The notes beneath the pieces are model-generated. The model was not told where the DNA came from and ran no database searches. It was given only the letters and a program-made list of their open reading frames with translations. From Comamonadaceae bacterium (lineage in GTDB: Bacteria; Pseudomonadota; Gammaproteobacteria; Burkholderiales; Burkholderiaceae_C): a DNA stretch of 64,000 bases. Below are positions 1 through 64,000 of this stretch, piece by piece. How positions within the stretch are numbered: the first letter of the stretch is position 1; each line of letters starts with the position of its first letter. The translations under genes were made by a program, and so were the position numbers. The stretch is from contig CANFWV010000004.1 in the NCBI GenBank assembly GCA_947450695.1, positions 1-64,000 on the forward strand. Reading direction: 5' to 3'.

Positions 1-28
1 CGCGGCCTGCCTCTTCAGGAGAAATAGT

Positions 29-688
29 ATGAAATTCACCGCTTTTGAGCGCGCATTGCAGGGTACGGGTGCGAGCCGCCGTCTCCGCATCACCGGCCGC
101 ACGCCCGGTATTGTTTATGGTGGCACTGGTGCAGCAACGATGATCGAACTCGATCACAACGCACTGTTCCATGCCATCAAAAAAGAAGCCTTCCACGCTT
201 CCATCCTCGAGATGGAACTGTCCGGCAATGTCCACAAGGTCTTGCTGCGCAACTTGCAAATGCACCCCTTTAAACAGCAGATTTTGCACATTGACTTTCA
301 GCGCGTTGAAGCCACCACACGCATGACGATCAAAGTGCCTGTGCATTACAGCGGTGAAGAAAATTCGCCAGCTGTTAAAGCCGAAAACTGCCTGGTCAAC
401 CACGTGCTGACCGAGCTGACCATTTCCTGTTTCCCTGCTGACATTCCTGAATTCATCGCCGTCGATTTGAGCGAGATGAAAAAAGGCGCGCCACTGCACG
501 TCAAAGACATCACGCTGCCAAAAGGCGTGAAGTTTGTGGCTAAGGGCCAAGTCAACCCCGTGTTGGTTTCGGTCACGGCCATTGTCGAAGAAGCCCCGGC
601 TGAAGAGACACCAGCGGCTGACGCCAAGGACGCCAAAGGCGGCAAAGGCAAGCCAGCACCAGCAGCTAAGCCAGCCGCTAAGAAGTAA
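29..688 (+). CDS. rplY: 50S ribosomal protein L25/general stress protein Ctc
   Basis: Binds 5S rRNA in the large ribosomal subunit. The 219-residue product is the long Ctc form: an N-terminal L25 domain (about residues 5-95, with the RRLRITGRTPGIVYGG segment), the TL5-type C-terminal beta domain (about 100-190) and an Ala/Lys/Pro-rich low-complexity tail. The ATG is preceded by a clear AGGAG-type ribosome site. It is followed by a strong terminator and then pth, the order usual in Burkholderiales (often behind prs, which would lie left of the window). Identity is by fold-family recognition and context. Confidence 0.95.
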   Translation: MKFTAFERALQGTGASRRLRITGRTPGIVYGGTGAATMIELDHNALFHAIKKEAFHASILEMELSGNVHKVLLRNLQMHPFKQQILHIDFQRVEATTRMTIKVPVHYSGEENSPAVKAENCLVNHVLTELTISCFPADIPEFIAVDLSEMKKGAPLHVKDITLPKGVKFVAKGQVNPVLVSVTAIVEEAPAEETPAADAKDAKGGKGKPAPAAKPAAKK

Positions 689-718
689 GCTTTTTCCAGA
701 GCCAGCCTCACCGGCCTC

Positions 719-754
719 GGCCCATATCCTCGCAAGAGGGTATGGGCCGTTTTC
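719..754 (+). terminator. Rho-independent terminator after rplY
   Basis: An 8-bp perfect GGCCCATA/TATGGGCC stem continues through a TCCTC/GAGGG inner stem (one T-G wobble) to a GCAA tetraloop (a stable GNRA loop), followed by GTTTTC. It lies about 30 bp past the rplY stop and separates it from pth. Confidence 0.85.
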
Positions 755-817
755 ATGGGGCCTAGGCGCGTTACAGTCGTATCAATCGACTACCGACACC
801 CAAGTCACTATCACGTC

Positions 818-2264
<1,447 letters not shown>

Positions 2265-2312
2265 GGACAGAATTATGCCCCGAGGCCTAAGGCCATGGGG
2301 ACAGTGATGCAA

Positions 2313-2972
2313 TCAGGCCGTAAAGGCGCCAAGCCTTGCCAACAGGTGGAAATGCACCGCCCCGGCTTTGCTGCTGCGGTAAATCTCCAGCCCCAAAGGG
2401 GTCAGCTCGTCGGCAGTCCAGGCGCGCGGGGCTTCCAAATAGACCAGACCCTTGTCTGAAATCACCTCAGCAGCGGCCTTCAACGCCGGCTCGAACAACA
2501 CTGAGTCAAACGGCGGATCGATGAAAACCAGCTGAATAGAACCTGGGCTTTGACGCCTGAGCAAGCCAACACCATCACCGCGCTCGACTCGCACCACATC
2601 GGCCTTTAAGCGCTCCTGCAAGGCCTTCAGCTTGAGCACCAACTGCGAATCTTGCTCGCACAACACCACTTCAGCCGCACCGCGCGAGGCCGCCTCAAGA
2701 CCAAGCACACCGGTGCCAGCAAAAATATCCATGCAGCGCCAGCCCGTCAGGTCTTGGCCCAGCCAGTTGAACAAGGTTTCACGCACCCGGTCGGGCGTCG
2801 GCCGCAGACCGGGCTTGTCGGACACCGGCAGCTTGGTGCGCTTGTAAAGGCCGCCAATGATGCGAACCTCGCCTGGCAACGGTTTGTTGTGACGCGGCCC
2901 GGGTTTGCCTTTGGCTTTGTTTTGCGGCTTGGCCGCTGGCGCAGCTTTGGCCTGTTCGGAACGCGGCCTCAT
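2313..2972 (-). CDS. rsmD: 16S rRNA (guanine(966)-N(2))-methyltransferase
   Basis: Methylates G966 of 16S rRNA during 30S assembly. The SAM-binding motif MDIFAGTGVLGLEA is at about 81-94 and the catalytic IDPPF (D/NPPF-type) at 151-155, followed by an E-rich strand as in the family. A 30-residue Lys/Ala-rich N-terminal extension precedes the conserved core (EVRIIGG at about 35). The start codon overlaps the stop of the upstream M16 gene in an ATGA junction, so translation of the two is probably coupled. Confidence 0.92.
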   Translation of the reverse strand: MRPRSEQAKAAPAAKPQNKAKGKPGPRHNKPLPGEVRIIGGLYKRTKLPVSDKPGLRPTPDRVRETLFNWLGQDLTGWRCMDIFAGTGVLGLEAASRGAAEVVLCEQDSQLVLKLKALQERLKADVVRVERGDGVGLLRRQSPGSIQLVFIDPPFDSVLFEPALKAAAEVISDKGLVYLEAPRAWTADELTPLGLEIYRSSKAGAVHFHLLARLGAFTA

Positions 2973-4327
2973 GCGCCTGCTCCGAGCACCACGGTGACCA
3001 TGCGGTCAGGCTGCAGCTTGCGGGCAAATGCCGCCTTGATGTCAGCCGCAGTGATTTTTTCAACCTGGGCGGTCCAGGTGTCGAGGTAATTGAGGGGCAA
3101 GTTATTCCAGGCGATGTTGGCGACGTTGGCGATCAGTTTCGCATTGCTGTCGATGAGCAGCGGGAAGCCGCCCATCAGGTTGTCCTTGGCGGCCTTGAGT
3201 TCGGCTTCGCTCGGACCTTCCGTGACGAATTTTGCCAGCACTTCGCGAGCCACCTTCACCGCCTGCTCGGCTTGGTCAGGTCGGGTCTGCAAACCGATGG
3301 TGAAAGCACCCGCATGCAGCCCCGGCGAAAAGTAGCTGTAAACACTGTAAGCTAGGCCGCGTTTCTCCCGCACTTGACTCGTCAGCCGCGAGACAAAACC
3401 ACCGCCGCCCAAAGTGTAATTGCCCACCGTAAGGGCAAAGAAATCTGGGTCTGAACGTCTGTAGCCGGGCTGGCCAATCAAGACATGCGCTTGCGCTGAT
3501 TGAAATGCAATGGCTTGCGTGACAGGCGCAGCCAGCGGCTCAACTTCGGCCAACGGCGGCAAGGCTTCGCAACCCGCAGCATCGTTCTGTGGCAAGCGCG
3601 CCAACAGGACCTTCACCAAGGCATCCGCCTGAGGCCGCGTGACATCACCGACGACGCTGACCTTGGCCCTGCAGGGCTGAATGAAGCGACTGTAAAACTG
3701 GCGCATGTCGGCAATGGAGATACGCCCCAACGTCTCCTCTGTGATGTCGAAACCATACGGGTGCTTGCCATAGACCGCCGCTGAAAAAGCCTTAGCGGCC
3801 AGCGTGGCAGGGCGCGTGTTGGCTTCCCGAATCGAAGCGTCAATGCGTTCACGGTCTCGCAGCCAGATCGCCTCTGGAAAGGCGGGCTCACCAATTTGCC
3901 GTGCGGCCAGCGCGACAGCTTTCGGCAACAAATCGGGGTAGCTCAAGGTACGCAATGAAAAGCTCATGCGGTCTCTACCCGAGCCAGCGGAAAATGCAGC
4001 ACCGAGGTCAGCCCAAGCTTCGCTGAGTTGGTTTTCGTCCAGTGTTGGTAAGCCGGACTTCGCTGTAATCCCCTTGGCGCTCATGTTGGACACCATGGTC
4101 GCCAAGCCAGCCTTGTCAACTGGGTCGCGGCGGTCGCCAGCGTCGAAGTCAATCTGCACATCGAGCATCGGAATGCCGTGGCTTTCGACCAAATAAACCT
4201 TGGCGCCACTGGCTTGCGTCCAGTGTTGAATCGGCAAGGCGGCCAGGGCAGCGTGGCCCTGCAGCAGCGCAGCGAATGCGACCAAAACGACAAGCTTGGC
4301 CGAACCGCTGAATTTTGAAATCAACAT
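2969..4327 (-). CDS. M16 family peptidase-like protein, non-catalytic subunit
   Basis: A 452-residue exported M16 protein with a signal peptide (cleavage near residue 30, after LLQGHAALA). The zinc-binding HxxEH motif is absent: the matching place reads AGLATMVSN. The C-terminal half keeps the R/Y segment REKRGLAYSVYSYF (about 318-331), which in M16B heterodimers supplies substrate-binding residues. It lies 22 bp downstream of a catalytic M16 gene, so the two probably form a periplasmic heterodimer. The stop overlaps rsmD by four bases. The substrate is unknown. Confidence 0.88.
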   Translation of the reverse strand: MLISKFSGSAKLVVLVAFAALLQGHAALAALPIQHWTQASGAKVYLVESHGIPMLDVQIDFDAGDRRDPVDKAGLATMVSNMSAKGITAKSGLPTLDENQLSEAWADLGAAFSAGSGRDRMSFSLRTLSYPDLLPKAVALAARQIGEPAFPEAIWLRDRERIDASIREANTRPATLAAKAFSAAVYGKHPYGFDITEETLGRISIADMRQFYSRFIQPCRAKVSVVGDVTRPQADALVKVLLARLPQNDAAGCEALPPLAEVEPLAAPVTQAIAFQSAQAHVLIGQPGYRRSDPDFFALTVGNYTLGGGGFVSRLTSQVREKRGLAYSVYSYFSPGLHAGAFTIGLQTRPDQAEQAVKVAREVLAKFVTEGPSEAELKAAKDNLMGGFPLLIDSNAKLIANVANIAWNNLPLNYLDTWTAQVEKITAADIKAAFARKLQPDRMVTVVLGAGA

Positions 4328-4349
4328 ATTTTTCTTTCGATTTCAGTGG

Positions 4350-5894
4350 TCAGTGCAGATCGCCTGAAACGGCTGCGCGAGGCTTGCGATTCGGGTCGAT
4401 CGGCTGCGGCACCAATACCGCCTGCGTCATCTGATCATCGCCAAAGTAACGCGAGGCCACGGACTGCACTTCAGCGGCACTGACCTTTCGCAACTGCGCC
4501 ACCAAGCGTGCGCTCGCATCGAGCGGAAAACCGTTGACCCAGTGGCTACCCAGTTCGCGCGCTTGACTGAAGAGCGCATCCAGCTTGTAAATTTCAGAAG
4601 CCACCCACTGCGTCTTGACGCGGTTGAGTTCGACATCGTTGACACCCTCGCTGGCGATCTTCATGACCTGCTGGCGGAGTGCGTCAATCACCTGTTGCGG
4701 GGACTTGTCTTTGGCCGGTACACCGTCAAGCGTGAATACCTGAGGTCCGCGACCCAACAAGCCGTTATCGGCGCCAGCACTGTCAGCCACGCGGCCCTTG
4801 CCCTGCGTCAACGCCCGATTGAGGCGAGCACCGCTATAGCCATCGAGCACGGCCGACAAAACGGTCAAGGCCAGTGCGTCTTGGCTGTTGCTGGGCCCTG
4901 ACGTGCCAGCGGGCACATCAGCCAATGCGCTGGCCTCAAGTTGCGGCACTTTGAACATCAAGCTGACATAGGCTTGGCTGGCACTGGCCTTGTGCTCGAG
5001 ACGTCTGACGCCAGCCTGCACCGGTTCTACGCGCGGTTTGCGCAAGGGTGTGGCCGCTGCGGGGATAGCGCCGTAATATTTGTCGGCCAGCGCTTTGACC
5101 TGCGCCACATCCACATCCCCAGCAATCACCACCGCCGCATTGCTGGGCACGTACCACTTGCGGTAAAAGCTGCGCACATCGTCCGGCGTCATGGCGTCGA
5201 GGTCACTCATCCAGCCGACGATAGGTCGGCGATACGGTGCGGACGTGAAAGTGACGGCATTCGCGGCTTCATAGAGCTGGGCTCGCGGCGAGTCTTCGGT
5301 CCGCATCCGGCGCTCTTCTTTGACCACTTCTATCTCGCGCTTGAACTCGTCGTCGTCCCACTGCGTATAGGCAAAGCGGTCGGCTTCGAGTTGCATCACT
5401 TCTTCGAGCCGGTTGGCCGGAATCTGTTGGTGATAAGCCGTGGTGTCGCGGCTGGTAAACGCATTTTCGCGCCCGCCCAAAGCGGCAATGCGGCGCGAGA
5501 ACTCACCAGGTTTGAGGCTGGGTGTGCCTTTGAACATCATGTGTTCCAGCGCGTGCGCCACACCCGAGGTGCCGTCAACCTCGTCCATCGAGCCAACCCG
5601 CACCCACAACATGTGCGCCACCGTGGGCGCGCGACGGTCAGGCTTGACGATCAGTGTCATGCCATTGGCCAGCGTGAACTGCTGCGGCTGCACTGCAGCG
5701 GCAGCAGGGCTGAGTGCCTGGGCTGAAACGCAGTTGAACGGCGCAAATAGAAAACAAGCGCTAAATGCGAGGACGGCGACCGCGGGCCGCCGCCGCTTGG
5801 CCCTTGACAAGTTTGGCTGGAGAGAAAGTAAGGACATAAGCAGGCGAGGCATCATCGTGGTGGGAAAAAATTTACCCGGCTGGGTGTGTTTCAT
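4350..5894 (-). CDS. M16 family zinc metallopeptidase, catalytic subunit
   Basis: A 514-residue insulinase-family protease. The inverted zinc motif is His114-A-L-Glu117-His118, followed by the downstream glutamate in the EVVKEERR helix. A hydrophobic export segment lies around residues 40-60 (VLAFSACFLFAPF...SAQA). The start at 5894 is chosen because AGGG lies six bases upstream; an ATG at 5912 and internal ATGs such as 5849 (MPRLLMSLL) are alternatives, and the last gives a more conventional signal peptide. It is paired with the HxxEH-less partner downstream and divergent from ftsY, a common arrangement in this group. Confidence 0.88.
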   Translation of the reverse strand: MKHTQPGKFFPTTMMPRLLMSLLSLQPNLSRAKRRRPAVAVLAFSACFLFAPFNCVSAQALSPAAAAVQPQQFTLANGMTLIVKPDRRAPTVAHMLWVRVGSMDEVDGTSGVAHALEHMMFKGTPSLKPGEFSRRIAALGGRENAFTSRDTTAYHQQIPANRLEEVMQLEADRFAYTQWDDDEFKREIEVVKEERRMRTEDSPRAQLYEAANAVTFTSAPYRRPIVGWMSDLDAMTPDDVRSFYRKWYVPSNAAVVIAGDVDVAQVKALADKYYGAIPAAATPLRKPRVEPVQAGVRRLEHKASASQAYVSLMFKVPQLEASALADVPAGTSGPSNSQDALALTVLSAVLDGYSGARLNRALTQGKGRVADSAGADNGLLGRGPQVFTLDGVPAKDKSPQQVIDALRQQVMKIASEGVNDVELNRVKTQWVASEIYKLDALFSQARELGSHWVNGFPLDASARLVAQLRKVSAAEVQSVASRYFGDDQMTQAVLVPQPIDPNRKPRAAVSGDLH

Positions 5895-5921
5895 AGAATA
5901 CCCTGACTCCAAAGACCACTC

Positions 5922-7109
5922 ATGTTCAGTTTTTTCAAGAAAATCCTCAAACCCTCTGCGCCAGCGGCAACGCCCTTACCGGCTGTGTCCCCAGTCGAGG
6001 CCTTGACGGCCACGCCCGCTGCCACCACTTCAACCGAGCCAACAAAGTGGGCTGCTGGCGCCAGTTCCGGCGGCCTCATTGGCAGCGCCTTGGTCACGCC
6101 AATTGATATTCCAGTACCTGGCACGATACCGCCTGAGCGACAACGCTGGCTGAGCAAACTCTCAGATGGTCTGCGAAAAACCGGTAGCAGTATTTCGAGT
6201 GTTTTCACCGGTGCACAAATCAACGAGGCGCTTTATGAGGACTTGGAGTCAGCCTTGTTGATGGCTGACGCCGGCGTGGGCGCGACGCAATACCTGCTGG
6301 ACGACGTCAAGCGCCGCGTCAAAGACGGTGGCGTGACGCACCCGATTGCTGTCAAGAACGTGCTGATTGAATCCATTACGCTACTTCTCAAACCGCTTGA
6401 AAAGCCGCTGGTCATCGGCGAATTTTTGCCTACAGTGATCATGGTCGCCGGCGTCAACGGCGCGGGCAAGACCACCTCCATCGGCAAACTCACGCGGCAT
6501 TTGGCCGACCACGGCGCCTCTGTGCTGCTGGCCGCGGCCGACACTTTCAGGGCCGCAGCGCGTGAGCAGCTGACCGTCTGGGCCGACCGCAACACGGTCG
6601 AGATCATCAGCCAGGAAGGCGGCGATCCGGCTTCTGTGAGTTTTGACGCCGTCACCGCTGGCAAAGCGCGGGGCAGAGACGTGGTGCTGGTCGACACCGC
6701 CGGACGCCTGCCAACCCAGTTGCACCTGATGGAGGAACTGAAAAAAATCAAGCGCACTATTGCCAAAGCCGGGGCCGGGGCTGAAACCGCAGCAGTTTCT
6801 GCCAGCCCTGGCATCGGCAACCCGCCTCATGAGATTTTGCTGGTGATCGACGGTAACACGGGTCAAAACGCACTGGCGCAGGTGAAGTCTTTTGACGAGG
6901 CCTTGCAACTCACCGGCCTCATCGTCACCAAGCTCGACGGCACTGCCAAGGGCGGCGTTCTGGCCGCCATTGCGCTGTGGGCCCGTGAACGTGCCAAAGC
7001 CTACCCCACTTGGCGCACAGTGCCGGTGTACTTTATTGGTGTTGGCGAACAAGTCGAAGACCTTGAAACTTTCAACGCGCGCGAGTTTGCTCAAGCTTTG
7101 CTAAGCTAA
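5922..7109 (+). CDS. ftsY: signal recognition particle receptor FtsY
   Basis: GTPase that docks SRP-ribosome complexes at the inner membrane. A short acidic/proline-rich A region (about 1-75) precedes the NG domain. G motifs seen are GVNGAGKTTS (about 177-186), DTFRAAAREQL, DTAGR (about 257) and TKLDGTAKGG (about 335). Between DTAGRL and VIDGNTGQNAL there is an Ala/Gly-rich stretch of roughly 15 extra residues (about 285-300) compared with the usual length. The gene is divergent from the M16 pair with only 27 bp between start codons. Confidence 0.96.
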   Translation: MFSFFKKILKPSAPAATPLPAVSPVEALTATPAATTSTEPTKWAAGASSGGLIGSALVTPIDIPVPGTIPPERQRWLSKLSDGLRKTGSSISSVFTGAQINEALYEDLESALLMADAGVGATQYLLDDVKRRVKDGGVTHPIAVKNVLIESITLLLKPLEKPLVIGEFLPTVIMVAGVNGAGKTTSIGKLTRHLADHGASVLLAAADTFRAAAREQLTVWADRNTVEIISQEGGDPASVSFDAVTAGKARGRDVVLVDTAGRLPTQLHLMEELKKIKRTIAKAGAGAETAAVSASPGIGNPPHEILLVIDGNTGQNALAQVKSFDEALQLTGLIVTKLDGTAKGGVLAAIALWARERAKAYPTWRTVPVYFIGVGEQVEDLETFNAREFAQALLS

Positions 7110-7144
7110 AGGTTTGTAAGCCTCTCGTTGTTCAAGGAATTTAT

Positions 7145-7510
7145 TTGCCTGCCTTCATGTCCCGTTTTTTCCAGCTTGTGATGCGACTCGTGTTCTGGCT
7201 GTTTGCCGCCATTGCTCTAGCCAGTTTGCTGGCTGCGGCCTTGGTGGTTGTTTTGCTAAGCCTGTTGCGATCTCTGCTGACTGGCAAGCGACCCACGGGG
7301 CCGATGGTCTTTGGACGTTTTCAGCAGTTCTCTAGCAAAGGCATGCAGAGCATGTGGCCGGGTGCAAAACCACCGCCTGCGCCCACCTGCCCGCCTGCCA
7401 GTCCGCTGGCAGAACGTGGTCGCCACCAAGACGAGCGGCCCCGCGTTGCCAGCGGCGATGTAGTGGACGTCGAAGTCCGTGACATCACACCTGACAAACC
7501 GCCTTTCTAA
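7145..7510 (+). CDS. small membrane protein of unknown function
   Basis: A 121-residue protein with one long hydrophobic segment near the N-terminus (about 12-40: [23 protein letters not shown]) and a soluble Pro-rich C-terminal half ending in VDVEVRDITPDKPPF. The TTG at 7145 is preferred because AAGGA (7134-7138) sits six bases before it; the ATG at 7157 would leave an 18-base spacer. It follows ftsY by 35 bp and may share its transcript. No family was recognised. Confidence 0.7.
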   Translation: MPAFMSRFFQLVMRLVFWLFAAIALASLLAAALVVVLLSLLRSLLTGKRPTGPMVFGRFQQFSSKGMQSMWPGAKPPPAPTCPPASPLAERGRHQDERPRVASGDVVDVEVRDITPDKPPF

Positions 7511-7594
7511 GCTCTGTCCTGCACCCTTGAGTGGAGTGGCCTAGCGGAGCTGTTCAGCTAATAAGCGTTTACCCTCACACCGAGCCCCTCATTT

Positions 7595-7604
7595 TCGTAT
7601 ACGA
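7595..7604. promoter_or_regulatory. palindromic operator candidate for the GntR regulator
   Basis: TCGTATACGA is a perfect 10-bp palindrome 20 bp before the start of the adjacent regulator gene. FCD-type GntR proteins usually bind GTATAC-centred palindromes, and many repress themselves, so an autoregulatory site is plausible. No second copy was found before the downstream Bug gene. Confidence 0.45.
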
Positions 7605-7624
7605 TATATTCTTGCGAAATAATC

Positions 7625-8326
7625 ATGCTGCCTTGGCTCACCGAATCATCTTCTGATCGCTTCAACGATGTGCGCGACACGTCGCTGTCAAAGCTTGTCC
7701 GCGACGACATGCTCGGGCTGATCCTGAAAGGCGTGCTGATTCCCGGCCAGCGCATCAACGAGCCGGATGTAGCAGCTCGTCTGGGCGTTTCGCGAGTGCC
7801 GGTGCGTGAAGCCCTGCGCGAGCTTGAAAGTTCCGGCCTAGTGGTGGCGCGCAAACATTCAGGTGTTTTCGTCAGGCAACTCACTGCACCCGAAATTCGT
7901 GACCTGTACCAAATGCGCGCACTGCTGGATGGCTTTGCTGGCAAGCAAGCAGCACAGCGCCCAGCCACCGACAACACCGCCCTACTATGCGTGTTGGACG
8001 ACTCCATAAACGCCATGAATGACGCCGCCATCCAGCACGACGTTCAGCGCTATTACGGCGAAAATCTGCGCTTTCACTGGGCCATCGTTGAAGCCGCTGG
8101 AAATCAAACTTTGACAGAGACTTACCGCGGCATCGTCCAGAAGTTGCACCTTTCGCGTCTGCAGAATCTGGCCCACGACACGGGCATGCAAGCTTCGATC
8201 ACCGAGCACATAGACATCGTCAGTGCTTTACGTCAAGGTGATCCTAAGCGCTGCTACCAATTGCTCTCCGAGCACGTTGACGACGCCCACAACCGGTTGA
8301 CAAAAACGATGCTTGTATTAACCTAA
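7625..8326 (+). CDS. GntR family (FadR/FCD subfamily) transcriptional regulator
   Basis: A 233-residue repressor-type regulator. The winged HTH lies at about 18-85, with INEPDVAARLGVSRVPVREALRELESS as helix-turn-helix core, and the C-terminal all-helical FCD ligand domain follows (about 95-225; conserved LYQMRALLDG, and HIDIVSALRQGD with the metal-type His). Such regulators commonly respond to organic acids. The genes downstream are a Bug receptor and an MmgE/PrpD protein, which are the likely targets. Confidence 0.88.
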   Translation: MLPWLTESSSDRFNDVRDTSLSKLVRDDMLGLILKGVLIPGQRINEPDVAARLGVSRVPVREALRELESSGLVVARKHSGVFVRQLTAPEIRDLYQMRALLDGFAGKQAAQRPATDNTALLCVLDDSINAMNDAAIQHDVQRYYGENLRFHWAIVEAAGNQTLTETYRGIVQKLHLSRLQNLAHDTGMQASITEHIDIVSALRQGDPKRCYQLLSEHVDDAHNRLTKTMLVLT

Positions 8327-8409
8327 ATAGGATATTTAATTTTGAAAAATTAACTTTTTTCTCATTTCTTAAATCCTATAAACGCACAGAATCAGAACCG
8401 GAGATTTTC

Positions 8410-9381
8410 ATGAAACGCCGTCACCTCATATTTGTCACCCCTGCCCTGCTGGGCGCGCCGGCCTTGAGCTGGGCACAAGCGGCCTTTCCGTCCAAACCCA
8501 TCCGTTACATAGTGCCAGTATCTGCTGGCGGGGGCAGCGACATGGTCGGTCGCACCTTGACTGAGCGTTGGGGCAACCTGCTCAAGCAACCCTTCATCGT
8601 TGACAACCAAGCAGGCGGCGGTGGCGTCATCGCAAGTCAAACCACCGCCCGTGCAGTACCTGACGGCTACACGTTGATGCAAGGCTACGTGGGCACGCAC
8701 GGCACCAGCCCGGCCACGCGCAAGTTGCCTTACGACGCGATCAAAGACTTTACGCCGATTGGCATGATCGGCGGTACACCCAACGTGCTGGTGGTCAACG
8801 CCGCACTGCCGGTTAAAAACATCAAAGAATTCCTTGCTTATCTGAAGAAAAATCCTGGCAAGGTCAGCTACGGCTCGGCGGGTGCCGGATCGCTGACACA
8901 TATGACCATGGAGCTATTCAAACAACAGGTCAACTCTTTCATGGTTCACATTCCCTACCGTGGGGTGGCTCCAGCCTTCAACGACTTGATCGGAGGCCAG
9001 ACGCAAGCTATGTTTCCGGGGTTGGCTGCGGCCATTCCGCATATTCGTTCGGGCCGCGTGCGCCCTCTGGCTATCACCGGCATGCAGCGCCACCCGTTGT
9101 TCAAAGAAGTCCCCACACTGGACGAGTCAGGCTTCAAGGGCTTTGACGCGCAACAGTGGTACGGCGTGGTCGGCCCGGCGGGTATGCCTGCGCCAATCGT
9201 CAAGCTGCTTAATGAAACCTTGGCGACCGTCTTGCGCGCACCTGACATGCGCGAAAAGTTGTCTGTCGAAGCCATAGAGCCCACCGTCATGACACCGGAA
9301 CAATTCGGCGAGTACATACGCGCCGACATTGCCCGCTGGACCAAGTTAGCCAAAGAACGCGATATTCATCTCGACAACTAA
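8410..9381 (+). CDS. Bug-family tripartite tricarboxylate receptor (TctC-like)
   Basis: Periplasmic solute-binding protein of 323 residues. The signal peptide ends near residue 23 (ALSWAQA). The family signature follows: PSKPIRYIVPVSAGGGSDMVGR, then DNQAGGGG and the central YGSAGAGSLTH segment. Ligands of this family are carboxylates or other small acids. No TctA/TctB membrane genes occur in the window, so it must use a distant permease or act in sensing. The 83 bp upstream is AT-rich with a TAGGAT/ATCCTA inverted repeat (8328-8333, 8373-8378). It lies between the GntR and MmgE/PrpD genes. Confidence 0.9.
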   Translation: MKRRHLIFVTPALLGAPALSWAQAAFPSKPIRYIVPVSAGGGSDMVGRTLTERWGNLLKQPFIVDNQAGGGGVIASQTTARAVPDGYTLMQGYVGTHGTSPATRKLPYDAIKDFTPIGMIGGTPNVLVVNAALPVKNIKEFLAYLKKNPGKVSYGSAGAGSLTHMTMELFKQQVNSFMVHIPYRGVAPAFNDLIGGQTQAMFPGLAAAIPHIRSGRVRPLAITGMQRHPLFKEVPTLDESGFKGFDAQQWYGVVGPAGMPAPIVKLLNETLATVLRAPDMREKLSVEAIEPTVMTPEQFGEYIRADIARWTKLAKERDIHLDN

Positions 9382-9406
9382 GGACCTAAACCATCCACAG
9401 ACCTCC

Positions 9407-9469
9407 GTCACTGCGAGCGTAGCGCGCCAGTCCATGCCCCATAGATTGCCAGGCTACGCTCGCAATGAC
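9407..9469. repeat. REP-like palindromic repeat
   Basis: Imperfect inverted repeat with 17-bp arms: GTCACTGCGAGCGTAGC (9407-9423) and GCTACGCTCGCAATGAC (9453-9469), pairing at 16 of 17 positions around a 29-base centre that itself can partly pair. It occupies the gap between two catabolic genes, the usual place for REP/BIME elements. Only this one copy was found in the window. Confidence 0.6.
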
Positions 9470-9516
9470 AAACCACTTTTTTCTGCAACCAATGGCAGTT
9501 TCTGCCGAAAGACACC

Positions 9517-10893
9517 ATGGCTCGTAATACCCAGGTCGCCGCCGACCACAATGCTCCTCCCATCACGCAAATCTTGGCGAAATTTGTCGCCACCCATCCG
9601 TCCCGCGGCTGGAGCGATGCCGTCGACCACGACGCGCACCGGACCTTCACCAACTGGCTAGGCTGCGCTGTCGGCGCCGCCCACCACGAAGCCGCTGACG
9701 CTGCGCTGGCCGCCGCTCAAATATTCCAACCCGCAGCGCAAGCCAGCGTGCTGGGCCGCAGCGAAAAAGTCGACATGGGCAGCGCAGCCCTCATCAACGG
9801 CATCACCTCGCACACCTTTGACTTTGACGACACCCACCTGAAAACCATCATCCACCCAGCTGGCCCAGTGGCGTCGGCCATTTTGGCGTTAGCGGAACAC
9901 ATCGGCTCCACGGGCCGCGAATGCATCGACGCGCTGGTCATCGGCATCGACGTCTCTTGCCGTGTTGGCAACGCCATGTACCCCGACCATTACGACCGCG
10001 GCTGGCACATCACCGGCTCGACCGGCACGCTGGGTGCGGCTGCAGCTTGCGCCCGCCTGCTCAAGCTGGACACCCAACAAACCGCCATGGCGCTGGGCAT
10101 TGCGGCCTCACAACCGATCGGCATGCGCGAGCAGTTCGGCACCATGACCAAACCTTTTCATCCTGGCGGCGCAGCCCGCGCCGGCATGATGTCAGCGCTG
10201 CTGGCCAGCAAAGGTTTCACCGCCAGTCCGAAAGCTTTAGAAGCACCGCGCGGCATGATGCAAACCGTCTCGACCAAGAACGACTGGAACGAAATCACCG
10301 GCGAACTCGGTGAGCGCTTCGAGATCTCCTTCAACTCCTTCAAGCCCTTCGCTTGCGGCATCGTGATTCACCCCAGCATCGACGCCTGCTCACAGCTGCG
10401 CGCGCAAGGCGTCACGCCCGACCAAGTGCAAAGTATCGAACTCAAAGTGCATTCCTTGGTGCTGGAGCTGACCGGTAAAAAAGAACCTGCCGACGGCCTG
10501 CAAGCCAAGTTCAGCGTCTACCACGGCTGCGCTGCAGGCCTGACCTTTGGCTACGCAGCTGAAGACGAGTTCTCTGATGAGATCGTCAACCGCACCGACA
10601 TGGTGGCGCTGCGCCGCAAAGTCATCGCCACGGTCGACGATTCGATTGACGAAGCCAGCGCCGACGTCACAGCCGTGTTGAACGACGGTCGCCGCGTCCA
10701 CGTGTTTGTGGAGCACGCCATTGGCTCGCTGCAAAACCCGATGACCGACAGCCTTCTGGAAGCCAAGTTCCACGGCCTGTCGGACGCGGTGCTGGGCGCT
10801 GACAAAACGACCGCCTTGCTGAAGGCCAGCTGGGCCATCGGACAAGCTGTCAATGTGTCGGGCTTGATCAAACTGGCAACTACATCAGCCTGA
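9517..10893 (+). CDS. MmgE/PrpD family protein
   Basis: A 458-residue member of the family that includes 2-methylcitrate dehydratase, cis-aconitate decarboxylase and related lyases. Recognised by its length and conserved segments such as HTFDFDDTHL (about 92-101), the GSTGTLGAAAACARLL stretch, the GTMTKPFHPGGAARAG loop and the KPFACGIVIHPSIDA segment. The fold acts on carboxylic acids by dehydration, decarboxylation or isomerisation. Its exact substrate is unknown. The neighbouring Bug receptor and GntR regulator suggest uptake and turnover of a small organic acid. Confidence 0.85.
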   Translation: MARNTQVAADHNAPPITQILAKFVATHPSRGWSDAVDHDAHRTFTNWLGCAVGAAHHEAADAALAAAQIFQPAAQASVLGRSEKVDMGSAALINGITSHTFDFDDTHLKTIIHPAGPVASAILALAEHIGSTGRECIDALVIGIDVSCRVGNAMYPDHYDRGWHITGSTGTLGAAAACARLLKLDTQQTAMALGIAASQPIGMREQFGTMTKPFHPGGAARAGMMSALLASKGFTASPKALEAPRGMMQTVSTKNDWNEITGELGERFEISFNSFKPFACGIVIHPSIDACSQLRAQGVTPDQVQSIELKVHSLVLELTGKKEPADGLQAKFSVYHGCAAGLTFGYAAEDEFSDEIVNRTDMVALRRKVIATVDDSIDEASADVTAVLNDGRRVHVFVEHAIGSLQNPMTDSLLEAKFHGLSDAVLGADKTTALLKASWAIGQAVNVSGLIKLATTSA

Positions 10894-10932
10894 GTAGCCT
10901 AAATGGCTGGCGTTTACAAAACAGATTAATGC

Positions 10933-11307
10933 TTATAAAGCGGATGGGTTGGCACCCATCCGATCAAACTTTTTAAAGTACTGACGCGCCAGACCCACCA
11001 ATTGCGGGTCGGTCGGATGGTCACTCGCAACACTTCCGACAATGACCTTGCTCACGGCTGGCTGATGCTGAGCACACCAATCGCGCAACTGATCCCGAAC
11101 CAAGCCTGGGCCAGTCAGCAACACCTCATGCACGTTTTCCAAGGCCCCAGCAACGTCAGCAAAAAAGCCCGATAAATCGGTCGACTTGCCTTGATGCTGA
11201 TGGTGGCTGCGTGATTTGATACGCTCGGCTTCAACGTGTTCGCGGTCAAACATCAGCACATGGGCTGCTTGCTGGTCAATCCAGACAACGGCGTGAAAAG
11301 TGGTCAT
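10933..11307 (-). CDS. translational machinery protein-like (eRF1/Pelota-related) small protein
   Basis: A 124-residue protein beginning MTTFHAVVWIDQQAAHVLMFD. It resembles the short bacterial proteins annotated as translational machinery proteins, related to a single eRF1/Pelota or host-attachment-like domain; the segments HHQHQ, VHEVLLTGPG and SDHPTDPQLVGLARQYF are characteristic. The ATG at 11307 is preferred over an in-frame start at 11433, since the extra 42 residues overlap the neighbouring DksA-like gene and are not family-like. It lies just downstream of that gene and is probably co-transcribed. Its biochemical role is not established. Confidence 0.72.
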   Translation of the reverse strand: MTTFHAVVWIDQQAAHVLMFDREHVEAERIKSRSHHQHQGKSTDLSGFFADVAGALENVHEVLLTGPGLVRDQLRDWCAQHQPAVSKVIVGSVASDHPTDPQLVGLARQYFKKFDRMGANPSAL

Positions 11308-11320
11308 TTCATTTTCTTTC

Positions 11321-11716
11321 TCAAAGGTGGGTGAGTTCAATTTTTTCTTGGCATGACATGCAACGCTGTGCTTCAGGGCGAGCCTTGAGTCGCGGCTCAG
11401 GAATGACGGCTGCGCAGTCGATGCAGATGCCATAAGTCCCCGCGTCTAATCTCAGCAAGGCCAATTCAAGCTCAGCCAGCTCGGCGGTTTCATGCTCATT
11501 GAGAGCGAACTCCAAGTCACGCTGAGAGGTAACTTGCGCGTGCGAGTCTTCTGCGTTCATGAAGTGATCGGCCGCGACATCCGCACGGCTCCGGCTACCG
11601 CCACGCTGTTCTGCGATCTGAGCGAGCAAAGCTGAGCGCAATGCGTGCAATTGCAGGCGGTAAGCCTGAACATCTTGTTGTGGGATCAAAATCAAGTCCT
11701 CCTGTTGAGAATGCAC
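11321..11716 (-). CDS. DksA/TraR family zinc-finger protein
   Basis: A 131-residue protein with an alpha-helical N-terminal half (coiled-coil-like) and a C-terminal C4 zinc finger: Cys98-x2-Cys101 and Cys119-x2-Cys122 (CIDC...CMSC). This is the TraR/DksA architecture, whose members enter the RNA polymerase secondary channel. It is shorter than housekeeping DksA, so probably a paralogue. It heads a two-gene minus-strand unit with the translational-machinery-type gene 13 bp downstream. The nearby heat-shock sigma factor gene suggests, but does not prove, a stress role. Confidence 0.85.
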   Translation of the reverse strand: MHSQQEDLILIPQQDVQAYRLQLHALRSALLAQIAEQRGGSRSRADVAADHFMNAEDSHAQVTSQRDLEFALNEHETAELAELELALLRLDAGTYGICIDCAAVIPEPRLKARPEAQRCMSCQEKIELTHL

Positions 11717-12552
11717 TGATCCTAGGGCCGGTGGGACAGTGCCAATTAGATCTACATCAACAAAAGATCATTTTGCGTTGCAAGGGGTCGACAGGTTCAG
11801 ATCCGTCTCCCCCCTGAAGAGCAAGATCAGCAGACCCGGTATACGCGCCAGCTTGCGGGGGCCGGCAATCGACATCAAATCGACCTAGCCGATTTTTCGC
11901 AACGGACGGTTCACATTCGCTTGGGTCCATTCAATCGTGTAGACGCGCTTGAACTTGGCCAGAACATGAAAGCAGTCTGTGCGTTTTTGGGCTTCTGGAC
12001 AAGCTTTGTCGGCAGTGCCTTCGGCGTTGGCCCGCTCAATGACGGTCGGTGCACTTTTCGGTCTTCACATCAAACGCAAGGACATGCAGGAACTGCTTGC
12101 CAACTAACGCCTCGGGTGCGTTTCGTGAACGATGCGACAAGGCACCTTGCGGTCTGGGTCATGCAAGAACACCGTCTAGAGCTGCTTGAACTGACCCGAC
12201 TTGAAGTCGAGCGAATTGGCTTCAGAGTGACCCTGCACCGGCGGACAAGCCTTCGACACTGTCGATTTTGTCTGCGCGTTAGGCTGTTCGATACGCTGTT
12301 TTGACACGGTCATGTCAACGTCGTGTCAATTCAACGCAGTTGGGCCAGTACGCAGCGAAAAGCTGGCTTGCCGCAGACGGCTCATACAGGGTCCGAGCAA
12401 CTCATCCACAGTGTCTTATTCGCTCAGAAGGTGATGAACATCAAAGACTTTGCGCCTTTGTGAGTTGAAACTGCTCAAAAGCGCTTACAAGCACGATCAG
12501 GGGCAAGTTCATGATGAAAGCGTGAAGGCGTAAGGGTCATCCCTAACTTTCT
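11717..12552. other. gene-poor region with possible decayed coding sequence
   Basis: About 0.8 kb without a convincing intact gene. On the minus strand, 11885-12061 is open for some 59 codons with no ATG start and reads like protein (for example FHVLAKFKRVYTIEW), and further upstream on the same strand two more protein-like segments (ANSLDFKSGQFKQL, then TVFLHDPDRKVPCRIV) are separated by stops. This looks like an old gene broken by frameshifts and stops. The plus-strand ORF at 11921-12304 is most likely antisense to it. No terminal inverted repeats or target duplications were found, so a mobile element is not claimed. Confidence 0.35.
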
Positions 12553-12579
12553 TTAGCACTCTAACTCAGGGAGTGCTAA
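12553..12579. promoter_or_regulatory. CIRCE element (HrcA operator) before rpoH
   Basis: TTAGCACTC, nine bases, GAGTGCTAA: an exact match to the CIRCE consensus. It ends 28 bp before the rpoH start. CIRCE is bound by the heat-shock repressor HrcA (not encoded in this window), so sigma-32 synthesis is probably under HrcA control here. Confidence 0.93.
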
Positions 12580-12607
12580 CATTTATCTTTGACGAAAGGA
12601 GTCTCTG

Positions 12608-13561
12608 ATGACACTCGCAACGGGTCAAACTGACAACAAAATGAACGCCGTGGCGCTGACCACGCCTTGGGCCAGCGCTTCAAGCCTGCTGCCCCCGCTC
12701 GGCAATCTGGATGCTTATATTTCTGCGGTGAACCGGCTACCCATGCTCACTTTAGCGGAGGAGCAGGAATTCGGCCGCAAGCTCAAGGAAGAGAACGACC
12801 TTGAGTCAGCCAGTAAGTTAGTGCTCTCTCACTTACGCCTAGTGGTGTCCGTGTCGCGCAAATACTTGGGTTACGGCCTGCCCCACGGCGACCTGATCCA
12901 AGAGGGCAACATCGGCCTGATGAAGGCGGTCAAACGCTTTGACCCAGACCAAAATGTCCGCTTGGTGAGCTATGCATTGCACTGGATCAGAGCCGAGATC
13001 CATGAGTACATTTTGAAAAACTGGCGGATGGTCAAGATGGCTACGACCAAGGCACAGCGCAAGCTGTTCTTCAATTTGCGCTCGATGAAGCAAGGCTTCA
13101 AGGACGATGCCGATGTTGCCACGCACCGCGACACCTTGACCGCCGCACAGATTGATTCGATGGCCAAAACGCTGAACGTCAAGCGTGAAGAGGTCATTGA
13201 GATGGAGCAGCGCATGTCGGGCGGCGATACGCTGCTAGACCCCAGCCCGAGCGATGACGGCGAAGATGCTTTTGGTCCGATCGCTTATCTGTCTGACGCC
13301 AGCCATGAACCGACCGCCCTGATTGAGTCACATCAGCGAGACATTCTTGCCACTGACGGCATTTCTGCCGCACTGGAGGAACTCGACCCACGTTCACGGC
13401 GGATTGTCGAAGAACGCTGGTTGAATGTGAACGACGATGGATCAGGGGGCATGACGCTGCATGACCTGGCAGCTGAATACCAAGTCAGCGCCGAGCGCAT
13501 TCGCCAGATTGAAGTAGCGGCTATGAAAAAGATGAAGAAAGTGCTGGCGGTTTACGCTTGA
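12608..13561 (+). CDS. rpoH: RNA polymerase sigma-32 (heat-shock) factor
   Basis: A 317-residue sigma-70 family factor. It carries region 2 (GDLIQEGNIGLMKAVKRFDP and the -10 recognition helix), the RpoH-specific box QRKLFFNLR (about 150-158) and a region-4 helix-turn-helix near the C-terminus (LHDLAAEYQVSAERIRQIE, about 286-304). This box distinguishes RpoH from other group-2/3 sigmas. AAGGAG lies seven bases before the ATG. The gene is preceded by a perfect CIRCE site. Its last 41 bases overlap the convergent monooxygenase gene. Confidence 0.95.
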   Translation: MTLATGQTDNKMNAVALTTPWASASSLLPPLGNLDAYISAVNRLPMLTLAEEQEFGRKLKEENDLESASKLVLSHLRLVVSVSRKYLGYGLPHGDLIQEGNIGLMKAVKRFDPDQNVRLVSYALHWIRAEIHEYILKNWRMVKMATTKAQRKLFFNLRSMKQGFKDDADVATHRDTLTAAQIDSMAKTLNVKREEVIEMEQRMSGGDTLLDPSPSDDGEDAFGPIAYLSDASHEPTALIESHQRDILATDGISAALEELDPRSRRIVEERWLNVNDDGSGGMTLHDLAAEYQVSAERIRQIEVAAMKKMKKVLAVYA

Positions 13562-15191
13562 GCCATTGCGCCATCTCAGCGTAGCTACTTGGGTTCTGGC
13601 GTTGCAAGAAAGCCAATACATAGCGATCCGGTCGCAACACCACAGCCTGCGCTTGGGCGCTGCGGATGGTCTTTTCGAGCACCCCTTCATAGTCACGGAT
13701 GACCGCATCAGGAACATCAAGTGTGTGCTCCTCCCCCACACGCTTGATGAAATCATCTGACTGCGAAACCACCTGCACGTGCAAGCAGGCTAAACCCGCT
13801 GCCGCAAAATCACTGAGAATGCTGCTGACATCGGCATCTCCCAAGGCTAGGAGCGAAAATCCGTGGCCTAACACCTCGTCCATCAGCAGATGGACACCAT
13901 CCGGCATTTCCACCATGGGCTGCGGCAGTAACTGCCCCACTGCGACCAACGCTAAAGGCGTCACTTGGCCGAGGAAGAACCCATGCGCAAAGCGAGGCTT
14001 GGGTTTGAACTTGAGCTGAAGGACGTAATCCCGCACGGGGCGGTAGACACTGCAAAACTTCAGCCCGCCTTGCGTCAACATCGCCATCAGGGTTGATTTG
14101 GGCTGCATGAATGAGCCAATGCGCACCGCCATTTTGATCAGCGACCAGGCATGCGGCTTGCGTTCCGTTTCATAAGTGTCCAGCAATGACGGCAAAAGCT
14201 GACCTCGCTCCACAGCGGCCAGTTTCCACGCCAAGTTGGCGGCATCGCGCACACCACTGTTCATCCCCTGCCCCGCAAAAGGTGGCGTCAAATGCGCCGC
14301 GTCACCCGCAAGGAAAACCCGACCAGACTTCCAGCGCTCCGCAACGCGCGCATGAAAGCCATACACCACCTTGCGCGCAATAACGAGCTTGGCATCTGCC
14401 GGCTCACGCGCATAGATCCAACTGCGAATGCTGACCTCATCAAGTACATGTTCAGGGTTTTCACCGTCATGCAACATGAACTCGTAGCGTAGCGTGCCCT
14501 GGGGTCCCGGCAAACGTATCGCCGGGCGCACAGGATCGCAATACGTCCGGGTATGTCGAAAGGCACTTGTGCGGTCCAGCAGATCCACAATCAACCACTT
14601 TTCATCGTAACTACTGCCTGTCAGTCGGATACCCAGCTGCTCCCTGACAGGGCTGCGGCCACCATCACAGGCCACCAACCAATTGCAACTGATGGTCTTG
14701 GATTTTCCGTCGTGCTGGAGCGTTAGGTGAACCGCGTCACCATCATCTTGAAAGTGCAGCAGTTCATGCCCAAACCAAATCGGCATCGCGTCGAAACGTT
14801 GCAGCCCATCGCGCAGCTGTCCCACCAGCAATTGCTGCCTGAAGGCATTGCGTTTGGGGAAACCGTGTTCGATGACACTCGGCTCAATCCGCGCGAACTC
14901 ATTGCCGCGCCATGAGTAGTAATGCACTCCATAACCCTGCACAACTTGCGGTAACACCTGACTGATCAAACCTGTGGCCTGAACCGTTCGAAGACTTTCA
15001 TCATCGATCGTCACAGCACGCGGCTCGCCCACGGTGTTGTGACTTTGCTCAACCACTAAGGTTTTGATGCCCTGGATGCCCAGCAGATTAGCGAGCATGA
15101 GGCCGGTCGGTCCAGCGCCCACAATGATCACTGGAAAATGCGTGTCAGTGGCAAGCGCCGATTGATTTTCAACAGGTAAAGGTGCGTTCAT
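13521..15191 (-). CDS. FAD-dependent aromatic monooxygenase (MhpA-like)
   Basis: A 556-residue flavoprotein hydroxylase of the 3-(3-hydroxyphenyl)propionate hydroxylase/PheA group. Visible are the N-terminal FAD motif IIVGAGPTGLMLANLL (about 22-37), the DG segment VACDGGRSPVREQLG and the second FAD motif GDAAHLTPPFAGQGMNSG. A C-terminal thioredoxin-like domain typical of the group follows. It uses NAD(P)H and O2 to hydroxylate a phenolic substrate. It is nine bases upstream of an extradiol-dioxygenase-type gene, a pairing seen in meta-cleavage pathways. The 3' end overlaps rpoH tail to tail by 41 bases. Substrate not assignable. Confidence 0.85.
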   Translation of the reverse strand: MNAPLPVENQSALATDTHFPVIIVGAGPTGLMLANLLGIQGIKTLVVEQSHNTVGEPRAVTIDDESLRTVQATGLISQVLPQVVQGYGVHYYSWRGNEFARIEPSVIEHGFPKRNAFRQQLLVGQLRDGLQRFDAMPIWFGHELLHFQDDGDAVHLTLQHDGKSKTISCNWLVACDGGRSPVREQLGIRLTGSSYDEKWLIVDLLDRTSAFRHTRTYCDPVRPAIRLPGPQGTLRYEFMLHDGENPEHVLDEVSIRSWIYAREPADAKLVIARKVVYGFHARVAERWKSGRVFLAGDAAHLTPPFAGQGMNSGVRDAANLAWKLAAVERGQLLPSLLDTYETERKPHAWSLIKMAVRIGSFMQPKSTLMAMLTQGGLKFCSVYRPVRDYVLQLKFKPKPRFAHGFFLGQVTPLALVAVGQLLPQPMVEMPDGVHLLMDEVLGHGFSLLALGDADVSSILSDFAAAGLACLHVQVVSQSDDFIKRVGEEHTLDVPDAVIRDYEGVLEKTIRSAQAQAVVLRPDRYVLAFLQRQNPSSYAEMAQWLKRKPPALSSSFS

Positions 15192-15200
15192 GATGAGCCA

Positions 15201-16031
15201 CTAACTACGCAGAATTGCTTTGCCCCACAGATTGAGGGTGCGTTCTTCATGTCGCCACTCGCCAGCGGTGCGGCCGGTAGCGCAGTGCTCAATCTCGGAC
15301 GATATTTCAGCGAGATTGCCGTCAGGATCGCGCACCATGAAAAAAACGTCGTTGCCCGGACCGTGCCGGCCAATTCCCCAGACGATCGGCACCTGAAGCG
15401 CCGCCATGTGGTCTCCCCAGTCCTTCATGCTGGCCCAGTTCGGCGCCTCAAATGATTGATGGTCAAAACAAGTCATCGGCGCAGAAAATAGTGCGAGCGC
15501 GTGGTGCAGGAAGTCTGTCCGTAAAAAGCAGGCACGCAGTTCACCTTCCGCATCTTTCACCGCATCGGACAGCACAAAACCCAAGCTGTTGACGTAGAAG
15601 TCCATCATGGCCGGAAGCTTAGACGTCCGCAGCGCGAAGTGCTGCAGCGATGCAGGCGGAACCACAGTGGATTCCAACCCTTGAGAGCCAACAATGGGCG
15701 GCGTGAAGACCACCAAGTTGCCGTCTGGGTCTTGCAGAGCCACTGCGTGACTCTGGCCGGTGAATGCACTGGGTAGAGCCTGCTGTTTGAGACCGGACAC
15801 CCGCGCGGCAAAAGCATTCCATGCGCTTTCAGTGTTCAGAGCAAAGTGAGCGTAGCGGAGTTGGTTGACAGGTCCCTCGGAAACTTCCAATTCCCGGCCC
15901 ACGCCAGAGCACCGGTAGCCTTCAGGGGTGGACGTCATCGCCATCTCGTAAGTGCTGCTGTAAAAGCATGCCACCTTTAGGGGGTCAGGCGAATAGAGAT
16001 GAAGGCGGTGAAGCGCAGCTTGAATTTCCAT
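15201..16031 (-). CDS. VOC-superfamily extradiol-type ring-cleavage dioxygenase
   Basis: A 276-residue two-domain vicinal-oxygen-chelate protein. Probable metal ligands are the His in LQHFALRTSK (start of the second domain), the His in WGDHMAAL and the Glu in DPDGNLAEISSE, preceded by the GIGRHGPGND segment usual in type I extradiol enzymes. It should open a catechol-like ring next to the hydroxyls using Fe(II). It is probably co-transcribed with the MhpA-like hydroxylase gene just downstream. No hydrolase or hydratase of a full meta pathway is present here. Confidence 0.78.
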   Translation of the reverse strand: MEIQAALHRLHLYSPDPLKVACFYSSTYEMAMTSTPEGYRCSGVGRELEVSEGPVNQLRYAHFALNTESAWNAFAARVSGLKQQALPSAFTGQSHAVALQDPDGNLVVFTPPIVGSQGLESTVVPPASLQHFALRTSKLPAMMDFYVNSLGFVLSDAVKDAEGELRACFLRTDFLHHALALFSAPMTCFDHQSFEAPNWASMKDWGDHMAALQVPIVWGIGRHGPGNDVFFMVRDPDGNLAEISSEIEHCATGRTAGEWRHEERTLNLWGKAILRS

Positions 16032-16037
16032 GACAAA

Positions 16038-16655
16038 TTATTTCAACAGAAGCGCAATATCAGAGGCCAGTGCGTCCACCCCCGACCCGTAGCGCGTATA
16101 AAGCCGCACACGGCCTTCAGGATCAAAAATGTAACTACCCGCCGAGTGGTCCATGGTGTAACTGCCAGGGGTCTTACCTTCGCTCTTTTTGTAGTAAATC
16201 TTGAAGGCTTTGGCGACCTCGGGCAGCTGCGCCATCGTTGGCCGCAAGGCCACAAAACTCGGGTCGAAATTCGCCATATAAGCCTTCAGCACCTCTTCGG
16301 TGTCACGCTCCGGATCGACTGTGATGAAGATCCCTTGCAATCGATCGCCCTGGCTGCCGAGTTTGCGTTTGACCTCAGCCAACTCGGTCAATGCGGTAGG
16401 ACATACATCGGGACATTGCGTGAAACCGAAGAACACGATCACCACCTTGCCCTTGAAGTCTTTCAAGCTGCGTTGCACGCCGATGTGGTCAGTCAAGCTG
16501 AAGTCTTTGGCGTAGTCGGCACCGGTGATGTCGATGCTTTTGAACTGCAGTTTTTCAGGGCCGCAGGCGCTCAGCGCAGCAGCAGCCAACACGGCAGTCA
16601 CGGATTTTAGAAGGGTCCGGCGACGACTCAAAGTAGATACGTTGAAGTGGGTCAT
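16038..16655 (-). CDS. SCO1/SenC family copper chaperone
   Basis: Delivers copper to the CuA centre of cytochrome c oxidase subunit II. The 205-residue product has the thioredoxin fold with the copper ligands CPDVC (CxxxC) and a later His in [10 protein letters not shown]. The N-terminus is a twin-arginine-like RRRTLL followed by a lipobox LSAC (about 27-30), so it is likely a membrane-anchored lipoprotein. It overlaps the upstream ctaB stop-start region by four bases (ATGA) and is last in the assembly-gene block. Confidence 0.92.
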
Positions 16656-17572
16656 ATGAGGTAGTGGTCGACCAGCAAGGCGGCAAACAGCAAAGACAAA
16701 TGAATCAGGGAAAACCGAAAGGTCTTGCGTGCCAGCGCGTCAGAATACTCACGCAAGAGTCGCCAGGCATACCAGCTGAATCCAATGCTCAAGATCACCG
16801 CGGCCGCCAAGTAAAACCAGCCGCTCATTTGAAATACAAAGGGCATCAGACAGGCGGCAAACAGCACCAACGTGTATAGAAAAATTTGCAGCCGCGTGAA
16901 CTCATTGCCATGCGTCACAGGCAACATCGGCAGACCCGACTTGCGGTACTCCTCAACCCGGTAAAGCGCCAGCGCCCAAAAATGTGGCGGTGTCCACAAG
17001 AAGATGATGAGGAACAAAATCAGCGCTTCAGGGCCAACATTGCCAGTCATGGCCGACCAGCCCAGCACTGGTGGCATAGCACCAGAAGCACCGCCGATGA
17101 CGATATTTTGTGGCGTCAAAGGTTTCAGGATCACGGTGTACACCACGGCATAACCGACAAAGGTGGCAAACGTCAGCCACATGGTCAAGGGGTTGACCCA
17201 GACATACAAAATCCAGGAGCCAACAGCGCACAGCAGCGCCGAAAACCCCAACGTCAACGCATTGTTCAGCTGTCCCTGTGCAGTGGGTCGCCACGCTGTG
17301 CGCCGCATTTTGGAATCGATCTGCTGCTCCACCAGACAGTTAAAAGCTGCCGCTGCACCGGCCACCAGCCAGATACCGGCACAGGCGATCAAGGCCAGCT
17401 GTGCATCGGCCCAACTCGGTACGCCCGGCACAGCCAAGACCATACCAATGAGGGCGCAAAACACAATCAATTGCACCACACGTGGTTTGGTCAGCGCATA
17501 AAACTGCGCCCAGCGGGAGGCTAAGAACGGCAATGGCGCACTCGGCGCTGGGGAGGGTTCAGTAGGATTCAT
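16652..17572 (-). CDS. ctaB: protoheme IX farnesyltransferase (heme O synthase)
   Basis: Adds a farnesyl group to heme B, giving heme O for the oxidase. The protein is a 306-residue UbiA-family integral membrane enzyme with about nine hydrophobic segments. The prenyl-diphosphate motif is seen as [15 protein letters not shown] (NxxxD-type) near residue 80-95. The ATG at 17572 starts [10 protein letters not shown]; an upstream in-frame start at 17644 runs back into the ctaA intergenic space and is not needed. The stop overlaps the sco start in an ATGA junction. Confidence 0.94.
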
Positions 17573-17591
17573 GCGGACAATCGTGAAGCAT

Positions 17592-18770
17592 TCAATTTTG
17601 GCGCAGAACTGGCCGCGCGGCACGGCGGCAAGAAAACAAAGCACCGGTCAACACCACCACCAAGGCCGCAGCGCCGCCGGTGTGTGAAACAGCTGCCAGC
17701 AAGGGCCAGCCAAGCACCACATTGCTGATGCCCGTGACAAGCTGCAACAACACCAGCGCCAAGATCCAGTGGGCATGTATGCGCATGCCAGGCGCACGGT
17801 AGAGCTGGCGAGCTAGCAGCAGCAGCGCTGCAAACACCAAGTAAGCCGACAGCCGGTGAACGTAGTGAATGGCTGTCAGCGCCTCAAAAGTAAAGTTGGC
17901 GTCACCGTGGCCGGCACCGAGTTCACGCCAGAGTGTGAAGCCAAGCCGGAAATCCATGTTCGGCCAGAAGGAGCCTTGGCAAGACGGAAATTCAGTGCAA
18001 GCCAGCACGGCGTAATTGGTGCTGACCCAGCCGCCCAAAGCGATCTGCAGCCACAGCAGGGCAAAGCCCCCTAAAAGCAAGCACCACGTGCTGCGCGGCA
18101 CGGTCACCACTTGCACATCGCCAGCAGTCACCGCAAAGCGTGCAGACTGCGCGCGAAGCAACGCCAGCAAGACCATGCCGCCCAGCAAGTGCATGGTGAC
18201 GATGGCCGGAAAGAGTTTCATGGTTACCGTCAACGCACCAAAAGCGCCTTGTAGGCACACCCAAATCAAGGTCAGCGTGGGCCACCACGGTTGCAATACA
18301 TCGGCCACACTACCGGCCGCAGACAAAGTCACGGGCTCCTGCAGTTTTCGGGCCTGCAGACGTGCCAACCAAGTGACGACGGCCAGCGTCAAAATCAACA
18401 CACCGACGCCCGTTGCCAAGTAGCGGTGAATCATCTCGATCCAGGCTTTCGGATGCGTCACAGGGCCCGAGGGCATGGCGGCTTGCGCTTGCGTGATGTC
18501 AGCGTGTGCGCCCAGCGGGCTAGCATTGCCGTAACAACCCGGCCAGTCCGGGCAGCCAAGACCGGAATCAGTCAGGCGCGTGAAAGCGCCGAACAGCACC
18601 AGATCAAAAGTGAGAAACAGCGTCACCAGCGTCAGCATACGCAGCCGATGCGGCAGCGGCGCACGACGGCTGCGCAGCCAGACCCAAGCCAGCGGGCCGA
18701 GCGCCACTGTGAGGCCCATGAGCATCAAGCGCAGGACCGGACTGAGGTCGTAAAGCGCTTGATCCGTCAT
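17592..18770 (-). CDS. ctaA: heme A synthase (COX15/CtaA)
   Basis: Oxidises heme O to heme A. The 392-residue product has about eight membrane segments and the COX15 pattern: an early [21 protein letters not shown] loop, the EMIHRY histidine segment ([10 protein letters not shown]), a later [11 protein letters not shown] histidine and a second [10 protein letters not shown] loop. The stop of the neighbouring upstream gene overlaps its start (ATGA), so it is coupled to that gene. ctaB follows 19 bp downstream. Confidence 0.94.
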
Positions 18771-19477
18771 GGGCGCCCTTCATTGTCCCAACTACTGGAA
18801 GCGCGTAACAGTCGCTCGAGATCAGCCTTGGCTTTGGCCGCGCCGGCGGCATCCATAGCAGCCGGAAAACGCATCATCCAGTTGCCCATCGGATCGACCA
18901 AATACAAGTGGTCTGCCAACCGTTGACCGGCTGCCGCTTCCAGCCACTGCGCCAAATCGGACGGTCTCACGCGCAACACCGTCGCACCTTTGAGAGCGGA
19001 CTCCAGAGCCGCTGGCGTAGGTACATCGTCATTGACCAGCCAAACCCAATCAACCCGTTCTTTCTCCCGCCCTAAAGACTCGCGAAGTTGCCGCTGAAAG
19101 TACAAGTGCTGTTGACACACGGCATCGCAAGCGCCACCAGCCACGCTAATCAAGAGCCATTGGTCCTTGAGCGACGTCACGGGCACCACAGCACCGTTGG
19201 CCGTCGTCACGTTGAAGGTCGGCAAGGGCCGCTGCGGCGTGATGAGCTCGCCATAGTTGCGCCGGCCCTCAGGGCGCACCACGTAATACATGAAGTAAGA
19301 CGCGATCACCGGAGCCGCGCACACCAGCAAGATGATCAGCATCTTCAAGCGCCCATTGGTATTGACCGGGGCGGCTTGGTCGGCTCGCGGCAGTTCATGC
19401 ACGGTCAAACCCAAGGGCTGGTCCTGATCAGGGCGGTTCTGCGCTTTGGATCGAGTTGAAGGCGTTTCAATGGACAT
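18767..19477 (-). CDS. membrane-anchored SCO-like protein of the cox cluster
   Basis: A 236-residue protein with a hydrophilic N-terminus, one membrane helix (about 46-66, LIILLVCAAPVIASYFMYYVV) and a periplasmic thioredoxin-like domain. The domain contains CDAVC, a CxxxC spaced exactly like the SCO copper site, in the right place after a beta strand (WLLISVAGGACDAVC). The SCO third-ligand His was not identified with confidence. Position between surf1 and ctaA and coupling to ctaA argue for oxidase assembly, perhaps as a thiol reductase or copper handler. Usually annotated only as a transmembrane protein. Confidence 0.75.
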   Translation of the reverse strand: MSIETPSTRSKAQNRPDQDQPLGLTVHELPRADQAAPVNTNGRLKMLIILLVCAAPVIASYFMYYVVRPEGRRNYGELITPQRPLPTFNVTTANGAVVPVTSLKDQWLLISVAGGACDAVCQQHLYFQRQLRESLGREKERVDWVWLVNDDVPTPAALESALKGATVLRVRPSDLAQWLEAAAGQRLADHLYLVDPMGNWMMRFPAAMDAAGAAKAKADLERLLRASSSWDNEGRP

Positions 19478-19483
19478 GGCAGA

Positions 19484-20260
19484 TCAGACTTTATGGTTGG
19501 ATGGAGGCGCTAACCGACGTTGACGGTAGGGCAAGAGCAGCTGAAACCAGACGTACAAACCCAGCACCAAGGCGCAAAGTCCGAACCACTGAACGGCGTA
19601 ACCATAGTGTTTATCCACCCCGGTGTTAGGCGCGGCCCAATCGCGCTGCAATCCATCGCTCGCGGGATCAATTTGGATCACCAGTGCAGAGATCAGCGGC
19701 AAACCGGTTTCAGCAGCAAACATTGGGATGTCGAGATTTTGCCGGATGCTGCCGGTGTCCGCGCCTTTGAAGGCATATAGCTTGGCAGGTGCGGGGGCCA
19801 TTCGCCCTAACAACGTGACGTTTTGGGCCGGGGTTTCAATGTGAGCAAGCGCTGTACGGTCGCCAAAATTACGCGGGATCCAGCCACGCTGCACCAGCAC
19901 GGCCTTGTCAGACCCCGTCAGCAGCAAAGGCGTCATCACCCAAAAACCTGGCTTGGCGTTCATTGGCCGGTTGTCAAGGTAAACCGATTGTTCGGCCAAC
20001 CAACGGCCTGTAAGCTCAATTCGCCGGTCAACTAACGCGGCGGGGATCGAATTCTGACTCACCAGCAACTCTGCATTGATCAATGGCGGCAATTCTTTTT
20101 TCTGATCGAGCGAAGCTTGCAGGGTTTGCTTTTGCGCCGCTCGTCTAAGTTGCCATTGCCCGAGCGAAAAAGTCAGTGCCGCAGTCAGTAGCGCGGCCAC
20201 GGTGACGACCCAGAAGCGGCCAGAATATGCGGATGCTCTCGAAGACGGATAATCAGCCAT
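19484..20260 (-). CDS. SURF1 family oxidase assembly protein
   Basis: A 258-residue protein with two terminal membrane helices (about 14-34 and 225-245) bracketing a periplasmic domain, the SURF1 topology. Family segments include LGQWQLRRAAQK near residue 30 and VQRGWIPRNFGDR. SURF1 helps insert heme A into subunit I. Its start codon abuts the start codon of the divergent DUF2909 gene with no base between (CATATG). Its ribosome site (GAGG/TAGGAC region) therefore lies inside that gene. Confidence 0.9.
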   Translation of the reverse strand: MADYPSSRASAYSGRFWVVTVAALLTAALTFSLGQWQLRRAAQKQTLQASLDQKKELPPLINAELLVSQNSIPAALVDRRIELTGRWLAEQSVYLDNRPMNAKPGFWVMTPLLLTGSDKAVLVQRGWIPRNFGDRTALAHIETPAQNVTLLGRMAPAPAKLYAFKGADTGSIRQNLDIPMFAAETGLPLISALVIQIDPASDGLQRDWAAPNTGVDKHYGYAVQWFGLCALVLGLYVWFQLLLPYRQRRLAPPSNHKV

Positions 20261-20482
20261 ATGTCCTACCTCATTGCTTTCGCTTTTGTCGCTATTTTGG
20301 GCAGCTTAGCCAGCGCCCTTTACTTCATGATGAAAGACGGTACTGGCGGTAAAGCCAAGACCAGTCACATGGCCCGCGCCCTTGCGATTCGCGTCGGCTT
20401 GTCGATTCTTCTGTTTGTCTGCATTTTGCTGGCCTGGAAACTCGGCTACATCCAACCGACGGGATTGCCATCCGGTCGTTGA
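20261..20482 (+). CDS. DUF2909 twin transmembrane protein
   Basis: A 73-residue membrane protein with two helices (about 3-24 and 45-65) joined by a short Lys/Gly-rich loop. It matches the DUF2909 small proteins found beside surf1 in betaproteobacterial cox clusters. It is the only plus-strand gene in the cluster. Its start abuts the surf1 start, and a bidirectional terminator follows about 40 bp after its stop. Function unknown; an oxidase-associated role is inferred from position only. Confidence 0.85.
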   Translation: MSYLIAFAFVAILGSLASALYFMMKDGTGGKAKTSHMARALAIRVGLSILLFVCILLAWKLGYIQPTGLPSGR

Positions 20483-20521
20483 TTGCGAAAGCGGCAAAAT
20501 AACAGCAGCCCTAGGGGCATA

Positions 20522-20547
20522 AAAAAGGCCGCTTATGCGGCCTTTTT
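20522..20547. terminator. bidirectional Rho-independent terminator
   Basis: A perfect 11-bp inverted repeat, AAAAAGGCCGC/GCGGCCTTTTT, around a TTAT loop, with T-runs reading out on both strands. It lies between the converging DUF2909 gene and ctaE and can end both transcripts. Confidence 0.92.
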
Positions 20548-20612
20548 GATGTGGTTCCCTTTGTAGCACTAAAAGCGATGACGCCGCAATGCAGCGCCTC
20601 GCCTACAACAAC

Positions 20613-21494
20613 TCAGAGCCAATAAACCAAGATGTAAAGACCCAGCCAGACAACGTCGACAAAGTGCCAGTACCAAGCGGCACCTTCAAACCCAAAGTGA
20701 CGCTCTGAAGTGAAATGGCCCTTGCTCAGACGCAAGGTGATGAACAACAACATGAGGGTGCCAATAAACACGTGGAAACCGTGAAAACCCGTCAGCATAT
20801 AAAAAGTTGATCCATAGATGCCGGAAGACATCTTGAGATTCAGTTCGCTGTAAAGGTGGGCGTATTCATAACCTTGCACGAACAAAAACAGAACACCGAG
20901 CAATACCGTGACCCACATGAAGCCAATGGTGCGTGCACGCAGACCATCACGTAGCGCATGGTGGGCGATGGTCAGTGTCACACCCGAGCTGAGCAACAAG
21001 GCAGTGTTGATCGTTGGCAACCAAAAGGGGCCGACGGTACTGAAAGGCTCAATGATGCCGGCGGGTGAAGCCGTCACGCCAGCAGCCATGCTGGGCCAAA
21101 CGGCCTTGAAGTCAGGCCACAGCAGCGCATTCTCCAGGCTGCCCAATGCAGGGATTGAATGTGAACGAGCCCACCAGAGCGCGGTGAAAAAGGCGCCGAA
21201 AAACATCACTTCAGAAAAGATAAACCAGCTCATGCTCCAGCGGAACGACATGTCGATCTTTCGACCGTAGTTACCGTCTTCACTTTCGCCTACCGCTTGG
21301 CTGAACCACTGGAACAACACGGCGAGGAAGAAGATCATGCCTAAGGTTAACGAGTAGGCACCCCAGCCCACGCCGTTAATCCACTGGCCTGCACCCAGAA
21401 TCACGAAAAACAGGCCCAAGGCAGCCATGGCAGGATGACGGGATGGACCCGGCACGAAATAATAAGGGGTTGACCCGTGTGTTGCTGAAGACAT
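20613..21494 (-). CDS. ctaE: cytochrome c oxidase subunit III
   Basis: A 293-residue integral membrane subunit with about seven helices. Family segments are YYFVPGPSRHPAM at the N-terminus, FSEVMFFGAFFTALWWARSHS and the C-terminal FTSERHFGFEGAAWYWHFVDVVW (shown in part: GFEGAAWYWHFVD). The start MSSATHG at 21494 is chosen; an in-frame start at 21554 adds 20 unrelated residues. It is downstream of ctaG and the DUF2970 gene and ends at the bidirectional terminator. Confidence 0.95.
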   Translation of the reverse strand: MSSATHGSTPYYFVPGPSRHPAMAALGLFFVILGAGQWINGVGWGAYSLTLGMIFFLAVLFQWFSQAVGESEDGNYGRKIDMSFRWSMSWFIFSEVMFFGAFFTALWWARSHSIPALGSLENALLWPDFKAVWPSMAAGVTASPAGIIEPFSTVGPFWLPTINTALLLSSGVTLTIAHHALRDGLRARTIGFMWVTVLLGVLFLFVQGYEYAHLYSELNLKMSSGIYGSTFYMLTGFHGFHVFIGTLMLLFITLRLSKGHFTSERHFGFEGAAWYWHFVDVVWLGLYILVYWL

Positions 21495-21594
21495 CTCTAT
21501 TCCTCTGTTCTCTCTAAATTCTTTAATTTTCGAAAAATCTTGTAATTTCCACACTGATTGTCAGTGGGCGCATTTTTATAACTCTTGACTTGGC

Positions 21595-21798
21595 TTACTT
21601 TGGTACCACCCAATTGACGAACAAAACCAAAGCACCCACAAACAAAAAAATAAACACCAGAGCAACCGCTACGACATGCAAGGGGTTGAGCTTCTTATCA
21701 TTTTGTTCGGAATCTTTGCTTCCGCGCAAACCGATGAAGGACCAAGCAACTGCCTTGACAGTGTGCAAAATCGTCAATGCTGTCGAACGGGCGCTCAT
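21595..21798 (-). CDS. DUF2970 small membrane protein
   Basis: A 67-residue protein with an amphipathic N-terminal half (KAVAWSFIGLRGSK) and one membrane helix near the C-terminus (about 40-62). It matches DUF2970 proteins that sit between ctaG and ctaE in this lineage. The start overlaps the ctaG stop (ATGA), so it is translationally coupled to it. Function unknown. Confidence 0.85.
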   Translation of the reverse strand: MSARSTALTILHTVKAVAWSFIGLRGSKDSEQNDKKLNPLHVVAVALVFIFLFVGALVLFVNWVVPK

Positions 21799-22427
21799 AA
21801 ACCAACGACCTCAGGTTTGACTAAAGTTGCGGCAGCAACCGGCTTCAAAGCTGATTTATCCTGGAACCCTGGCGGTGCCGCTGGGGTTTTGCCACCCACT
21901 TCAAAGAAGGTGTACGACAGAGTGATCGTGGTGACATCCTTCGGCAACTTGTTGTCAATCACAAAGGCCACAGGCCATTCTTTTTTCTCACCAGGTGCAA
22001 GGGTGTATTGGTTAAAGCAGAAACATTCCAACTTGTTGAAATGAGCTGCCGACTGCCGAGGCGCGTAGCTAGGAATGGCCTGCGCGGACATGACGCGGTC
22101 CTGGACATTTTGAAATTCATACATGACGGTTGTGAGTTCGCCAGGGTGCACTTGCAAGCTGCGCGTGGCCGGCTTGAAGTGCCACGGACCGCGCGAATTA
22201 GCGTCAAACTCAATGGTGATGCTGCGCGTCTTGTCGACCTGCGTATTGGCCGCCTGCGACGACGTAGCACCAGGAATCTGTTTGTCACCCATGGCCAGGA
22301 TATTGATCCCGGTCATTTCGCAAATGGCGTTGTAAAGCGGTACCAGCGCATAACCAAAAGCGAACATGCCGAGCACGATAACGCCCAGCTTGCCCAACAT
22401 TTTTGAGTTTTCGCGCGTGTTTGCCAT
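21795..22427 (-). CDS. ctaG: cytochrome c oxidase assembly protein CtaG/Cox11
   Basis: Copper chaperone for the CuB site in subunit I. The 210-residue product has one N-terminal membrane helix (about 14-34) and a periplasmic immunoglobulin-like domain. The copper motif CFCFNQ (in KLECFCFNQYTL) is present, as is the conserved YNAICEMTGI after the helix. The ATG at 22427 is used; a TTG five codons upstream overlaps the preceding small gene. It lies between that gene and the DUF2970 gene. Confidence 0.93.
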   Translation of the reverse strand: MANTRENSKMLGKLGVIVLGMFAFGYALVPLYNAICEMTGINILAMGDKQIPGATSSQAANTQVDKTRSITIEFDANSRGPWHFKPATRSLQVHPGELTTVMYEFQNVQDRVMSAQAIPSYAPRQSAAHFNKLECFCFNQYTLAPGEKKEWPVAFVIDNKLPKDVTTITLSYTFFEVGGKTPAAPPGFQDKSALKPVAAATLVKPEVVGL

Positions 22428-22438
22428 AGCGTTCGACT

Positions 22439-22552
22439 TCAACCGCGGCCAAGCAAGATTGAGCGCGCCACGAACCCGACGAAGAACACCAACGCGACCG
22501 TCGCCAAGATCAAGCCAAGGCGGCGATTGCTCTTTTTTTGTTCGGGTGTCAT
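22439..22552 (-). CDS. cytochrome oxidase small assembly protein (37 residues)
   Basis: A very short open frame in the gap between ctaD and ctaG. It encodes MTPEQKKSNRRLG followed by a single hydrophobic helix (about 12-30, LILATVALVFFVGFVARS) and a short basic end. It matches in size, position and sequence style the tiny cytochrome oxidase small assembly proteins annotated in some Burkholderiales. It would be missed by callers with a 60-codon cutoff. It is probably translated from the same mRNA as ctaD and ctaG. Confidence 0.78.
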   Translation of the reverse strand: MTPEQKKSNRRLGLILATVALVFFVGFVARSILLGRG

Positions 22553-22580
22553 GTAGTCTTTACGAATCAGTTGTCGGCGA

Positions 22581-24197
22581 TCAGCCGATCACCTTGTTGG
22601 CTGCAGCATTCAGCTTAGGTGGGTTCTCGAAGGTATGGAAAGGTGCAGGCGAAGGCACTTCCCACTCAAGGCCCTCTGCGCCTTCCCATGGGCTGGCAAC
22701 GGCTTTAGGGCCAATGCCACGCATAGCGGGAATCACCACGAAGACGAAGAAGTAAACCTGAGCCAAACCAAAGAACAGTCCACCAACACTGGCCAAGGCA
22801 TTGAAGTCAGCAAACTGCATTGGATAGTCGGCGTAACGCCGTGGCATACCAGCCAGACCCAAGAAGTGCATTGGGAAGAAAGTGACGTTGAAAGAGATCA
22901 GCGACCACCAGAAGTGGATCTTGCCGCGTGACTCGTTGTACATCACGCCGGTCCACTTAGGACACCAGTAGTAGAAGCCGGCAAACATGGCGTATAGGGA
23001 ACCTGCCACCAGCACGTAGTGGAAGTGAGCAACCACGTAGTAAGTGTCTTGCAGTTGGATATCAATCGGCGCCACTGAGAGGATCAGACCGGTGAAACCA
23101 CCCATCGTGAAAACGAACAGAAAACCAACCGCAAACAACATCGGCGTCTCAAAGGTCATGGAGCCTTTCCACATCGTGGCGATCCAGTTAAACACCTTCA
23201 CACCTGTGGGGATGGCGATCAACATGGTCGAGTACATGAAGAACAGTTGACCGGTCACCGGCATGCCGGTGGTGAACATGTGGTGAGCCCAAACGACAAA
23301 GCTCAAAATAGCGATTGAGCCCGTGGCGTAAACCATCGAAGCGTAGCCAAACAGACGCTTGCGTGAGAAAGCCGGGATGATGTGGCTGACGATGCCGAAA
23401 GCCGGCAAGATCATGATGTACACCTCGGGGTGACCAAAGAACCAGAAAATGTGCTGATACATCACTGGGTCGCCGCCACCAGCGGGGTTAAAGAAGCTGG
23501 TGCCGAAATGGCGATCCGTCAGCGTCATGGTGATAGCGCCAGCCAACACGGGCATGACAGCGATCAGCAGGTAAGCGGTGATGAGCCATGTCCAGCAAAA
23601 CATCGGCATTTTCATCAGCGTCATACCAGGCGCGCGCATGTTCAGGATGGTGACGATGATATTGATCGAGCCCATGATGGATGAAGCACCCAGCAGGTGC
23701 ATGGCAAAAATGCCTGCATCCATGGAAGGACCCATCTGCAGGGTCAGTGGTGCGTACAGCGTCCAGCCAGCCGCGGGAGCGCCACCAGGCATAAAAAAGG
23801 ACAGCATCAGCGTCACGCCAGCCGGGATCATCAGCCAGAAGCTGAAGTTATTCATGCGGGCAAAAGCCATGTCTCCCGCGCCAATCTGCAACGGGATCAT
23901 CCAGTTCGCAAATCCGACGAAGGCCGGCATGATGGCGCCGAACACCATGATCAGGCCGTGCATGGTGGTGAGCTGATTGAACAGTTCTGGATTCACTAAT
24001 TGCAATCCAGGCTGGTACAACTCAGCCCGGATGGCCATGGCAAGCAATCCGCCGACCATCAACATCGTAAAAGCGAACAGCAGATACAGCGTCCCAATGT
24101 CCTTGTGGTTGGTCGCAAAGACCCAGCGGCGCCAGCCCGTGGGGGCGTGATGCTCATGGTCATGAGCATGATCGTGATGGTCTAGAACTGCACTCAT
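22581..24197 (-). CDS. ctaD: cytochrome c oxidase subunit I
   Basis: The catalytic heme a/a3-CuB subunit, 538 residues with twelve membrane helices. Metal-site segments are clear: WFFGHPEVYIMILPAFG (CuB His and cross-linked Tyr), WAHHMFTTGMP (two CuB His) and VAHFHYVLVAGS (heme ligands). The N-terminus is His-rich (DHHDHAHDHEHH), which may bind metal. It lies 74 bp downstream of ctaC and is followed by the 37-residue gene. Confidence 0.97.
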   Translation of the reverse strand: MSAVLDHHDHAHDHEHHAPTGWRRWVFATNHKDIGTLYLLFAFTMLMVGGLLAMAIRAELYQPGLQLVNPELFNQLTTMHGLIMVFGAIMPAFVGFANWMIPLQIGAGDMAFARMNNFSFWLMIPAGVTLMLSFFMPGGAPAAGWTLYAPLTLQMGPSMDAGIFAMHLLGASSIMGSINIIVTILNMRAPGMTLMKMPMFCWTWLITAYLLIAVMPVLAGAITMTLTDRHFGTSFFNPAGGGDPVMYQHIFWFFGHPEVYIMILPAFGIVSHIIPAFSRKRLFGYASMVYATGSIAILSFVVWAHHMFTTGMPVTGQLFFMYSTMLIAIPTGVKVFNWIATMWKGSMTFETPMLFAVGFLFVFTMGGFTGLILSVAPIDIQLQDTYYVVAHFHYVLVAGSLYAMFAGFYYWCPKWTGVMYNESRGKIHFWWSLISFNVTFFPMHFLGLAGMPRRYADYPMQFADFNALASVGGLFFGLAQVYFFVFVVIPAMRGIGPKAVASPWEGAEGLEWEVPSPAPFHTFENPPKLNAAANKVIG

Positions 24198-24271
24198 CTG
24201 ACTTCCTTTGATAGCTTAACTTGGCACGAGCCGGATGACCCGGCTACTGATGATTGAGGGCGGATAACGGA

Positions 24272-25534
24272 TTATTTGCGAGCAGCCACAACCTCTGAGG
24301 GCTGGACGATCTGGCCGGTCTTGTTAGACCAATTGTTCTTGGTGTAGGTCGCCACAGCGGCGAGTTCGGTGTCGCTGAGTGCCTTCCACGAAGGCATCGC
24401 GCCGTTGTTAACCCCATTGAGCAAAATGTTGATTTGCTTCAGGTGATCTGTATTCAACACAATGGCTGAGCCATCCAATGGCTTCACTGGACCAGCGCCT
24501 TTACCATTGGCCTGGTGACAGGCCGCGCAATTGGCAGCGTAGACTTTTTCGCCGCGGGCAATCAGATCCGTCTGTGTCCAGACTTTCGTTGGATCATCCG
24601 CCTTGGCAGCAACTTCCTTCAGCTTGCCATCCACCCATTGCGTGTATTCCTCAGCCGTGACAACTTTGACGTGAATCGGCATGTAGGCATGTTCTTTACC
24701 GCAAAGCTCTTGACACTGACCATAAAAGTTACCGGTTTTTTCGGCACGGAACCAGGTATCACGCACAAAGCCGGGAATCGCATCTTGCTTGATACCAAAA
24801 GCTGGCACGGCAAAAGCATGCACAACGTCATTCGCTGTGGTGATGATGCGGATCTTCTGGTTGACCGGGACAACCAACGGGTTGTCTACTTTGAGCAAGT
24901 AGTCATCGACATCCTCGCCCTTTTTCGGGCCGCCATCATTGGACATTTGGCGCTGAGCTGAGTCAAGGGTAGATACAAAGCCAATTCCGGCACCCTCGCC
25001 GTTGATGTATTCGTAGCCCCATTTCCACTGAATACCAGTGGCCTTGATGGTCAAATCGGCATTGGTGGTGTCTTTGGAAGCCACTAGCACCTTGGTCGCC
25101 GGCAAAGCCATGCCAATGACGATCAGGAACGGGATAACAGTCCAAGCGATCTCGACTGCCGTGGACTCGTGAAAGTTGGCAGCCTTGTGACCGACGGACT
25201 TACGGTGCTTCCAAATTGAATAAAACATGACGCCGAACACCGCCAGGAAAATCACCGTGCAGACGATCATCATGAACCAGTGCAGCCAAATTTGCTCTGC
25301 GGCGATACGGGTGGCCGGCATCGGCAAGTTCAGCTGATTGACGCCGGGACCGCCTGGCAAGTCTTTGACGCCGGCAAGTGCCGCGCCACTCAAAGTAGCC
25401 GAAGAGACCAGCACTGCGGCTGTGGTTGCTGCCTTGCAAAACACAGCCATAGGAGCGTTTTTCACCGACTCCAATATCGCCCCTGCGTGTGTCATGCCAG
25501 ACCTTGTGGTTTTGCTTGCGTTCATCGTCATCAC
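24272..25534 (-). CDS. ctaC: cytochrome c oxidase subunit II with fused cytochrome c domain
   Basis: A 420-residue caa3-type subunit. A signal-like N-terminus (to about 55) is followed by two membrane helices and the CuA domain with the His in DVVHAFAVPAFG and GQCQELCGKEHAYM, then a C-terminal cytochrome c domain with CAACH heme-binding (about residue 335) and a distal Met (GAMPSW). It heads the structural genes of the cluster. A good minus-strand -10 hexamer lies about 40 bp upstream. Confidence 0.96.
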   Translation of the reverse strand: MMTMNASKTTRSGMTHAGAILESVKNAPMAVFCKAATTAAVLVSSATLSGAALAGVKDLPGGPGVNQLNLPMPATRIAAEQIWLHWFMMIVCTVIFLAVFGVMFYSIWKHRKSVGHKAANFHESTAVEIAWTVIPFLIVIGMALPATKVLVASKDTTNADLTIKATGIQWKWGYEYINGEGAGIGFVSTLDSAQRQMSNDGGPKKGEDVDDYLLKVDNPLVVPVNQKIRIITTANDVVHAFAVPAFGIKQDAIPGFVRDTWFRAEKTGNFYGQCQELCGKEHAYMPIHVKVVTAEEYTQWVDGKLKEVAAKADDPTKVWTQTDLIARGEKVYAANCAACHQANGKGAGPVKPLDGSAIVLNTDHLKQINILLNGVNNGAMPSWKALSDTELAAVATYTKNNWSNKTGQIVQPSEVVAARK

Positions 25535-25571
25535 TTTTATGGAATCAATTACGGACTAATTTAACTAGCGG

Positions 25572-25577
25572 ATTATA
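25572..25577 (-). promoter_or_regulatory. -10 element of a possible cox promoter
   Basis: On the minus strand the consensus hexamer TATAAT occurs 38 bp before the ctaC start. A -35 match at the right distance is poor, so an activator or an extended element may be involved. The rest of the 255-bp gap between ctaC and the methyltransferase gene shows no gene. Confidence 0.4.
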
Positions 25578-25789
25578 AAGTTAGCTCAGGCAAGCTTTTT
25601 CGACGCGCTATTTTGACACCAGAATTGCGACAAAATGCTTTTGTTTACAGAGCAGACCCATGCAAAGTTCACGGGCCAGTACATCATTTCGGCGGGATAA
25701 AAACCCACCATTCAAATGACAAAACAAGGCTCCCGTGCAGCAAGTCCCCCTGACACCCAACCTGCATTTAAGGTGACGCTCTTGACATC

Positions 25790-26713
25790 TCAAGCCCTGC
25801 CGGGCGACCCGCGCTGGCCTTGCAACATGGTGCGCATCTCTTCAACAGAAACCGCACTGAGCGCCGACACCTTGATCTTTGGCTTCGCTTTCAGGGCGTG
25901 GCCATAGATCACCTCGAAGGTCAGCGACAGTCGGCCATCCGTTCCGCGCGGAAAACGCTCGCTGATGCGTTGCTCCAGCGTCGCCCTCCACTGCCGTCCG
26001 CGCAAGGAACTAAAACGTTCAGGATGAAAATTTCGCCCTAACTCTCTCAGCTCCTGCAACAGCCGTGCTGGCGTCTCAAACGTGAGCGTGATGCGCTCCA
26101 TGTCCATCACTGGTTCGGCAAAGCCGGTTTGTACCAGCATGTCTCCCCAGTCATGCATGTCGGTCAGCTGGTGGCCTGCCGCAGGCCAGCCCAACGCTTG
26201 GTACAACTCGCGCACTTCACGTGCCGTGTCGGGTCCCAGGCAAGAGAACATCAGGAAGCCGTCGACCGCCAATAAGCGATGCCACGTTGCCAGTAGCGCT
26301 TGAGGATCAGCGGCCTCATGCAAGGCCATATTGGCCCAAAGCATGTCGGCACTGCCGGCCGCAGGTGCTTCAAAGTGCGGCGCTGAAACGCCGCCAGACA
26401 TCGCTCGCCATAGTCTTGTCCACCAGGGCGGCATCAACGCTTCGCGGGCCAAGGTCTTTCGCCGCTCAGCGGTTTCAATGACGTGGCACTGAGCGCGGGC
26501 ATATTGTTTGGCCAGCGCTACGTGGGCTTGCCCCCCCCCGCGAACAGCACCCCAATGCGCCCAAATGGCAGGCTGCAGCTTGATCCATTGCAGCCGGTCC
26601 AGCATGCGCTGCGCCACCTCCTCGTGCAACCACGGCGCCTCCCCAGGCGCCATGCGCTGCCATCGCTCGACGGCAATCTGGTCTAGTGTTGGCGGGCGTT
26701 GGGTCGAAATCAT
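25790..26713 (-). CDS. BioC-like SAM-dependent methyltransferase
   Basis: A 307-residue protein resembling malonyl-ACP O-methyltransferase BioC: an N-terminal RVA-like helix (QIAVERWQRMAPGEAPWLHEEVAQRMLDRLQWIK, here in part), a glycine-rich SAM loop (GAVRGGGQA), and the DMLWANMALHEAADP and FLMFSCLGPDTARE segments typical of BioC. The SAM loop is encoded by a run of nine G residues, slip-prone but in frame in this sequence. It is divergent from comF with 21 bp between starts. No other biotin genes are near, so the symbol is withheld. Confidence 0.75.
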   Translation of the reverse strand: MISTQRPPTLDQIAVERWQRMAPGEAPWLHEEVAQRMLDRLQWIKLQPAIWAHWGAVRGGGQAHVALAKQYARAQCHVIETAERRKTLAREALMPPWWTRLWRAMSGGVSAPHFEAPAAGSADMLWANMALHEAADPQALLATWHRLLAVDGFLMFSCLGPDTAREVRELYQALGWPAAGHQLTDMHDWGDMLVQTGFAEPVMDMERITLTFETPARLLQELRELGRNFHPERFSSLRGRQWRATLEQRISERFPRGTDGRLSLTFEVIYGHALKAKPKIKVSALSAVSVEEMRTMLQGQRGSPGRA

Positions 26714-26734
26714 AGGGTCGAGTATATTGACCCG

Positions 26735-27478
26735 ATGAATTTCAACGCACTGCACCGGTTATACGGATCACTCATGAACCGCGTCCCGAGCCAGTGCGCG
26801 ATTTGCCGAAGCTGGCAGACTGCGCCGGTGTGTCACGACTGCATGATCCGGTTCGGTGAACCATGCAAACGCTGCCGTACCTGCGCGCTCGAGTTGCCCG
26901 CTGAGCTCCAGAGCACGCAGTGCGCCCGATGCCTGCGTGAACCCTACGGACTGGACGCCTGCTTTGCCGCGCTGCCCTATGCGTTTCCGTGGGTAGAGTT
27001 GGTGTCGCGTTACAAGTTTGACAGCCAGACCGGCTGGGCTGCCTTCATGGCCCGCACACTTTTGGGTCAGTCAGCGGTGCGCGATTTTTTGAGCCAGTTG
27101 ACGCGCGACGATTGGCTGCTGCCGCTGCCGCTGTCAACCGAACGGCTGGCGTGGCGCGGCTTTAACCAATCGTGGGAGTTAGCCTGTGCCCTGCAGCGCC
27201 AAAGCGCCTGCCGTGCCACCAGCGATGCATCGCTGCTGCTTCGCATACGTCACACGCGGCCGCAAAGCGAGCTCAAACGCAATGCACGGCGGGAGAACTT
27301 GAAGGGTGCCTTTGCTGTCGAGCCACTGCGCATTTCTGAACTGAAAGGCCGGCGCGTGGTGTTGGTCGATGACGTGATGACCAGCGGCGCTTCGCTGTTG
27401 ACCGCGGCGAGCGTGCTGCGTCAGGCTGGCGCGACACATGTCAGCGCCGTGGTGCTGACGCGTACAGCCCCGACATAA
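26735..27478 (+). CDS. comF: ComF family phosphoribosyltransferase-like protein
   Basis: A 247-residue protein with an N-terminal double zinc finger (CAICRSWQTAPVCHDC and CKRCRTCALEL...CARC) and a C-terminal phosphoribosyltransferase domain whose PRPP loop is VVLVDDVMTSGASL (about 213-226). ComF proteins take part in DNA uptake in competent bacteria and in related roles elsewhere. The ATG at 26735 is preferred; an upstream start at 26699 lies beyond the divergent start. The stop overlaps the trmL start by one base (TAATG). Confidence 0.9.
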   Translation: MNFNALHRLYGSLMNRVPSQCAICRSWQTAPVCHDCMIRFGEPCKRCRTCALELPAELQSTQCARCLREPYGLDACFAALPYAFPWVELVSRYKFDSQTGWAAFMARTLLGQSAVRDFLSQLTRDDWLLPLPLSTERLAWRGFNQSWELACALQRQSACRATSDASLLLRIRHTRPQSELKRNARRENLKGAFAVEPLRISELKGRRVVLVDDVMTSGASLLTAASVLRQAGATHVSAVVLTRTAPT

Positions 27479-27981
27479 TGGCGCGCATGTTTCATATTGT
27501 TCTGGTCGCCCCCGAAATTCCGCCCAACACGGGTAACGTCATCCGCCTCGCGGCCAACACCGGCTGCACGCTGCACTTGGTGGAACCGCTGGGGTTCTCC
27601 ATGGAGGACAAGCACATGCGCCGCGCCGGGCTTGATTACCACGAGTACACACGCGTTTTGCGCCATGCCAATTGGCAGGCGCTGGTAGACAGCCAACAAC
27701 CGCGGCTTGAGCGCATGTTTGCCATGACTACGCGCGGCAGTAGCAGTGTCTACGACGCGCACTTTGAAGCCGGTGACTGGCTGGTATTCGGCTCTGAAAC
27801 GCAAGGACTTCATCCCGAATTACGCGACACCTTCGCACTGTCACAACGACTGAGACTGCCGATGCTGGCCGGTCAACGCAGCCTGAACTTGTCCAATGCA
27901 GTGGCTGTGTCGGTGTTTGAAGCTTGGCGACAAAACGGCTTCGCCACAAGCAATAGCATCACGACCGCGTCACCGGACTGA
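27478..27981 (+). CDS. trmL: tRNA (cytidine(34)-2'-O)-methyltransferase
   Basis: A 167-residue SPOUT methyltransferase that modifies the wobble base of tRNA-Leu isoacceptors. The family core is seen in APEIPPNTGNVIRLAANTG, LVFGSETQGLHPEL and the knot segment SLNLSNAVAVSVFEA. The start at 27478 forms a TAATG overlap with comF; an ATG at 27487 (MFHIVLV) is closer to the usual N-terminus. Co-transcription with comF is likely. Confidence 0.93.
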   Translation: MARMFHIVLVAPEIPPNTGNVIRLAANTGCTLHLVEPLGFSMEDKHMRRAGLDYHEYTRVLRHANWQALVDSQQPRLERMFAMTTRGSSSVYDAHFEAGDWLVFGSETQGLHPELRDTFALSQRLRLPMLAGQRSLNLSNAVAVSVFEAWRQNGFATSNSITTASPD

Positions 27982-28022
27982 ACTTGAAAGCACTTGAACG
28001 GCTTGATTCGCCTTTATTTCCG

Positions 28023-28778
28023 TTAGTGCAAAGCGTCCCAAAGCAACTTGCTGCCCGTCAGTCCCATGCCCCAGAGGATCAAGCGGTTGAACAGCAACGG
28101 ACTCATGCGCTTCCCCATGGCCAGACCCGTGAAAACTCCGATGGGGACCAACGGCAAGAGTACCAATGACGTCGCCATATTTCGCCAATCCAGCAGGCCT
28201 AACAAGGCAAACGGGACCCATTTAGACAGATTGATCACAAAGAAAAAATAAGCCATCGTTGACGCGAAGTACAGAGGGCTTAGACGCATAGGAATCACGT
28301 AAGCGGCAATGGGGGGCCCGCCTGAATGAGCAATAAAACTAGTGAAACCGGACAGGGTGCTCAAAATCACCCCGACCCAACGCGGTGGTGGCGGACTGTC
28401 AGCTTGGGGTGGGAACACCAAGCGTTGCGCCAGAAAAAGCAGCGTGAAGCCGCCCACCAAGCCAGCGACCAGGTGACTGTCCAAGGACCTGAACATCAGT
28501 GAACCCAACAGGACGCCTAGCAAGCCGTAAGGGATCAAAAAGCGCAAAAGTTTGACATCGATGTTTTTGCGAAAAGCGGCCATCCCCAACACATCGACCA
28601 ACAGCAGCACCGGCATCAAGATCGCAGCCGCTTGCGGCACCGTGATGGTGAGAGCCATCAGCGGCACAGCCAGTGAACCAATACCCATCCCAAAACCACT
28701 TTTACTGATGCCCACCAATAGCACGGCCGGCACAGCGCACAGGTAAAAAATCGGATCAGTGATGAGGGGAAAGTTCAA
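28023..28778 (-). CDS. TSUP (TauE/SafE) family membrane protein
   Basis: A 251-residue integral membrane protein with about seven to eight hydrophobic segments and the family pattern LVGISKSGFGMGIGSLAVP near the N-terminus, repeated weakly in the second half (SGFTSFIAHSGGPPIAAYV). TSUP members export or import sulfite, sulfoacetate, taurine-derived or other organic anions. Its start overlaps the livF stop (ATGA), so it is the last gene of the ABC importer operon and may handle a related anion. Confidence 0.88.
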   Translation of the reverse strand: MNFPLITDPIFYLCAVPAVLLVGISKSGFGMGIGSLAVPLMALTITVPQAAAILMPVLLLVDVLGMAAFRKNIDVKLLRFLIPYGLLGVLLGSLMFRSLDSHLVAGLVGGFTLLFLAQRLVFPPQADSPPPPRWVGVILSTLSGFTSFIAHSGGPPIAAYVIPMRLSPLYFASTMAYFFFVINLSKWVPFALLGLLDWRNMATSLVLLPLVPIGVFTGLAMGKRMSPLLFNRLILWGMGLTGSKLLWDALH

Positions 28779-29491
28779 ACCGGTACATCCAGACCCAAAT
28801 AAGCCTTCTGTATCTCGGGCCGCGTCAGCAACTCACTGGCCAAGCCTTCCGCCACGATGCGCCCTTCTTCCATCACGTAAGCCCGGTGCGCCAAGGCCAT
28901 GGCCATCGCCACGTTTTGCTCAACCAGCAGCACCGACGTCCCCTCCGCATTGATCTTGCGGATAGCGCCAAACATGTCCAATACAATCGCTGGCGCCAAA
29001 CCGAGCGAAGGCTCGTCCATCAACAGCAAACCTGGCCGAGCCATCAAAGCGCGGCCAATGGCCACCATCTGTTGCTGCCCACCTGAAAGTGATCCGGCCA
29101 GACTCTGCAGCTTCACCTTGAGTGCCGGAAACAGGGACAACACATACTCCAGCGTCTCTTGCCGCTTGGCCTTGGCCGGCGCGATATAACTGCCCAGTTC
29201 TAGGTTGTCGTAGACCGTCATCTGAGTGAACAAGCGCCGGCCTTCAGGAACGATGGCAATGCCAGCCTCGCAAAAACGGTGGCTCTCCAGTTGCGTGATA
29301 TCGCGGCCGTTGAAATTCAGCGTGCCACCGCGCACGCGGTGCATGCCGGCAATGGCGTTGATCAACGTGGTTTTGCCTGCGCCGTTGGGGCCGACCACGC
29401 ACACCATCTCGCCCGTTTTGACTTCGAGGCTGACGCCCCACAAAGCCGGTGCGGCACCGTAATTGACCAGAATATTGTCGACTTTAAGCAT
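28775..29491 (-). CDS. livF: branched-chain amino acid-type ABC transporter ATPase LivF
   Basis: A 238-residue nucleotide-binding subunit: Walker A GPNGAGKTT (about 36-44), signature LSGGQQQM, Walker B LLMDEPSLGLAP and the switch His/Glu region. The long MEDR-like C-terminal segment RAYVMEEGRIVAEG is LivF-like. The start at 29491 overlaps the fused livM-livG gene by eight bases; the longer frame from 29560 lies within that gene and is rejected. HAAT-family importers also carry amides and aromatic acids. Confidence 0.92.
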   Translation of the reverse strand: MLKVDNILVNYGAAPALWGVSLEVKTGEMVCVVGPNGAGKTTLINAIAGMHRVRGGTLNFNGRDITQLESHRFCEAGIAIVPEGRRLFTQMTVYDNLELGSYIAPAKAKRQETLEYVLSLFPALKVKLQSLAGSLSGGQQQMVAIGRALMARPGLLLMDEPSLGLAPAIVLDMFGAIRKINAEGTSVLLVEQNVAMAMALAHRAYVMEEGRIVAEGLASELLTRPEIQKAYLGLDVPV

Positions 29492-31226
29492 GCGGCGTTC
29501 CCAGGTAAGCGCTGACAACTTCAGCATTGCGCATGACGTCATGGGCGGAGCCAATCGCAATCAGTTGCCCGTGGTTAAGCACCGCCACGCGATCGGCCAG
29601 CGCCATCACCGCACGCATCACATGCTCGACAAAAACGATGGTCGCGCCACGATCGCGGATCTTCCGAATCAATTCAATCGCCTCGTTGATCTCGCCCGGC
29701 GTCAGGCCTGACAGCACCTCGTCGAGCAAGACCAGTCGCGGCCTAGAAGCCAACGCCCGCGTCAACTCCAAAAACTTGCGTTGATGCAAATTCAGATCGT
29801 CCGGCAAAGCATTCGCCTTGTCCTTGAGCCCTGTGAATTCCAGCCAGGTCCAGGCTTCGTGTGTGGCCTGCCGTTGGTCCAGGGCTGCGCCGCCAAACAT
29901 GGCGACCAGTGCCACGTTTTGCAGCACGCTCATGTGCGCAAATGGCCGAGGAATTTGGTATGTGCGCGCAATGCCGGCTTGGGCAATGCGGTGCGCGGGC
30001 AGCCCGGCGAGTTGCTGACCGGCAAAGACAATAGCGCCGCCGCTGGTCGGGTAATGACCGCTCACCACATTGATAAAGGTCGACTTGCCTGAACCATTGG
30101 GGCCAAGCAAACCAAGAATTTCACCCTCGTGAACTTGCAAGCTGACCTTGTCGAGCGCTTGCACGCCCTTGAAGGCTTTGGAGAGATCGCGCACCTCCAA
30201 AAGAATCTTGGGATCGATGAGAGGAGCGGGCACACGGGTCTCAGCAGGGGCCGAAGGGAGCGTCTCTGAAACGGCTGTATGGGCTTGTTGCTTAGCGGCC
30301 AACCGCTTGAAAAAGAAACCCAGAATGCCATTCGGCATGAATAAAATCACGACGATCAATATCACGCCCACCGCAGCTTTACCGGCCACAGGGCTGTTGC
30401 CCGCGGTGAAAAAATACAGCAGACAAGTGATGACCGTGGCGCCCACCGCCGGCCCAGCCCAGTGGCGCGTGCCCCCAAGCACACTCATCAGCACCACGGT
30501 CAGCGGCACGACGATGGTGAAAGTCTCACCCGCGGTCACGTACGACACAAACAGCGCGTGAATTCCGCCGGCCAAACCTGCCAGAGCCGACGATAAACAG
30601 AAGGCCACGAGTTTGTAGCGAAAGGTCGGCACGCCCATGACTTCAGCCACGTCTTCGTCATCGTGAATGGCGAACAGACCCGTGCCCAATTTGGACGACT
30701 GCACTTTGTAAGCGATCAACAGCGTCAACACCGCGGCGGCCAAAGCCATCAGATAAATTGATGCCGAAGCTGTCGGACCGATGGCCGGCACCGGCGTCGC
30801 ATTCAAGGAAATTCCAGGACCGCCATCGATGCGGGTGTTCAGCACAATCGTGCCGACCACAAACGTGATGGCGAGGGTCAGCAACGCGAACAATTCACCT
30901 CGCACTGCTTTGACCCTGAACACTACGGCCCCCAAGGCCAGACCCAGCAGCGCTGCCATCAGGGCGGCAGCCGGCAGCGTCCATAAAAATGGCCAATTCA
31001 GATGGGCGGCCAGACCGGCGGAGGTGTACATGCCGACGCCAAAAAAAGCGCCATGACCAAAAGAAAAATACCCGGAGTAGCCCGACAAAATGTTCCAAGA
31101 CAAAGCCAGGATCATCCAGTGGCAGATCAGGTACAAAAAGGATTCGTAGAAAGCTGGCAGGCCAAGCCAAGGCACGCACGCAAGCGTTGCTCCGGCCACC
31201 AAAATGCCGATGACTGTTTTATTCAT
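29484..31226 (-). CDS. fused LivM permease-LivG ATPase
   Basis: A 580-residue fusion. Residues 1 to about 310 form a LivM-type permease with about nine helices (WNILSGYSGYFSFGHGAFFG near 45-64). After a Pro/Ala linker (about 315-335), residues 336-580 are a complete LivG-type ATPase with Walker A GLLGPNGSGKST near 370-380, the LNLHQRKFLELTRAL signature region and VLLDEVLSGL Walker B. Fusion forces 1:1 stoichiometry. It is followed by livF (8-base overlap) and preceded by livH (3-base gap). Confidence 0.92.
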   Translation of the reverse strand: MNKTVIGILVAGATLACVPWLGLPAFYESFLYLICHWMILALSWNILSGYSGYFSFGHGAFFGVGMYTSAGLAAHLNWPFLWTLPAAALMAALLGLALGAVVFRVKAVRGELFALLTLAITFVVGTIVLNTRIDGGPGISLNATPVPAIGPTASASIYLMALAAAVLTLLIAYKVQSSKLGTGLFAIHDDEDVAEVMGVPTFRYKLVAFCLSSALAGLAGGIHALFVSYVTAGETFTIVVPLTVVLMSVLGGTRHWAGPAVGATVITCLLYFFTAGNSPVAGKAAVGVILIVVILFMPNGILGFFFKRLAAKQQAHTAVSETLPSAPAETRVPAPLIDPKILLEVRDLSKAFKGVQALDKVSLQVHEGEILGLLGPNGSGKSTFINVVSGHYPTSGGAIVFAGQQLAGLPAHRIAQAGIARTYQIPRPFAHMSVLQNVALVAMFGGAALDQRQATHEAWTWLEFTGLKDKANALPDDLNLHQRKFLELTRALASRPRLVLLDEVLSGLTPGEINEAIELIRKIRDRGATIVFVEHVMRAVMALADRVAVLNHGQLIAIGSAHDVMRNAEVVSAYLGTPHA

Positions 31227-31229
31227 TTC

Positions 31230-32087
31230 TCAGATCTTTCCGGGGCGCAATAACAGCATCAAGATCAGCAGCGAAAAAGACACGATGGGCGCCCACGAAG
31301 GCGAAGCCACCGCCATAGTGATAGCTTCACTGACACCAATGATGATGCCCGCCACCAAAGGGCCAATGGCACTGCCCAGCCCCCCCAACATGACCGCTGC
31401 AAAGATCACACCGATCCAGGCAAAAATCTGCGAAGGCGTCAGCGTGAAGGTCAGCGCCAGGCAAATACCAGCCACCGCAGCCAGAGCCGCACAAACGCCG
31501 GCAAGCATCAACGACATGCCCTTTTGGTTGATGCCAAAAGCGGCAGCAATTTGCCCGTCTTCAGCCATCGCCCGCAGCGCCTTGCCGATGTCGGTGTAAC
31601 GCATGCCCGCCCAAATGAGCAACGCGATTGAGACCGACAACACCAGTGTGACCAGCTCTGGCACCGGAATGTAGAGCGAGCCAACGGTGAACTTCAAGTC
31701 GTTGTAATGCGTTTCAAGCCTTCGGTAATCTGCCGTCCAGGCCGCCTGAATCCCGCTTTCAATCACCACCGCGATGCCGAAGGTGACCAACAGAGAATTG
31801 AAGGGTGTGATCTGAAAGCGGGCCAACAACCACTGCATGCCAACGCCAATCAAAAAGAACAGCGGCGGTAAAATCAACAGCCCCAGCAAAGGGTCCACAT
31901 GCCACACCGTGGCCATGTGGTAGCTCAGGTACGCAGCCAGAAAAACCAGCCCAAAATGGGACAGGTTGATCTGCCGAAGCATGCCCCAAGTCAGGCCAAG
32001 TCCAAGCCCAATCAAACCATACAGACCGCCGATAAAAATCCCCGAGAGGATGGATTGCGCCAGTAAATTAAAACTCGGGAAACTCAT
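31230..32087 (-). CDS. livH: branched-chain amino acid-type ABC permease LivH
   Basis: A 285-residue inner-membrane permease with about eight helices and the LivH core GGLYGLIGLGLGLTWGMLRQ near residue 20 (exactly the conserved region) and a C-terminal AVMLGGLGSAIGPLVAGI loop that contacts the ATPases. It lies between the binding-protein gene (24 bp upstream) and the fused permease-ATPase gene. Confidence 0.92.
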   Translation of the reverse strand: MSFPSFNLLAQSILSGIFIGGLYGLIGLGLGLTWGMLRQINLSHFGLVFLAAYLSYHMATVWHVDPLLGLLILPPLFFLIGVGMQWLLARFQITPFNSLLVTFGIAVVIESGIQAAWTADYRRLETHYNDLKFTVGSLYIPVPELVTLVLSVSIALLIWAGMRYTDIGKALRAMAEDGQIAAAFGINQKGMSLMLAGVCAALAAVAGICLALTFTLTPSQIFAWIGVIFAAVMLGGLGSAIGPLVAGIIIGVSEAITMAVASPSWAPIVSFSLLILMLLLRPGKI

Positions 32088-32111
32088 CTGCAGTCCTTAA
32101 GAGATGACCGA

Positions 32112-33314
32112 TTACTTCACTTGGAGCTTGACGCCAGGCGGCGCAAACTGCGTTGGGTAGACCACCGCCCACTTGCCGTTTTGGACCTGCTTGATCTTCA
32201 TCAGGTCATCGCCATAGTTGCCAGGGCCGTCAAAACGCAGACGACCATGAATGGTCTCAACGCGGTTCTTGCGCAACCAAGCAGCGATGGCTTTGTCGTC
32301 CAAGCTGTTGGCCCCGCGCACGCCGGCTTCCAAAATTTGCCAGGCCGAATAAGACGCTGCGGCCTGCACTTCGACACTGGTGTCGGGCAAGTTCAGTTTG
32401 GCTGCGCGCTCGTTGAAAATTTTGACGAACTGGGCTGCCGTCGGGTTGTTAGTGAACGGTGCGTGCTCTTCAAAAATCGTCACGGCCAGCGCGTTGTTGC
32501 CGTCAGCCGCTTTGCTCATCGGCCCAGGGGCCGGGTAGAGGTGGAAATGCAGCGGCGGTGTGTAGTCAATCTTTTTCATCGCGTCGAGGAGCATGTTGCC
32601 CTCAAGACCGATGTCACCGATCCAAACCAGATCGGGCTTAGCATCTTTCACCCGCGCAGCAATCGGTCCAAAGTCCCGGTTACCAAATTCCCATTCCAAA
32701 AACAGCACTTCGGTCAAGCCGCGTTTTTTAGCCACTTCACGACCTCCCAGCGACATGAAGTGAATCGATGGAAATTTGCTGGTGACGATGGCGATCGTCT
32801 TCGGTGGTTTGGGTGATGCCGCCAATGCGTCAAAAAGCGTGTTGGGCACCGTGACCTGGGGATCGGAACCCAGCGACCAGGACGGAAACTGCATGTCGTA
32901 CTTGGCCAGCGAAGGAATACCGAAGGTGTGATGCACCAACACTTTGTTATAGCGCTGCGCCACGCCCATGGCTGACAAGATTGCGCCTGTGGCGTAAGGC
33001 CCCATCAGCAGATCCACCTTGTCAGACGTCACCAGCTGTTCGTAAAGCGTGCGCGCCAACTCGGGCTTGGACTGATCGTCTTTGACTGTCCACTCGACCT
33101 TGCGGCCCAGCAACCCACCGCGCGCGTTGAGTTGCTCGATGTAAATTTCACCAACCAATTTATGCGTCAGAGCGGTCGACGACAACGGGCCCGTCAAAGC
33201 CAGCGTGCTGCCGATGCGCACCGGACCGGGCGCCTGCGCCTGCACCGCTGCGGTGAATGTCAAGGCTGCCCCCACGGCAGTCACCCCAAGCAAAGTTCTT
33301 CTAGTCGTTTTCAT
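32112..33314 (-). CDS. LivK-type periplasmic substrate-binding protein
   Basis: A 400-residue type I periplasmic binding protein with a signal peptide cut near residue 27 (AAVQAQA). Family features are GSTLALTGPLSSTA at the start of the mature chain, GGLLGRKVEWTVKDDQSKPE and GPYATGAILSA in the binding cleft. It belongs to the ABC importer encoded downstream. The ligand is not predictable; in catabolic clusters this group often binds aromatic acids or amides rather than leucine. A GGAGACAAAC ribosome site precedes it. Confidence 0.9.
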   Translation of the reverse strand: MKTTRRTLLGVTAVGAALTFTAAVQAQAPGPVRIGSTLALTGPLSSTALTHKLVGEIYIEQLNARGGLLGRKVEWTVKDDQSKPELARTLYEQLVTSDKVDLLMGPYATGAILSAMGVAQRYNKVLVHHTFGIPSLAKYDMQFPSWSLGSDPQVTVPNTLFDALAASPKPPKTIAIVTSKFPSIHFMSLGGREVAKKRGLTEVLFLEWEFGNRDFGPIAARVKDAKPDLVWIGDIGLEGNMLLDAMKKIDYTPPLHFHLYPAPGPMSKAADGNNALAVTIFEEHAPFTNNPTAAQFVKIFNERAAKLNLPDTSVEVQAAASYSAWQILEAGVRGANSLDDKAIAAWLRKNRVETIHGRLRFDGPGNYGDDLMKIKQVQNGKWAVVYPTQFAPPGVKLQVK

Positions 33315-33377
33315 GGTTTGTCTCCTGTTTATTTGTATATGAACCGCAGAAAAATAAAACTAAATTTGAAACGCCTC

Positions 33378-34367
33378 TCAGTCGACCTGTGCACCTGAGC
33401 GTTTGACCAAGTCGGCCCACTTGGTGATTTCAGTCCGACCAAAACTGCCCAGTTCATCGGGCTTCATGTTGCGCAACTCCAGGCCTTGCACACCGAGCTT
33501 GGCGATCACCTCCGGGTTCGCCATAGCTTGTGCGGCGGCGTCCCGCAAACGGGCCAAAACAGCTGCCGGCGTAGCCGCAGGCGCGTACAACATGAACCAA
33601 GCCACCAAGTCAAAATCAGGCACACCTTGCTCGACCAAGGTCGGCACATCGGGTGCAGCCGCACTGCGTTTGGCACTGGACGCGCCGAGTGCGCGAAGCT
33701 TGCCCGACTTGATGTGCGGCATCACCGCCGCCGGGTGGTAGAACATGAACTGCACCTGCCCACCCATCACGTCGGTCAAGGCCTGACCGCCTTCTTTGTA
33801 AGGCACATGGACCATGTCACCACCCACGCGAGCCTTCAACAACTCACCAGCCAGATGGCCTGAGGTGCCATTGCCCGCAGACGAATAACTCACCTTACTG
33901 CCGGGCTGAGTGGCTTGTGCCGCCAAATCTTTCACAGACTGGAGCGGTGAATTCGCGGCAACCACCAACAGGGTCGGCGTGTAACCGGCAAACGCCACAG
34001 GCGCGAAGTCTTTCAACGGGTCATAGGGGAGCTTCTTGAACAGCGTGGCGTTGATCGCGTGCGTACCGACTGTGCCCATGACGATGGTGTAACCATCTGC
34101 CGCTGATTTGGCCACCAAATCTGAGCCAATGACGCCACCCGCACCAGCGCGGTTTTCAATCACCACGGACTGTCCCAACGGCTTACTCAATCCTTCCGCG
34201 ATCACCCGAGAAATAATATCGGTGGTCGTTCCAGGACCAAACGGCACGACCAGCTTGATCGGCCGCTGTGGGTAGTCTTGCGCTTGGGCGGCCAGAGCGC
34301 TCAATCCAAAACCAACCGCGGCCAACAGACCGGCTGCCAGTGCGCTACGGCTTGAGCCTGAAGTCAT
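33378..34367 (-). CDS. Bug-family tripartite tricarboxylate receptor
   Basis: A 329-residue periplasmic binding protein. The signal peptide ends near residue 30 (LSALAAQAQ) before YPQRPIKLVVPFGPGTTTD. The middle SYSSAGNGTSGHLAGE and the MVHVPYKEGGQALTDV segments are typical. Its start overlaps the CaiB-type CoA-transferase stop (ATGA), so it is translationally coupled to the CoA-transferase and citryl-CoA-lyase genes, suggesting that it binds the acid those enzymes activate and cleave. Confidence 0.92.
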   Translation of the reverse strand: MTSGSSRSALAAGLLAAVGFGLSALAAQAQDYPQRPIKLVVPFGPGTTTDIISRVIAEGLSKPLGQSVVIENRAGAGGVIGSDLVAKSAADGYTIVMGTVGTHAINATLFKKLPYDPLKDFAPVAFAGYTPTLLVVAANSPLQSVKDLAAQATQPGSKVSYSSAGNGTSGHLAGELLKARVGGDMVHVPYKEGGQALTDVMGGQVQFMFYHPAAVMPHIKSGKLRALGASSAKRSAAAPDVPTLVEQGVPDFDLVAWFMLYAPAATPAAVLARLRDAAAQAMANPEVIAKLGVQGLELRNMKPDELGSFGRTEITKWADLVKRSGAQVD

Positions 34368-35542
34368 ACGTTACTTTCATTCGCAGCCGGCGTTTGCTGG
34401 TAAGCCGCACGAGCAGCCCAGCCACGCGCGAACTCTGCGTTGTGCTGACCCAGCAGCGGCGGCGCAGTGACGTCGAGCGAACGCTCGCCGTCAAACGACA
34501 AGGGTGAGCGCACCGTCTTGAAAGTACCGACAACCGGGTGGGGCGCCTCAACAAACAACTGCAGGTGTTGCGCTTGCGGGTCTTGCGGCACCTCGGCGGT
34601 GGTGTAAACCGGCGCGTTCGGCACGTCTTCAGCTACCAATCGAGCACACCACTCCGCCCGCGAGCGCAGCTTGAAAGTCGCGGCCAGAACATGCATCAGC
34701 GCTTCTTGGTTCTCGATGCGCGCTTGCCGCGTGGCAAAGCGCGGGTCTTCGAAAATATCGTGACGCTCCAACGCTGTCGCTAGCCCTTGCCAGAATTTAG
34801 GCGGGGACGACATGTGCAGCGCCAACCACAAACCATCGCTGCACTGCATCACATACGACTGCGACACGCTGGGCCGACTGAACGGACCCATGACTTCATC
34901 AGCAGAAAACAAATGCGTGAAGGCGTCCAGATTAAAGTGTGTCATGGCCTCCATCATGGAGACCTCGACCTTGCGACCAAGGCCTGTTTCATGCCTTTCG
35001 TGCAACGCGCCAAGCACGCCATAAGCGGCATAAAACCCGGTCAGCGCATCGGCCAGCGCCGGTCCCACCACACGCGGATTGGCGGGGTTGATCAACAGTC
35101 CTAAAAATCCGCTGGCCGCTTGCGCCACGGTGTCGTAACTTGGGCGATCCGCATACGGACCGGTCGGCCCGAAGCCGCTGATAGCGCAGTAAATCAAGCG
35201 TGGATTGATCTTTTGCAAACGCGCTTGGCCAGCCCCAATCTGCTCAGCCACGCCAGGCCGGAAGTTCTGAATATAAACATCGGCTTCGCGGATCAAATCG
35301 TCAAAGCGCGCCAAATCAGCCGCGTCTTTGGTGTTCAGCGTGATGCTGCGTTTGTTGCGGTTGTAGGTCTGAAAGTGCGGGCTGTACAACTCACCCTGAA
35401 AGGCCCGAAACGGATCTCCGGTGACCGGCAACTCGACCTTCACCACATCTGCACCCAAGTCGGCCAGCAGCATGGAGGCGGCCGGTCCGGTGATGAAGGT
35501 GCCGTGCTCGACGACCTTGACGTTGGCAAGAACTTGAGCCAT
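34364..35542 (-). CDS. CaiB/BaiF family CoA-transferase
   Basis: A 392-residue class III CoA-transferase. Recognised by VKVVEHGTFITGPAASMLLADLGADVVKVE (here in part), the catalytic-Asp region in NRNKRSITLNTKDA and the QNFRPGVAEQIG segment. It transfers CoA between an acyl-CoA and a free acid through an aspartyl thioester. The start at 35542 is seven bases past the citryl-CoA-lyase-like gene; a longer in-frame start at 35620 lies inside it. Together with that lyase it resembles activation and cleavage of itaconate- or citramalate-like acids. Confidence 0.9.
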   Translation of the reverse strand: MAQVLANVKVVEHGTFITGPAASMLLADLGADVVKVELPVTGDPFRAFQGELYSPHFQTYNRNKRSITLNTKDAADLARFDDLIREADVYIQNFRPGVAEQIGAGQARLQKINPRLIYCAISGFGPTGPYADRPSYDTVAQAASGFLGLLINPANPRVVGPALADALTGFYAAYGVLGALHERHETGLGRKVEVSMMEAMTHFNLDAFTHLFSADEVMGPFSRPSVSQSYVMQCSDGLWLALHMSSPPKFWQGLATALERHDIFEDPRFATRQARIENQEALMHVLAATFKLRSRAEWCARLVAEDVPNAPVYTTAEVPQDPQAQHLQLFVEAPHPVVGTFKTVRSPLSFDGERSLDVTAPPLLGQHNAEFARGWAARAAYQQTPAANESNV

Positions 35543-35549
35543 TGCGCGT

Positions 35550-36347
35550 TCAGCCCGCTGTCGGCATGTCGCCGGTGTATTCCTGCCCTTGCGTGGCTTG
35601 GTACGACAGTGCAAAACCAATCGGATCTTCCAACTCTTCGTTCAAGTGGGCAATCAGACTGGCCGTGCGTGCCAACATGGGGACACCTTTGAGCGCATTG
35701 ACGGGGAAACCAACGCCCAGCAGCACCGCAGGAATCGCGCCGGAAACATTCATCCGGAGTTCCTTGCCAACCACCTCAGGGATGATGGCCTCTACCACTT
35801 TGGCGATTTCAACATAACGCTGGCCACCACCCGCCGCGAGGGAGACTTCAAGCAAACGGACAGCGCGCGGATCACTCCGCTTGTGCTCTGGGTGACCGTA
35901 ACCGGCAATCGGCAATTTGCGCGCACGCAAATCGGTCACCACGACGCGTGCCGCCGCATGCAAATCGCCGCCGTGTTTCTCAGCTTCTTTTTCGACGGCC
36001 AAAAACAAACGCCCAGCCGTTTCAGATGCACCCAAAATCACCGAGCCTGAACCCAACAATCCGGCCGCAACGGCCCCCTGCATGGCATCCGGCGCAGCGG
36101 CTAAAGTCATGCGGGCCGCTTGAACGCTGGGCACCAAGCCGTGTTCAGCAATCGCCACCAAAGTGGAATTCAGCACCGCACTGGTCGCCGCATCAGCACG
36201 GCGTCCGGTCACTAGCAAGTAGAAGTAGTCGCCAAAATTGATATGCCCAATCAGGTCGCGGGACAAGTCCGCGCCGCGAACCACAATCGTGTCTTCGTTC
36301 GAGGTGCAGATGGCTGAGCGGGGTTGGGTGGCCTTGCCAATTTTCAA
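35550..36347 (-). CDS. citryl-CoA lyase-like protein (citrate synthase fold)
   Basis: A 265-residue protein with only the C-terminal catalytic half of citrate synthase, the size of citryl-CoA lyase/short citrate-synthase-like proteins rather than the 430-residue synthase. The conserved catalytic-type loop GYGHPEHKRSDPRA (about 172-185) and the segment NFGDYFYLLVTGR are visible. It would cleave a citryl-CoA-type thioester to acetyl-CoA plus an oxoacid. It is followed by a CaiB-type CoA-transferase that could supply the thioester. Confidence 0.82.
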   Translation of the reverse strand: MKIGKATQPRSAICTSNEDTIVVRGADLSRDLIGHINFGDYFYLLVTGRRADAATSAVLNSTLVAIAEHGLVPSVQAARMTLAAAPDAMQGAVAAGLLGSGSVILGASETAGRLFLAVEKEAEKHGGDLHAAARVVVTDLRARKLPIAGYGHPEHKRSDPRAVRLLEVSLAAGGGQRYVEIAKVVEAIIPEVVGKELRMNVSGAIPAVLLGVGFPVNALKGVPMLARTASLIAHLNEELEDPIGFALSYQATQGQEYTGDMPTAG

Positions 36348-36378
36348 AATGAGACTCCTGAGATGGAATGAAAAACGT

Positions 36379-37275
36379 TCAAGCCGAAGGCACGAGTTTG
36401 AAGTCGTAGTAGGCCGTGTGGAAAGACGTGCTCATGACGCGACCATCCGGTGCAGTGCCCGCTGGATGGGCCTCGAAATCAACAATCAGGCTGTTGCGCA
36501 CACCGAAAACGGCGTCAGAGTCAAGGAACGGGCTGTCAGACACAAACAAGTGCGTGATCAAGCGCTCATAGCCGGGTGCGCTGAGCATGGTGTGCATGTG
36601 GCCGGGCCGGTTCGGGTGCCGACCCATGCGGCGCAGCATGCCGCCGACCGGACCGTCATCAGGCACCGGGTAGTAAGCTGGTTTGATCGACCAGAAGCGG
36701 TAGTTGCCGTCCGCATCGGTGTGAAAGCGCGCGCGCAGGGCCATCGGCGCATCCGGGCCTTTTTGCAAGTCGTAAAAGCCATCGCCATCACCAGACCAGA
36801 CATCAAGCGTGCAGTGGGCGACCGGTTGGCCCGCAGTGTCGGTGACACGGCCATGGTAGTAAGCCGGCGTACCCGAGCTGTCACCCGTGATGTCGGCGCC
36901 CAAGGCCAGCTCGGGTGCGCCCTCCCAGAAAAACGGGCCGAGCACCGTGGCCTCAGTGGCCTTCAGTGCAGTCGGCTTGGCCTTCAGCGCGGCAGCAGCA
37001 CCCTTGGCCTGCTCGATCCCGACCACCGCCATGGAGACTCCCAGCGTATCTGACAGCAGAATGAATTCTTGGCGCTTCTCGTCACACATCTGGCCAGCAG
37101 CCGTCAGGAATTCGATAGTCCCCATCCATTCATCAGGGGTCAGTTGCACCTCTTGCACAAACGAGTGGACGTGTTTGACCAGCGATGTCATGACCTTTTT
37201 GAACCGTGGGTCCTTGCATTCAGCCATGCGCTCAATCACCGCTTGCGCCAAGTCTTTAACTTCAAGTTCTGCCAT
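36379..37275 (-). CDS. intradiol ring-cleavage dioxygenase (hydroxyquinol 1,2-dioxygenase-like), copy 1
   Basis: A 298-residue non-heme Fe(III) dioxygenase. Probable iron ligands are Tyr in GDGFYDLQ, Tyr in KPAYYPVPDDGPVG and the two His of RPGHMHTM. The N-terminal helical dimerisation domain (about 1-100, with MTSLVKHVHSFVQEVQLT) and length match catechol/hydroxyquinol 1,2-dioxygenases; maleylacetate reductase and PcaIJF in the same cluster favour hydroxyquinol as substrate, giving maleylacetate. A paralogue lies 3 kb upstream. Confidence 0.87.
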   Translation of the reverse strand: MAELEVKDLAQAVIERMAECKDPRFKKVMTSLVKHVHSFVQEVQLTPDEWMGTIEFLTAAGQMCDEKRQEFILLSDTLGVSMAVVGIEQAKGAAAALKAKPTALKATEATVLGPFFWEGAPELALGADITGDSSGTPAYYHGRVTDTAGQPVAHCTLDVWSGDGDGFYDLQKGPDAPMALRARFHTDADGNYRFWSIKPAYYPVPDDGPVGGMLRRMGRHPNRPGHMHTMLSAPGYERLITHLFVSDSPFLDSDAVFGVRNSLIVDFEAHPAGTAPDGRVMSTSFHTAYYDFKLVPSA

Positions 37276-37344
37276 GCTATGTCTCCATTTTTAAATTACA
37301 TCACTGCGAGAGTCATCACAAAATATCGTCACTGGATCGCGGTC

Positions 37345-37929
37345 TTACAGAACGCTGCAGGCTTGCTCAAAGCTCAGCCGCGGGTTGCGGTCAAACAGCT
37401 TGCTGTTGTCGCCATAACCCAAGTTGATCAAGAAGTTGGCTTGCAGACGTCCGTCGGGGAAGAATTCGGCATTGACCTTGGCCAGATCGACACCGCTCAT
37501 CGGGCCGCAATCAAGACCCACTGCGCGCGCGGCGATCATGAAATAGGCACCGCTCAAGGTGCTGTTGCGAACACCCGTGCCATCGGCCATCGGCTTATTG
37601 CCTTCAAACATTTCCTTGGCACCCGGGTTATGCCAGACGACCGGCATGTGCTCGTAAAAACGGGTATCGGTGGCGACGATAACGGTGACCGGTGCGACTT
37701 TGGTTTTTTCGACATTACCAGGGGAGAGGGCAGGAATCAGGCGTTGGCGCGACTCAGATGAGTTCAAGAAGACATAGCGGGCAGGCTGCGTGTTCATCGA
37801 GGTCGCGCCCATCTTGGCAATGTCATAGACCTGTTGCAGCAGCTCGGCAGGCACCGGCTTGTCAATGAAACCGTTGGCAGTACGGGCTTTGAAAAAAAGT
37901 TGGTCGAGACAAGCTTCGGAAATACGCAT
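37345..37929 (-). CDS. nitroreductase family protein (RutE/malonic semialdehyde reductase-like)
   Basis: A 194-residue FMN-dependent oxidoreductase of the HadB/RutE subfamily: FFKARTANGFIDKPVP at the N-terminus, MGATSMNTQPARYVFL (FMN loop), and the C-terminal GYGDNSKLFDRNPRL. RutE reduces malonic semialdehyde in uracil breakdown, and homologues act on other small carbonyls or nitro compounds. It stands between an intradiol dioxygenase and a Bug gene. In this pathway it could reduce a semialdehyde, but the substrate is not evident. Confidence 0.85.
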   Translation of the reverse strand: MRISEACLDQLFFKARTANGFIDKPVPAELLQQVYDIAKMGATSMNTQPARYVFLNSSESRQRLIPALSPGNVEKTKVAPVTVIVATDTRFYEHMPVVWHNPGAKEMFEGNKPMADGTGVRNSTLSGAYFMIAARAVGLDCGPMSGVDLAKVNAEFFPDGRLQANFLINLGYGDNSKLFDRNPRLSFEQACSVL

Positions 37930-37974
37930 GGGAAGAGTTCTTTAAAAAGTTGAAGAAGAGGGGAGATTACAAAT

Positions 37975-38979
37975 TTACTCGGGCCTGATGTCAAGATCAC
38001 GCGTCAACTTGGTCCATCGGTCAACGTCGCGCTTCACCAGCGCCCGTGTTTCGGCGAGGTTCAGCGCCAGTGGCCGCCCCCCCGCCTTACGGAAAATATC
38101 GATCACATCCGGCGCAGCGATAACCTTGGCCAATTCGGTGCGCAGCTGTGCAGCCACATCCGCCGGGGTTTTGGCCGGCATGAAAAGCCCAAACCAAGAC
38201 TCCAGTTCAAGTGCAGCGACACCGGTCTCAGTGATGGTCGGCACTCCGGGGTGAGCCGCCAATCGGGCACTGCCAGAAACCGCCAACGCTTTCACATTGC
38301 CTGCATCAACCTGCACACGGGCGGTCGGCGACAAGTCAAAAAACACATCGACCCGGCCACCCAGCAAGTCTTGGTAAGCCGCCTGTGCGCCACGGTACGG
38401 CACGTGCACCAACTCAACGCCGGCCAGATGCCAGAGAGCGGCGGCCAGCACGTGCTGTCCAGAACCATTGCCCGCCGACGCATAGGTCAGCTTGCCGGAG
38501 TTGGTCTTGGCATGCGCCACCAAGTCTTTCAGGGAATTGAAGGGCAAGTCCTTGCGCGCCATCAAGGTGTAGCTGTAAGCCACGGCCAAACCGACCGGCT
38601 CGAAATCACGCAGGCTGTCATAGGGCAAGTTGCGATACAAACCGGGGTTGATCGCGAGGTTGGAGACCGACCCGACCAGCAGCGTGTAACCGTCAGGAGC
38701 CGCTTTGGCCACCGCATCGGTACCAATCAGGGTGCCAGAGCCGGGGCGATTCTCGACCACTACCGGTTGCGCCAGTGGCTTGCTCAGCCGGTCCGCCAAC
38801 AGCCGACCGACAAAGTCAAAACCGCCGCCCGGCGGCTGCGGCACCACCACCCTCAGTGGCTTGTTAGGAAATACTTGCGCCGCCACTGGCATTGTCGCTA
38901 GCAAGGTAAAAGCCAGCGCAGCCAGCAGCGACTGGGCCAACGCCAGGCTAACGCGATACTTCAGGGCGCAGCGGGTCAT
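37975..38979 (-). CDS. Bug-family tripartite tricarboxylate receptor
   Basis: A 334-residue periplasmic binding protein. The signal peptide ends near residue 35 (ATMPVAAQV) followed by FPNKPLRVVVPQPPGGGFD. Further marks are YASAGNGSGQHVLAAALW and LVHVPYRGAQAAYQDLLGG. It has a GGAGACAAAGAC ribosome site of the same design as those of other receptor genes in the cluster. It is first of the group with nitroreductase and intradiol copy 1. The cognate TctAB pair is absent. Confidence 0.92.
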   Translation of the reverse strand: MTRCALKYRVSLALAQSLLAALAFTLLATMPVAAQVFPNKPLRVVVPQPPGGGFDFVGRLLADRLSKPLAQPVVVENRPGSGTLIGTDAVAKAAPDGYTLLVGSVSNLAINPGLYRNLPYDSLRDFEPVGLAVAYSYTLMARKDLPFNSLKDLVAHAKTNSGKLTYASAGNGSGQHVLAAALWHLAGVELVHVPYRGAQAAYQDLLGGRVDVFFDLSPTARVQVDAGNVKALAVSGSARLAAHPGVPTITETGVAALELESWFGLFMPAKTPADVAAQLRTELAKVIAAPDVIDIFRKAGGRPLALNLAETRALVKRDVDRWTKLTRDLDIRPE

Positions 38980-39030
38980 GTCTTTGTCTCCGGTTTATTT
39001 ATTTTTTAGTACGACATGCACAAGAAAGGG

Positions 39031-39648
39031 TCAGCGCTCAATCGCACCACCCGCCAGCCAACGTGCTCCGCGCTGATAAAGTTCTTGGACCACAGGTCCC
39101 TTCAACATGGGCATGTCGAGCTTGACGGTGTAGCCAATCCGAGTCTGAATGTAAGCAAGGTGGCGATACCCTTCCGGAAAGCCCGCCAAGGCCTCTTGGT
39201 CCAAGGACAAAGTAGCCGATGAATCGACCGGATCAATGCGGTCTTTTTCGTAAATCGGCTGGCGATGCAACAGCTTCCACTGGCCTTCATGACGTTCAAC
39301 AAAGTCATAAAAACGGCCGGTGCAGACCACATCGCACAGGACTGGGCCGTTGGCACCTTCAACCATGCCGCGCTGCGAGATCGTCATTTTGGTTTGCGCG
39401 ATCGCGCGATCACCCGATACCTCGACGGCCGAACCACCCAAAAAATGCAGGATGCTGACGCCCTTGCTCCAACCCTCTTGCGTGACGCGGATGAAATCCT
39501 GAAACGAACCCTGAAACCAGGTCGCCATCATGACGCCTTCGGGATGCCAAACTGTCGCAAAACGTGCCCAGTCACCGGCATCACGCCATACCGCCCAGCG
39601 TTCCACCATCTGGCGTATTTCCAACTCACTTGTCATGTCATGGTTCAT
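39031..39648 (-). CDS. NTF2-like (SnoaL-type) protein
   Basis: A 205-residue protein with a cystatin-like alpha+beta fold: N-terminal helix LEIRQMVERWAVWRDAGDWARF and strands with VWHPEGVMMATWFQG and GRFYDFVERHEGQWKLLHR. Such folds serve as isomerases, cyclases, dehydratases or oxygenase beta subunits. No alpha subunit is present, so an independent enzyme is likely. It clusters with the Dabb and YciI genes between the two intradiol dioxygenase genes. Function not assignable. Confidence 0.72.
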   Translation of the reverse strand: MNHDMTSELEIRQMVERWAVWRDAGDWARFATVWHPEGVMMATWFQGSFQDFIRVTQEGWSKGVSILHFLGGSAVEVSGDRAIAQTKMTISQRGMVEGANGPVLCDVVCTGRFYDFVERHEGQWKLLHRQPIYEKDRIDPVDSSATLSLDQEALAGFPEGYRHLAYIQTRIGYTVKLDMPMLKGPVVQELYQRGARWLAGGAIER

Positions 39649-39661
39649 TCATTTCTCCGTT

Positions 39662-39997
39662 TTAAATTGAGGGGTCCGTCGCAACGACAAACGCTGGCGG
39701 AGTGACGTAATCAACTTGGTGCCGCGCCGTGCGCAGGTCGGCCAGTTCACGCTTGACGCGCAGGTGTTCGGGATGCACGGCATAGGCGTCGAGCGCTGCC
39801 TGGCTTTCAAATTCCGAATACAACACGACGTCGCAGGCGTAATCAATCCGGCTCGAATCTACGCCAATTTCAAGGTGTAGCAAACCGGGAATACGCCCCC
39901 GCAGCGACTCGAAGCTGCGCTGCAGCTGCGCAATGCAATCGCGTTTTTCAACCGGCGTCTCACCGCGAAGGTTCCACATGACGATGTGTTTGATCAC
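39662..39997 (-). CDS. Dabb (stress-response A/B barrel) domain protein
   Basis: A 111-residue protein with a dimeric ferredoxin-like fold. Recognised by the N-terminal IKHIVMWNLRG and the FESQAALDAYAVHPEHLRV segment. Start: GTG at 39997 with GGAG six bases upstream; the in-frame extension to 40057 overlaps the preceding gene and is rejected. Members include plant olivetolic acid cyclase and bacterial proteins of unknown role. Here a ring-cleavage accessory, isomerase or cyclase role is conceivable. Confidence 0.78.
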   Translation of the reverse strand: MIKHIVMWNLRGETPVEKRDCIAQLQRSFESLRGRIPGLLHLEIGVDSSRIDYACDVVLYSEFESQAALDAYAVHPEHLRVKRELADLRTARHQVDYVTPPAFVVATDPSI

Positions 39998-40020
39998 AGA
40001 GTTCTCCAGAATCAATGCAA

Positions 40021-40326
40021 TCAGGCGGAGGGTGGAAAGCCAACGCGTTGTGGCCACAGATTGGTAAATCCGTGGACCTCGCAGCGCGCATACAAACCCG
40101 CCAGATTGAAAGGTTCACTGGCCAACCAGGCATCGGCTGCCGCACGCGATTCAAAGTCAATCGCCAACAAACTACCCACCATGGTTTGACCGTCGCCTGC
40201 CAACAGCGGGCCGGCAAAAGCGATGCGATCAGCCACCGTGGCGAGGTAAATTTTGTGTTCGGGTCGAACACGTTGCCGCAATGCGGCAGCGTCAGGCTTA
40301 TCGAGCAGGTGAAATATGTAGATCAT
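40021..40326 (-). CDS. YciI family protein
   Basis: A 101-residue alpha/beta-barrel protein. The family pattern is clear: IYIFHLLDKPDAAALR, then KIYLATVADRIAFAGPLLAGDG (partly quoted) and FESRAAADAWLASEPFNLAGLY, with the conserved His-Asp-type pair not fully evident. YciI-like folds resemble muconolactone isomerase; some act in dechlorination of chlorohydroquinone. Its 5' end overlaps the intradiol copy 2 gene by 29 bases, so the two are co-translated. Confidence 0.85.
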   Translation of the reverse strand: MIYIFHLLDKPDAAALRQRVRPEHKIYLATVADRIAFAGPLLAGDGQTMVGSLLAIDFESRAAADAWLASEPFNLAGLYARCEVHGFTNLWPQRVGFPPSA

Positions 40327-41155
40327 GCGATAAAGGATTCAAGACGAAATCAAAATCAAGACTGAACAAGCCGTCAGGCTGCTGCACCCAATCAGCCACC
40401 AGCGACTGCCGGACGCCAAACACGGCGTCCGAATCCAGGTAGGGATCACCATTGCGAAAGACGTGCGTAGTGAGTGTTTCGTAGCCATCGGCTTGGATCA
40501 TGAAATGCAAATGCGCCGGGCGCCAAGGGTGACGCCGCGTGGCTTTTAGCAATTCGCCAACCGGACCGTCGTTCGGAATCGGGTACGGCTCAGCCACGAT
40601 GCTGCGAAAGTGAAAGCTGCCAGCGGCGTCTGAACGGAGCACACCGCGCGCCCGATGCTCAGCCAGGTCGGCATATTGCACGTCATAGTTTCCTGCCGCA
40701 TCCGCTTGCCAGACCTCGATCAGGGCGTTGGGAACAACCTCGCCACCCAGCCCCAGCACGCGGCCGCGCACCAGACACGGTTGACCCACGGCTCCATTGG
40801 CGACATCAGCGCCCAACGCATAGTGCGGTGCACCCTCCACGTGAAAGGGGCCGACCACCGTGGCTTCGGTGCAGCCCTGCGGCTTGTCGTTGTTCATGGC
40901 CACGGTCAACATTGACAGACCCAGCACATCGCTGAGCAAGATGAACTCTTGCCGTTGTTCGTCGCATTTTTGACCTGTGGCGGTGAGAAACTCGATGCCC
41001 TGCACCCACTCAGCTTCGGTCAGGCGCGTCTCGCGGGCAAAGGCGTGCAAATGCTGCACCAGACTGGTCACCACCTCCTTGAGCCGAGGCTCAGGGGTCT
41101 GCGCAAACCGGGCGATCACGGCTTGGGTAATGGTGTCCTGATTCAAATTGCGCAC
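40298..41155 (-). CDS. intradiol ring-cleavage dioxygenase (hydroxyquinol 1,2-dioxygenase-like), copy 2
   Basis: A 285-residue paralogue of copy 1. Iron ligands appear as Tyr in GNYDVQYAD, Tyr in VAEPYPIPNDGPVG and the His pair in RPAHLHFM. The start is a GTG at 41155 with GGAG five bases upstream: this N-terminus (RNLNQDTITQAVIARF) aligns with that of copy 1, whereas the frame open back to 41479 runs through the divergent LysR gene. It overlaps the YciI gene by 29 bases. Confidence 0.85.
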   Translation of the reverse strand: MRNLNQDTITQAVIARFAQTPEPRLKEVVTSLVQHLHAFARETRLTEAEWVQGIEFLTATGQKCDEQRQEFILLSDVLGLSMLTVAMNNDKPQGCTEATVVGPFHVEGAPHYALGADVANGAVGQPCLVRGRVLGLGGEVVPNALIEVWQADAAGNYDVQYADLAEHRARGVLRSDAAGSFHFRSIVAEPYPIPNDGPVGELLKATRRHPWRPAHLHFMIQADGYETLTTHVFRNGDPYLDSDAVFGVRQSLVADWVQQPDGLFSLDFDFVLNPLSHDLHISPAR

Positions 41156-41321
41156 TCGGTCTCCGTCGGGTTGGCTGGGCTTTCGAAGAATATAGTGGGC
41201 GGGCGCCCGATCTGAAAGCAGACTGGCGCAAATGACTTTTTCATGCGGCGGAAGAAAGCCTCGCGGTCTGCGCCACAATGCAGGCCAAGAACCGATGGGT
41301 CGGTGAGAACGGAGACACAGC

Positions 41322-42242
41322 GTGGATCGCTGGACTGAAATAGAACTTTTTGTGCAGGTCGCCGAAACAGGCAGCCTGAGCCGTGCGGCTGAAGCATTGG
41401 AATTGTCCAACGCGGCGGCCAGTCGGCATTTGTCGGCACTCGAAGAGCGGCTGGGCGCGCGCTTGGTTGAGCGCAACACACGCCGGCTTTATCTGACTGA
41501 CACCGGTCAGGAGTTTTTCAGACGCGCCAAAACCATTTTGGCGGAGCTCAAGGATGCTGAGTCGGCCGTCAATGCCACCGCGCTCGACCCGAGCGGTGTG
41601 CTGCGCATCACCGCGTCCCTGTCGTTTTCAGTTCACCATGTGGCGCCGCTGCTGCGTGAATACACCCAGCGCTACCCCAACGTGCAGGTCCATGTGGAGT
41701 CGGCCAACCGTTACCTCGACATCATCGACAACAACATCGATGTTGCTATCCGTACGCGCGAGTCGGAGCCGGATTCGAACATCACCATCCGGCGCGTCGC
41801 CGAAACCCGGCGCATCATGGCCGCCTCGCCGCGCTACCTGTCTAAGCATGGTTTCCCGAAAACCCTAGACGATTTGCATCAGCACAAGATGTTGATGTAC
41901 ACCTACGCCAACAACCCGAACGAGTTGCGCTTCACGCGTGGTGACGAAACTCGCACGGTCACAGTCAAGGGACTGCTTGAGTCAAACGATGGTCAAATTT
42001 TGCGGGCAGCCGCACTGGATGGCATGGGCATTCTGGTGCAGCCCACCTACATTCTTTACGAAGACATCGTCGCCGGCCGGCTGGTCCCGGTACTCGATGA
42101 CTGGGATTTGCCGCACCTCAATATCAACCTAGCTTATCCGAGCCGTAAGCATCTGTCCGCCAAAGTCCGCACCTTCATCGACTTCATGGTCGAGCACTTC
42201 ACCAAGATGGACTACGAACGCAAGTGGACTGGCAGGTTCTAG
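41322..42242 (+). CDS. LysR family transcriptional regulator
   Basis: A 306-residue LTTR: N-terminal HTH (GSLSRAAEALELSNAAASRHLSALEERLG, in part about 17-36) and a two-lobed effector domain (VLRITASLSFSVHHVAPLL onward). It starts with GTG and has GGAG seven bases upstream. It is divergent from the intradiol copy 2 operon across 166 bp, the usual LTTR arrangement, and is the only plus-strand gene in a 27-kb minus-strand series. The 3' end overlaps the maleylacetate reductase gene by four bases. Confidence 0.92.
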   Translation: MDRWTEIELFVQVAETGSLSRAAEALELSNAAASRHLSALEERLGARLVERNTRRLYLTDTGQEFFRRAKTILAELKDAESAVNATALDPSGVLRITASLSFSVHHVAPLLREYTQRYPNVQVHVESANRYLDIIDNNIDVAIRTRESEPDSNITIRRVAETRRIMAASPRYLSKHGFPKTLDDLHQHKMLMYTYANNPNELRFTRGDETRTVTVKGLLESNDGQILRAAALDGMGILVQPTYILYEDIVAGRLVPVLDDWDLPHLNINLAYPSRKHLSAKVRTFIDFMVEHFTKMDYERKWTGRF

Positions 42243-43342
42243 TCAGGACGTCGGCCATCAAAAGCGTTTTGCAGCAATTGCCGCAGCGCCACTCGCTCGA
42301 GCGGCCGCGGATTGGGGTATTGGTTCTGCAGCGCGATGTCGCAGGCTTTGTCGAGATCAGCCTCTTGCATGCCTAGGGCTTTCAGCGACACCGCGGCACC
42401 GTTGTCTTGCGCTAAGTCGAAGACCGCAGCCGCCGCACTTCGCACGCCTTGTTGATTCCCGGTTGTCAAACTGGCGCCATTCAATGCCTGCGCGATATGC
42501 GTCATCGCCTGCGGCGCATTCGGGGCGTTGTAAGCCAGCGCATGCGGCAGCACCACGGTATGAGTTTCAGCATGCGGTAAATTGAAAGTGCCGCCCAGCG
42601 TGTGGCACAGCTTGTGGTGCAAAGCCATGCCGACGTTGTTCAGCACCAAACCGCACAGCCAAGCGCCATACAGCGCATCGCTGCGGGCCGCTAGGTTGGC
42701 AGACGACTGGCGAATCAAAGGCAGCGAACGGGCCAGCGCGGCGATCCCTTCACGGGCCATCAAGTCCATCACCGGATTGCTGTCGATGCAGTACAGCCCT
42801 TCAGCCGCGTGAGCAATGGCATTGATACCACTGGTCACGCTCAGACTCACGGGGAGCGTGAGCGTGAGCTCCGGATCGTAAATCACAGTGCGCGGCAAGA
42901 CACGCGGGTCGCGGCCGGTTTTCTTCAAACCGTTTTCTGTGATGCCGTAGATCTCGGTCATCTCCGAACCCGCGTAGGTTGTGGGTATGGCCACAATCGG
43001 CAAGCCAGAATCCAACGCGATGGCCTTGCCCAGACCCGTGGTCGAACCGCCACCGATGGCCACAGCGCAATCAGCGCCAAGTTGACGAGCCAAGGCCCTG
43101 ATCTCCTGAACTGTTTCGATCGGGACATGCATCACGGCGCGGTCAAAAATACCGGCCGCACGCGCGCCGAGCAAGTCAGCCACGAGTTCTGCCGACGCGC
43201 GTTGCTCTGGGGTGCACAGCACCAAGGCTTTTTTCGCCCCGAGGGCTTCAATTTCAGCGCCGAGTTGGCTCAGCGAGCCAGGGCCAAATACCACCTTGCC
43301 AGCTTGACCGCGGTAAACAAAACTTCTCATGGGCTCTTTCAT
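42239..43342 (-). CDS. macA: maleylacetate reductase
   Basis: Reduces maleylacetate to 3-oxoadipate with NAD(P)H. The 367-residue iron-alcohol-dehydrogenase-family protein has the nucleotide motif IGGGSTTGLGKA (about 96-107), the PTTYAGSEMTEI segment typical of MacA, and His ligands in ALHHKLCHTLGGTFNLPHAETH (partly quoted). It joins the product of the hydroxyquinol dioxygenases to the PcaIJF enzymes. The start overlaps the preceding dehydrogenase stop (ATGA). Confidence 0.92.
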   Translation of the reverse strand: MKEPMRSFVYRGQAGKVVFGPGSLSQLGAEIEALGAKKALVLCTPEQRASAELVADLLGARAAGIFDRAVMHVPIETVQEIRALARQLGADCAVAIGGGSTTGLGKAIALDSGLPIVAIPTTYAGSEMTEIYGITENGLKKTGRDPRVLPRTVIYDPELTLTLPVSLSVTSGINAIAHAAEGLYCIDSNPVMDLMAREGIAALARSLPLIRQSSANLAARSDALYGAWLCGLVLNNVGMALHHKLCHTLGGTFNLPHAETHTVVLPHALAYNAPNAPQAMTHIAQALNGASLTTGNQQGVRSAAAAVFDLAQDNGAAVSLKALGMQEADLDKACDIALQNQYPNPRPLERVALRQLLQNAFDGRRPD

Positions 43343-44235
43343 TCTTGAGACGTCAGGCCAGCGTTTCGCTCGACCGTTCGGATGATGGCGGCGTAGTCCA
43401 GCAAGCCGTCCCCTTGCGCCATGGCGGCGTGCATGAGCTGGTGTGTGAGAGATGTTTGCGGCAGCGGTGCATGCACGGCCGCACCGGCATCCAAAATCAA
43501 ATCAAGGTCTTTGGTCATCTGCTCGACGGTGAAGGTGGGCGTGTAATCTCGCACGCCGAGCTGCACTGATTTGGCCTTGAGAATCGGTGACGCCACGGCG
43601 CTGGCACTCAAGACTTGCCACATGTCTTGCCACTGCAAACCGCCCTTTTGACCCAGCGTCAGCCCTTCAGACAGCATAGCGCTGGTCTGCGCAATCATCA
43701 GGTTGACCACCAACTTCATGAGCCGGGATTCCTCCGCTTGACCCAGATAAAAATGATGCGGACCAAGCTGCTGCAGCAAGGACAACACTTGGTCATAAGC
43801 GACCCGTGGACCGGACACCATGACAGTGAGTTGCGCCGCTTCGGCCATCTTGTTGTTGCCCGACACCGTCACCCGCAAATAAGTGATGCCCGCCGCCACA
43901 CACACACTGGCCACTTGGGCCGAGGCCTGCTGGGAGACGGTGCTGGTGTCGATATAGATGCAGCCCTTGCGTGCCTGCGCTGCCACCTGTGCACTGACAG
44001 CCAGCAACGCCGCATCATTCGGTAGCGATGAAAAAATCACGTCAGCTGCAGCCAAGGCTTGCGCAGCATCTGTCGCCACGAGCAGCCCTTCTGCCTTGGC
44101 CAATTGCTGCCGCTCAGCGCTCGGGTCACTGACCGTCACGGCGTGTCCCGCAGCATGCAGATGCCCAGCCATCGGCAAACCCATCTTGCCGACGCCCAGA
44201 AAATGAACAGCGATTTTTTGAATCACGGCGCTCAT
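43339..44235 (-). CDS. 3-hydroxyisobutyrate dehydrogenase family oxidoreductase, copy 1
   Basis: A 298-residue beta-hydroxyacid dehydrogenase. The Rossmann motif HFLGVGKMGLPMAGHL is at the N-terminus (about 9-24), IYIDTSTVSQQ provides the substrate loop, and the catalytic Lys appears in RLMKLVVNLMIA. The start at 44235 (MSAVIQK) overlaps the CMD-family gene stop by four bases; the in-frame start at 44319 is not family-like. Substrate is a beta-hydroxy acid or a related imine-type compound; unknown here. Confidence 0.88.
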   Translation of the reverse strand: MSAVIQKIAVHFLGVGKMGLPMAGHLHAAGHAVTVSDPSAERQQLAKAEGLLVATDAAQALAAADVIFSSLPNDAALLAVSAQVAAQARKGCIYIDTSTVSQQASAQVASVCVAAGITYLRVTVSGNNKMAEAAQLTVMVSGPRVAYDQVLSLLQQLGPHHFYLGQAEESRLMKLVVNLMIAQTSAMLSEGLTLGQKGGLQWQDMWQVLSASAVASPILKAKSVQLGVRDYTPTFTVEQMTKDLDLILDAGAAVHAPLPQTSLTHQLMHAAMAQGDGLLDYAAIIRTVERNAGLTSQE

Positions 44236-44819
44236 GCAGCGCCCTGCACCGCCGGCGCCAAGCCGCCTACCGTACCGGCCATGAACTGGCTGTGCTCCAT
44301 CCCGAGCAAGCGATTCCAACGTTGTTGCCCCATGGTCAAGCCAATGAAAAACCCCAGCTCAACGATGGCTTCTTTGCTGAAATGGTCATACAGGCCTTGC
44401 CACAAATCATCCGTCGGCTCAAGTCCCCAGGTGATAGCTTCGGCCAAGCGCAACGCGGCTTTTTGCCGTACTGAAAAGCGCGTCGCCTTGTCGAAGTCCA
44501 GCAAGTCTTTCACGTGGTCTTCCAGTAAACCTTCGGCCTGCGCCTTGACCGATCGCTGGTTGCCGCAGTAGTTGCAGTTGACGGCCTGCGACACGTACAA
44601 GCGACACAATTCTTTGATGGCGTGCTCGCACACGCCATTGACAAAAGTGTCGTTCCAGGCATTGGTGAAGGCCCAAAATACTTTGGGCACGTTGGCCCGA
44701 ATGGCATGACTTTCCGGGCGAGGTGCACCATCCCGAGCCGCACGCTGAAACTCTGCCAGCATGGCCGGGTCGGTGATAGCGGCCGGGTCGATGTAAGGGA
44801 TGCGCGGTGACGAACTCAT
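44232..44819 (-). CDS. carboxymuconolactone decarboxylase/AhpD-like protein
   Basis: A 195-residue alpha-helical CMD-fold protein. The CxxC pair is in VNCNYCGNQRS; the His that usually follows (CxxCxxxH) is replaced, so the AhpD peroxidase relay is not intact. The helix RLAEAITWGLEPTDDLWQGLYDHFS is typical of the AhpD/CMD family. A role as a lactone-processing enzyme or thiol protein is possible. It lies upstream of and coupled to the dehydrogenase and macA genes. Confidence 0.8.
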   Translation of the reverse strand: MSSSPRIPYIDPAAITDPAMLAEFQRAARDGAPRPESHAIRANVPKVFWAFTNAWNDTFVNGVCEHAIKELCRLYVSQAVNCNYCGNQRSVKAQAEGLLEDHVKDLLDFDKATRFSVRQKAALRLAEAITWGLEPTDDLWQGLYDHFSKEAIVELGFFIGLTMGQQRWNRLLGMEHSQFMAGTVGGLAPAVQGAA

Positions 44820-44847
44820 CGAAAACTCCTTTGGCTTGTTATTGAGA

Positions 44848-45798
44848 TTAGAGCGGCGCCATCTGCATGGCCGCGTCGTAGTGGGAGAGGTCCAAGTAAT
44901 GATCCAGCGGCGGCGTCACACCACCCCACATGCCTTCCATTTCGGCACGAATCGACAGCACCGTCTGAAAGCCCGGGCGACTGAACGCAGCGTCAGGTGC
45001 AAGACCGGAACCAGGCGCCACCAGCGCGTCGTAGGTGCCCTCGGCCGCACCGGCAGAGAGCAGGAATTTTTCTTGCAACAAAGCCGTCATGGCGGCTCTG
45101 TTCACCGGATTCATCACATGTCGCTGGCCTTGGATGTAAGCCGCCAGATAGCGTCTCAACACATCGGCGTTGTCAGCCGCCCAGTGGCGCTGCACAAAAG
45201 CCCCCGTCGCTTGGTAAGGCCCGAGCAAACTAAATTGGCTGCCCAAACTTTTCAAACCTTTTTCGCGCACCGTGAAAGAAAACGGCGGGTTGATCATGCC
45301 AGCCGCCAGCTGCGGGTCGGCCACCATGGCGGCAGAACGCGGCCCAGTGCCACCGGCCAGCTTGACGCCGTAGTCACGATTTTCTAGCAGCCCGTGGTTC
45401 TTCAATATTTTCTTGGCCGCCAGCGCGTATGCGGTGCCCGGGGCATCGACGGCCAGCAGCTTGCCGCGCAGGTCGGCAATCGTGTTGATTTCTGCGCGCA
45501 CCATCAAATCGTTCATGCCGGCATCGCCGCCACACACAATCACCACGTCTTGCCCAGCCGACTCGACCATGGCGACGGCGTTGTCGACCGCCGCATGCGC
45601 AATCTCAAAGTGACCCGCTGCCAAACCAGCGCGCTGCGCATCGGAGTTCGGCGTGTTTTGTACCGCGATGGTCAATTGGCGGCGGGCGAAGTAACCCTCG
45701 GCCATGGCCACCATCAACGGCAGATTGCTGGAGGTGTTAAAGATGTTGACGCGCAACAACGTCGGTGCAAATGAGGGTGAAGGTTTGTTGGACATCAT
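44848..45798 (-). CDS. NMT1/SsuA-type substrate-binding protein without signal peptide
   Basis: A 316-residue type II periplasmic-binding fold: VNIFNTSSNLPLMVAMAEGYF near the N-terminus, DLRGKLLAVDAPGTAYA, and GMINPPFSF. It lacks any hydrophobic export segment, and no ABC permease or ATPase genes for it are nearby. The start at 45798 overlaps the stop of the molybdenum hydroxylase large-subunit gene (ATGA). It may be a cytoplasmic binding or chaperone protein, or use a shorter, unnoticed export route. Confidence 0.78.
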   Translation of the reverse strand: MMSNKPSPSFAPTLLRVNIFNTSSNLPLMVAMAEGYFARRQLTIAVQNTPNSDAQRAGLAAGHFEIAHAAVDNAVAMVESAGQDVVIVCGGDAGMNDLMVRAEINTIADLRGKLLAVDAPGTAYALAAKKILKNHGLLENRDYGVKLAGGTGPRSAAMVADPQLAAGMINPPFSFTVREKGLKSLGSQFSLLGPYQATGAFVQRHWAADNADVLRRYLAAYIQGQRHVMNPVNRAAMTALLQEKFLLSAGAAEGTYDALVAPGSGLAPDAAFSRPGFQTVLSIRAEMEGMWGGVTPPLDHYLDLSHYDAAMQMAPL

Positions 45799-48026
45799 CG
45801 AGGATCGGCCAGTGCTGCCTGCAGCAAGGCGTCGGCGCTGAGTGGCATTTGACGCATACGCAAGCCCAGCGCATCGGCCACGGCGTTGGCGATCGCTGCG
45901 GCCACCGGCCCATGCGTGGCTTCGCCCGCACCCAGTGATTTGTCACCTGGTCGGCTGACAAGTTGCACATCGACTTTCGGCATCTCAGAAAAACGCAAGA
46001 TCGGATAGTCCTCCCAACTGCGACTGGTGACGCGCGTCCGGTCAAATTGCACGGCTTCTTTGAGCACCCAGCTGACGGTCTGAATAGCACCGCCTTCGAT
46101 CTGATTCCGGACACCATCGGGGTTCACCACCAAACCGACGTCGGCGGCAATCCACAGCTGTTCAACGCGGACCTCGGCCTCGGCATGAACCGCCGCCGCC
46201 ACCGCGCAATAAGCACTGGTATTTTTATAGCGGGCATAGGCGATACCCAAACCGCTGCCTTCGCGTCGCGCACCGGCATGTCGGTTCGGCCAATCGGCCA
46301 TCGTCGCCGCCGCATTGAGCACAGCGCGTCCGCGTTCATCGCTGAGGTGACGCAGTCGAAACACCAGGGGATCAACGCCCAGTTGCTCAGCCATTTCATC
46401 CAAAAAAGATTCAACCGCGAAGACATTGCAATGCGCGCCCAACGAGCGCAACGAGGACGTGCGCAGCGGCATGGTCAGCGCGCGGTGACAGTGGGTACGC
46501 CACTGCGCAAAGTCATACGATGGCAACGAATTACGCTCAGCGCCGCCGCCGTTGGCCAGTGGCATATTGATAGCGACTTGACGTGGAAATGGTTTTTCAA
46601 GCAAGGCTGCAGCATGCAGCACGGGTGTACTGGAACGGCCGGGCCGCATGCTGTGACCGTTCGACCAAACGTCGTGCTGCCAGTCGCTGATGCGACCATC
46701 GGCATCGACCACAGCTTGCAAATCAACCGCCATGGCGGCACCAAAAGGCGCGCAGGTCAATTCGTCCTCACGGGTCCATTGCAGTTGTACTGGACGGCCT
46801 GGCACGGCACGCGCCAACAGCACGGCATCGCAGGCTGCGTCGTCAGCACCGTTATGGCCGTAGCAGCCGGCACCGGGCACATGCTGTATCGCAATCTGCG
46901 CGGCAGGCAAACCCAGCACCAAGGCCAGGTCAGGACGCAGATTGTAAATGCCTTGACTGTGGGTCCAGACTTCAACGCCCGTGATCTCTCCGCTGGCGTT
47001 GGCCGTACACCGCGCCAGCGCGCACGACGGGCCGATGGAGGCATGCGCCAAAAATGGCCGAGCGTAAGACGCCTTGAACGACCGAGCGCCTACGGCCTGT
47101 CTTGAAGCCTCTGAGGACGTCAGACTCGGGCCCGACGTCTCGGATTTTTTCTCTCCATACAGCTTGCTTTCAACCGGCTGCATGCGTAAAAATTCTGGCA
47201 CTGCATGCATGTCAGGCAAGGTCGCAGGCTCGTCCCAGCGGGCCGCGGCGGCGAGCTTTTTCAAAGCCTGTACTGCCGCGTGATCTGTCTTGGCGATAAC
47301 ACCAATGAAACTGCCATCGCGCACGGTGGTGACCACGTCGGGTAAGGCGTTGATAGCCTCAAGCGCCACCTCCAGCAACACAGCACCCGGTGACGGCGGA
47401 TGCGCCACGCGGCCGTACAACTGGCCGGGCAGCACCATGTCATGTATGAAATCCGGCTGCCCCAACACCTTGCCCGGCATGTCCAAACGCGGCACAGGCT
47501 GACCGCTCAAGGTGTGCTCGGCCACAGATTTTGGCTTGACGTTGCCAGTGGCTTCTATGTCCAACAAGGCGTCGTCAGCGAGAGTCCAGTAACTTCCGAT
47601 AACTTGGTCTGTGCTGCTGACGAATTCACCGTCCAGCACGCGCAGCCCAGCCCGCTGGCTTGGCGACAAACCACGTTGCTCCGCCGCAAGATCTAAATAA
47701 ATGGCCCTGGCTTCAGCGCAGGCTTGGCGCAAGGCGCTGCCGGAGTCTTGCACCGACATGCTGCCGGCCGTCATGCCTTCGTTCGGACCTTGCACAGTGG
47801 TGGCGCGCTCCATGCGGATGCGCCCCACAGAAACGTCCAGTTCTTCAGCCGCGATTTGCGCCAACACGGTACTGATGCCCTGCCCCAGATCGACCTTGCC
47901 AGTGCGCACGGTGACACGGCCACCGGCATGAAAAGCCAGCCACTGCGACAAGCGGCGATTGGTCTGCAAACTACCCGGCAAGACGACCGGAATTTTCGAG
48001 GTGGTTTTGCTCATGTTCGCGCTCAT
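45795..48026 (-). CDS. molybdenum hydroxylase large (molybdopterin) subunit, IorB/NicB-like
   Basis: A 743-residue xanthine-dehydrogenase-family subunit of the isoquinoline 1-oxidoreductase/nicotinate dehydrogenase type. It carries GKVDLGQGISTVLAQIAAEE near the N-terminus, GCYGHNGADDAACDAVLL, REDEL and the C-terminal catalytic Glu region LGAGEATHGPVAAAIANA. These enzymes hydroxylate a carbon next to a ring nitrogen with water as oxygen donor. The start at 48026 overlaps the small-subunit stop (ATGA). There is no FAD subunit gene, fitting the two-subunit type. Confidence 0.87.
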   Translation of the reverse strand: MSANMSKTTSKIPVVLPGSLQTNRRLSQWLAFHAGGRVTVRTGKVDLGQGISTVLAQIAAEELDVSVGRIRMERATTVQGPNEGMTAGSMSVQDSGSALRQACAEARAIYLDLAAEQRGLSPSQRAGLRVLDGEFVSSTDQVIGSYWTLADDALLDIEATGNVKPKSVAEHTLSGQPVPRLDMPGKVLGQPDFIHDMVLPGQLYGRVAHPPSPGAVLLEVALEAINALPDVVTTVRDGSFIGVIAKTDHAAVQALKKLAAAARWDEPATLPDMHAVPEFLRMQPVESKLYGEKKSETSGPSLTSSEASRQAVGARSFKASYARPFLAHASIGPSCALARCTANASGEITGVEVWTHSQGIYNLRPDLALVLGLPAAQIAIQHVPGAGCYGHNGADDAACDAVLLARAVPGRPVQLQWTREDELTCAPFGAAMAVDLQAVVDADGRISDWQHDVWSNGHSMRPGRSSTPVLHAAALLEKPFPRQVAINMPLANGGGAERNSLPSYDFAQWRTHCHRALTMPLRTSSLRSLGAHCNVFAVESFLDEMAEQLGVDPLVFRLRHLSDERGRAVLNAAATMADWPNRHAGARREGSGLGIAYARYKNTSAYCAVAAAVHAEAEVRVEQLWIAADVGLVVNPDGVRNQIEGGAIQTVSWVLKEAVQFDRTRVTSRSWEDYPILRFSEMPKVDVQLVSRPGDKSLGAGEATHGPVAAAIANAVADALGLRMRQMPLSADALLQAALADPR

Positions 48027-48517
48027 GTTGAGGTTCCAACAGCAGCGGCCTTGAGCACCGCGCGCACCATGCGGTTGTGCGCGCCACAGCGACACAAATG
48101 CGGGTCAAGCGCCTCACGAACCTGCCCCTCGCTCGGCTGCGGGCACTTGGCCAGCAAAGCCGCAGCGCTGACGAGAATGCCCGACACGCAATAGCCGCAC
48201 TGTGCAGCTTGTTCGTCAATGAAGGCTTGCTGCAGCGCATGCAAAGCATCCGGTTGCCCCAGCCCTTCAATGGTGAGCACTGCTTTGTTTTCAGCGGCCC
48301 AGAGCGGCGTGTCACACGCCGGAACTGAGACACCCTCCAGCATCACATGACATGCACCGCATTGGGATTGTCCGCAACCCAGCCGCGTGCCCTTGAGTCC
48401 GAGTTGTTCGCGCAAAACGTAGACCAGCGGCGTGTTGTCGTCTGCCTCGACTTGCGTCAATTGACCGTTGACGGTCAGGTCGACAGTGCGTAGTTGCAGT
48501 GGGTTTTTTTGGCTCAC
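48023..48517 (-). CDS. molybdenum hydroxylase [2Fe-2S] subunit
   Basis: A 164-residue electron-transfer subunit with two [2Fe-2S] clusters. The plant-type cluster motif is GCGQSQCGACHVM and the second, C-terminal cluster is AQCGYCVSG...CRCG, as in IorA/CoxS/NicA. It passes electrons from the molybdenum subunit to an external acceptor, probably a cytochrome. Both ends overlap neighbours by four bases (a Bug gene upstream, the molybdopterin subunit downstream). Confidence 0.92.
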   Translation of the reverse strand: MSQKNPLQLRTVDLTVNGQLTQVEADDNTPLVYVLREQLGLKGTRLGCGQSQCGACHVMLEGVSVPACDTPLWAAENKAVLTIEGLGQPDALHALQQAFIDEQAAQCGYCVSGILVSAAALLAKCPQPSEGQVREALDPHLCRCGAHNRMVRAVLKAAAVGTST

Positions 48518-49473
48518 TTCGGTGCGGCCTTCATCACTGCGCCTAAGGTGATGAATTCTTCTTTGATGTAGGCGTCAAATTGTTCAGGTTTCATGGGCAT
48601 GGATTCTGCGCCCAACTTGGCCATACGCTCCTTGACAGCAGGCTGCTCAAGGATCTTCGCGATTTCAACGTTGAGCTTGTTGACCACGGCGCGCGGTGTC
48701 TTCGCCGGTGCCAGCAGGCCAATCCAGAAGTCGAACACAAAACCCGGCAGACCGGCTTCGGCCACCGTCGGCACGTCAGGCATGGCGCCCGAGCGCTTGG
48801 CGGTACTGACGGCCAAGGCCCGCATGCGGCCGTCACGGATCGTCGAAATGGACGCCAGCACCGGCGTGAACATGAAGTCAACCCGACCTGAACTGGTTTC
48901 AACAATGGTCTCTGGCGTTCCCTTGAACGGAATATGCGTGATTTGAATTCCAGCCACACTGCGGAATTTTTCAGCATTCACGTGGGTTGCGCTGCCAACG
49001 CCAGCCGAAGCATAGTTGAGTGAGTCTGGCTTGGCCTTGGCAGCGGCGATTAGATCTTTCACCGTCTTGAACGGGCTGCCAGAACCCACCACCAGCACGT
49101 TCGGCAGAGAGGCCAGCGGGGAGATACCGGCAAAGTCCGCCACAGTGTCGTAAGTTAAGCCTGGGTACAAGGTCGGGTTGACCACATGGCCCGTAGACAC
49201 CACCAACAGCGTGTAGCCGTCGGGTTCGCTCTTGGCCACTTGCGCCGACCCCAATGTGCCGCCGGCACCGGGCCGGTTGTCAACGATCACAGATTGGCCC
49301 AGACTGACGCTCAGCCTTTCACCGACGACGCGCGCCATGATGTCGGTCGCACTTCCAGCGGTAAAAGGCACGACGATTTTGATCGTCTTGTTCGGGTAGT
49401 CAGCACCCGTTGGTTGCGCACTGACGGTGGCAACAGACAAGACCGCAGCACAGGCGATTAAAAAGCGTTTCAT
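48514..49473 (-). CDS. Bug-family tripartite tricarboxylate receptor
   Basis: A 319-residue periplasmic protein with a signal peptide ending near residue 20 (VATVSAQ) before YPNKTIKIVVPFTAGSATD. Marks include NYASAGVGSATHVNAEKF and ITHIPFKGTPETIVETS. The start at 49473 follows a GGAG site; the frame open to 49629 is rejected as the added 52 residues are not a leader. Its stop overlaps the [2Fe-2S] gene start, so the receptor is translated with the hydroxylase and probably binds its substrate or a relative. Confidence 0.92.
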   Translation of the reverse strand: MKRFLIACAAVLSVATVSAQPTGADYPNKTIKIVVPFTAGSATDIMARVVGERLSVSLGQSVIVDNRPGAGGTLGSAQVAKSEPDGYTLLVVSTGHVVNPTLYPGLTYDTVADFAGISPLASLPNVLVVGSGSPFKTVKDLIAAAKAKPDSLNYASAGVGSATHVNAEKFRSVAGIQITHIPFKGTPETIVETSSGRVDFMFTPVLASISTIRDGRMRALAVSTAKRSGAMPDVPTVAEAGLPGFVFDFWIGLLAPAKTPRAVVNKLNVEIAKILEQPAVKERMAKLGAESMPMKPEQFDAYIKEEFITLGAVMKAAPK

Positions 49474-49540
49474 GGATTTGTCTCCCGAAGATTGAAAGGC
49501 CTGCGGTCTGTGCCGCTTAGATAAAAAAATCCGCTTGAAC

Positions 49541-50920
49541 TCAATGCACAGAGCCCAACCCAAGCGCCAAAGCGATTTTTTCGCCCGACTGCTGCAAGGC
49601 GCGCAAATGGGGTTGCAAGTCAACGCCAAGCAACAGACCTGCGCGTTTTTTCCATTGACCCGCCACCATGACGCTGTCGATGTTTGCCAGCGAGGTTTGC
49701 ATGACGACTGAATTCACGACATCGTGCACCGGCTGCATGTTCAGATCGGTGGCGCGGATCATCACCAAATCAGCCTGTTTACCAGTGGCCAGAGAACCAA
49801 TACGGTCCGCCTGTTTCAGCATGCGTGCGCCCTCGATAGTGACCCATGACAAGGCTTCCCGAGTAGTCACAGTGGACGTATTGGGGATGCTGCCGTGCAG
49901 GTCCCGATGGGCTGCATTGTCGAGGGAACGCTGCATGCCGAGGGCCACGCGAGCCTGCACCAACATCTCACCACTGATAGCGCTTTCAAGATCAACACCC
50001 AGCGATGGTGCACGGCCAAATGCGCGCAGACGCCCAGTGATCGGGTAACCATGACCTTGCGTCATTTCACTTTCCGGCGCGGCGGAAAAGCTCATGCCGA
50101 GATCGCAAAAACGCTTCAGCTGGGCGTCGCTCAAAGCATGGCCATGAACGATGTTGATGTGGTCACCAAGCAGCCCGGCGACCTCCAACTTTTCCCAGCC
50201 GTCTGGCGTGCGGGCTGGCCCACCGCCTTGGTGCAGCGAAGCGATCAGCCCGAGCTCCTTGGCCATGGCAAAGTCGTGCATGGCAACGTCCAGCGTCGAA
50301 TAATGGGGGCCCAGCACCGCAGCCTGCACACTCAACAAAGAGCGGCCTTGATGCACTTTGAGCAAGCGCTCAATCTCAGCGCGCGGATGAGGAACTTCCC
50401 AAAAAGGCGTCTGCCCGGGCAGTGGGTCCGGCTTGGGCGTGCCATGAAAAAATGCAGCCCGAATACCCGAGGCCAGCAAACCGGCAATCGCCGCGTCATT
50501 GGACTCTGGCGTCGGGTTGTTATGACACCAATCGGCCAGCGTGGTGGTGCCGCAGTTGAGCTGGTTCAACGCCCCGACCAAGGTGGCGATGTACAAGTCT
50601 TGCGGTTCGAACACCGTCGCCAGACCGGCGTGCATCTTGCGGAAATATTCGAGCAAAGTCCAGTTTGAAGCCAGTCCGCGCAAGGCTGTCTGCCAAGTGT
50701 GCATGTGGGCATTCACCAGCCCCGGGATGACGATGTAACCGCTGCCATCAATCACCTCCGCGTCATCCACATGAATGCGCGGCGCAATTTCAGTGAGCGT
50801 CTCACCCGTGATGAGAATGTCGCCCTGCGGCAGATCACCCTGCGCATCCATCGTGATGATAGACGCGCCGCGGATCAGACTGCGTTTAGCTTGGACTGGC
50901 TGGGAACGCTGGGTGACCAT
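49541..50920 (-). CDS. ATZ/TRZ family amidohydrolase
   Basis: A 459-residue metal-dependent amidohydrolase. The zinc-binding His72-x-His74 is in PGLVNAHMHTWQ; a third His lies in SLHQGGG, a fourth in NIVHGHAL, followed by the usual acidic residue near SAAPESEM. Family members deaminate or dechlorinate s-triazines, 8-oxoguanine, S-adenosylhomocysteine and related N-heterocycles. Beside a molybdenum hydroxylase it may remove an amino or amide group from a hydroxylated heterocycle. It lies three bases from the next dehydrogenase gene. Confidence 0.87.
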   Translation of the reverse strand: MVTQRSQPVQAKRSLIRGASIITMDAQGDLPQGDILITGETLTEIAPRIHVDDAEVIDGSGYIVIPGLVNAHMHTWQTALRGLASNWTLLEYFRKMHAGLATVFEPQDLYIATLVGALNQLNCGTTTLADWCHNNPTPESNDAAIAGLLASGIRAAFFHGTPKPDPLPGQTPFWEVPHPRAEIERLLKVHQGRSLLSVQAAVLGPHYSTLDVAMHDFAMAKELGLIASLHQGGGPARTPDGWEKLEVAGLLGDHINIVHGHALSDAQLKRFCDLGMSFSAAPESEMTQGHGYPITGRLRAFGRAPSLGVDLESAISGEMLVQARVALGMQRSLDNAAHRDLHGSIPNTSTVTTREALSWVTIEGARMLKQADRIGSLATGKQADLVMIRATDLNMQPVHDVVNSVVMQTSLANIDSVMVAGQWKKRAGLLLGVDLQPHLRALQQSGEKIALALGLGSVH

Positions 50921-50923
50921 GAC

Positions 50924-51859
50924 TCAGGACTCCAGACCGTCGCTCATTTTCACGTTTTCCGAGGTCAGTACCAGGCCGGCATCGGCGGCCGTTTCTTGCA
51001 ACAGCACGGCAAAATCAATGTCTTCATGGCCGCGGCCAACCATGCGCGACACCGACTCGCGTGTGGCTGCTGCTGCAGGCATGGCGACGCCATAAGTACG
51101 TGCAGCAGCCAAACCCAAGTCCATGTCTTTGAGCAACAGTTTGGGCGTGAAAGTGACTTGATCAAACGTCAGGTTCGTCAGCATCGGAGTCTTGTACTTG
51201 GTGTACATCGAACCGAGCACAGAGTCGTTGATGCTCTCAAGAAAGATATGACGCGGAATCCCGGCTTTTTCAGCCAACACGGTGATCTCACACAGGTTCT
51301 GAATCACGACACCAAACATGGTGTTGTGCGCGATTTTCCAGATGCGCGCCAGCTCACCCTCGCCGACCCACATCACCTTGCGCGCCATCGCTTGCAGGCA
51401 AGGCTCGATTTCGGCGTACAACGCTTTCGGACCTGAGGCCACTTGCAGCAATTTACCGGCCTTGGCGACCTTGGCGTTGCCTGACACCGGGCTGCACAAG
51501 TAGCCCACGCCCATCGCTTCAAGGCGCTGACGAACCTCCGCCGAACCCTCTTGAGAAATGGAGGAGCTGTCGATCACCACCTTGGGCTTGGCCGAACCGG
51601 CCACCAAACCACCGTCGCCAAACAACACTTCTTTCAGGTCGTTGGTGGTTGAGACCATGGTGAAAACGAAATCGCAGTGGGCCAAGTCTTGCTTGGTGGC
51701 GACAATCGTGGCGCCGTATTCAACCAGCGGCGCAGCTTTGGAGGCAGTGCGGTTCCAGACGCTGACCTTGTGACCGGCCTTGAGCAGCCGCTTGGACATG
51801 GCCTCGCCCATACGACCCAACCCGATCCATCCAATTTGCTTCCCCGTTGTCAATGTCAT
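50924..51859 (-). CDS. 3-hydroxyisobutyrate dehydrogenase family oxidoreductase, copy 2
   Basis: A 311-residue beta-hydroxyacid dehydrogenase with Rossmann motif IGWIGLGRMGEAMSKRL (about 9-25), substrate loop VVIDSSSISQEGSAEV and catalytic Lys in ARIWKIAHNTMFG. The start at 51859 (MTLTTGKQ) is chosen over an in-frame start at 51976, whose extra 39 residues cover an intergenic stretch. It is only distantly similar to copy 1. It is followed immediately by the amidohydrolase gene. Confidence 0.88.
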   Translation of the reverse strand: MTLTTGKQIGWIGLGRMGEAMSKRLLKAGHKVSVWNRTASKAAPLVEYGATIVATKQDLAHCDFVFTMVSTTNDLKEVLFGDGGLVAGSAKPKVVIDSSSISQEGSAEVRQRLEAMGVGYLCSPVSGNAKVAKAGKLLQVASGPKALYAEIEPCLQAMARKVMWVGEGELARIWKIAHNTMFGVVIQNLCEITVLAEKAGIPRHIFLESINDSVLGSMYTKYKTPMLTNLTFDQVTFTPKLLLKDMDLGLAAARTYGVAMPAAAATRESVSRMVGRGHEDIDFAVLLQETAADAGLVLTSENVKMSDGLES

Positions 51860-51976
51860 TGTGTTTCCTTGTTGTCTTTTTAACTCTGCGTAGTGTGTCG
51901 CAGAGCCTAGTTCGTCACAAGAAAACCAGCGGAAATCAGTTTTTCCATGAGTGGAAAAACCGCATCCAGTCACCAC

Positions 51977-52970
51977 TTAATCGAGCGTTGCGCCCGAGAG
52001 TCGGACGATCTCGGCCCATTGAGCGCTCTCTTTTTTAATCCGTGCGGCGTACGCTGTTGGACCACCCAATAGCGGTACGGCGCCCTCCACGCCCAGACGG
52101 GACTGAAATTCGGCCGTGGCGGCGATCTTCAGAATTTGCATGGCCAACTCGTTGATCACCGCGTCGGGTGTGCCACGGGGCGCCAGCAATCCATAGGTCA
52201 GCGTGCTTTCGAAATCGGCGAGTGTGCTGATACCCGACTCGGCGATGGTCGGCACGTCTGGCATCGACGGATTGCGTTTGGCACTCGTCACGGCGATGGC
52301 GCGCAAACGTCCGCTGGCGACCAAGGCCAAGGCAGGTGGAATCACGCTGAACATCATCTGCACCTGGCTGCCGACGAGATCAGTGATTGCCGGCGCGGTG
52401 CCTTTGTAGGGGATGTGGCTGAGCTTGACACCGGTCTTGTGCTCAAACAATTCGCCGCACAAGTGGCCACCCGTACCACCGCCACTGGAGGCGTAATTGA
52501 CCCGGCCCGGCTCTGACTTAGCCAGTGCCAGCAGATCGGCCACTGACTTGACCTTCGACGAAGCGGGCACCACCAAGACCAACGCCGATGACGCAAACAT
52601 GGCGACTGGCGCCAAGTCTTTCTGGGTGTCGTATTTCAGTTGCTTGTACAGCGCCGGATTGATCGACACCGTACCCGAGTGACCGAGCAGCAGCGTGCTA
52701 CCGTCGGCCGGGCTGCGCACCACGAGCTCGGTGCCAATGTTGCCGCCTGCGCCCGGCTTGTTGTCAACCAGCACGCTTTGATTGCGCAGCTCGCCCAAGC
52801 TTTTGGCCATCTGACGGCCGAACACATCGTTGCCACCACCGGGCGCAAAAGGCACCACGATCTTGATCGGTTTGCCTTGGGCGCGAGCGGCCAAGCTGAA
52901 GAAAGACCAAGCAGCCCCCCCCAAAAATAGCCACCAAGACTTGGCGGCGGTTGGGGGTGGTGAACGTCAC
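51977..52970 (-). CDS. Bug-family receptor with apparent frameshift in its signal peptide
   Basis: The body (MGGAAWSFFSLAARAQGKPIK onward in part) is a normal Bug receptor, including VPFAPGGGNDVFG and NYASSGGGTGGHL. Its proper leader is in another frame: from a GTG at 52970, two bases past the thiolase stop, VTFTTPNRRQVLVAIFGG leads to a run of eight G (minus strand, 52915-52922). With seven G the two parts would join into a complete Tat-like leader. So this is a sequencing error, a slippage-controlled gene or a broken gene. As it stands the frame starts at a TTG with no proper leader. Confidence 0.8.
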
Positions 52971-52972
52971 CG

Positions 52973-54178
52973 TTAAACCCGCTCGAGAATCAGCGCAATA
53001 CCTTGACCCACCCCGATGCACATGGTGCACAGCGCGTAGCGGCCACCCGTGGCATGCAAGCGGTTGACGGCCGTCGTGGCCAACCGGGCGCCCGAAGCGC
53101 CCAACGGGTGCCCCAACGCAATCGCGCCGCCCCAGGCATTCACGCGGACATCGTCATCTTGCAAACCGAGCTGGCGCAACACGGCCAAACCCTGCGCTGC
53201 AAACGCTTCGTTGAGCTCGATCACGTCCAGTTGTTCCAGCTTGAGACCCGTCAGCGCCAACACTTTTTGCGTGGCCGGTGCGGGGCCGATGCCCATGATG
53301 CGCGGTGGCACGCCGGCTGTCGCCATGCCCACAATGCGGGCACGCGGTGTCAAGCCATTCTTGGCAGCGCTGGCTTCATCGGCCAACAACAGCGCACAAG
53401 CACCATCATTCACGCCGCTGGCGTTACCGGCCGTCACGGTGCCATCTGGACGCACCACGCCTTTGAGCTTGGCCAGCGTTTCCATGGTGGTGGCCCGTGG
53501 GTGCTCATCTGTGTCAACGACGATCGCATCACCCTTTTTCTGGGCGATCGTGACAGCGGTGATTTCGCGTGCAAAGTGACCCGCTTTTTGTGCTGCCACG
53601 GCGTTTAACTGGCTGGCTAGCGCCATACGGTCTTGCGATTCGCGATCGATATTGAAATCCGTCGCCACGTTCTCAGCCGTCTCAGGCATGGAGTCGACGC
53701 CGTACGCTTGCTTCATCAGTTTGTTGACGAAGCGCCAGCCGATGGTCGTGTCGTAGACCGCGTTGGCACGGCTGAAGGCGCTCTCCGCCTTCGGCATGAC
53801 AAACGGTGCGCGGCTCATGCTTTCAACGCCGCCAGCGATCATCAGACCGGCTTCTCCGGAACGAATTGCACGGGCGGCTGTACCCACAGCATCAAGACCC
53901 GAACCGCACAAGCGGTTGATGGTGGCACCCGGAACTTCAAACGGTAAGCCGGCCAGCAAGCTCGACATGTGGGCCACGTTGCGGTTGTCTTCGCCTGCTT
54001 GATTGGCACAGCCGTAGATCACGTCGGTGATGGCTTGCCAGTCCACATTAGGGTTACGTGCCATCAGTGCGCGCAGAGGAATGGCACCGAGGTCATCAGC
54101 GCGAACGCTTGATAATGCGCCGCCATAACGGCCGAAAGGTGTGCGGATAGCGTCGCAAATAAAAGCTTGTGAACTCAT
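52973..54178 (-). CDS. pcaF: 3-oxoadipyl-CoA thiolase
   Basis: Cleaves 3-oxoadipyl-CoA to succinyl-CoA and acetyl-CoA. The 401-residue thiolase has catalytic Cys91 in NRLCGSGLDAV, the His in GHPLGASGARL and the second Cys in CTMCIGVGQG. PcaF-like features include GCANQAGEDNRNVA near residue 57. The start at 54178 follows a standard leader; the frame open to 54289 is not needed. It lies 37 bp downstream of pcaJ and completes the route from 3-oxoadipate. Confidence 0.94.
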   Translation of the reverse strand: MSSQAFICDAIRTPFGRYGGALSSVRADDLGAIPLRALMARNPNVDWQAITDVIYGCANQAGEDNRNVAHMSSLLAGLPFEVPGATINRLCGSGLDAVGTAARAIRSGEAGLMIAGGVESMSRAPFVMPKAESAFSRANAVYDTTIGWRFVNKLMKQAYGVDSMPETAENVATDFNIDRESQDRMALASQLNAVAAQKAGHFAREITAVTIAQKKGDAIVVDTDEHPRATTMETLAKLKGVVRPDGTVTAGNASGVNDGACALLLADEASAAKNGLTPRARIVGMATAGVPPRIMGIGPAPATQKVLALTGLKLEQLDVIELNEAFAAQGLAVLRQLGLQDDDVRVNAWGGAIALGHPLGASGARLATTAVNRLHATGGRYALCTMCIGVGQGIALILERV

Positions 54179-54215
54179 AGTGTCTCTTCTTTCAATGATG
54201 ATTGTTCGTGATTTT

Positions 54216-54878
54216 TCAGGCGGCCACGGCGATCGGCAGACCGAGCATTTTTTCAAGCTCAGCGTGCGCCAAGCCGTCCACCATGTCAATTAGCAACAGA
54301 CCTTTTGGCGTGCATTCAAGCGTGGCCAGTTCGGAGTAAATCCGCTTGACGCAGCCTATGCCGGTGATCGGATAACTGCACTCGCTGACAACTTTGCTCT
54401 CGCCTTTTTTTGTCAGCAAATCCATCATCACCCACGTCTGCTTGGCACCGATCGCCAAGTCCATGGCACCGCCAACGGCTGGAATCGCGTCTTTTTCGCC
54501 AGTGCTCCAGTTCGCTAGGTCACCCGTTGCGCTGACCTGAAACGCACCCAGAACGCAAATGTCCAAATGCCCACCGCGCATCATGCTGAAGCTGTCTGCG
54601 TGGTGAAAATAAGCCCCCCCTGGCAGCAGGGTCACCGGCTGCTTGCCAGCGTTGATCAGGTCGTAGTCTTCATCACCCGCTGCGGGCGCCGGACCCATGC
54701 CCAAAATACCGTTTTCGCTTTGCAGAATCACTTCAATGCCGGCCGGCAAATGATTCGCCACCAGCGTCGGCATACCGATGCCGAGGTTGACGTAAGCACC
54801 GTCATGAATGTCTTTGGCCACGCGCTGGGCCAACTGCTCTTTGCTGCGTTTTTGATAGCTAATGTCACTCATGCTCAT
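54216..54878 (-). CDS. pcaJ: 3-oxoadipate CoA-transferase subunit B
   Basis: A 220-residue class I CoA-transferase beta subunit. The active-site Glu is in LQSENGILGMGP (SENG motif, about 53-56). GIGMPTLVANHLP precedes it. With PcaI it moves CoA from succinyl-CoA to 3-oxoadipate. The start overlaps the pcaI stop (ATGA), giving balanced subunit synthesis. Confidence 0.94.
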   Translation of the reverse strand: MSMSDISYQKRSKEQLAQRVAKDIHDGAYVNLGIGMPTLVANHLPAGIEVILQSENGILGMGPAPAAGDEDYDLINAGKQPVTLLPGGAYFHHADSFSMMRGGHLDICVLGAFQVSATGDLANWSTGEKDAIPAVGGAMDLAIGAKQTWVMMDLLTKKGESKVVSECSYPITGIGCVKRIYSELATLECTPKGLLLIDMVDGLAHAELEKMLGLPIAVAA

Positions 54879-55576
54879 GCCGCCTTTTTAAAACCGCCGG
54901 CCTGGGTGGCGACGCGGTCAATCTTCACAATTTTGCTGACAAAAATGCCGGGGGTGACGATGTTCTCTGGGTCGAGTGTGCCCAGTTCCACCACCTCGTG
55001 GACCGTGGCCACGGTCATCTTCGCGGCGGTCGCCATCACCGGGCCAAAGTTGCGCGCAGCCTTGCGGTAAAGCAAGTTACCCCAGCGGTCGCCGGTTTCG
55101 GCTTTGATCAATGCCACGTCGGCGTAAATCGGCATTTCGAGCACGTAAAACTTACCGTTGATCTCGCGGGTTTCTTTGCCCTTGGCCAGCTCAGTGCCGT
55201 AGCCTGTCGGTGAGAAAAAAGCCCCGATGCCAGCACCTGCGGCGCGAATGCGCTCAGCCAAATTGCCCTGAGGAACCAGTTCCAATTCAAGCTTTCCACT
55301 GCGGTAGAGAGCGTCAAAAATTTGGCTGTCAGCTTGCCGCGGAAAGCTGCAAATGATCTTGCGCACTTGGCCGGCCTTGAGCAAAGCCGCCAGACCAGTT
55401 TCACCGTTGCCGGCGTTGTTGTTGACGATGACGAGGTCCTTCGCGCCTTGCGCGATCAGTCCGTCAATCAACTCATTGGGAATGCCGGCGGTGCCAAACC
55501 CGCCAATCATCACGGTGGAACCATCTTTCACCTCGGCCAAGGCCGCAGTGATGGACGGGGCAATTTTGTTGATCAT
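54875..55576 (-). CDS. pcaI: 3-oxoadipate CoA-transferase subunit A
   Basis: A 233-residue alpha subunit with the CoA-transferase motif MIGGFGTAGIPNELIDGL near residue 22-39 and IGAFFSPTGYGT in the second half. It is first gene of pcaIJF and is divergent from the IclR-type regulator gene. The shared 94-bp region contains an inverted repeat plus direct repeat of the PcaU/PcaR type, so protocatechuate-pathway intermediates such as 3-oxoadipate may control it. Confidence 0.93.
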   Translation of the reverse strand: MINKIAPSITAALAEVKDGSTVMIGGFGTAGIPNELIDGLIAQGAKDLVIVNNNAGNGETGLAALLKAGQVRKIICSFPRQADSQIFDALYRSGKLELELVPQGNLAERIRAAGAGIGAFFSPTGYGTELAKGKETREINGKFYVLEMPIYADVALIKAETGDRWGNLLYRKAARNFGPVMATAAKMTVATVHEVVELGTLDPENIVTPGIFVSKIVKIDRVATQAGGFKKAA

Positions 55577-55613
55577 TCAAACAGCTCCAAGGTTATCGAT
55601 TTACTGACTTTTA

Positions 55614-55646
55614 TTTGTTCGCAATAAGAACAAATGTTCGTATAAT
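55614..55646. promoter_or_regulatory. PcaR/PcaU-type operator and regulator promoter
   Basis: TTTGTTC (55614-55620), seven bases, GAACAAA (55628-55634) is a perfect inverted repeat. It is followed directly by a further direct copy TGTTCG (55635-55640). This inverted-plus-direct triple matches the known layout of PcaU/PobR family operators. A TATAAT -10 hexamer for the regulator gene follows at 55641-55646, so binding would cover the regulator's promoter. Confidence 0.75.
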
Positions 55647-55670
55647 GAATTTTAGGAGATTCCAGGCGCC

Positions 55671-56486
55671 ATGGCAACCAGCTCATCAACATCGCTTTCC
55701 AGCCTAGACAAACCCCCAGTCCCCGGTGACAACTACGTTCAGTCTTTTGCCCGAGGCCTGCGAGTCATCCGCTCTTTCAGTGCTCAGTCGCCCCGTCAAA
55801 CATTGACCGAAGTCGCCGGCCGCAGTGAACTCACGCGGGCCGGCGCCAGACGCATTTTGCTGACCCTGCAAAGTCTGGGCTACGTCGAAGGCGATGGTAA
55901 GTTGTTCAGCCTGACGCCGCGCATTCTGGACCTCGGTTTCGCCTATTTGTCGTCAATGCCCATCTGGAATTTGGCTGAACCCATCATGGAGGCCTTGGTC
56001 GATGAGGTCAAGGAATCTTGCTCCGCCGCCGTGCTGGAGGGCACCGACATTATTTATGTGCTGCGCGTGCCGACCCACAAGATCATGAGCATCAGTCTGG
56101 GCGTGGGTTCGCGCTTGCCGGCCTACTGCACCTCGCTGGGCCGCGTACTGCTGGCAGGCCTGCCAGATGAAGAAGTGCTGAGCCGCTTACAGGCCAGCGA
56201 CCGCAAAGCCCTGACCCGCCACACGCTGACCGACGCGCGCGAGCTACTGACCAAGGTCCAAGCCACGCGCAAGCAAGGCTGGTCGTTGGTCAATCAGGAG
56301 CTGGAAGAGGGCCTCGTGTCATTGGCGGCGCCAGTGACCAACCGGGAAGGCCGCACCGTGGCGGCACTCAACATCAGCGGCCAAGCCAACCGCACCAGCG
56401 CCAAGATCATGCAAGACAGCATGTTGCCGGCGCTGCTGGCCGCTGCCAAAACCATTTCAACGCTGCTGGCTGTGAAGCGGGCTTGA
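55671..56486 (+). CDS. pcaR: IclR family regulator, PcaR/PcaU type
   Basis: A 271-residue regulator: winged HTH at about 24-85 (YVQSFARGLRVIRSF, then RSELTRAGARRILLTLQSLGYV) and an IclR effector domain (SCSAAVLEGTDIIYVLRV, LGRVLLAGLPDEEV). Sequence style and position, divergent from pcaIJF, identify the PcaR/PcaU/CatR branch, usually activators responding to 3-oxoadipate or protocatechuate. AGGAG lies 12 bases before the ATG, somewhat far. A weak CTAACG/CGTTAG hairpin follows the gene. Confidence 0.85.
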   Translation: MATSSSTSLSSLDKPPVPGDNYVQSFARGLRVIRSFSAQSPRQTLTEVAGRSELTRAGARRILLTLQSLGYVEGDGKLFSLTPRILDLGFAYLSSMPIWNLAEPIMEALVDEVKESCSAAVLEGTDIIYVLRVPTHKIMSISLGVGSRLPAYCTSLGRVLLAGLPDEEVLSRLQASDRKALTRHTLTDARELLTKVQATRKQGWSLVNQELEEGLVSLAAPVTNREGRTVAALNISGQANRTSAKIMQDSMLPALLAAAKTISTLLAVKRA

Positions 56487-56547
56487 GCAGAGTGCTAACG
56501 CAGAGTTAAGCCAACGTTAGGCCGTTTTGGCGTGCTACTCTTTCGAC

Positions 56548-56982
56548 ATGTTCACGCCCTCTCAATCCGACGTCCGCACCTTCTTCTGTGCGGTCTACGC
56601 CAAGTCACTGGCAGGCTCGCCACTCGACGCCATGGAAACCATCGTCAGCCAGTGGATCGACGAGCACCCCGAATACCACGCAGACTTCGCTGATGCAGAG
56701 GCCGCCGTCGCCAAAATGTACGACGTCGAAAGCGGCAAGACCAATCCGTTCTTGCATTTGTCGATGCACTTGACGATCAGCGAACAATGCTCAATCGACC
56801 AGCCCCGCGGCATCCGCCAAGCAGTGGAGTTACTCACCGCCCGCCGCAACTCGCTACACACAGCACACCACGAAACCATGGACTGCTTAGGCCAGATGGT
56901 CTGGGAAAGCCAGCGCGCCGGCCGCCCACCAGACGGCGCTGCCTACATCGACTGCGTGCAGCGCCACGCCACGCGGGACTGA
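56548..56982 (+). CDS. DUF1841 family protein
   Basis: A 144-residue soluble protein starting MFTPSQSDVRTFFC, matching the betaproteobacterial DUF1841 family (also WIDEHPEYHADFAD and NPFLHLSMHLTISEQ). The ATG at 56548 is preferred to an in-frame start 21 bases upstream. It is on the plus strand behind the IclR regulator gene. Function unknown; conservation in the lineage suggests a housekeeping gene marking the edge of the catabolic island. Confidence 0.88.
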   Translation: MFTPSQSDVRTFFCAVYAKSLAGSPLDAMETIVSQWIDEHPEYHADFADAEAAVAKMYDVESGKTNPFLHLSMHLTISEQCSIDQPRGIRQAVELLTARRNSLHTAHHETMDCLGQMVWESQRAGRPPDGAAYIDCVQRHATRD

Positions 56983-57157
56983 ACCTAACGCATCGGGTTT
57001 TAGGACGCTAGTGGGCAAGCGGACGAGGGACGACTCTGGATACTCGACCAACAGTTTCGGGGTCATGAGCTGACTTGCCTTGAATGGCCGTTGAAGGGCA
57101 TTTACGGGCGTTGGAAAAGTTTGGTATGTGGCGATGGATAGCTAGGGTATTCCCTGA

Positions 57158-57205
57158 ATTGCATACGAATGCAATGCCTGAATAATTTGAGCGCATGCGT
57201 ATGCA
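57158..57205. promoter_or_regulatory. paired GCAT-N4-ATGC operator candidates
   Basis: Two sites of the same type lie in the leader of the HisD-family gene. Site 1 is a perfect palindrome ATTGCAT-ACGA-ATGCAAT (57158-57175); site 2 is GCAT-GCGT-ATGC (57193-57204). Their centres are 32 bp apart, close to three helical turns, which suits binding of two dimers on one face. The LacI-family regulator encoded in the operon is a natural candidate. The rest of the 250-bp gap after the DUF1841 gene shows nothing else. Confidence 0.6.
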
Positions 57206-57234
57206 TCCTTTCTTTAAATTCAGGAACTGAACCC

Positions 57235-58557
57235 ATGATTCGATACCTCAAACGCGGCCGCGACGTGCAAGCCCGGGCAAATGACGACGTCAAAGTGCGA
57301 GCCACTGTTGAAGGCATTATTTGCGACATCGAACAACGCGGTGATGACGCAGTACGCGAGTACAGCCGCAAATTTGACAACTGGGAGCCTGCCGACTTCC
57401 GCCTGTCAAAGGGCCAGATTGAGCAAGCGATGAACAGCCTGTCGGCGCGCGAACTCGAGGACATCCGATTTGCACAAGCGCAGATCCGCAATTTTGCGCA
57501 GATTCAGCGTGACTCGATGCGCGATGTGGAAGTGGAAACCCGTCCCGGCGTGATCCTTGGCCACCGCCACATTCCCGTCAATGCCGTGGGTTGTTACGTG
57601 CCCGGTGGAAAGTACCCGATGATCGCGTCGGCCCACATGAGCGCACTGACAGCCAAAGTAGCCGGGGTCAAGCGCATCGTCTCAACGGCACCGCCGTTCA
57701 ATGGCGCACCACATCCGGCGATCGTCACAGCCATGCACCTTGCCGGCGCGGACGAGATATTGGTGCTCGGCGGTGTGCAGGCCGTGGTGGCGATGGCGGT
57801 CGGTACGCCTAGCCTCAAGCCGGTCGATATGCTGGTTGGCCCGGGCAACATGTTTGTGGCCGAGGCGAAACGCCAGTTGTACGGCCGTGTCGGCATCGAC
57901 TTGTTCGCCGGACCGACTGAAACGCTGGTAATCGCTGATGACTCTGTCGACGGTGAGCTGGTGGCCGTTGACCTGCTGGGTCAGGCCGAACACGGCGCTA
58001 CGTCGCCCTCTGTGCTGCTGACCGACAGCGAGGCCTTGGCACGCAGCACCATGGCAGAGATCGAGCGCCAGCTCAAAGTGTTGCCGACGGCGGCCATTGC
58101 CGCGCAAAGCTGGGCAGAGTTCGGCGAAATCATCGTCTGCGACAGCCGTCAAGAGATGCTGCAAAAGGCTGACGAACTGGCGTCTGAGCACGTACAGATC
58201 ATGACACGTGAGCCGGACTATTTCCAGCACAACATGACCAACTACGGCGCGCTGTTCATCGGCCCGCGTACTAACGTGGCGTTTGGCGACAAGGTCATCG
58301 GCACCAATCACACGCTGCCGACCAACAAGGCTGCGCGTTACACCGGGGGTCTGTGGGTCGGCAAGTTCTTGAAGACATGCACCTATCAAAAGGTGACGAC
58401 TGACGAGGCCAGCGCAGAGATCGGTGAGTACTGCTCACGCCTGTGCCACATGGAAAATTTTGCCGGCCATGGCGAACAGGCCAATATCCGGGTACGCCGT
58501 TATGGCACACGGCCAGATGTACCTTGGTATCAACCCGTGCCAGCGATGGACGCATGA
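57235..58557 (+). CDS. HisD-family NAD-dependent dehydrogenase (catabolic paralogue)
   Basis: A 440-residue histidinol-dehydrogenase-family enzyme. Zinc and substrate residues are visible: Gln and His in [12 protein letters not shown], Asp in [15 protein letters not shown] and a late His in [14 protein letters not shown]. It has the [16 protein letters not shown] segment. It resembles HpsN-type sulfopropanediol dehydrogenases and other catabolic HisD paralogues, and no his genes are near, so a two-step oxidation of a vicinal diol or amino alcohol to an acid is likely. The start at 57235 replaces a longer frame. The stop overlaps the SDR remnant. Confidence 0.82.
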
Positions 58558-58682
58558 CCGCGCTTGGCCGCATTGGCCGCGTGGAAGAGGTGATGGGCCC
58601 TATCTTGTTCCTGGCCAGCGAAGCGTCGAGCCTGATGACCGGCAGCGCGTTGATGCTTGACGGCGGCTGGACAGCGGCATGA
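58554..58682 (+). pseudogene. C-terminal remnant of a short-chain dehydrogenase
   Basis: The 42 codons here encode [18 protein letters not shown], then [18 protein letters not shown], the characteristic tail of an SDR enzyme (the P/RxxEI-type helix and the final xDGGW). The rest of the roughly 250-residue gene, including the NAD site and Ser-Tyr-Lys triad, is missing. The fragment begins in an ATGA overlap with the HisD-type gene and ends in an ATGA overlap with the LacI gene. An in-frame deletion removed the front of the gene. Confidence 0.85.
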
Positions 58683-59767
58683 AATCCAATCCGACCGCCC
58701 ACGACGTCGCCCGGCTGGCGGGCGTTTCACAGTCGGCCGTGAGCCGCAGTTTCACCGCCGGCGCCAGTGTGGCGCCGGCCACGCGAGAGCGCATCTTGGC
58801 GGCTGCACGCGAGATCGGTTACCGGCCCAATGCCATTGCCCGTAGCCTCATCACCAGGCGCAGCCGCATCGTTGGGCTGGTCATGAGCTACCTTGAGAAT
58901 CAGTTCTACCCGCTGGTCATTGAGCGCTTCTCGCAAGCCCTGCAACGCAACGGCTATCACGTGCTCCTGTTCATCAGCGAGACGACGGATGCGGACGCGA
59001 TTCTGACCGACATCCTTCAGTACCAGGTCGACGGGATCGTGATGGCGTCCACCACACTGTCGTCTGGTCTGGCACAGGACTGCGCCAAAGCCGGCATCCC
59101 GGTGGTGTTGTTCAACCGGGTGGCGCAACTTGGTGCCATGGGGCGTTTCTCCACCAGTTCAGTGACGTCGCAAAACCGCAAGGGCGGCCGGCTGGTGGGC
59201 GAACTGTTGCTGCAGACGGGTCACCGCCGCATCGCGTGGCTGGCCGGACTTGAAGATGCATCAACCAGCCTGGACCGCGAGGCTGGGCTTCGCGAGGCGC
59301 TAGGGGAAGCTGGTATGGCGCTATACGCCAGGGGCGTTGGCCGCTATGATTTTTCTGAGGCAAAGCAGGTCGTGCTGAAGATGTTCAGCGACCCCGCTAC
59401 ACGACCCGATGCATTGTTTGCGGCTAATGATCACATGGCCATTGCGGCGCTGGAGACTTTGCGCACCGACCTCGGGCTTCGGGTGCCAGAGGATGTCTCT
59501 GTGGTGGGCTTCGACAACGTGCCGCAAGCGGCGTGGCCATCCTTTAACTTGACCACAGTTCAGCAGGATGTGGACCGCATGGTGGAGGCCACCCATACCC
59601 TGTTGTTCGAACAAATCGACGGCGAAGTGCTGGCGCGCAGCGTGACCGTGCCCTGCGTGCTGGTGGAGCGCGGCACCGTGCGCGTTCGGGAATCACGGCG
59701 CGTCGTGTTAACACCGGCCGGGGGCCCAGTACCCCATCCAGAAAAGAAGCGGAACACAACAACATGA
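58679..59767 (+). CDS. LacI family transcriptional regulator
   Basis: A 362-residue regulator with an N-terminal HTH ([19 protein letters not shown], about 7-25), hinge helix [13 protein letters not shown] and a periplasmic-binding-like effector domain ([30 protein letters not shown]). It has a Pro-rich C-terminal extension. It is coupled to the SDR remnant by an ATGA overlap and to the next gene likewise. It is the likely binder of the paired GCAT-N4-ATGC sites ahead of the operon. Confidence 0.93.
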
Positions 59768-60117
59768 TGGATCTTCAGAAATTCAGTAACGACCGGACGA
59801 TTTCCATCGTGGGCGCCGGCCTGTTCGACGCCAATCCGGAGATCACCCACAAGGCGATTCCGTTGATCGGCGTTCGCGCTGGGGCTGTCGATCTCGCCAT
59901 GGGTGCTGATCGTGCGCCCGGTGGCGTGGCTGACTATGCCGCGCGGCTGGGACCGCTGTACAAACGTATTGCCGCATCGCGCCAGCACGAACAACCGTGG
60001 GATGAAGCGCTGATCAAAGTGGTGCAAGCACAGCGCGGCAACCACTTGGGTCATGCCGAGCTGGAGTCTCGCCGGGCTTGGCGAGATGAACAATGCATGA
60101 CCTTTGCAGCGGCCTGA
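59764..60117 (+). CDS. hypothetical protein
   Basis: A 117-residue protein ([19 protein letters not shown]...) with no recognised family. A Gly/Ala-rich middle (GVRAGAVDLAMGADRAPGG) is followed by a charged helical part. No signal peptide or membrane segment is seen. It starts in an ATGA overlap with the LacI gene, so it is probably translated. Its small size and position next to an already truncated gene leave open that it is itself a fragment of a larger enzyme gene. Confidence 0.5.
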   Translation: MMDLQKFSNDRTISIVGAGLFDANPEITHKAIPLIGVRAGAVDLAMGADRAPGGVADYAARLGPLYKRIAASRQHEQPWDEALIKVVQAQRGNHLGHAELESRRAWRDEQCMTFAAA

Positions 60118-60175
60118 CGGCGGCCTTGACACCAATCTTCTTGATTCAACCCAACCCACCGAAAACGACTTCATC

Positions 60176-61177
60176 GTGAATAGTTACCCCACACTCCCCG
60201 CCCAAGCCGTCCGTCGCCTGCTGAGCACAGCCATAGCCCTGGCAGCCTGCGGCCTGCCCGCCGCACATGCTCAGAGCGAATACCCCAACAAGCCGATCCG
60301 CCTGATCGTGCCCTTCGCCACCGCTGGCGTGACCGACACCAGTGCCCGCATCGTGGCAGAGAAGCTCAGCCGGGAGCTGGGCCAGCAGGTGGTGGTCGAC
60401 AACAAGCCCGGCGCGGCCGGCAACATCGGCACCCAGATGGTCGCACGAGCCGAACCGGACGGCTACACCTTGCTGCTCGGCTATGACGGCACGCTGGTGA
60501 TCAACCCCAACGTCTATGCCAAGGTGCCTTTCGACCCTGTCAAGGACTTCGCTCCCATCGGCAAGATCGGCGACGCCATCTTGGTCGTAGCGACTAATGC
60601 CAAATTGGGCGTCAACACCATGGCCGAACTGCAGAACTACGCCAAGACCGTTCCGGGCGGCATGTCCTACGGCAGCGCCGGCACCGGCAGCACCACCCAT
60701 CTGGCTGGCGAAATGTTGCACCAACGCACCGGCATCCCGATGACCCACGTGCCCTACAAGGGCGGCGGGCAGGCGGTGGCTGACGTGGTGGGCGGCGCCC
60801 TGCCGGTGACGTTCGCCGCGGTGGCAGGGGCCATGCCCTTCGTCAAGGGTGGCCAGATCAAAGCCGTGGCCGTTACCTCGCGCCAGCGTGCGCCCTCATT
60901 ACCGGACGTACCGACCTTCATAGAAGCCGGTCTGAAGGACTTCGAGATCAACTCCTGGGTCGGTCTGCTGGCGCCAGCGCGCACGCCTAAGCCCGTGATC
61001 GACAAGCTGAACGTGGCGCTGCAAAAGGTGCTGAACGCGCCCGAAATGCGCGACCGCCTCTCTTCGCTGGGCATCGTGGCCATGCCGGGCACGCCCGAGG
61101 CCTACGGCCGCGAGATTGTGCGCGACCTGGAGAAGAACAAGGCGATCGTCAAAGCCGCCGACATCAAGCTGGAATGA
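60176..61177 (+). CDS. Bug-family tripartite tricarboxylate receptor
   Basis: A 333-residue periplasmic binding protein. From a GTG at 60176 the leader NSYPTLPAQAVRRLLSTAIA leads to cleavage after AAHAQ and SEYPNKPIRLIVPFATAG. YGSAGTGSTTHLAGEM and MTHVPYKGGGQAVADV are typical. An ATG at 60104 overlaps the upstream gene by 14 bases and would give an unusually long leader; neither start has a strong ribosome site. It lies in the HisD-LacI operon and should bind that pathway's substrate or product. Confidence 0.9.
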   Translation: MNSYPTLPAQAVRRLLSTAIALAACGLPAAHAQSEYPNKPIRLIVPFATAGVTDTSARIVAEKLSRELGQQVVVDNKPGAAGNIGTQMVARAEPDGYTLLLGYDGTLVINPNVYAKVPFDPVKDFAPIGKIGDAILVVATNAKLGVNTMAELQNYAKTVPGGMSYGSAGTGSTTHLAGEMLHQRTGIPMTHVPYKGGGQAVADVVGGALPVTFAAVAGAMPFVKGGQIKAVAVTSRQRAPSLPDVPTFIEAGLKDFEINSWVGLLAPARTPKPVIDKLNVALQKVLNAPEMRDRLSSLGIVAMPGTPEAYGREIVRDLEKNKAIVKAADIKLE

Positions 61178-61214
61178 GCGCTTTTCTTTTTCCTTATTCT
61201 TGACAGGAACTACC

Positions 61215-62078
61215 ATGGCCAATCCCATCCTTCGACAAAAACTCGCTGCGGGCGAATTCATCGTCATCCCCGGCGTGCAAGACATGATTGCGACCGTCAT
61301 GACCAACAAGGTTGGTTTTGACATCATCTACGGGACCGGCTACTGGACCACCGCCTCAGCCTATGGCTTGCCAGACGCCGGCATCGCCACTTACACCCAG
61401 ATGGTCGACCGCATGCGCACCATCACGCGCACAAGCAATGCCGCCCTCATCGCCGACGCAGACACCGGGTACGGCGGCCTGCTCAACGTGCACCATACGG
61501 TGCGCGGCTATGAAGAAGCCGGCGTCACCGCGATTCAGATTGAGGATCAGGAATTCCCCAAAAAATGCGGCCACACGCCCTACAAGCGCTGTGTGCCTAT
61601 CGAAGACATGGTCGAGAAGATCAAGGTCGCGTCCGAAGCTCGCGAAGACAAGGAGAACTTCCTCATCATCGCCCGAACCGATGCGCGCGCCAGTCTCGGC
61701 ATGGACGATGCCTTGCGCCGCATGGAGGCCTATGCAAAGGCTGGTGCCGACATCCTGTTCTTCGAGGCGCCTCAGTCAGAGGAAGAGATGCGCCGAGCCT
61801 GCGCGGCCTTCGACCTGCCCATGATGGCGAACATGGCCGACGGCGGGAAAACACCCATTCTGCCGGCCGATGTGCTCAAAGAAATTGGCTATTCCCTTGC
61901 CATCTTTCCCGCCATGACCAGCCTGGTCGCAGCCGCTGCGATGGAGAAAGCGCTGCGTCACCTCAAGGAGGCTGGCACCAGCTTGTCGCCCGACATTCCC
62001 ATGACCGACTTCAACGAGTTCTGCCGCTTGATCGGCTTCGATGAAGTCTGGGACTTCGAGAAGCGCTGGGCGCGTTGA
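61215..62078 (+). CDS. isocitrate lyase/PEP mutase family enzyme
   Basis: A 287-residue ICL/PEPM-superfamily lyase. Metal and substrate residues are in IADADTGYGGLLNV, IQIEDQEFPKKCGH (the KKCGH catalytic loop) and IIARTDARAS. Members include methylisocitrate lyase, oxaloacetate decarboxylase and dimethylmalate lyase. The intact KKCGH favours lyase over hydrolase activity. The ATG at 61215 follows the Bug gene by 37 bp; the longer frame from 61116 lies inside that gene. Product is probably pyruvate or another 2-oxoacid. Confidence 0.87.
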   Translation: MANPILRQKLAAGEFIVIPGVQDMIATVMTNKVGFDIIYGTGYWTTASAYGLPDAGIATYTQMVDRMRTITRTSNAALIADADTGYGGLLNVHHTVRGYEEAGVTAIQIEDQEFPKKCGHTPYKRCVPIEDMVEKIKVASEAREDKENFLIIARTDARASLGMDDALRRMEAYAKAGADILFFEAPQSEEEMRRACAAFDLPMMANMADGGKTPILPADVLKEIGYSLAIFPAMTSLVAAAAMEKALRHLKEAGTSLSPDIPMTDFNEFCRLIGFDEVWDFEKRWAR

Positions 62079-62342
62079 GACCGGTTGGTCAAATATGAAA
62101 AACAACAGGCAGATCACCGACAAGACTAAGTGCCGCGGCCCGAACATGGGCGTGGAATGCCGACACTGCCATGGCACAGTACTTAGACTTCGTGGCTGCA
62201 TCGCGTACAACAGAGATGGAACTCAGTCCTCGATGATGGCGAATGGACAAGGACTGTTGAAAGGTCATGCGTCGTTGTACTCATATGCTTTTTCAGGTAT
62301 CCCGTTGACTCTACATCTCAATCAACAAAGCTCGAAAGATTT

Positions 62343-63470
62343 ATGAAAATCCGCGCCGCCATTCTTGAATCCGTTGGACTCCCTGCACCCTATCGGCAGA
62401 GTCGTCCCCTGCGCATCCTGGAGGTCGACCTTGATCCGCCCCAGCACGGCGAGGTACTGGTGCGCATCCGCGCCGCAGGCCTCTGCCATTCTGATTTGTC
62501 GGTGATCAACGGCGACCGGCCTCGGCCGGTACCCATGGTGCTAGGACACGAAGCTGCCGCCGAAGTCGTCGAATGCGGCGCTGGCGTGACCGACCTCGCG
62601 CCGGGTGACCGCGTCGTGCTAGTGTTCATCCCGAGTTGTGGTTGCTGCACGCTTTGCGCAGAAGGCCGTCCGGCACTTTGCGAGCCAGGCGCCCTGAGCA
62701 ACAACGCAGGCACACTGCTCGGTGGTGGCAGACGCCTGAACAAGGGTGGTACGCCGATCAACCACCACATAGGTGTCTCGTGCTTTGCCGAGTACGCGGT
62801 TGTTTCGCGACACTCGTGCGTGAAGATCCAATCTGACATCTCGTATCCCGAGGCCGCACTGTTCGGCTGTGCCGTGCTGACCGGTGTTGGCGCAGTCGTG
62901 AACACCGCGAGACTGCAGGCAGGTAGCACGGCGGCCATACTCGGGCTTGGCGGCGTCGGCTTCAGCGCGTTGCTTGGGGCTGTCGCCAGCGGCGCACGCG
63001 AAATCGTCGCGATCGACCTCAATGAAGAAAAACTCAAACTCGCGCGCGAACTTGGCGCGACTGCGACGTTCAACGCGGGGCACCCCGACTGCGCCGAACA
63101 GATCCGTGAAATCACGAAAGGCGGAGTTGACTACGCATTCGAAATGGCAGGTGCGATTCCGGCGATGGAACTGGCATGGAAGATCACTCGGCGCGGCGGC
63201 AGCACGATCTCGGCCGGACTACCCAACCCAGCGCTACGGTTCCAGTTGCCACCAGTGACGCTGGTAGCCGAGGAGCGCACCTTGCGCGGAAGCTACATTG
63301 GATCGGCCGTTCCTGCGCGTGACATTCCACGTTACATCGACCTCTACCAGCGCGGCAAGCTGCCTGTTAACCGCCTGATGGGCGCGCAACTTGCGTTCGA
63401 TGACATCAACGAAGGTTTCGACCGCCTAGCGACCGGTCACGCGTTGCGGGATGTGGTGGTTTTCAAATGA
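62343..63470 (+). CDS. zinc-dependent alcohol dehydrogenase
   Basis: A 375-residue medium-chain dehydrogenase. The catalytic zinc Cys and Ser are in GLCHSDLSV, with His in LGHEAAAEV. The structural-zinc quartet is in PSCGCCTLCAEGRPALC, and the NAD motif is LGLGGVGFSAL (about 198-208). Overall it resembles class III/aryl-alcohol-type enzymes. It is last in the plus-strand operon, 264 bp after the ICL/PEPM gene; that gap shows no convincing gene. Confidence 0.92.
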   Translation: MKIRAAILESVGLPAPYRQSRPLRILEVDLDPPQHGEVLVRIRAAGLCHSDLSVINGDRPRPVPMVLGHEAAAEVVECGAGVTDLAPGDRVVLVFIPSCGCCTLCAEGRPALCEPGALSNNAGTLLGGGRRLNKGGTPINHHIGVSCFAEYAVVSRHSCVKIQSDISYPEAALFGCAVLTGVGAVVNTARLQAGSTAAILGLGGVGFSALLGAVASGAREIVAIDLNEEKLKLARELGATATFNAGHPDCAEQIREITKGGVDYAFEMAGAIPAMELAWKITRRGGSTISAGLPNPALRFQLPPVTLVAEERTLRGSYIGSAVPARDIPRYIDLYQRGKLPVNRLMGAQLAFDDINEGFDRLATGHALRDVVVFK

Positions 63471-63518
63471 TGAGGACAGCCATGCTGGTGACAGACCCGT
63501 GCAGGTATTGAACCCAGC

Positions 63519-63851
63519 TTAATCCTTGAGGCTCACCCCCAGAACATTTAGCTTTTTAGCCAAGGAAGCCCTGCGTTTAGCGGCCCTAGCCGCGGTTTCG
63601 ATGGCCGCTTGAATGGCCTTAGGCCCCTTTTGTTCAACCGCTTTGATCAATCCGAATTTGTGAGCCGCATCGGCATCCGCCCTCTTGAAAGTGGCGATGA
63701 GTTCGGCATGGGCAATGGATTGATTCACAAGGACCTTATTGTCTGAAGCACTATTTTCTGCGCATTTGCTGCAGATGCCCCCTGAAGGTGATGCGGTGCT
63801 AAAGGGTTGCACGTGTCTGTATAAAAGGGTCGATATAACCGACGAGAACAA
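63519..63851 (-). CDS. hypothetical protein
   Basis: A 110-residue reading frame. The C-terminal half is Lys/Ala-rich and helical (GPKAIQAAIETAARAAKRRA) and could bind nucleic acid; the N-terminal part carries CSKC. No family was recognised and no strong ribosome site was seen. It lies in the 485-bp gap between the alcohol dehydrogenase gene and the edge gene, convergent to the former. It may be a gene remnant or a real small protein. Confidence 0.35.
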   Translation of the reverse strand: MFSSVISTLLYRHVQPFSTASPSGGICSKCAENSASDNKVLVNQSIAHAELIATFKRADADAAHKFGLIKAVEQKGPKAIQAAIETAARAAKRRASLAKKLNVLGVSLKD

Positions 63852-63892
63852 GCATTAGAAAATGATCTTTAGCCACGCCGAGCAAAACCAAC

Positions 63893-63935
63893 GCACCATA
63901 AAAAAAGCCGCTTCACTGCGGCTTTTTTATGGTGC
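63893..63935. terminator. bidirectional Rho-independent terminator
   Basis: GCACCATA plus an A-run and GCCGC pairs with GCGGC, a T-run and ATGGTGC around a TTCACT loop, with a single extra A in the left arm. It lies 22 bp past the stop of the minus-strand gene cut by the right edge and can also stop transcripts from the left. Confidence 0.85.
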
Positions 63936-63956
63936 GGGCCGTGAAGCCAGCCAGCT

Positions 63957-64000
63957 TCAGCGGAAGCGGCTTTGAGGCACGACTTTGACGTCGCCCTGGA
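63957..64000 (-). CDS. 3' end of an unidentified minus-strand gene
   Basis: The last 13 codons and stop of a gene whose body lies beyond the right edge: the frame ends QGDVKVVPQSRFR then TGA. The terminator immediately downstream supports it as a true gene end. Too little remains to name the product. Confidence 0.5.
   Translation of the reverse strand, partial: QGDVKVVPQSRFR

Follow-up and report, generated by a model that had tools for sequence, protein, structure and literature searches.

The window, a stretch of 64,000 nucleotides from a lake bacterium of the Comamonadaceae, holds 28 minus-strand genes spread over some 27 kb, from a TauE/SafE-type permease gene (28023..28778; PF01925) to that of the CoA-transferase subunit PcaI (54875..55576), with a LysR-type regulator (41322..42242; PF00126 and PF03466) as the sole plus-strand gene inside the cluster, in agreement with a sequence-only reading that had counted nearly thirty minus-strand genes interrupted by one LysR gene. 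The right edge of the interval 28023..56486 is a plus-strand IclR-type gene exceeding the PcaR/PcaU cut-off (55671..56486; TIGR02431), and the cluster site adjoins trmL-comF-ubiG. Family models assign to transport four TctC-type (Bug) receptors (PF03401), Bug1 (33378..34367), Bug2 (37975..38979), Bug3 (48514..49473) and Bug4 (51977..52924, start uncertain), and a set of Liv-type ABC genes: a livF-type ATPase (28775..29491; PF00005 and synteny), a livM-livG fusion of permease and ATPase (29484..31226; PF02653 and PF00005), a livH-type permease (31230..32087; PF02653) and a livK-type binding protein with a signal-like N-terminus (32112..33314; PF13458).

Two proteins combine Dioxygenase_N and Dioxygenase_C domains: HQD1 (36379..37275; PF04444 and PF00775), an intradiol dioxygenase of hydroxyquinol type, and HQD2 (40298..41155), a predicted hydroxyquinol 1,2-dioxygenase whose top PDB match is the hydroxyquinol 1,2-dioxygenase 1tmx (E 1.3e-84). 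The iron ligands (Tyr, Tyr, His, His), for which we assume the numbering of 1tmx, are invariant in 33/33 HQD2 sequences (at least 55%) and in 12/12 aligned HQD1 sequences, own sequences included. PcaF (52973..54178) scores above the TIGR02430 equivalog cut-off for 3-oxoadipyl-CoA thiolase (697 vs. 597 bits), and PcaI and PcaJ (subunit B, 54216..54878) exceed the subfamily cut-offs of TIGR02429 and TIGR02428, respectively. MacA (42239..43342), the putative maleylacetate reductase, belongs to the Fe-ADH family, with no curated maleylacetate reductase model among the matches listed; context points to its role, since orthologues of HQD2 and MacA (78% and 72%) lie together in the gamma-resorcylate operon of a relative. 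Upstream of these two orthologues the operon carries a gene matching gamma-resorcylate decarboxylase 3s4t (E 1.7e-228), together with genes for a flavin reductase and for a monooxygenase of acyl-CoA-dehydrogenase type, which we take to be the canonical resorcinol-to-hydroxyquinol layout. By family and context, a lower route of two hydroxyquinol-type dioxygenases, MacA, PcaIJ and PcaF is thus a sound prediction: HQD2 and/or HQD1 would open hydroxyquinol, MacA would convert maleylacetate to 3-oxoadipate, and PcaIJ with PcaF would yield succinyl-CoA and acetyl-CoA, the end products already named from the sequence and upheld here by the dioxygenase ligands, the PDB match and the PcaIJ and PcaF scores.

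Known systems share this lower part and differ above it. The gamma-resorcylate/resorcinol cluster has in common the hydroxyquinol dioxygenase, maleylacetate reductase and PcaIJ/PcaF, with orthologous HQD2 and MacA; yet none of the 28 genes of the window encodes a flavin monooxygenase or a resorcylate decarboxylase, and an amidohydrolase, a pair of HIBADH-type dehydrogenases and a molybdenum hydroxylase occur instead. Two functional hydroxyquinol dioxygenases are described from the 4-chlorophenol cph cluster of A. chlorophenolicus (PMC3975901). The same doubling, predicted here from the genes, is seen in the window, although the cph cluster has monooxygenases and the window does not. HQD1, a citryl-CoA lyase-like protein (CitLy, 35550..36347; PRK06224.1-5, 316 vs. 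193 bits at cut-off), a CaiB/BaiF CoA-transferase (34364..35542; PF02515) and Bug1 form a block that can be separated from the rest and that here would give the ring-cleaving step a second enzyme.

The upper part is built around AtzA (49541..50920), an amidohydrolase of TRZ/ATZ type (PRK08204, 559 vs. 391 bits at cut-off), and two proteins of the beta-hydroxyacid dehydrogenase family (both PF03446 and PF14833), HIBADH1 (43339..44235), with invariant motif Lys and Asn, and HIBADH2 (50924..51859). AtzA shares fold and metal ligands with the TRZ/ATZ aminohydrolases and chlorohydrolases, and His72, His74, His230, His259 and Asp310 are invariant in 39/39 sequences of at least 55%, own included. In these enzymes the glutamate of the HxxE motif is the acid/base residue. 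It is present in 3hpa and 7ww2, whereas in AtzA this position, three residues past the third metal histidine, is a glycine, as it is in all 39 sequences; it is therefore doubtful that AtzA works as a standard deaminase or chlorohydrolase. Within the genus, HQD2 (at least 65%) occurs in 22/27 genomes with AtzA and 7/34 without (Fisher p 2.4e-6, for genomes that are not phylogenetically independent; these and the other genus counts were compiled by hand from genome search results). AtzA, HIBADH(s), MacA and an intradiol dioxygenase are found as a unit again both in a second family of the Burkholderiales and in Alphaproteobacteria. This unit was seen in Bosea, Skermanella, Paraburkholderia D15 (where no HIBADH was found), seven genomes of an alphaproteobacterial family (f88) and G062, and an orthologue of the LysR gene (53-56%) lies beside it at both Bosea loci and 6/7 f88 loci. 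The upper part had been said to match no nameable pathway, and indeed none was found by name in the literature searched, consisting mostly of papers open without subscription, nor any description there of an amidohydrolase-HIBADH-hydroxyquinol cluster; a compact version of the amidohydrolase part is nevertheless present also in Bosea, Skermanella, Paraburkholderia and the seven f88 genomes.

The molybdenum hydroxylase, with large subunit MoL (45795..48026; PF02738 and PF20256) and [2Fe-2S] small subunit MoS (48023..48517; PF01799 and PF00111), is encoded next to an NMT1/THI5-like protein (44848..45798; PF09084) and a CMD/AhpD-like protein (44232..44819; PF02627). No equivalog among the curated family models scored the hydroxylase above cut-off. 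By hydropathy, NMT1 lacks the hydrophobic N-terminal stretch found in livK and Bug1-3, and thus an evident signal peptide, and its gene adjoins no permease or ATPase gene; CMD retains both CxxC cysteines in 33/33 aligned sequences, some from one genome. AlphaFold mean pLDDT was 37.0 for NMT1 (eight near-identical sequences) and 42.0 for CMD (seven near-identical sequences). Two assignments were considered and set aside: NMT1 as a dihydroxyphthalate-type decarboxylase, an idea only, for which NCBIfam gave just weak SsuA and TAXI matches, and CMD as a Bmp8-like debrominase (E 0.022). The long runs of ATGA overlaps reported earlier are real as 4-nt overlaps; yet Bug3/MoS reads GTGA, and the 28-nt gap after the first run (Bug3/MoS, MoS/MoL and MoL/NMT1) separates it from the second (CMD/HIBADH1 and HIBADH1/MacA), so that there are two runs rather than one continuous chain. 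Further 4-nt overlaps join PcaI/PcaJ, CaiB/Bug1 and livF/TauE.

This contiguity, with its overlaps, might suggest one indivisible N-heteroaromatic pathway, in which the molybdenum hydroxylase acts first and the amidohydrolase deaminates or opens the ring on the way to hydroxyquinol. Within the genus MoL (at least 57%) is confined to genomes with AtzA (19/27, one partial in G022, vs. 0/34; p 7.5e-10), a further contig of the same genome (locus L104) again has NMT1, MoS and MoL side by side, and an amidase gene was recognised by eye in the G004 and G051 clusters. However, some clusters of the genus carry the hydroxylase-NMT1-CMD block and others do not: it is wholly absent from three well-covered ones (G004, G051 and G056), and G041 and G034 lack MoS and MoL. 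In the stretches read, the AtzA units of G062, Bosea, Skermanella, Paraburkholderia and f88 also lack MoL, and no molybdenum hydroxylase lies beside the units of the other lineages, although in Skermanella the opposite strand has a MoS-like match (39%) some 2 kb beyond the unit; conversely, MoL relatives outside the genus (L060 and L062, 55-56%) have no AtzA nearby. Together with the missing HxxE glutamate, this makes such a pathway improbable; the N-heteroaromatic substrate proposed earlier is unsupported, since it leans on the most dispensable block. Nicotinate, picolinate and quinoline pathways were dropped, as the ring-opening genes that these routes presumably require were not seen.

A flavin monooxygenase (FMO) gene adjoins LysR in G004, G051 and G056, and in G057 lies 1.1 kb from HQD2 on one contig. 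Among the 27 genomes with AtzA, 15 have MoL only, five FMO only, four both (within 20 kb in G044) and three neither, so that an exchange of the two is a trend only (p 0.07). Nor is the FMO a simple filler of the molybdenum slot, because in G004 and G051 it is separated from MacA by some 8 kb, whose genes look on inspection like those for an amidase, a TRAP-type transporter and LysR regulators. In the lineage of the window the hydroxylase, NMT1 and CMD would add or replace the hydroxylation step done by the relatives' FMO. A bolder version we regard as unlikely: the hydroxylase, aided by a cytoplasmic protein of NMT1 fold and the CMD protein with its CxxC, would have replaced the FMO in placing the hydroxyl on the ring before hydroxyquinol is cleaved, the oxygen coming from water rather than O2, and AtzA would use the amidohydrolase fold for new chemistry and be no deaminase.

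Among the small proteins, YciI (40021..40326; PF03795) invites comparison with tftEFGH of 2,4,5-T degradation, where maleylacetate reductase, a YciI protein (TftG) and hydroxyquinol dioxygenase likewise occur together; the window, however, has no tftCD-like monooxygenase, and its YciI seems a distant relative of TftG and is dispensable. TftG turns chlorohydroxyhydroquinone into hydroxybenzoquinone (PMC3975901). Leaving-group chemistry such as dehalogenation on a substituted (hydro)quinone, YciI and AtzA removing the substituent to give hydroxyquinol, would fit the best PDB match of YciI (TftG, 4lbh; E 1.6e-5 over 84 residues), its place beside HQD in L149 and at a distance of 3 kb in L134, the chlorohydrolases among AtzA-fold enzymes and the pair of GST genes that G033 has close to HQD2. 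Yet the match is weak, HI0828 scoring nearly as well, YciI is absent from a G053 cluster whose remaining genes are 85-97% identical, and AtzA lacks HxxE; we give this reading slim odds. A nitroreductase-family protein (NTR, 37345..37929) exceeds the NCBIfam PRK05365 equivalog cut-off (273 vs. 152 bits) for RutE malonic semialdehyde reductase, a putative assignment; this RutE-like flavoprotein probably acts with YciI so that both hydroxyquinol and hydroxybenzoquinone stay available. Conceivably it might also, with the HIBADH enzymes, act on a C3 side chain. The set is completed by a SnoaL_4/NTF2-like protein (39031..39648; PF13577) and a Dabb protein (39662..40012, start placed within a longer ORF; PF07876), whose gene lies beside MacA in Bosea and other genomes.

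Gene order is common to relatives down to 57% MoL identity, as far as contigs extend and with single-gene losses, so that the cluster is more than chance and its description as a conserved supercluster holds. We read 44 of the 49 HQD places outside the own genome (all but second places in G612, G769, G795 and G492, and G651:C99); many assemblies of the relatives are incomplete. The remote MoL loci L060-L067 were read but kept out of the comparative locus table, and internal stops in matches at the loci compared all lie no more than 10 residues from the match end. CMD and HQD2 are missing from L029 and HIBADH1 from G009, and of HQD2 the G040 locus retains, by eye, a remnant only, with no HQD1. 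Larger pieces vary as well: HQD1-CitLy-CaiB-Bug1 stands on its own in L167 (another genus), L134 (also another genus) has the same chromosomal site without AtzA or molybdenum block, and the HQD2 block is on a different contig in G025 and G044. The claim of a single pathway survives in part, as AtzA, HIBADH, MacA and intradiol dioxygenase travel together; its strict form fails because the HQD1 and molybdenum blocks are separable and blocks occur at unrelated loci. Accretion of unrelated catabolic blocks with only the lower pathway in common would account for their independent gain and loss and for four Bug receptors beside one Liv system, possibly of different specificities; but 18 MoL-bearing sets share one order to contig limits, with single-gene losses, and distant lineages again combine AtzA, MacA and a dioxygenase in a different order, and we consider accretion rather unlikely. 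Cyclitol or glycoside precursors would suit certain relatives, whereas no gene of the window points to them; the idea came from sugar-type ABC genes in relatives and from Gfo/Idh/MocA and TIM-barrel genes in G315.

Overall, we suggest, with a probability of roughly 0.7, that the cluster is a modular funnel into hydroxyquinol located at a fixed site, combining a known lower route with a putative AtzA/HIBADH upper half and a molybdenum block that would hydroxylate. The gene families, iron ligands, conserved order, block separability and fixed chromosomal site of the hydroxyquinol set are observed; all reactions above hydroxyquinol, the substrate and the regulation we infer. A cyclic substrate would be imported through Bug/Liv-type systems, and AtzA and the two HIBADH-type enzymes would feed it into the hydroxyquinol pool. 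The final steps are a well-known route, and the genes feeding it are modular, mostly uncharacterised, and mixed and matched among relatives; their natural losses and swaps make block roles testable by strain comparison. Routes from lignin-derived, humic and pollutant aromatics meet at hydroxyquinol, and the recurring AtzA/HIBADH unit points to substrates that reach it by a route undescribed in the literature searched.

On contig C4 of a 3.34-Mb assembly of 119 contigs we find a hydroxyquinol funnel that is real, conserved and made up of modules. As the sequence-only reading had it, some thirty minus-strand genes are interrupted by a single LysR gene: 28 lie at 28023-55576, with LysR (41322-42242) the sole plus-strand gene within the run, and a PcaR/PcaU-type IclR gene (55671-56486, plus strand) marks the cluster edge. 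Under the gene labels adopted here, transcription on the minus strand runs through PcaI, PcaJ, PcaF, Bug4, HIBADH2 (beta-hydroxyacid dehydrogenase family), AtzA (a TRZ/ATZ-type amidohydrolase), Bug3, MoS and MoL (small and large molybdenum hydroxylase subunits), NMT1, CMD, HIBADH1 and MacA, and, past LysR, through HQD2 (a hydroxyquinol-type intradiol dioxygenase), YciI, Dabb, NTF2, Bug2, NTR (RutE-like), HQD1, CitLy, CaiB, Bug1, LivK, LivH, LivMG, LivF and TauE. The overlaps said to tie receptor, hydroxylase, binding protein, dehydrogenase and macA genes together exist, each of 4 nt, but form two runs, Bug3-MoS-MoL-NMT1 and, 28 nt further, CMD-HIBADH1-MacA.

The lower half of the cluster is ordinary, and the lower pathway proposed for its hydroxyquinol-type dioxygenases, MacA, PcaIJ and PcaF is upheld. 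PcaF, PcaI and PcaJ pass curated cut-offs, MacA belongs to the Fe-ADH family, and the best structure match of HQD2 is hydroxyquinol 1,2-dioxygenase 1tmx (E 1.3e-84), with chlorocatechol and catechol enzymes ranking lower. All 33/33 aligned HQD2 sequences (at least 55%) share the iron ligands, as do 12/12 for HQD1. Gamma-resorcylate is known to be degraded via resorcinol and hydroxyquinol to maleylacetate. In one relative (G043) the MacA orthologue (72%) adjoins that of HQD2 (78%), and the pair lies downstream of three genes, one for a protein matching gamma-resorcylate decarboxylase 3s4t (E 1.7e-228), one for a flavin reductase and one for a monooxygenase of acyl-CoA-dehydrogenase type; since these orthologues sit in the layout of the gamma-resorcylate route, the functions of HQD2 and MacA are anchored. 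The same lower route is described for p-nitrophenol and trichlorophenol (PMC3485097, PMC3975901).

Relatives retain HQD1 without HQD2 (G055, G041 and locus L029) or HQD2 without HQD1 over a stretch expected to hold it (G015, G059, G013, G034), an alternate loss that fits redundancy of the ring-cleaving genes. Against this, G040 lacks HQD1 at the site and, by eye, keeps only an N-terminal HQD2 remnant (L059, 11.4-11.7 kb) amid much of the cluster, and several genomes have additional intradiol genes elsewhere. HQD1-CitLy-CaiB-Bug1 (33378-37275) occurs alone in L167 and is therefore an independent module; it combines an intradiol dioxygenase with a CoA-transferase and a citryl-CoA lyase-like protein, and perhaps makes up an alternative lower route. 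Locus L180 has an HQD-CitLy pair. At L124 (G811, 8.8-13.0 kb) MacA and the intradiol dioxygenase are each spread across two frames, the cause being either a mutation or a fault in the assembly.

Conserved co-occurrence was found in part. Among 61 genus genomes, with presence counted by hand, MoL (at least 57%) occurs in 19 of the 27 carrying AtzA at 75% or more (one partial) versus 0/34 without (p 7.5e-10), and HQD2 (at least 65%) in 22/27 versus 7/34 (p 2.4e-6), both p values being inflated by shared ancestry. The blocks are nevertheless separable: beyond the lone L167 module, the HQD2 and AtzA-Mo blocks lie on different contigs in G025 and G044, and three well-covered relatives (G004, G051, G056) keep PcaIJF, HIBADH2, AtzA, HIBADH1, MacA, LysR, HQD2, YciI, Dabb, NTF2, NTR, HQD1, CitLy, CaiB and Liv genes, with no MoS, MoL, NMT1 or CMD in their clusters. 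In these three the gene adjoining LysR on its MacA side encodes a flavin monooxygenase (FMO) of PRK06126 type. Its distance to MacA is under 1 kb in G056; in G004 and G051 about 8 kb of extra genes intervene. By eye, the latter interval (L184, 14.4-20.0 kb; L186, 16.8-20.0 kb) holds an amidase, TRAP-type transporter genes and a second LysR.

Across 49 locus sets, drawn from stretches of at most 20 kb, MoL occurs in 18, accompanied by NMT1 in 18/18 and CMD in 17/18. MoL at 88-94% occurs in named relatives, which are Polaromonas and Comamonadaceae metagenome-assembled genomes. Further off, at 55-56%, are MoL relatives from beyond the genus (L060, L062), and these stand without AtzA. At the site, G041 (AtzA 96%) and G034 have NMT1 but neither MoS nor MoL; remoter MoL homologues (50% or less) occur elsewhere in both. 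In the window's own genome, NMT1, MoS and MoL homologues (52, 50 and 47% identity) are neighbours again (L104, G000:C89, 6.1-9.1 kb), with NMT1-MoS spacing of about 1 kb. The 27 AtzA-bearing genomes show a trend toward exchange of MoL and FMO (the latter at 65% or more): MoL only 15, FMO only 5, both 4, neither 3 (p 0.07). The best FMO in the window's genome reaches 39% (matches at E 1e-60 or better). An FMO homologue (28-68%) lies directly beside HQD in 7/37 other HQD stretches, two-component hydroxylases left out; the window contains no such gene. G026, G033 and G049 have FMO, HQD2 and PcaIJF at the site and neither AtzA nor MacA within the stretch.

The AtzA unit also travels further. G062, of another family, has a compact NTR...FMO-HQD2-HIBADH1-AtzA-HIBADH2-PcaJ-PcaI-MacA, and beyond the order the unit occurs on Bosea plasmids and in Skermanella, there with a MoS-like match (39%) about 2 kb beyond it and no MoL. 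Seven of 398 sampled genomes besides the window's own carry it (E 1e-100 or better), all from one alphaproteobacterial family, with MacA and a HIBADH1-like gene in 7/7, LysR and Dabb in 6/7 and FMO in 2/7 (one cut by the end of the stretch). Paraburkholderia D15 has HQD, Dabb, AtzA, RutE-like and MacA genes and no HIBADH at the locus; AtzA homologues at 37-47% lie directly downstream of FAD-dependent oxidoreductase/monooxygenase genes in Burkholderia, Shinella and Cupriavidus. G109 represents a different genus within the family; its locus L134, next to trmL-comF-ubiG like the window's cluster, has PcaIJF, HIBADH1, MacA, LysR, HQD2, YciI, Dabb and a TRAP transporter (DctP, DctM), AtzA and the Mo block being absent from this locus. 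At L159 (G315, 8.6-19.2 kb), LysR, HQD, Dabb and MacA are accompanied by genes of the Gfo/Idh/MocA and xylose-isomerase-like TIM-barrel types and, judged by eye, by sugar ABC genes, a content suggesting that hydroxyquinol is reached there from a cyclitol or glycoside.

AtzA falls within PRK08204 (559 versus 391 bits), and its metal ligands are invariant in 39/39 sequences at 55% or more, its own included. In TRZ/ATZ enzymes a glutamate three residues past the third histidine acts as acid/base; the same 39/39 sequences have glycine there, in place of the glutamate of 3hpa and 7ww2. Both HIBADH proteins retain the K..N motif, NTR scores above the malonic semialdehyde reductase model cut-off, and the top structure match of YciI, a weak one, is TftG. 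No signal sequence is evident in NMT1 from hydropathy alone. On Achromobacter plasmid pA81 (L099), an NMT1 homologue (33%) lies beside HIBADH-like, NIPSNAP, VOC, YciI and FAH genes, a group adjoined by a chlorocatechol operon.

An N-heteroaromatic substrate, as proposed from the sequence, is possible and not favoured. The amidohydrolase-HIBADH unit is a component of hydroxyquinol catabolism that recurs, and it is named in none of the literature listings searched. What is specific to this lineage is the added Mo-hydroxylase block, which may stand in for a flavin monooxygenase.
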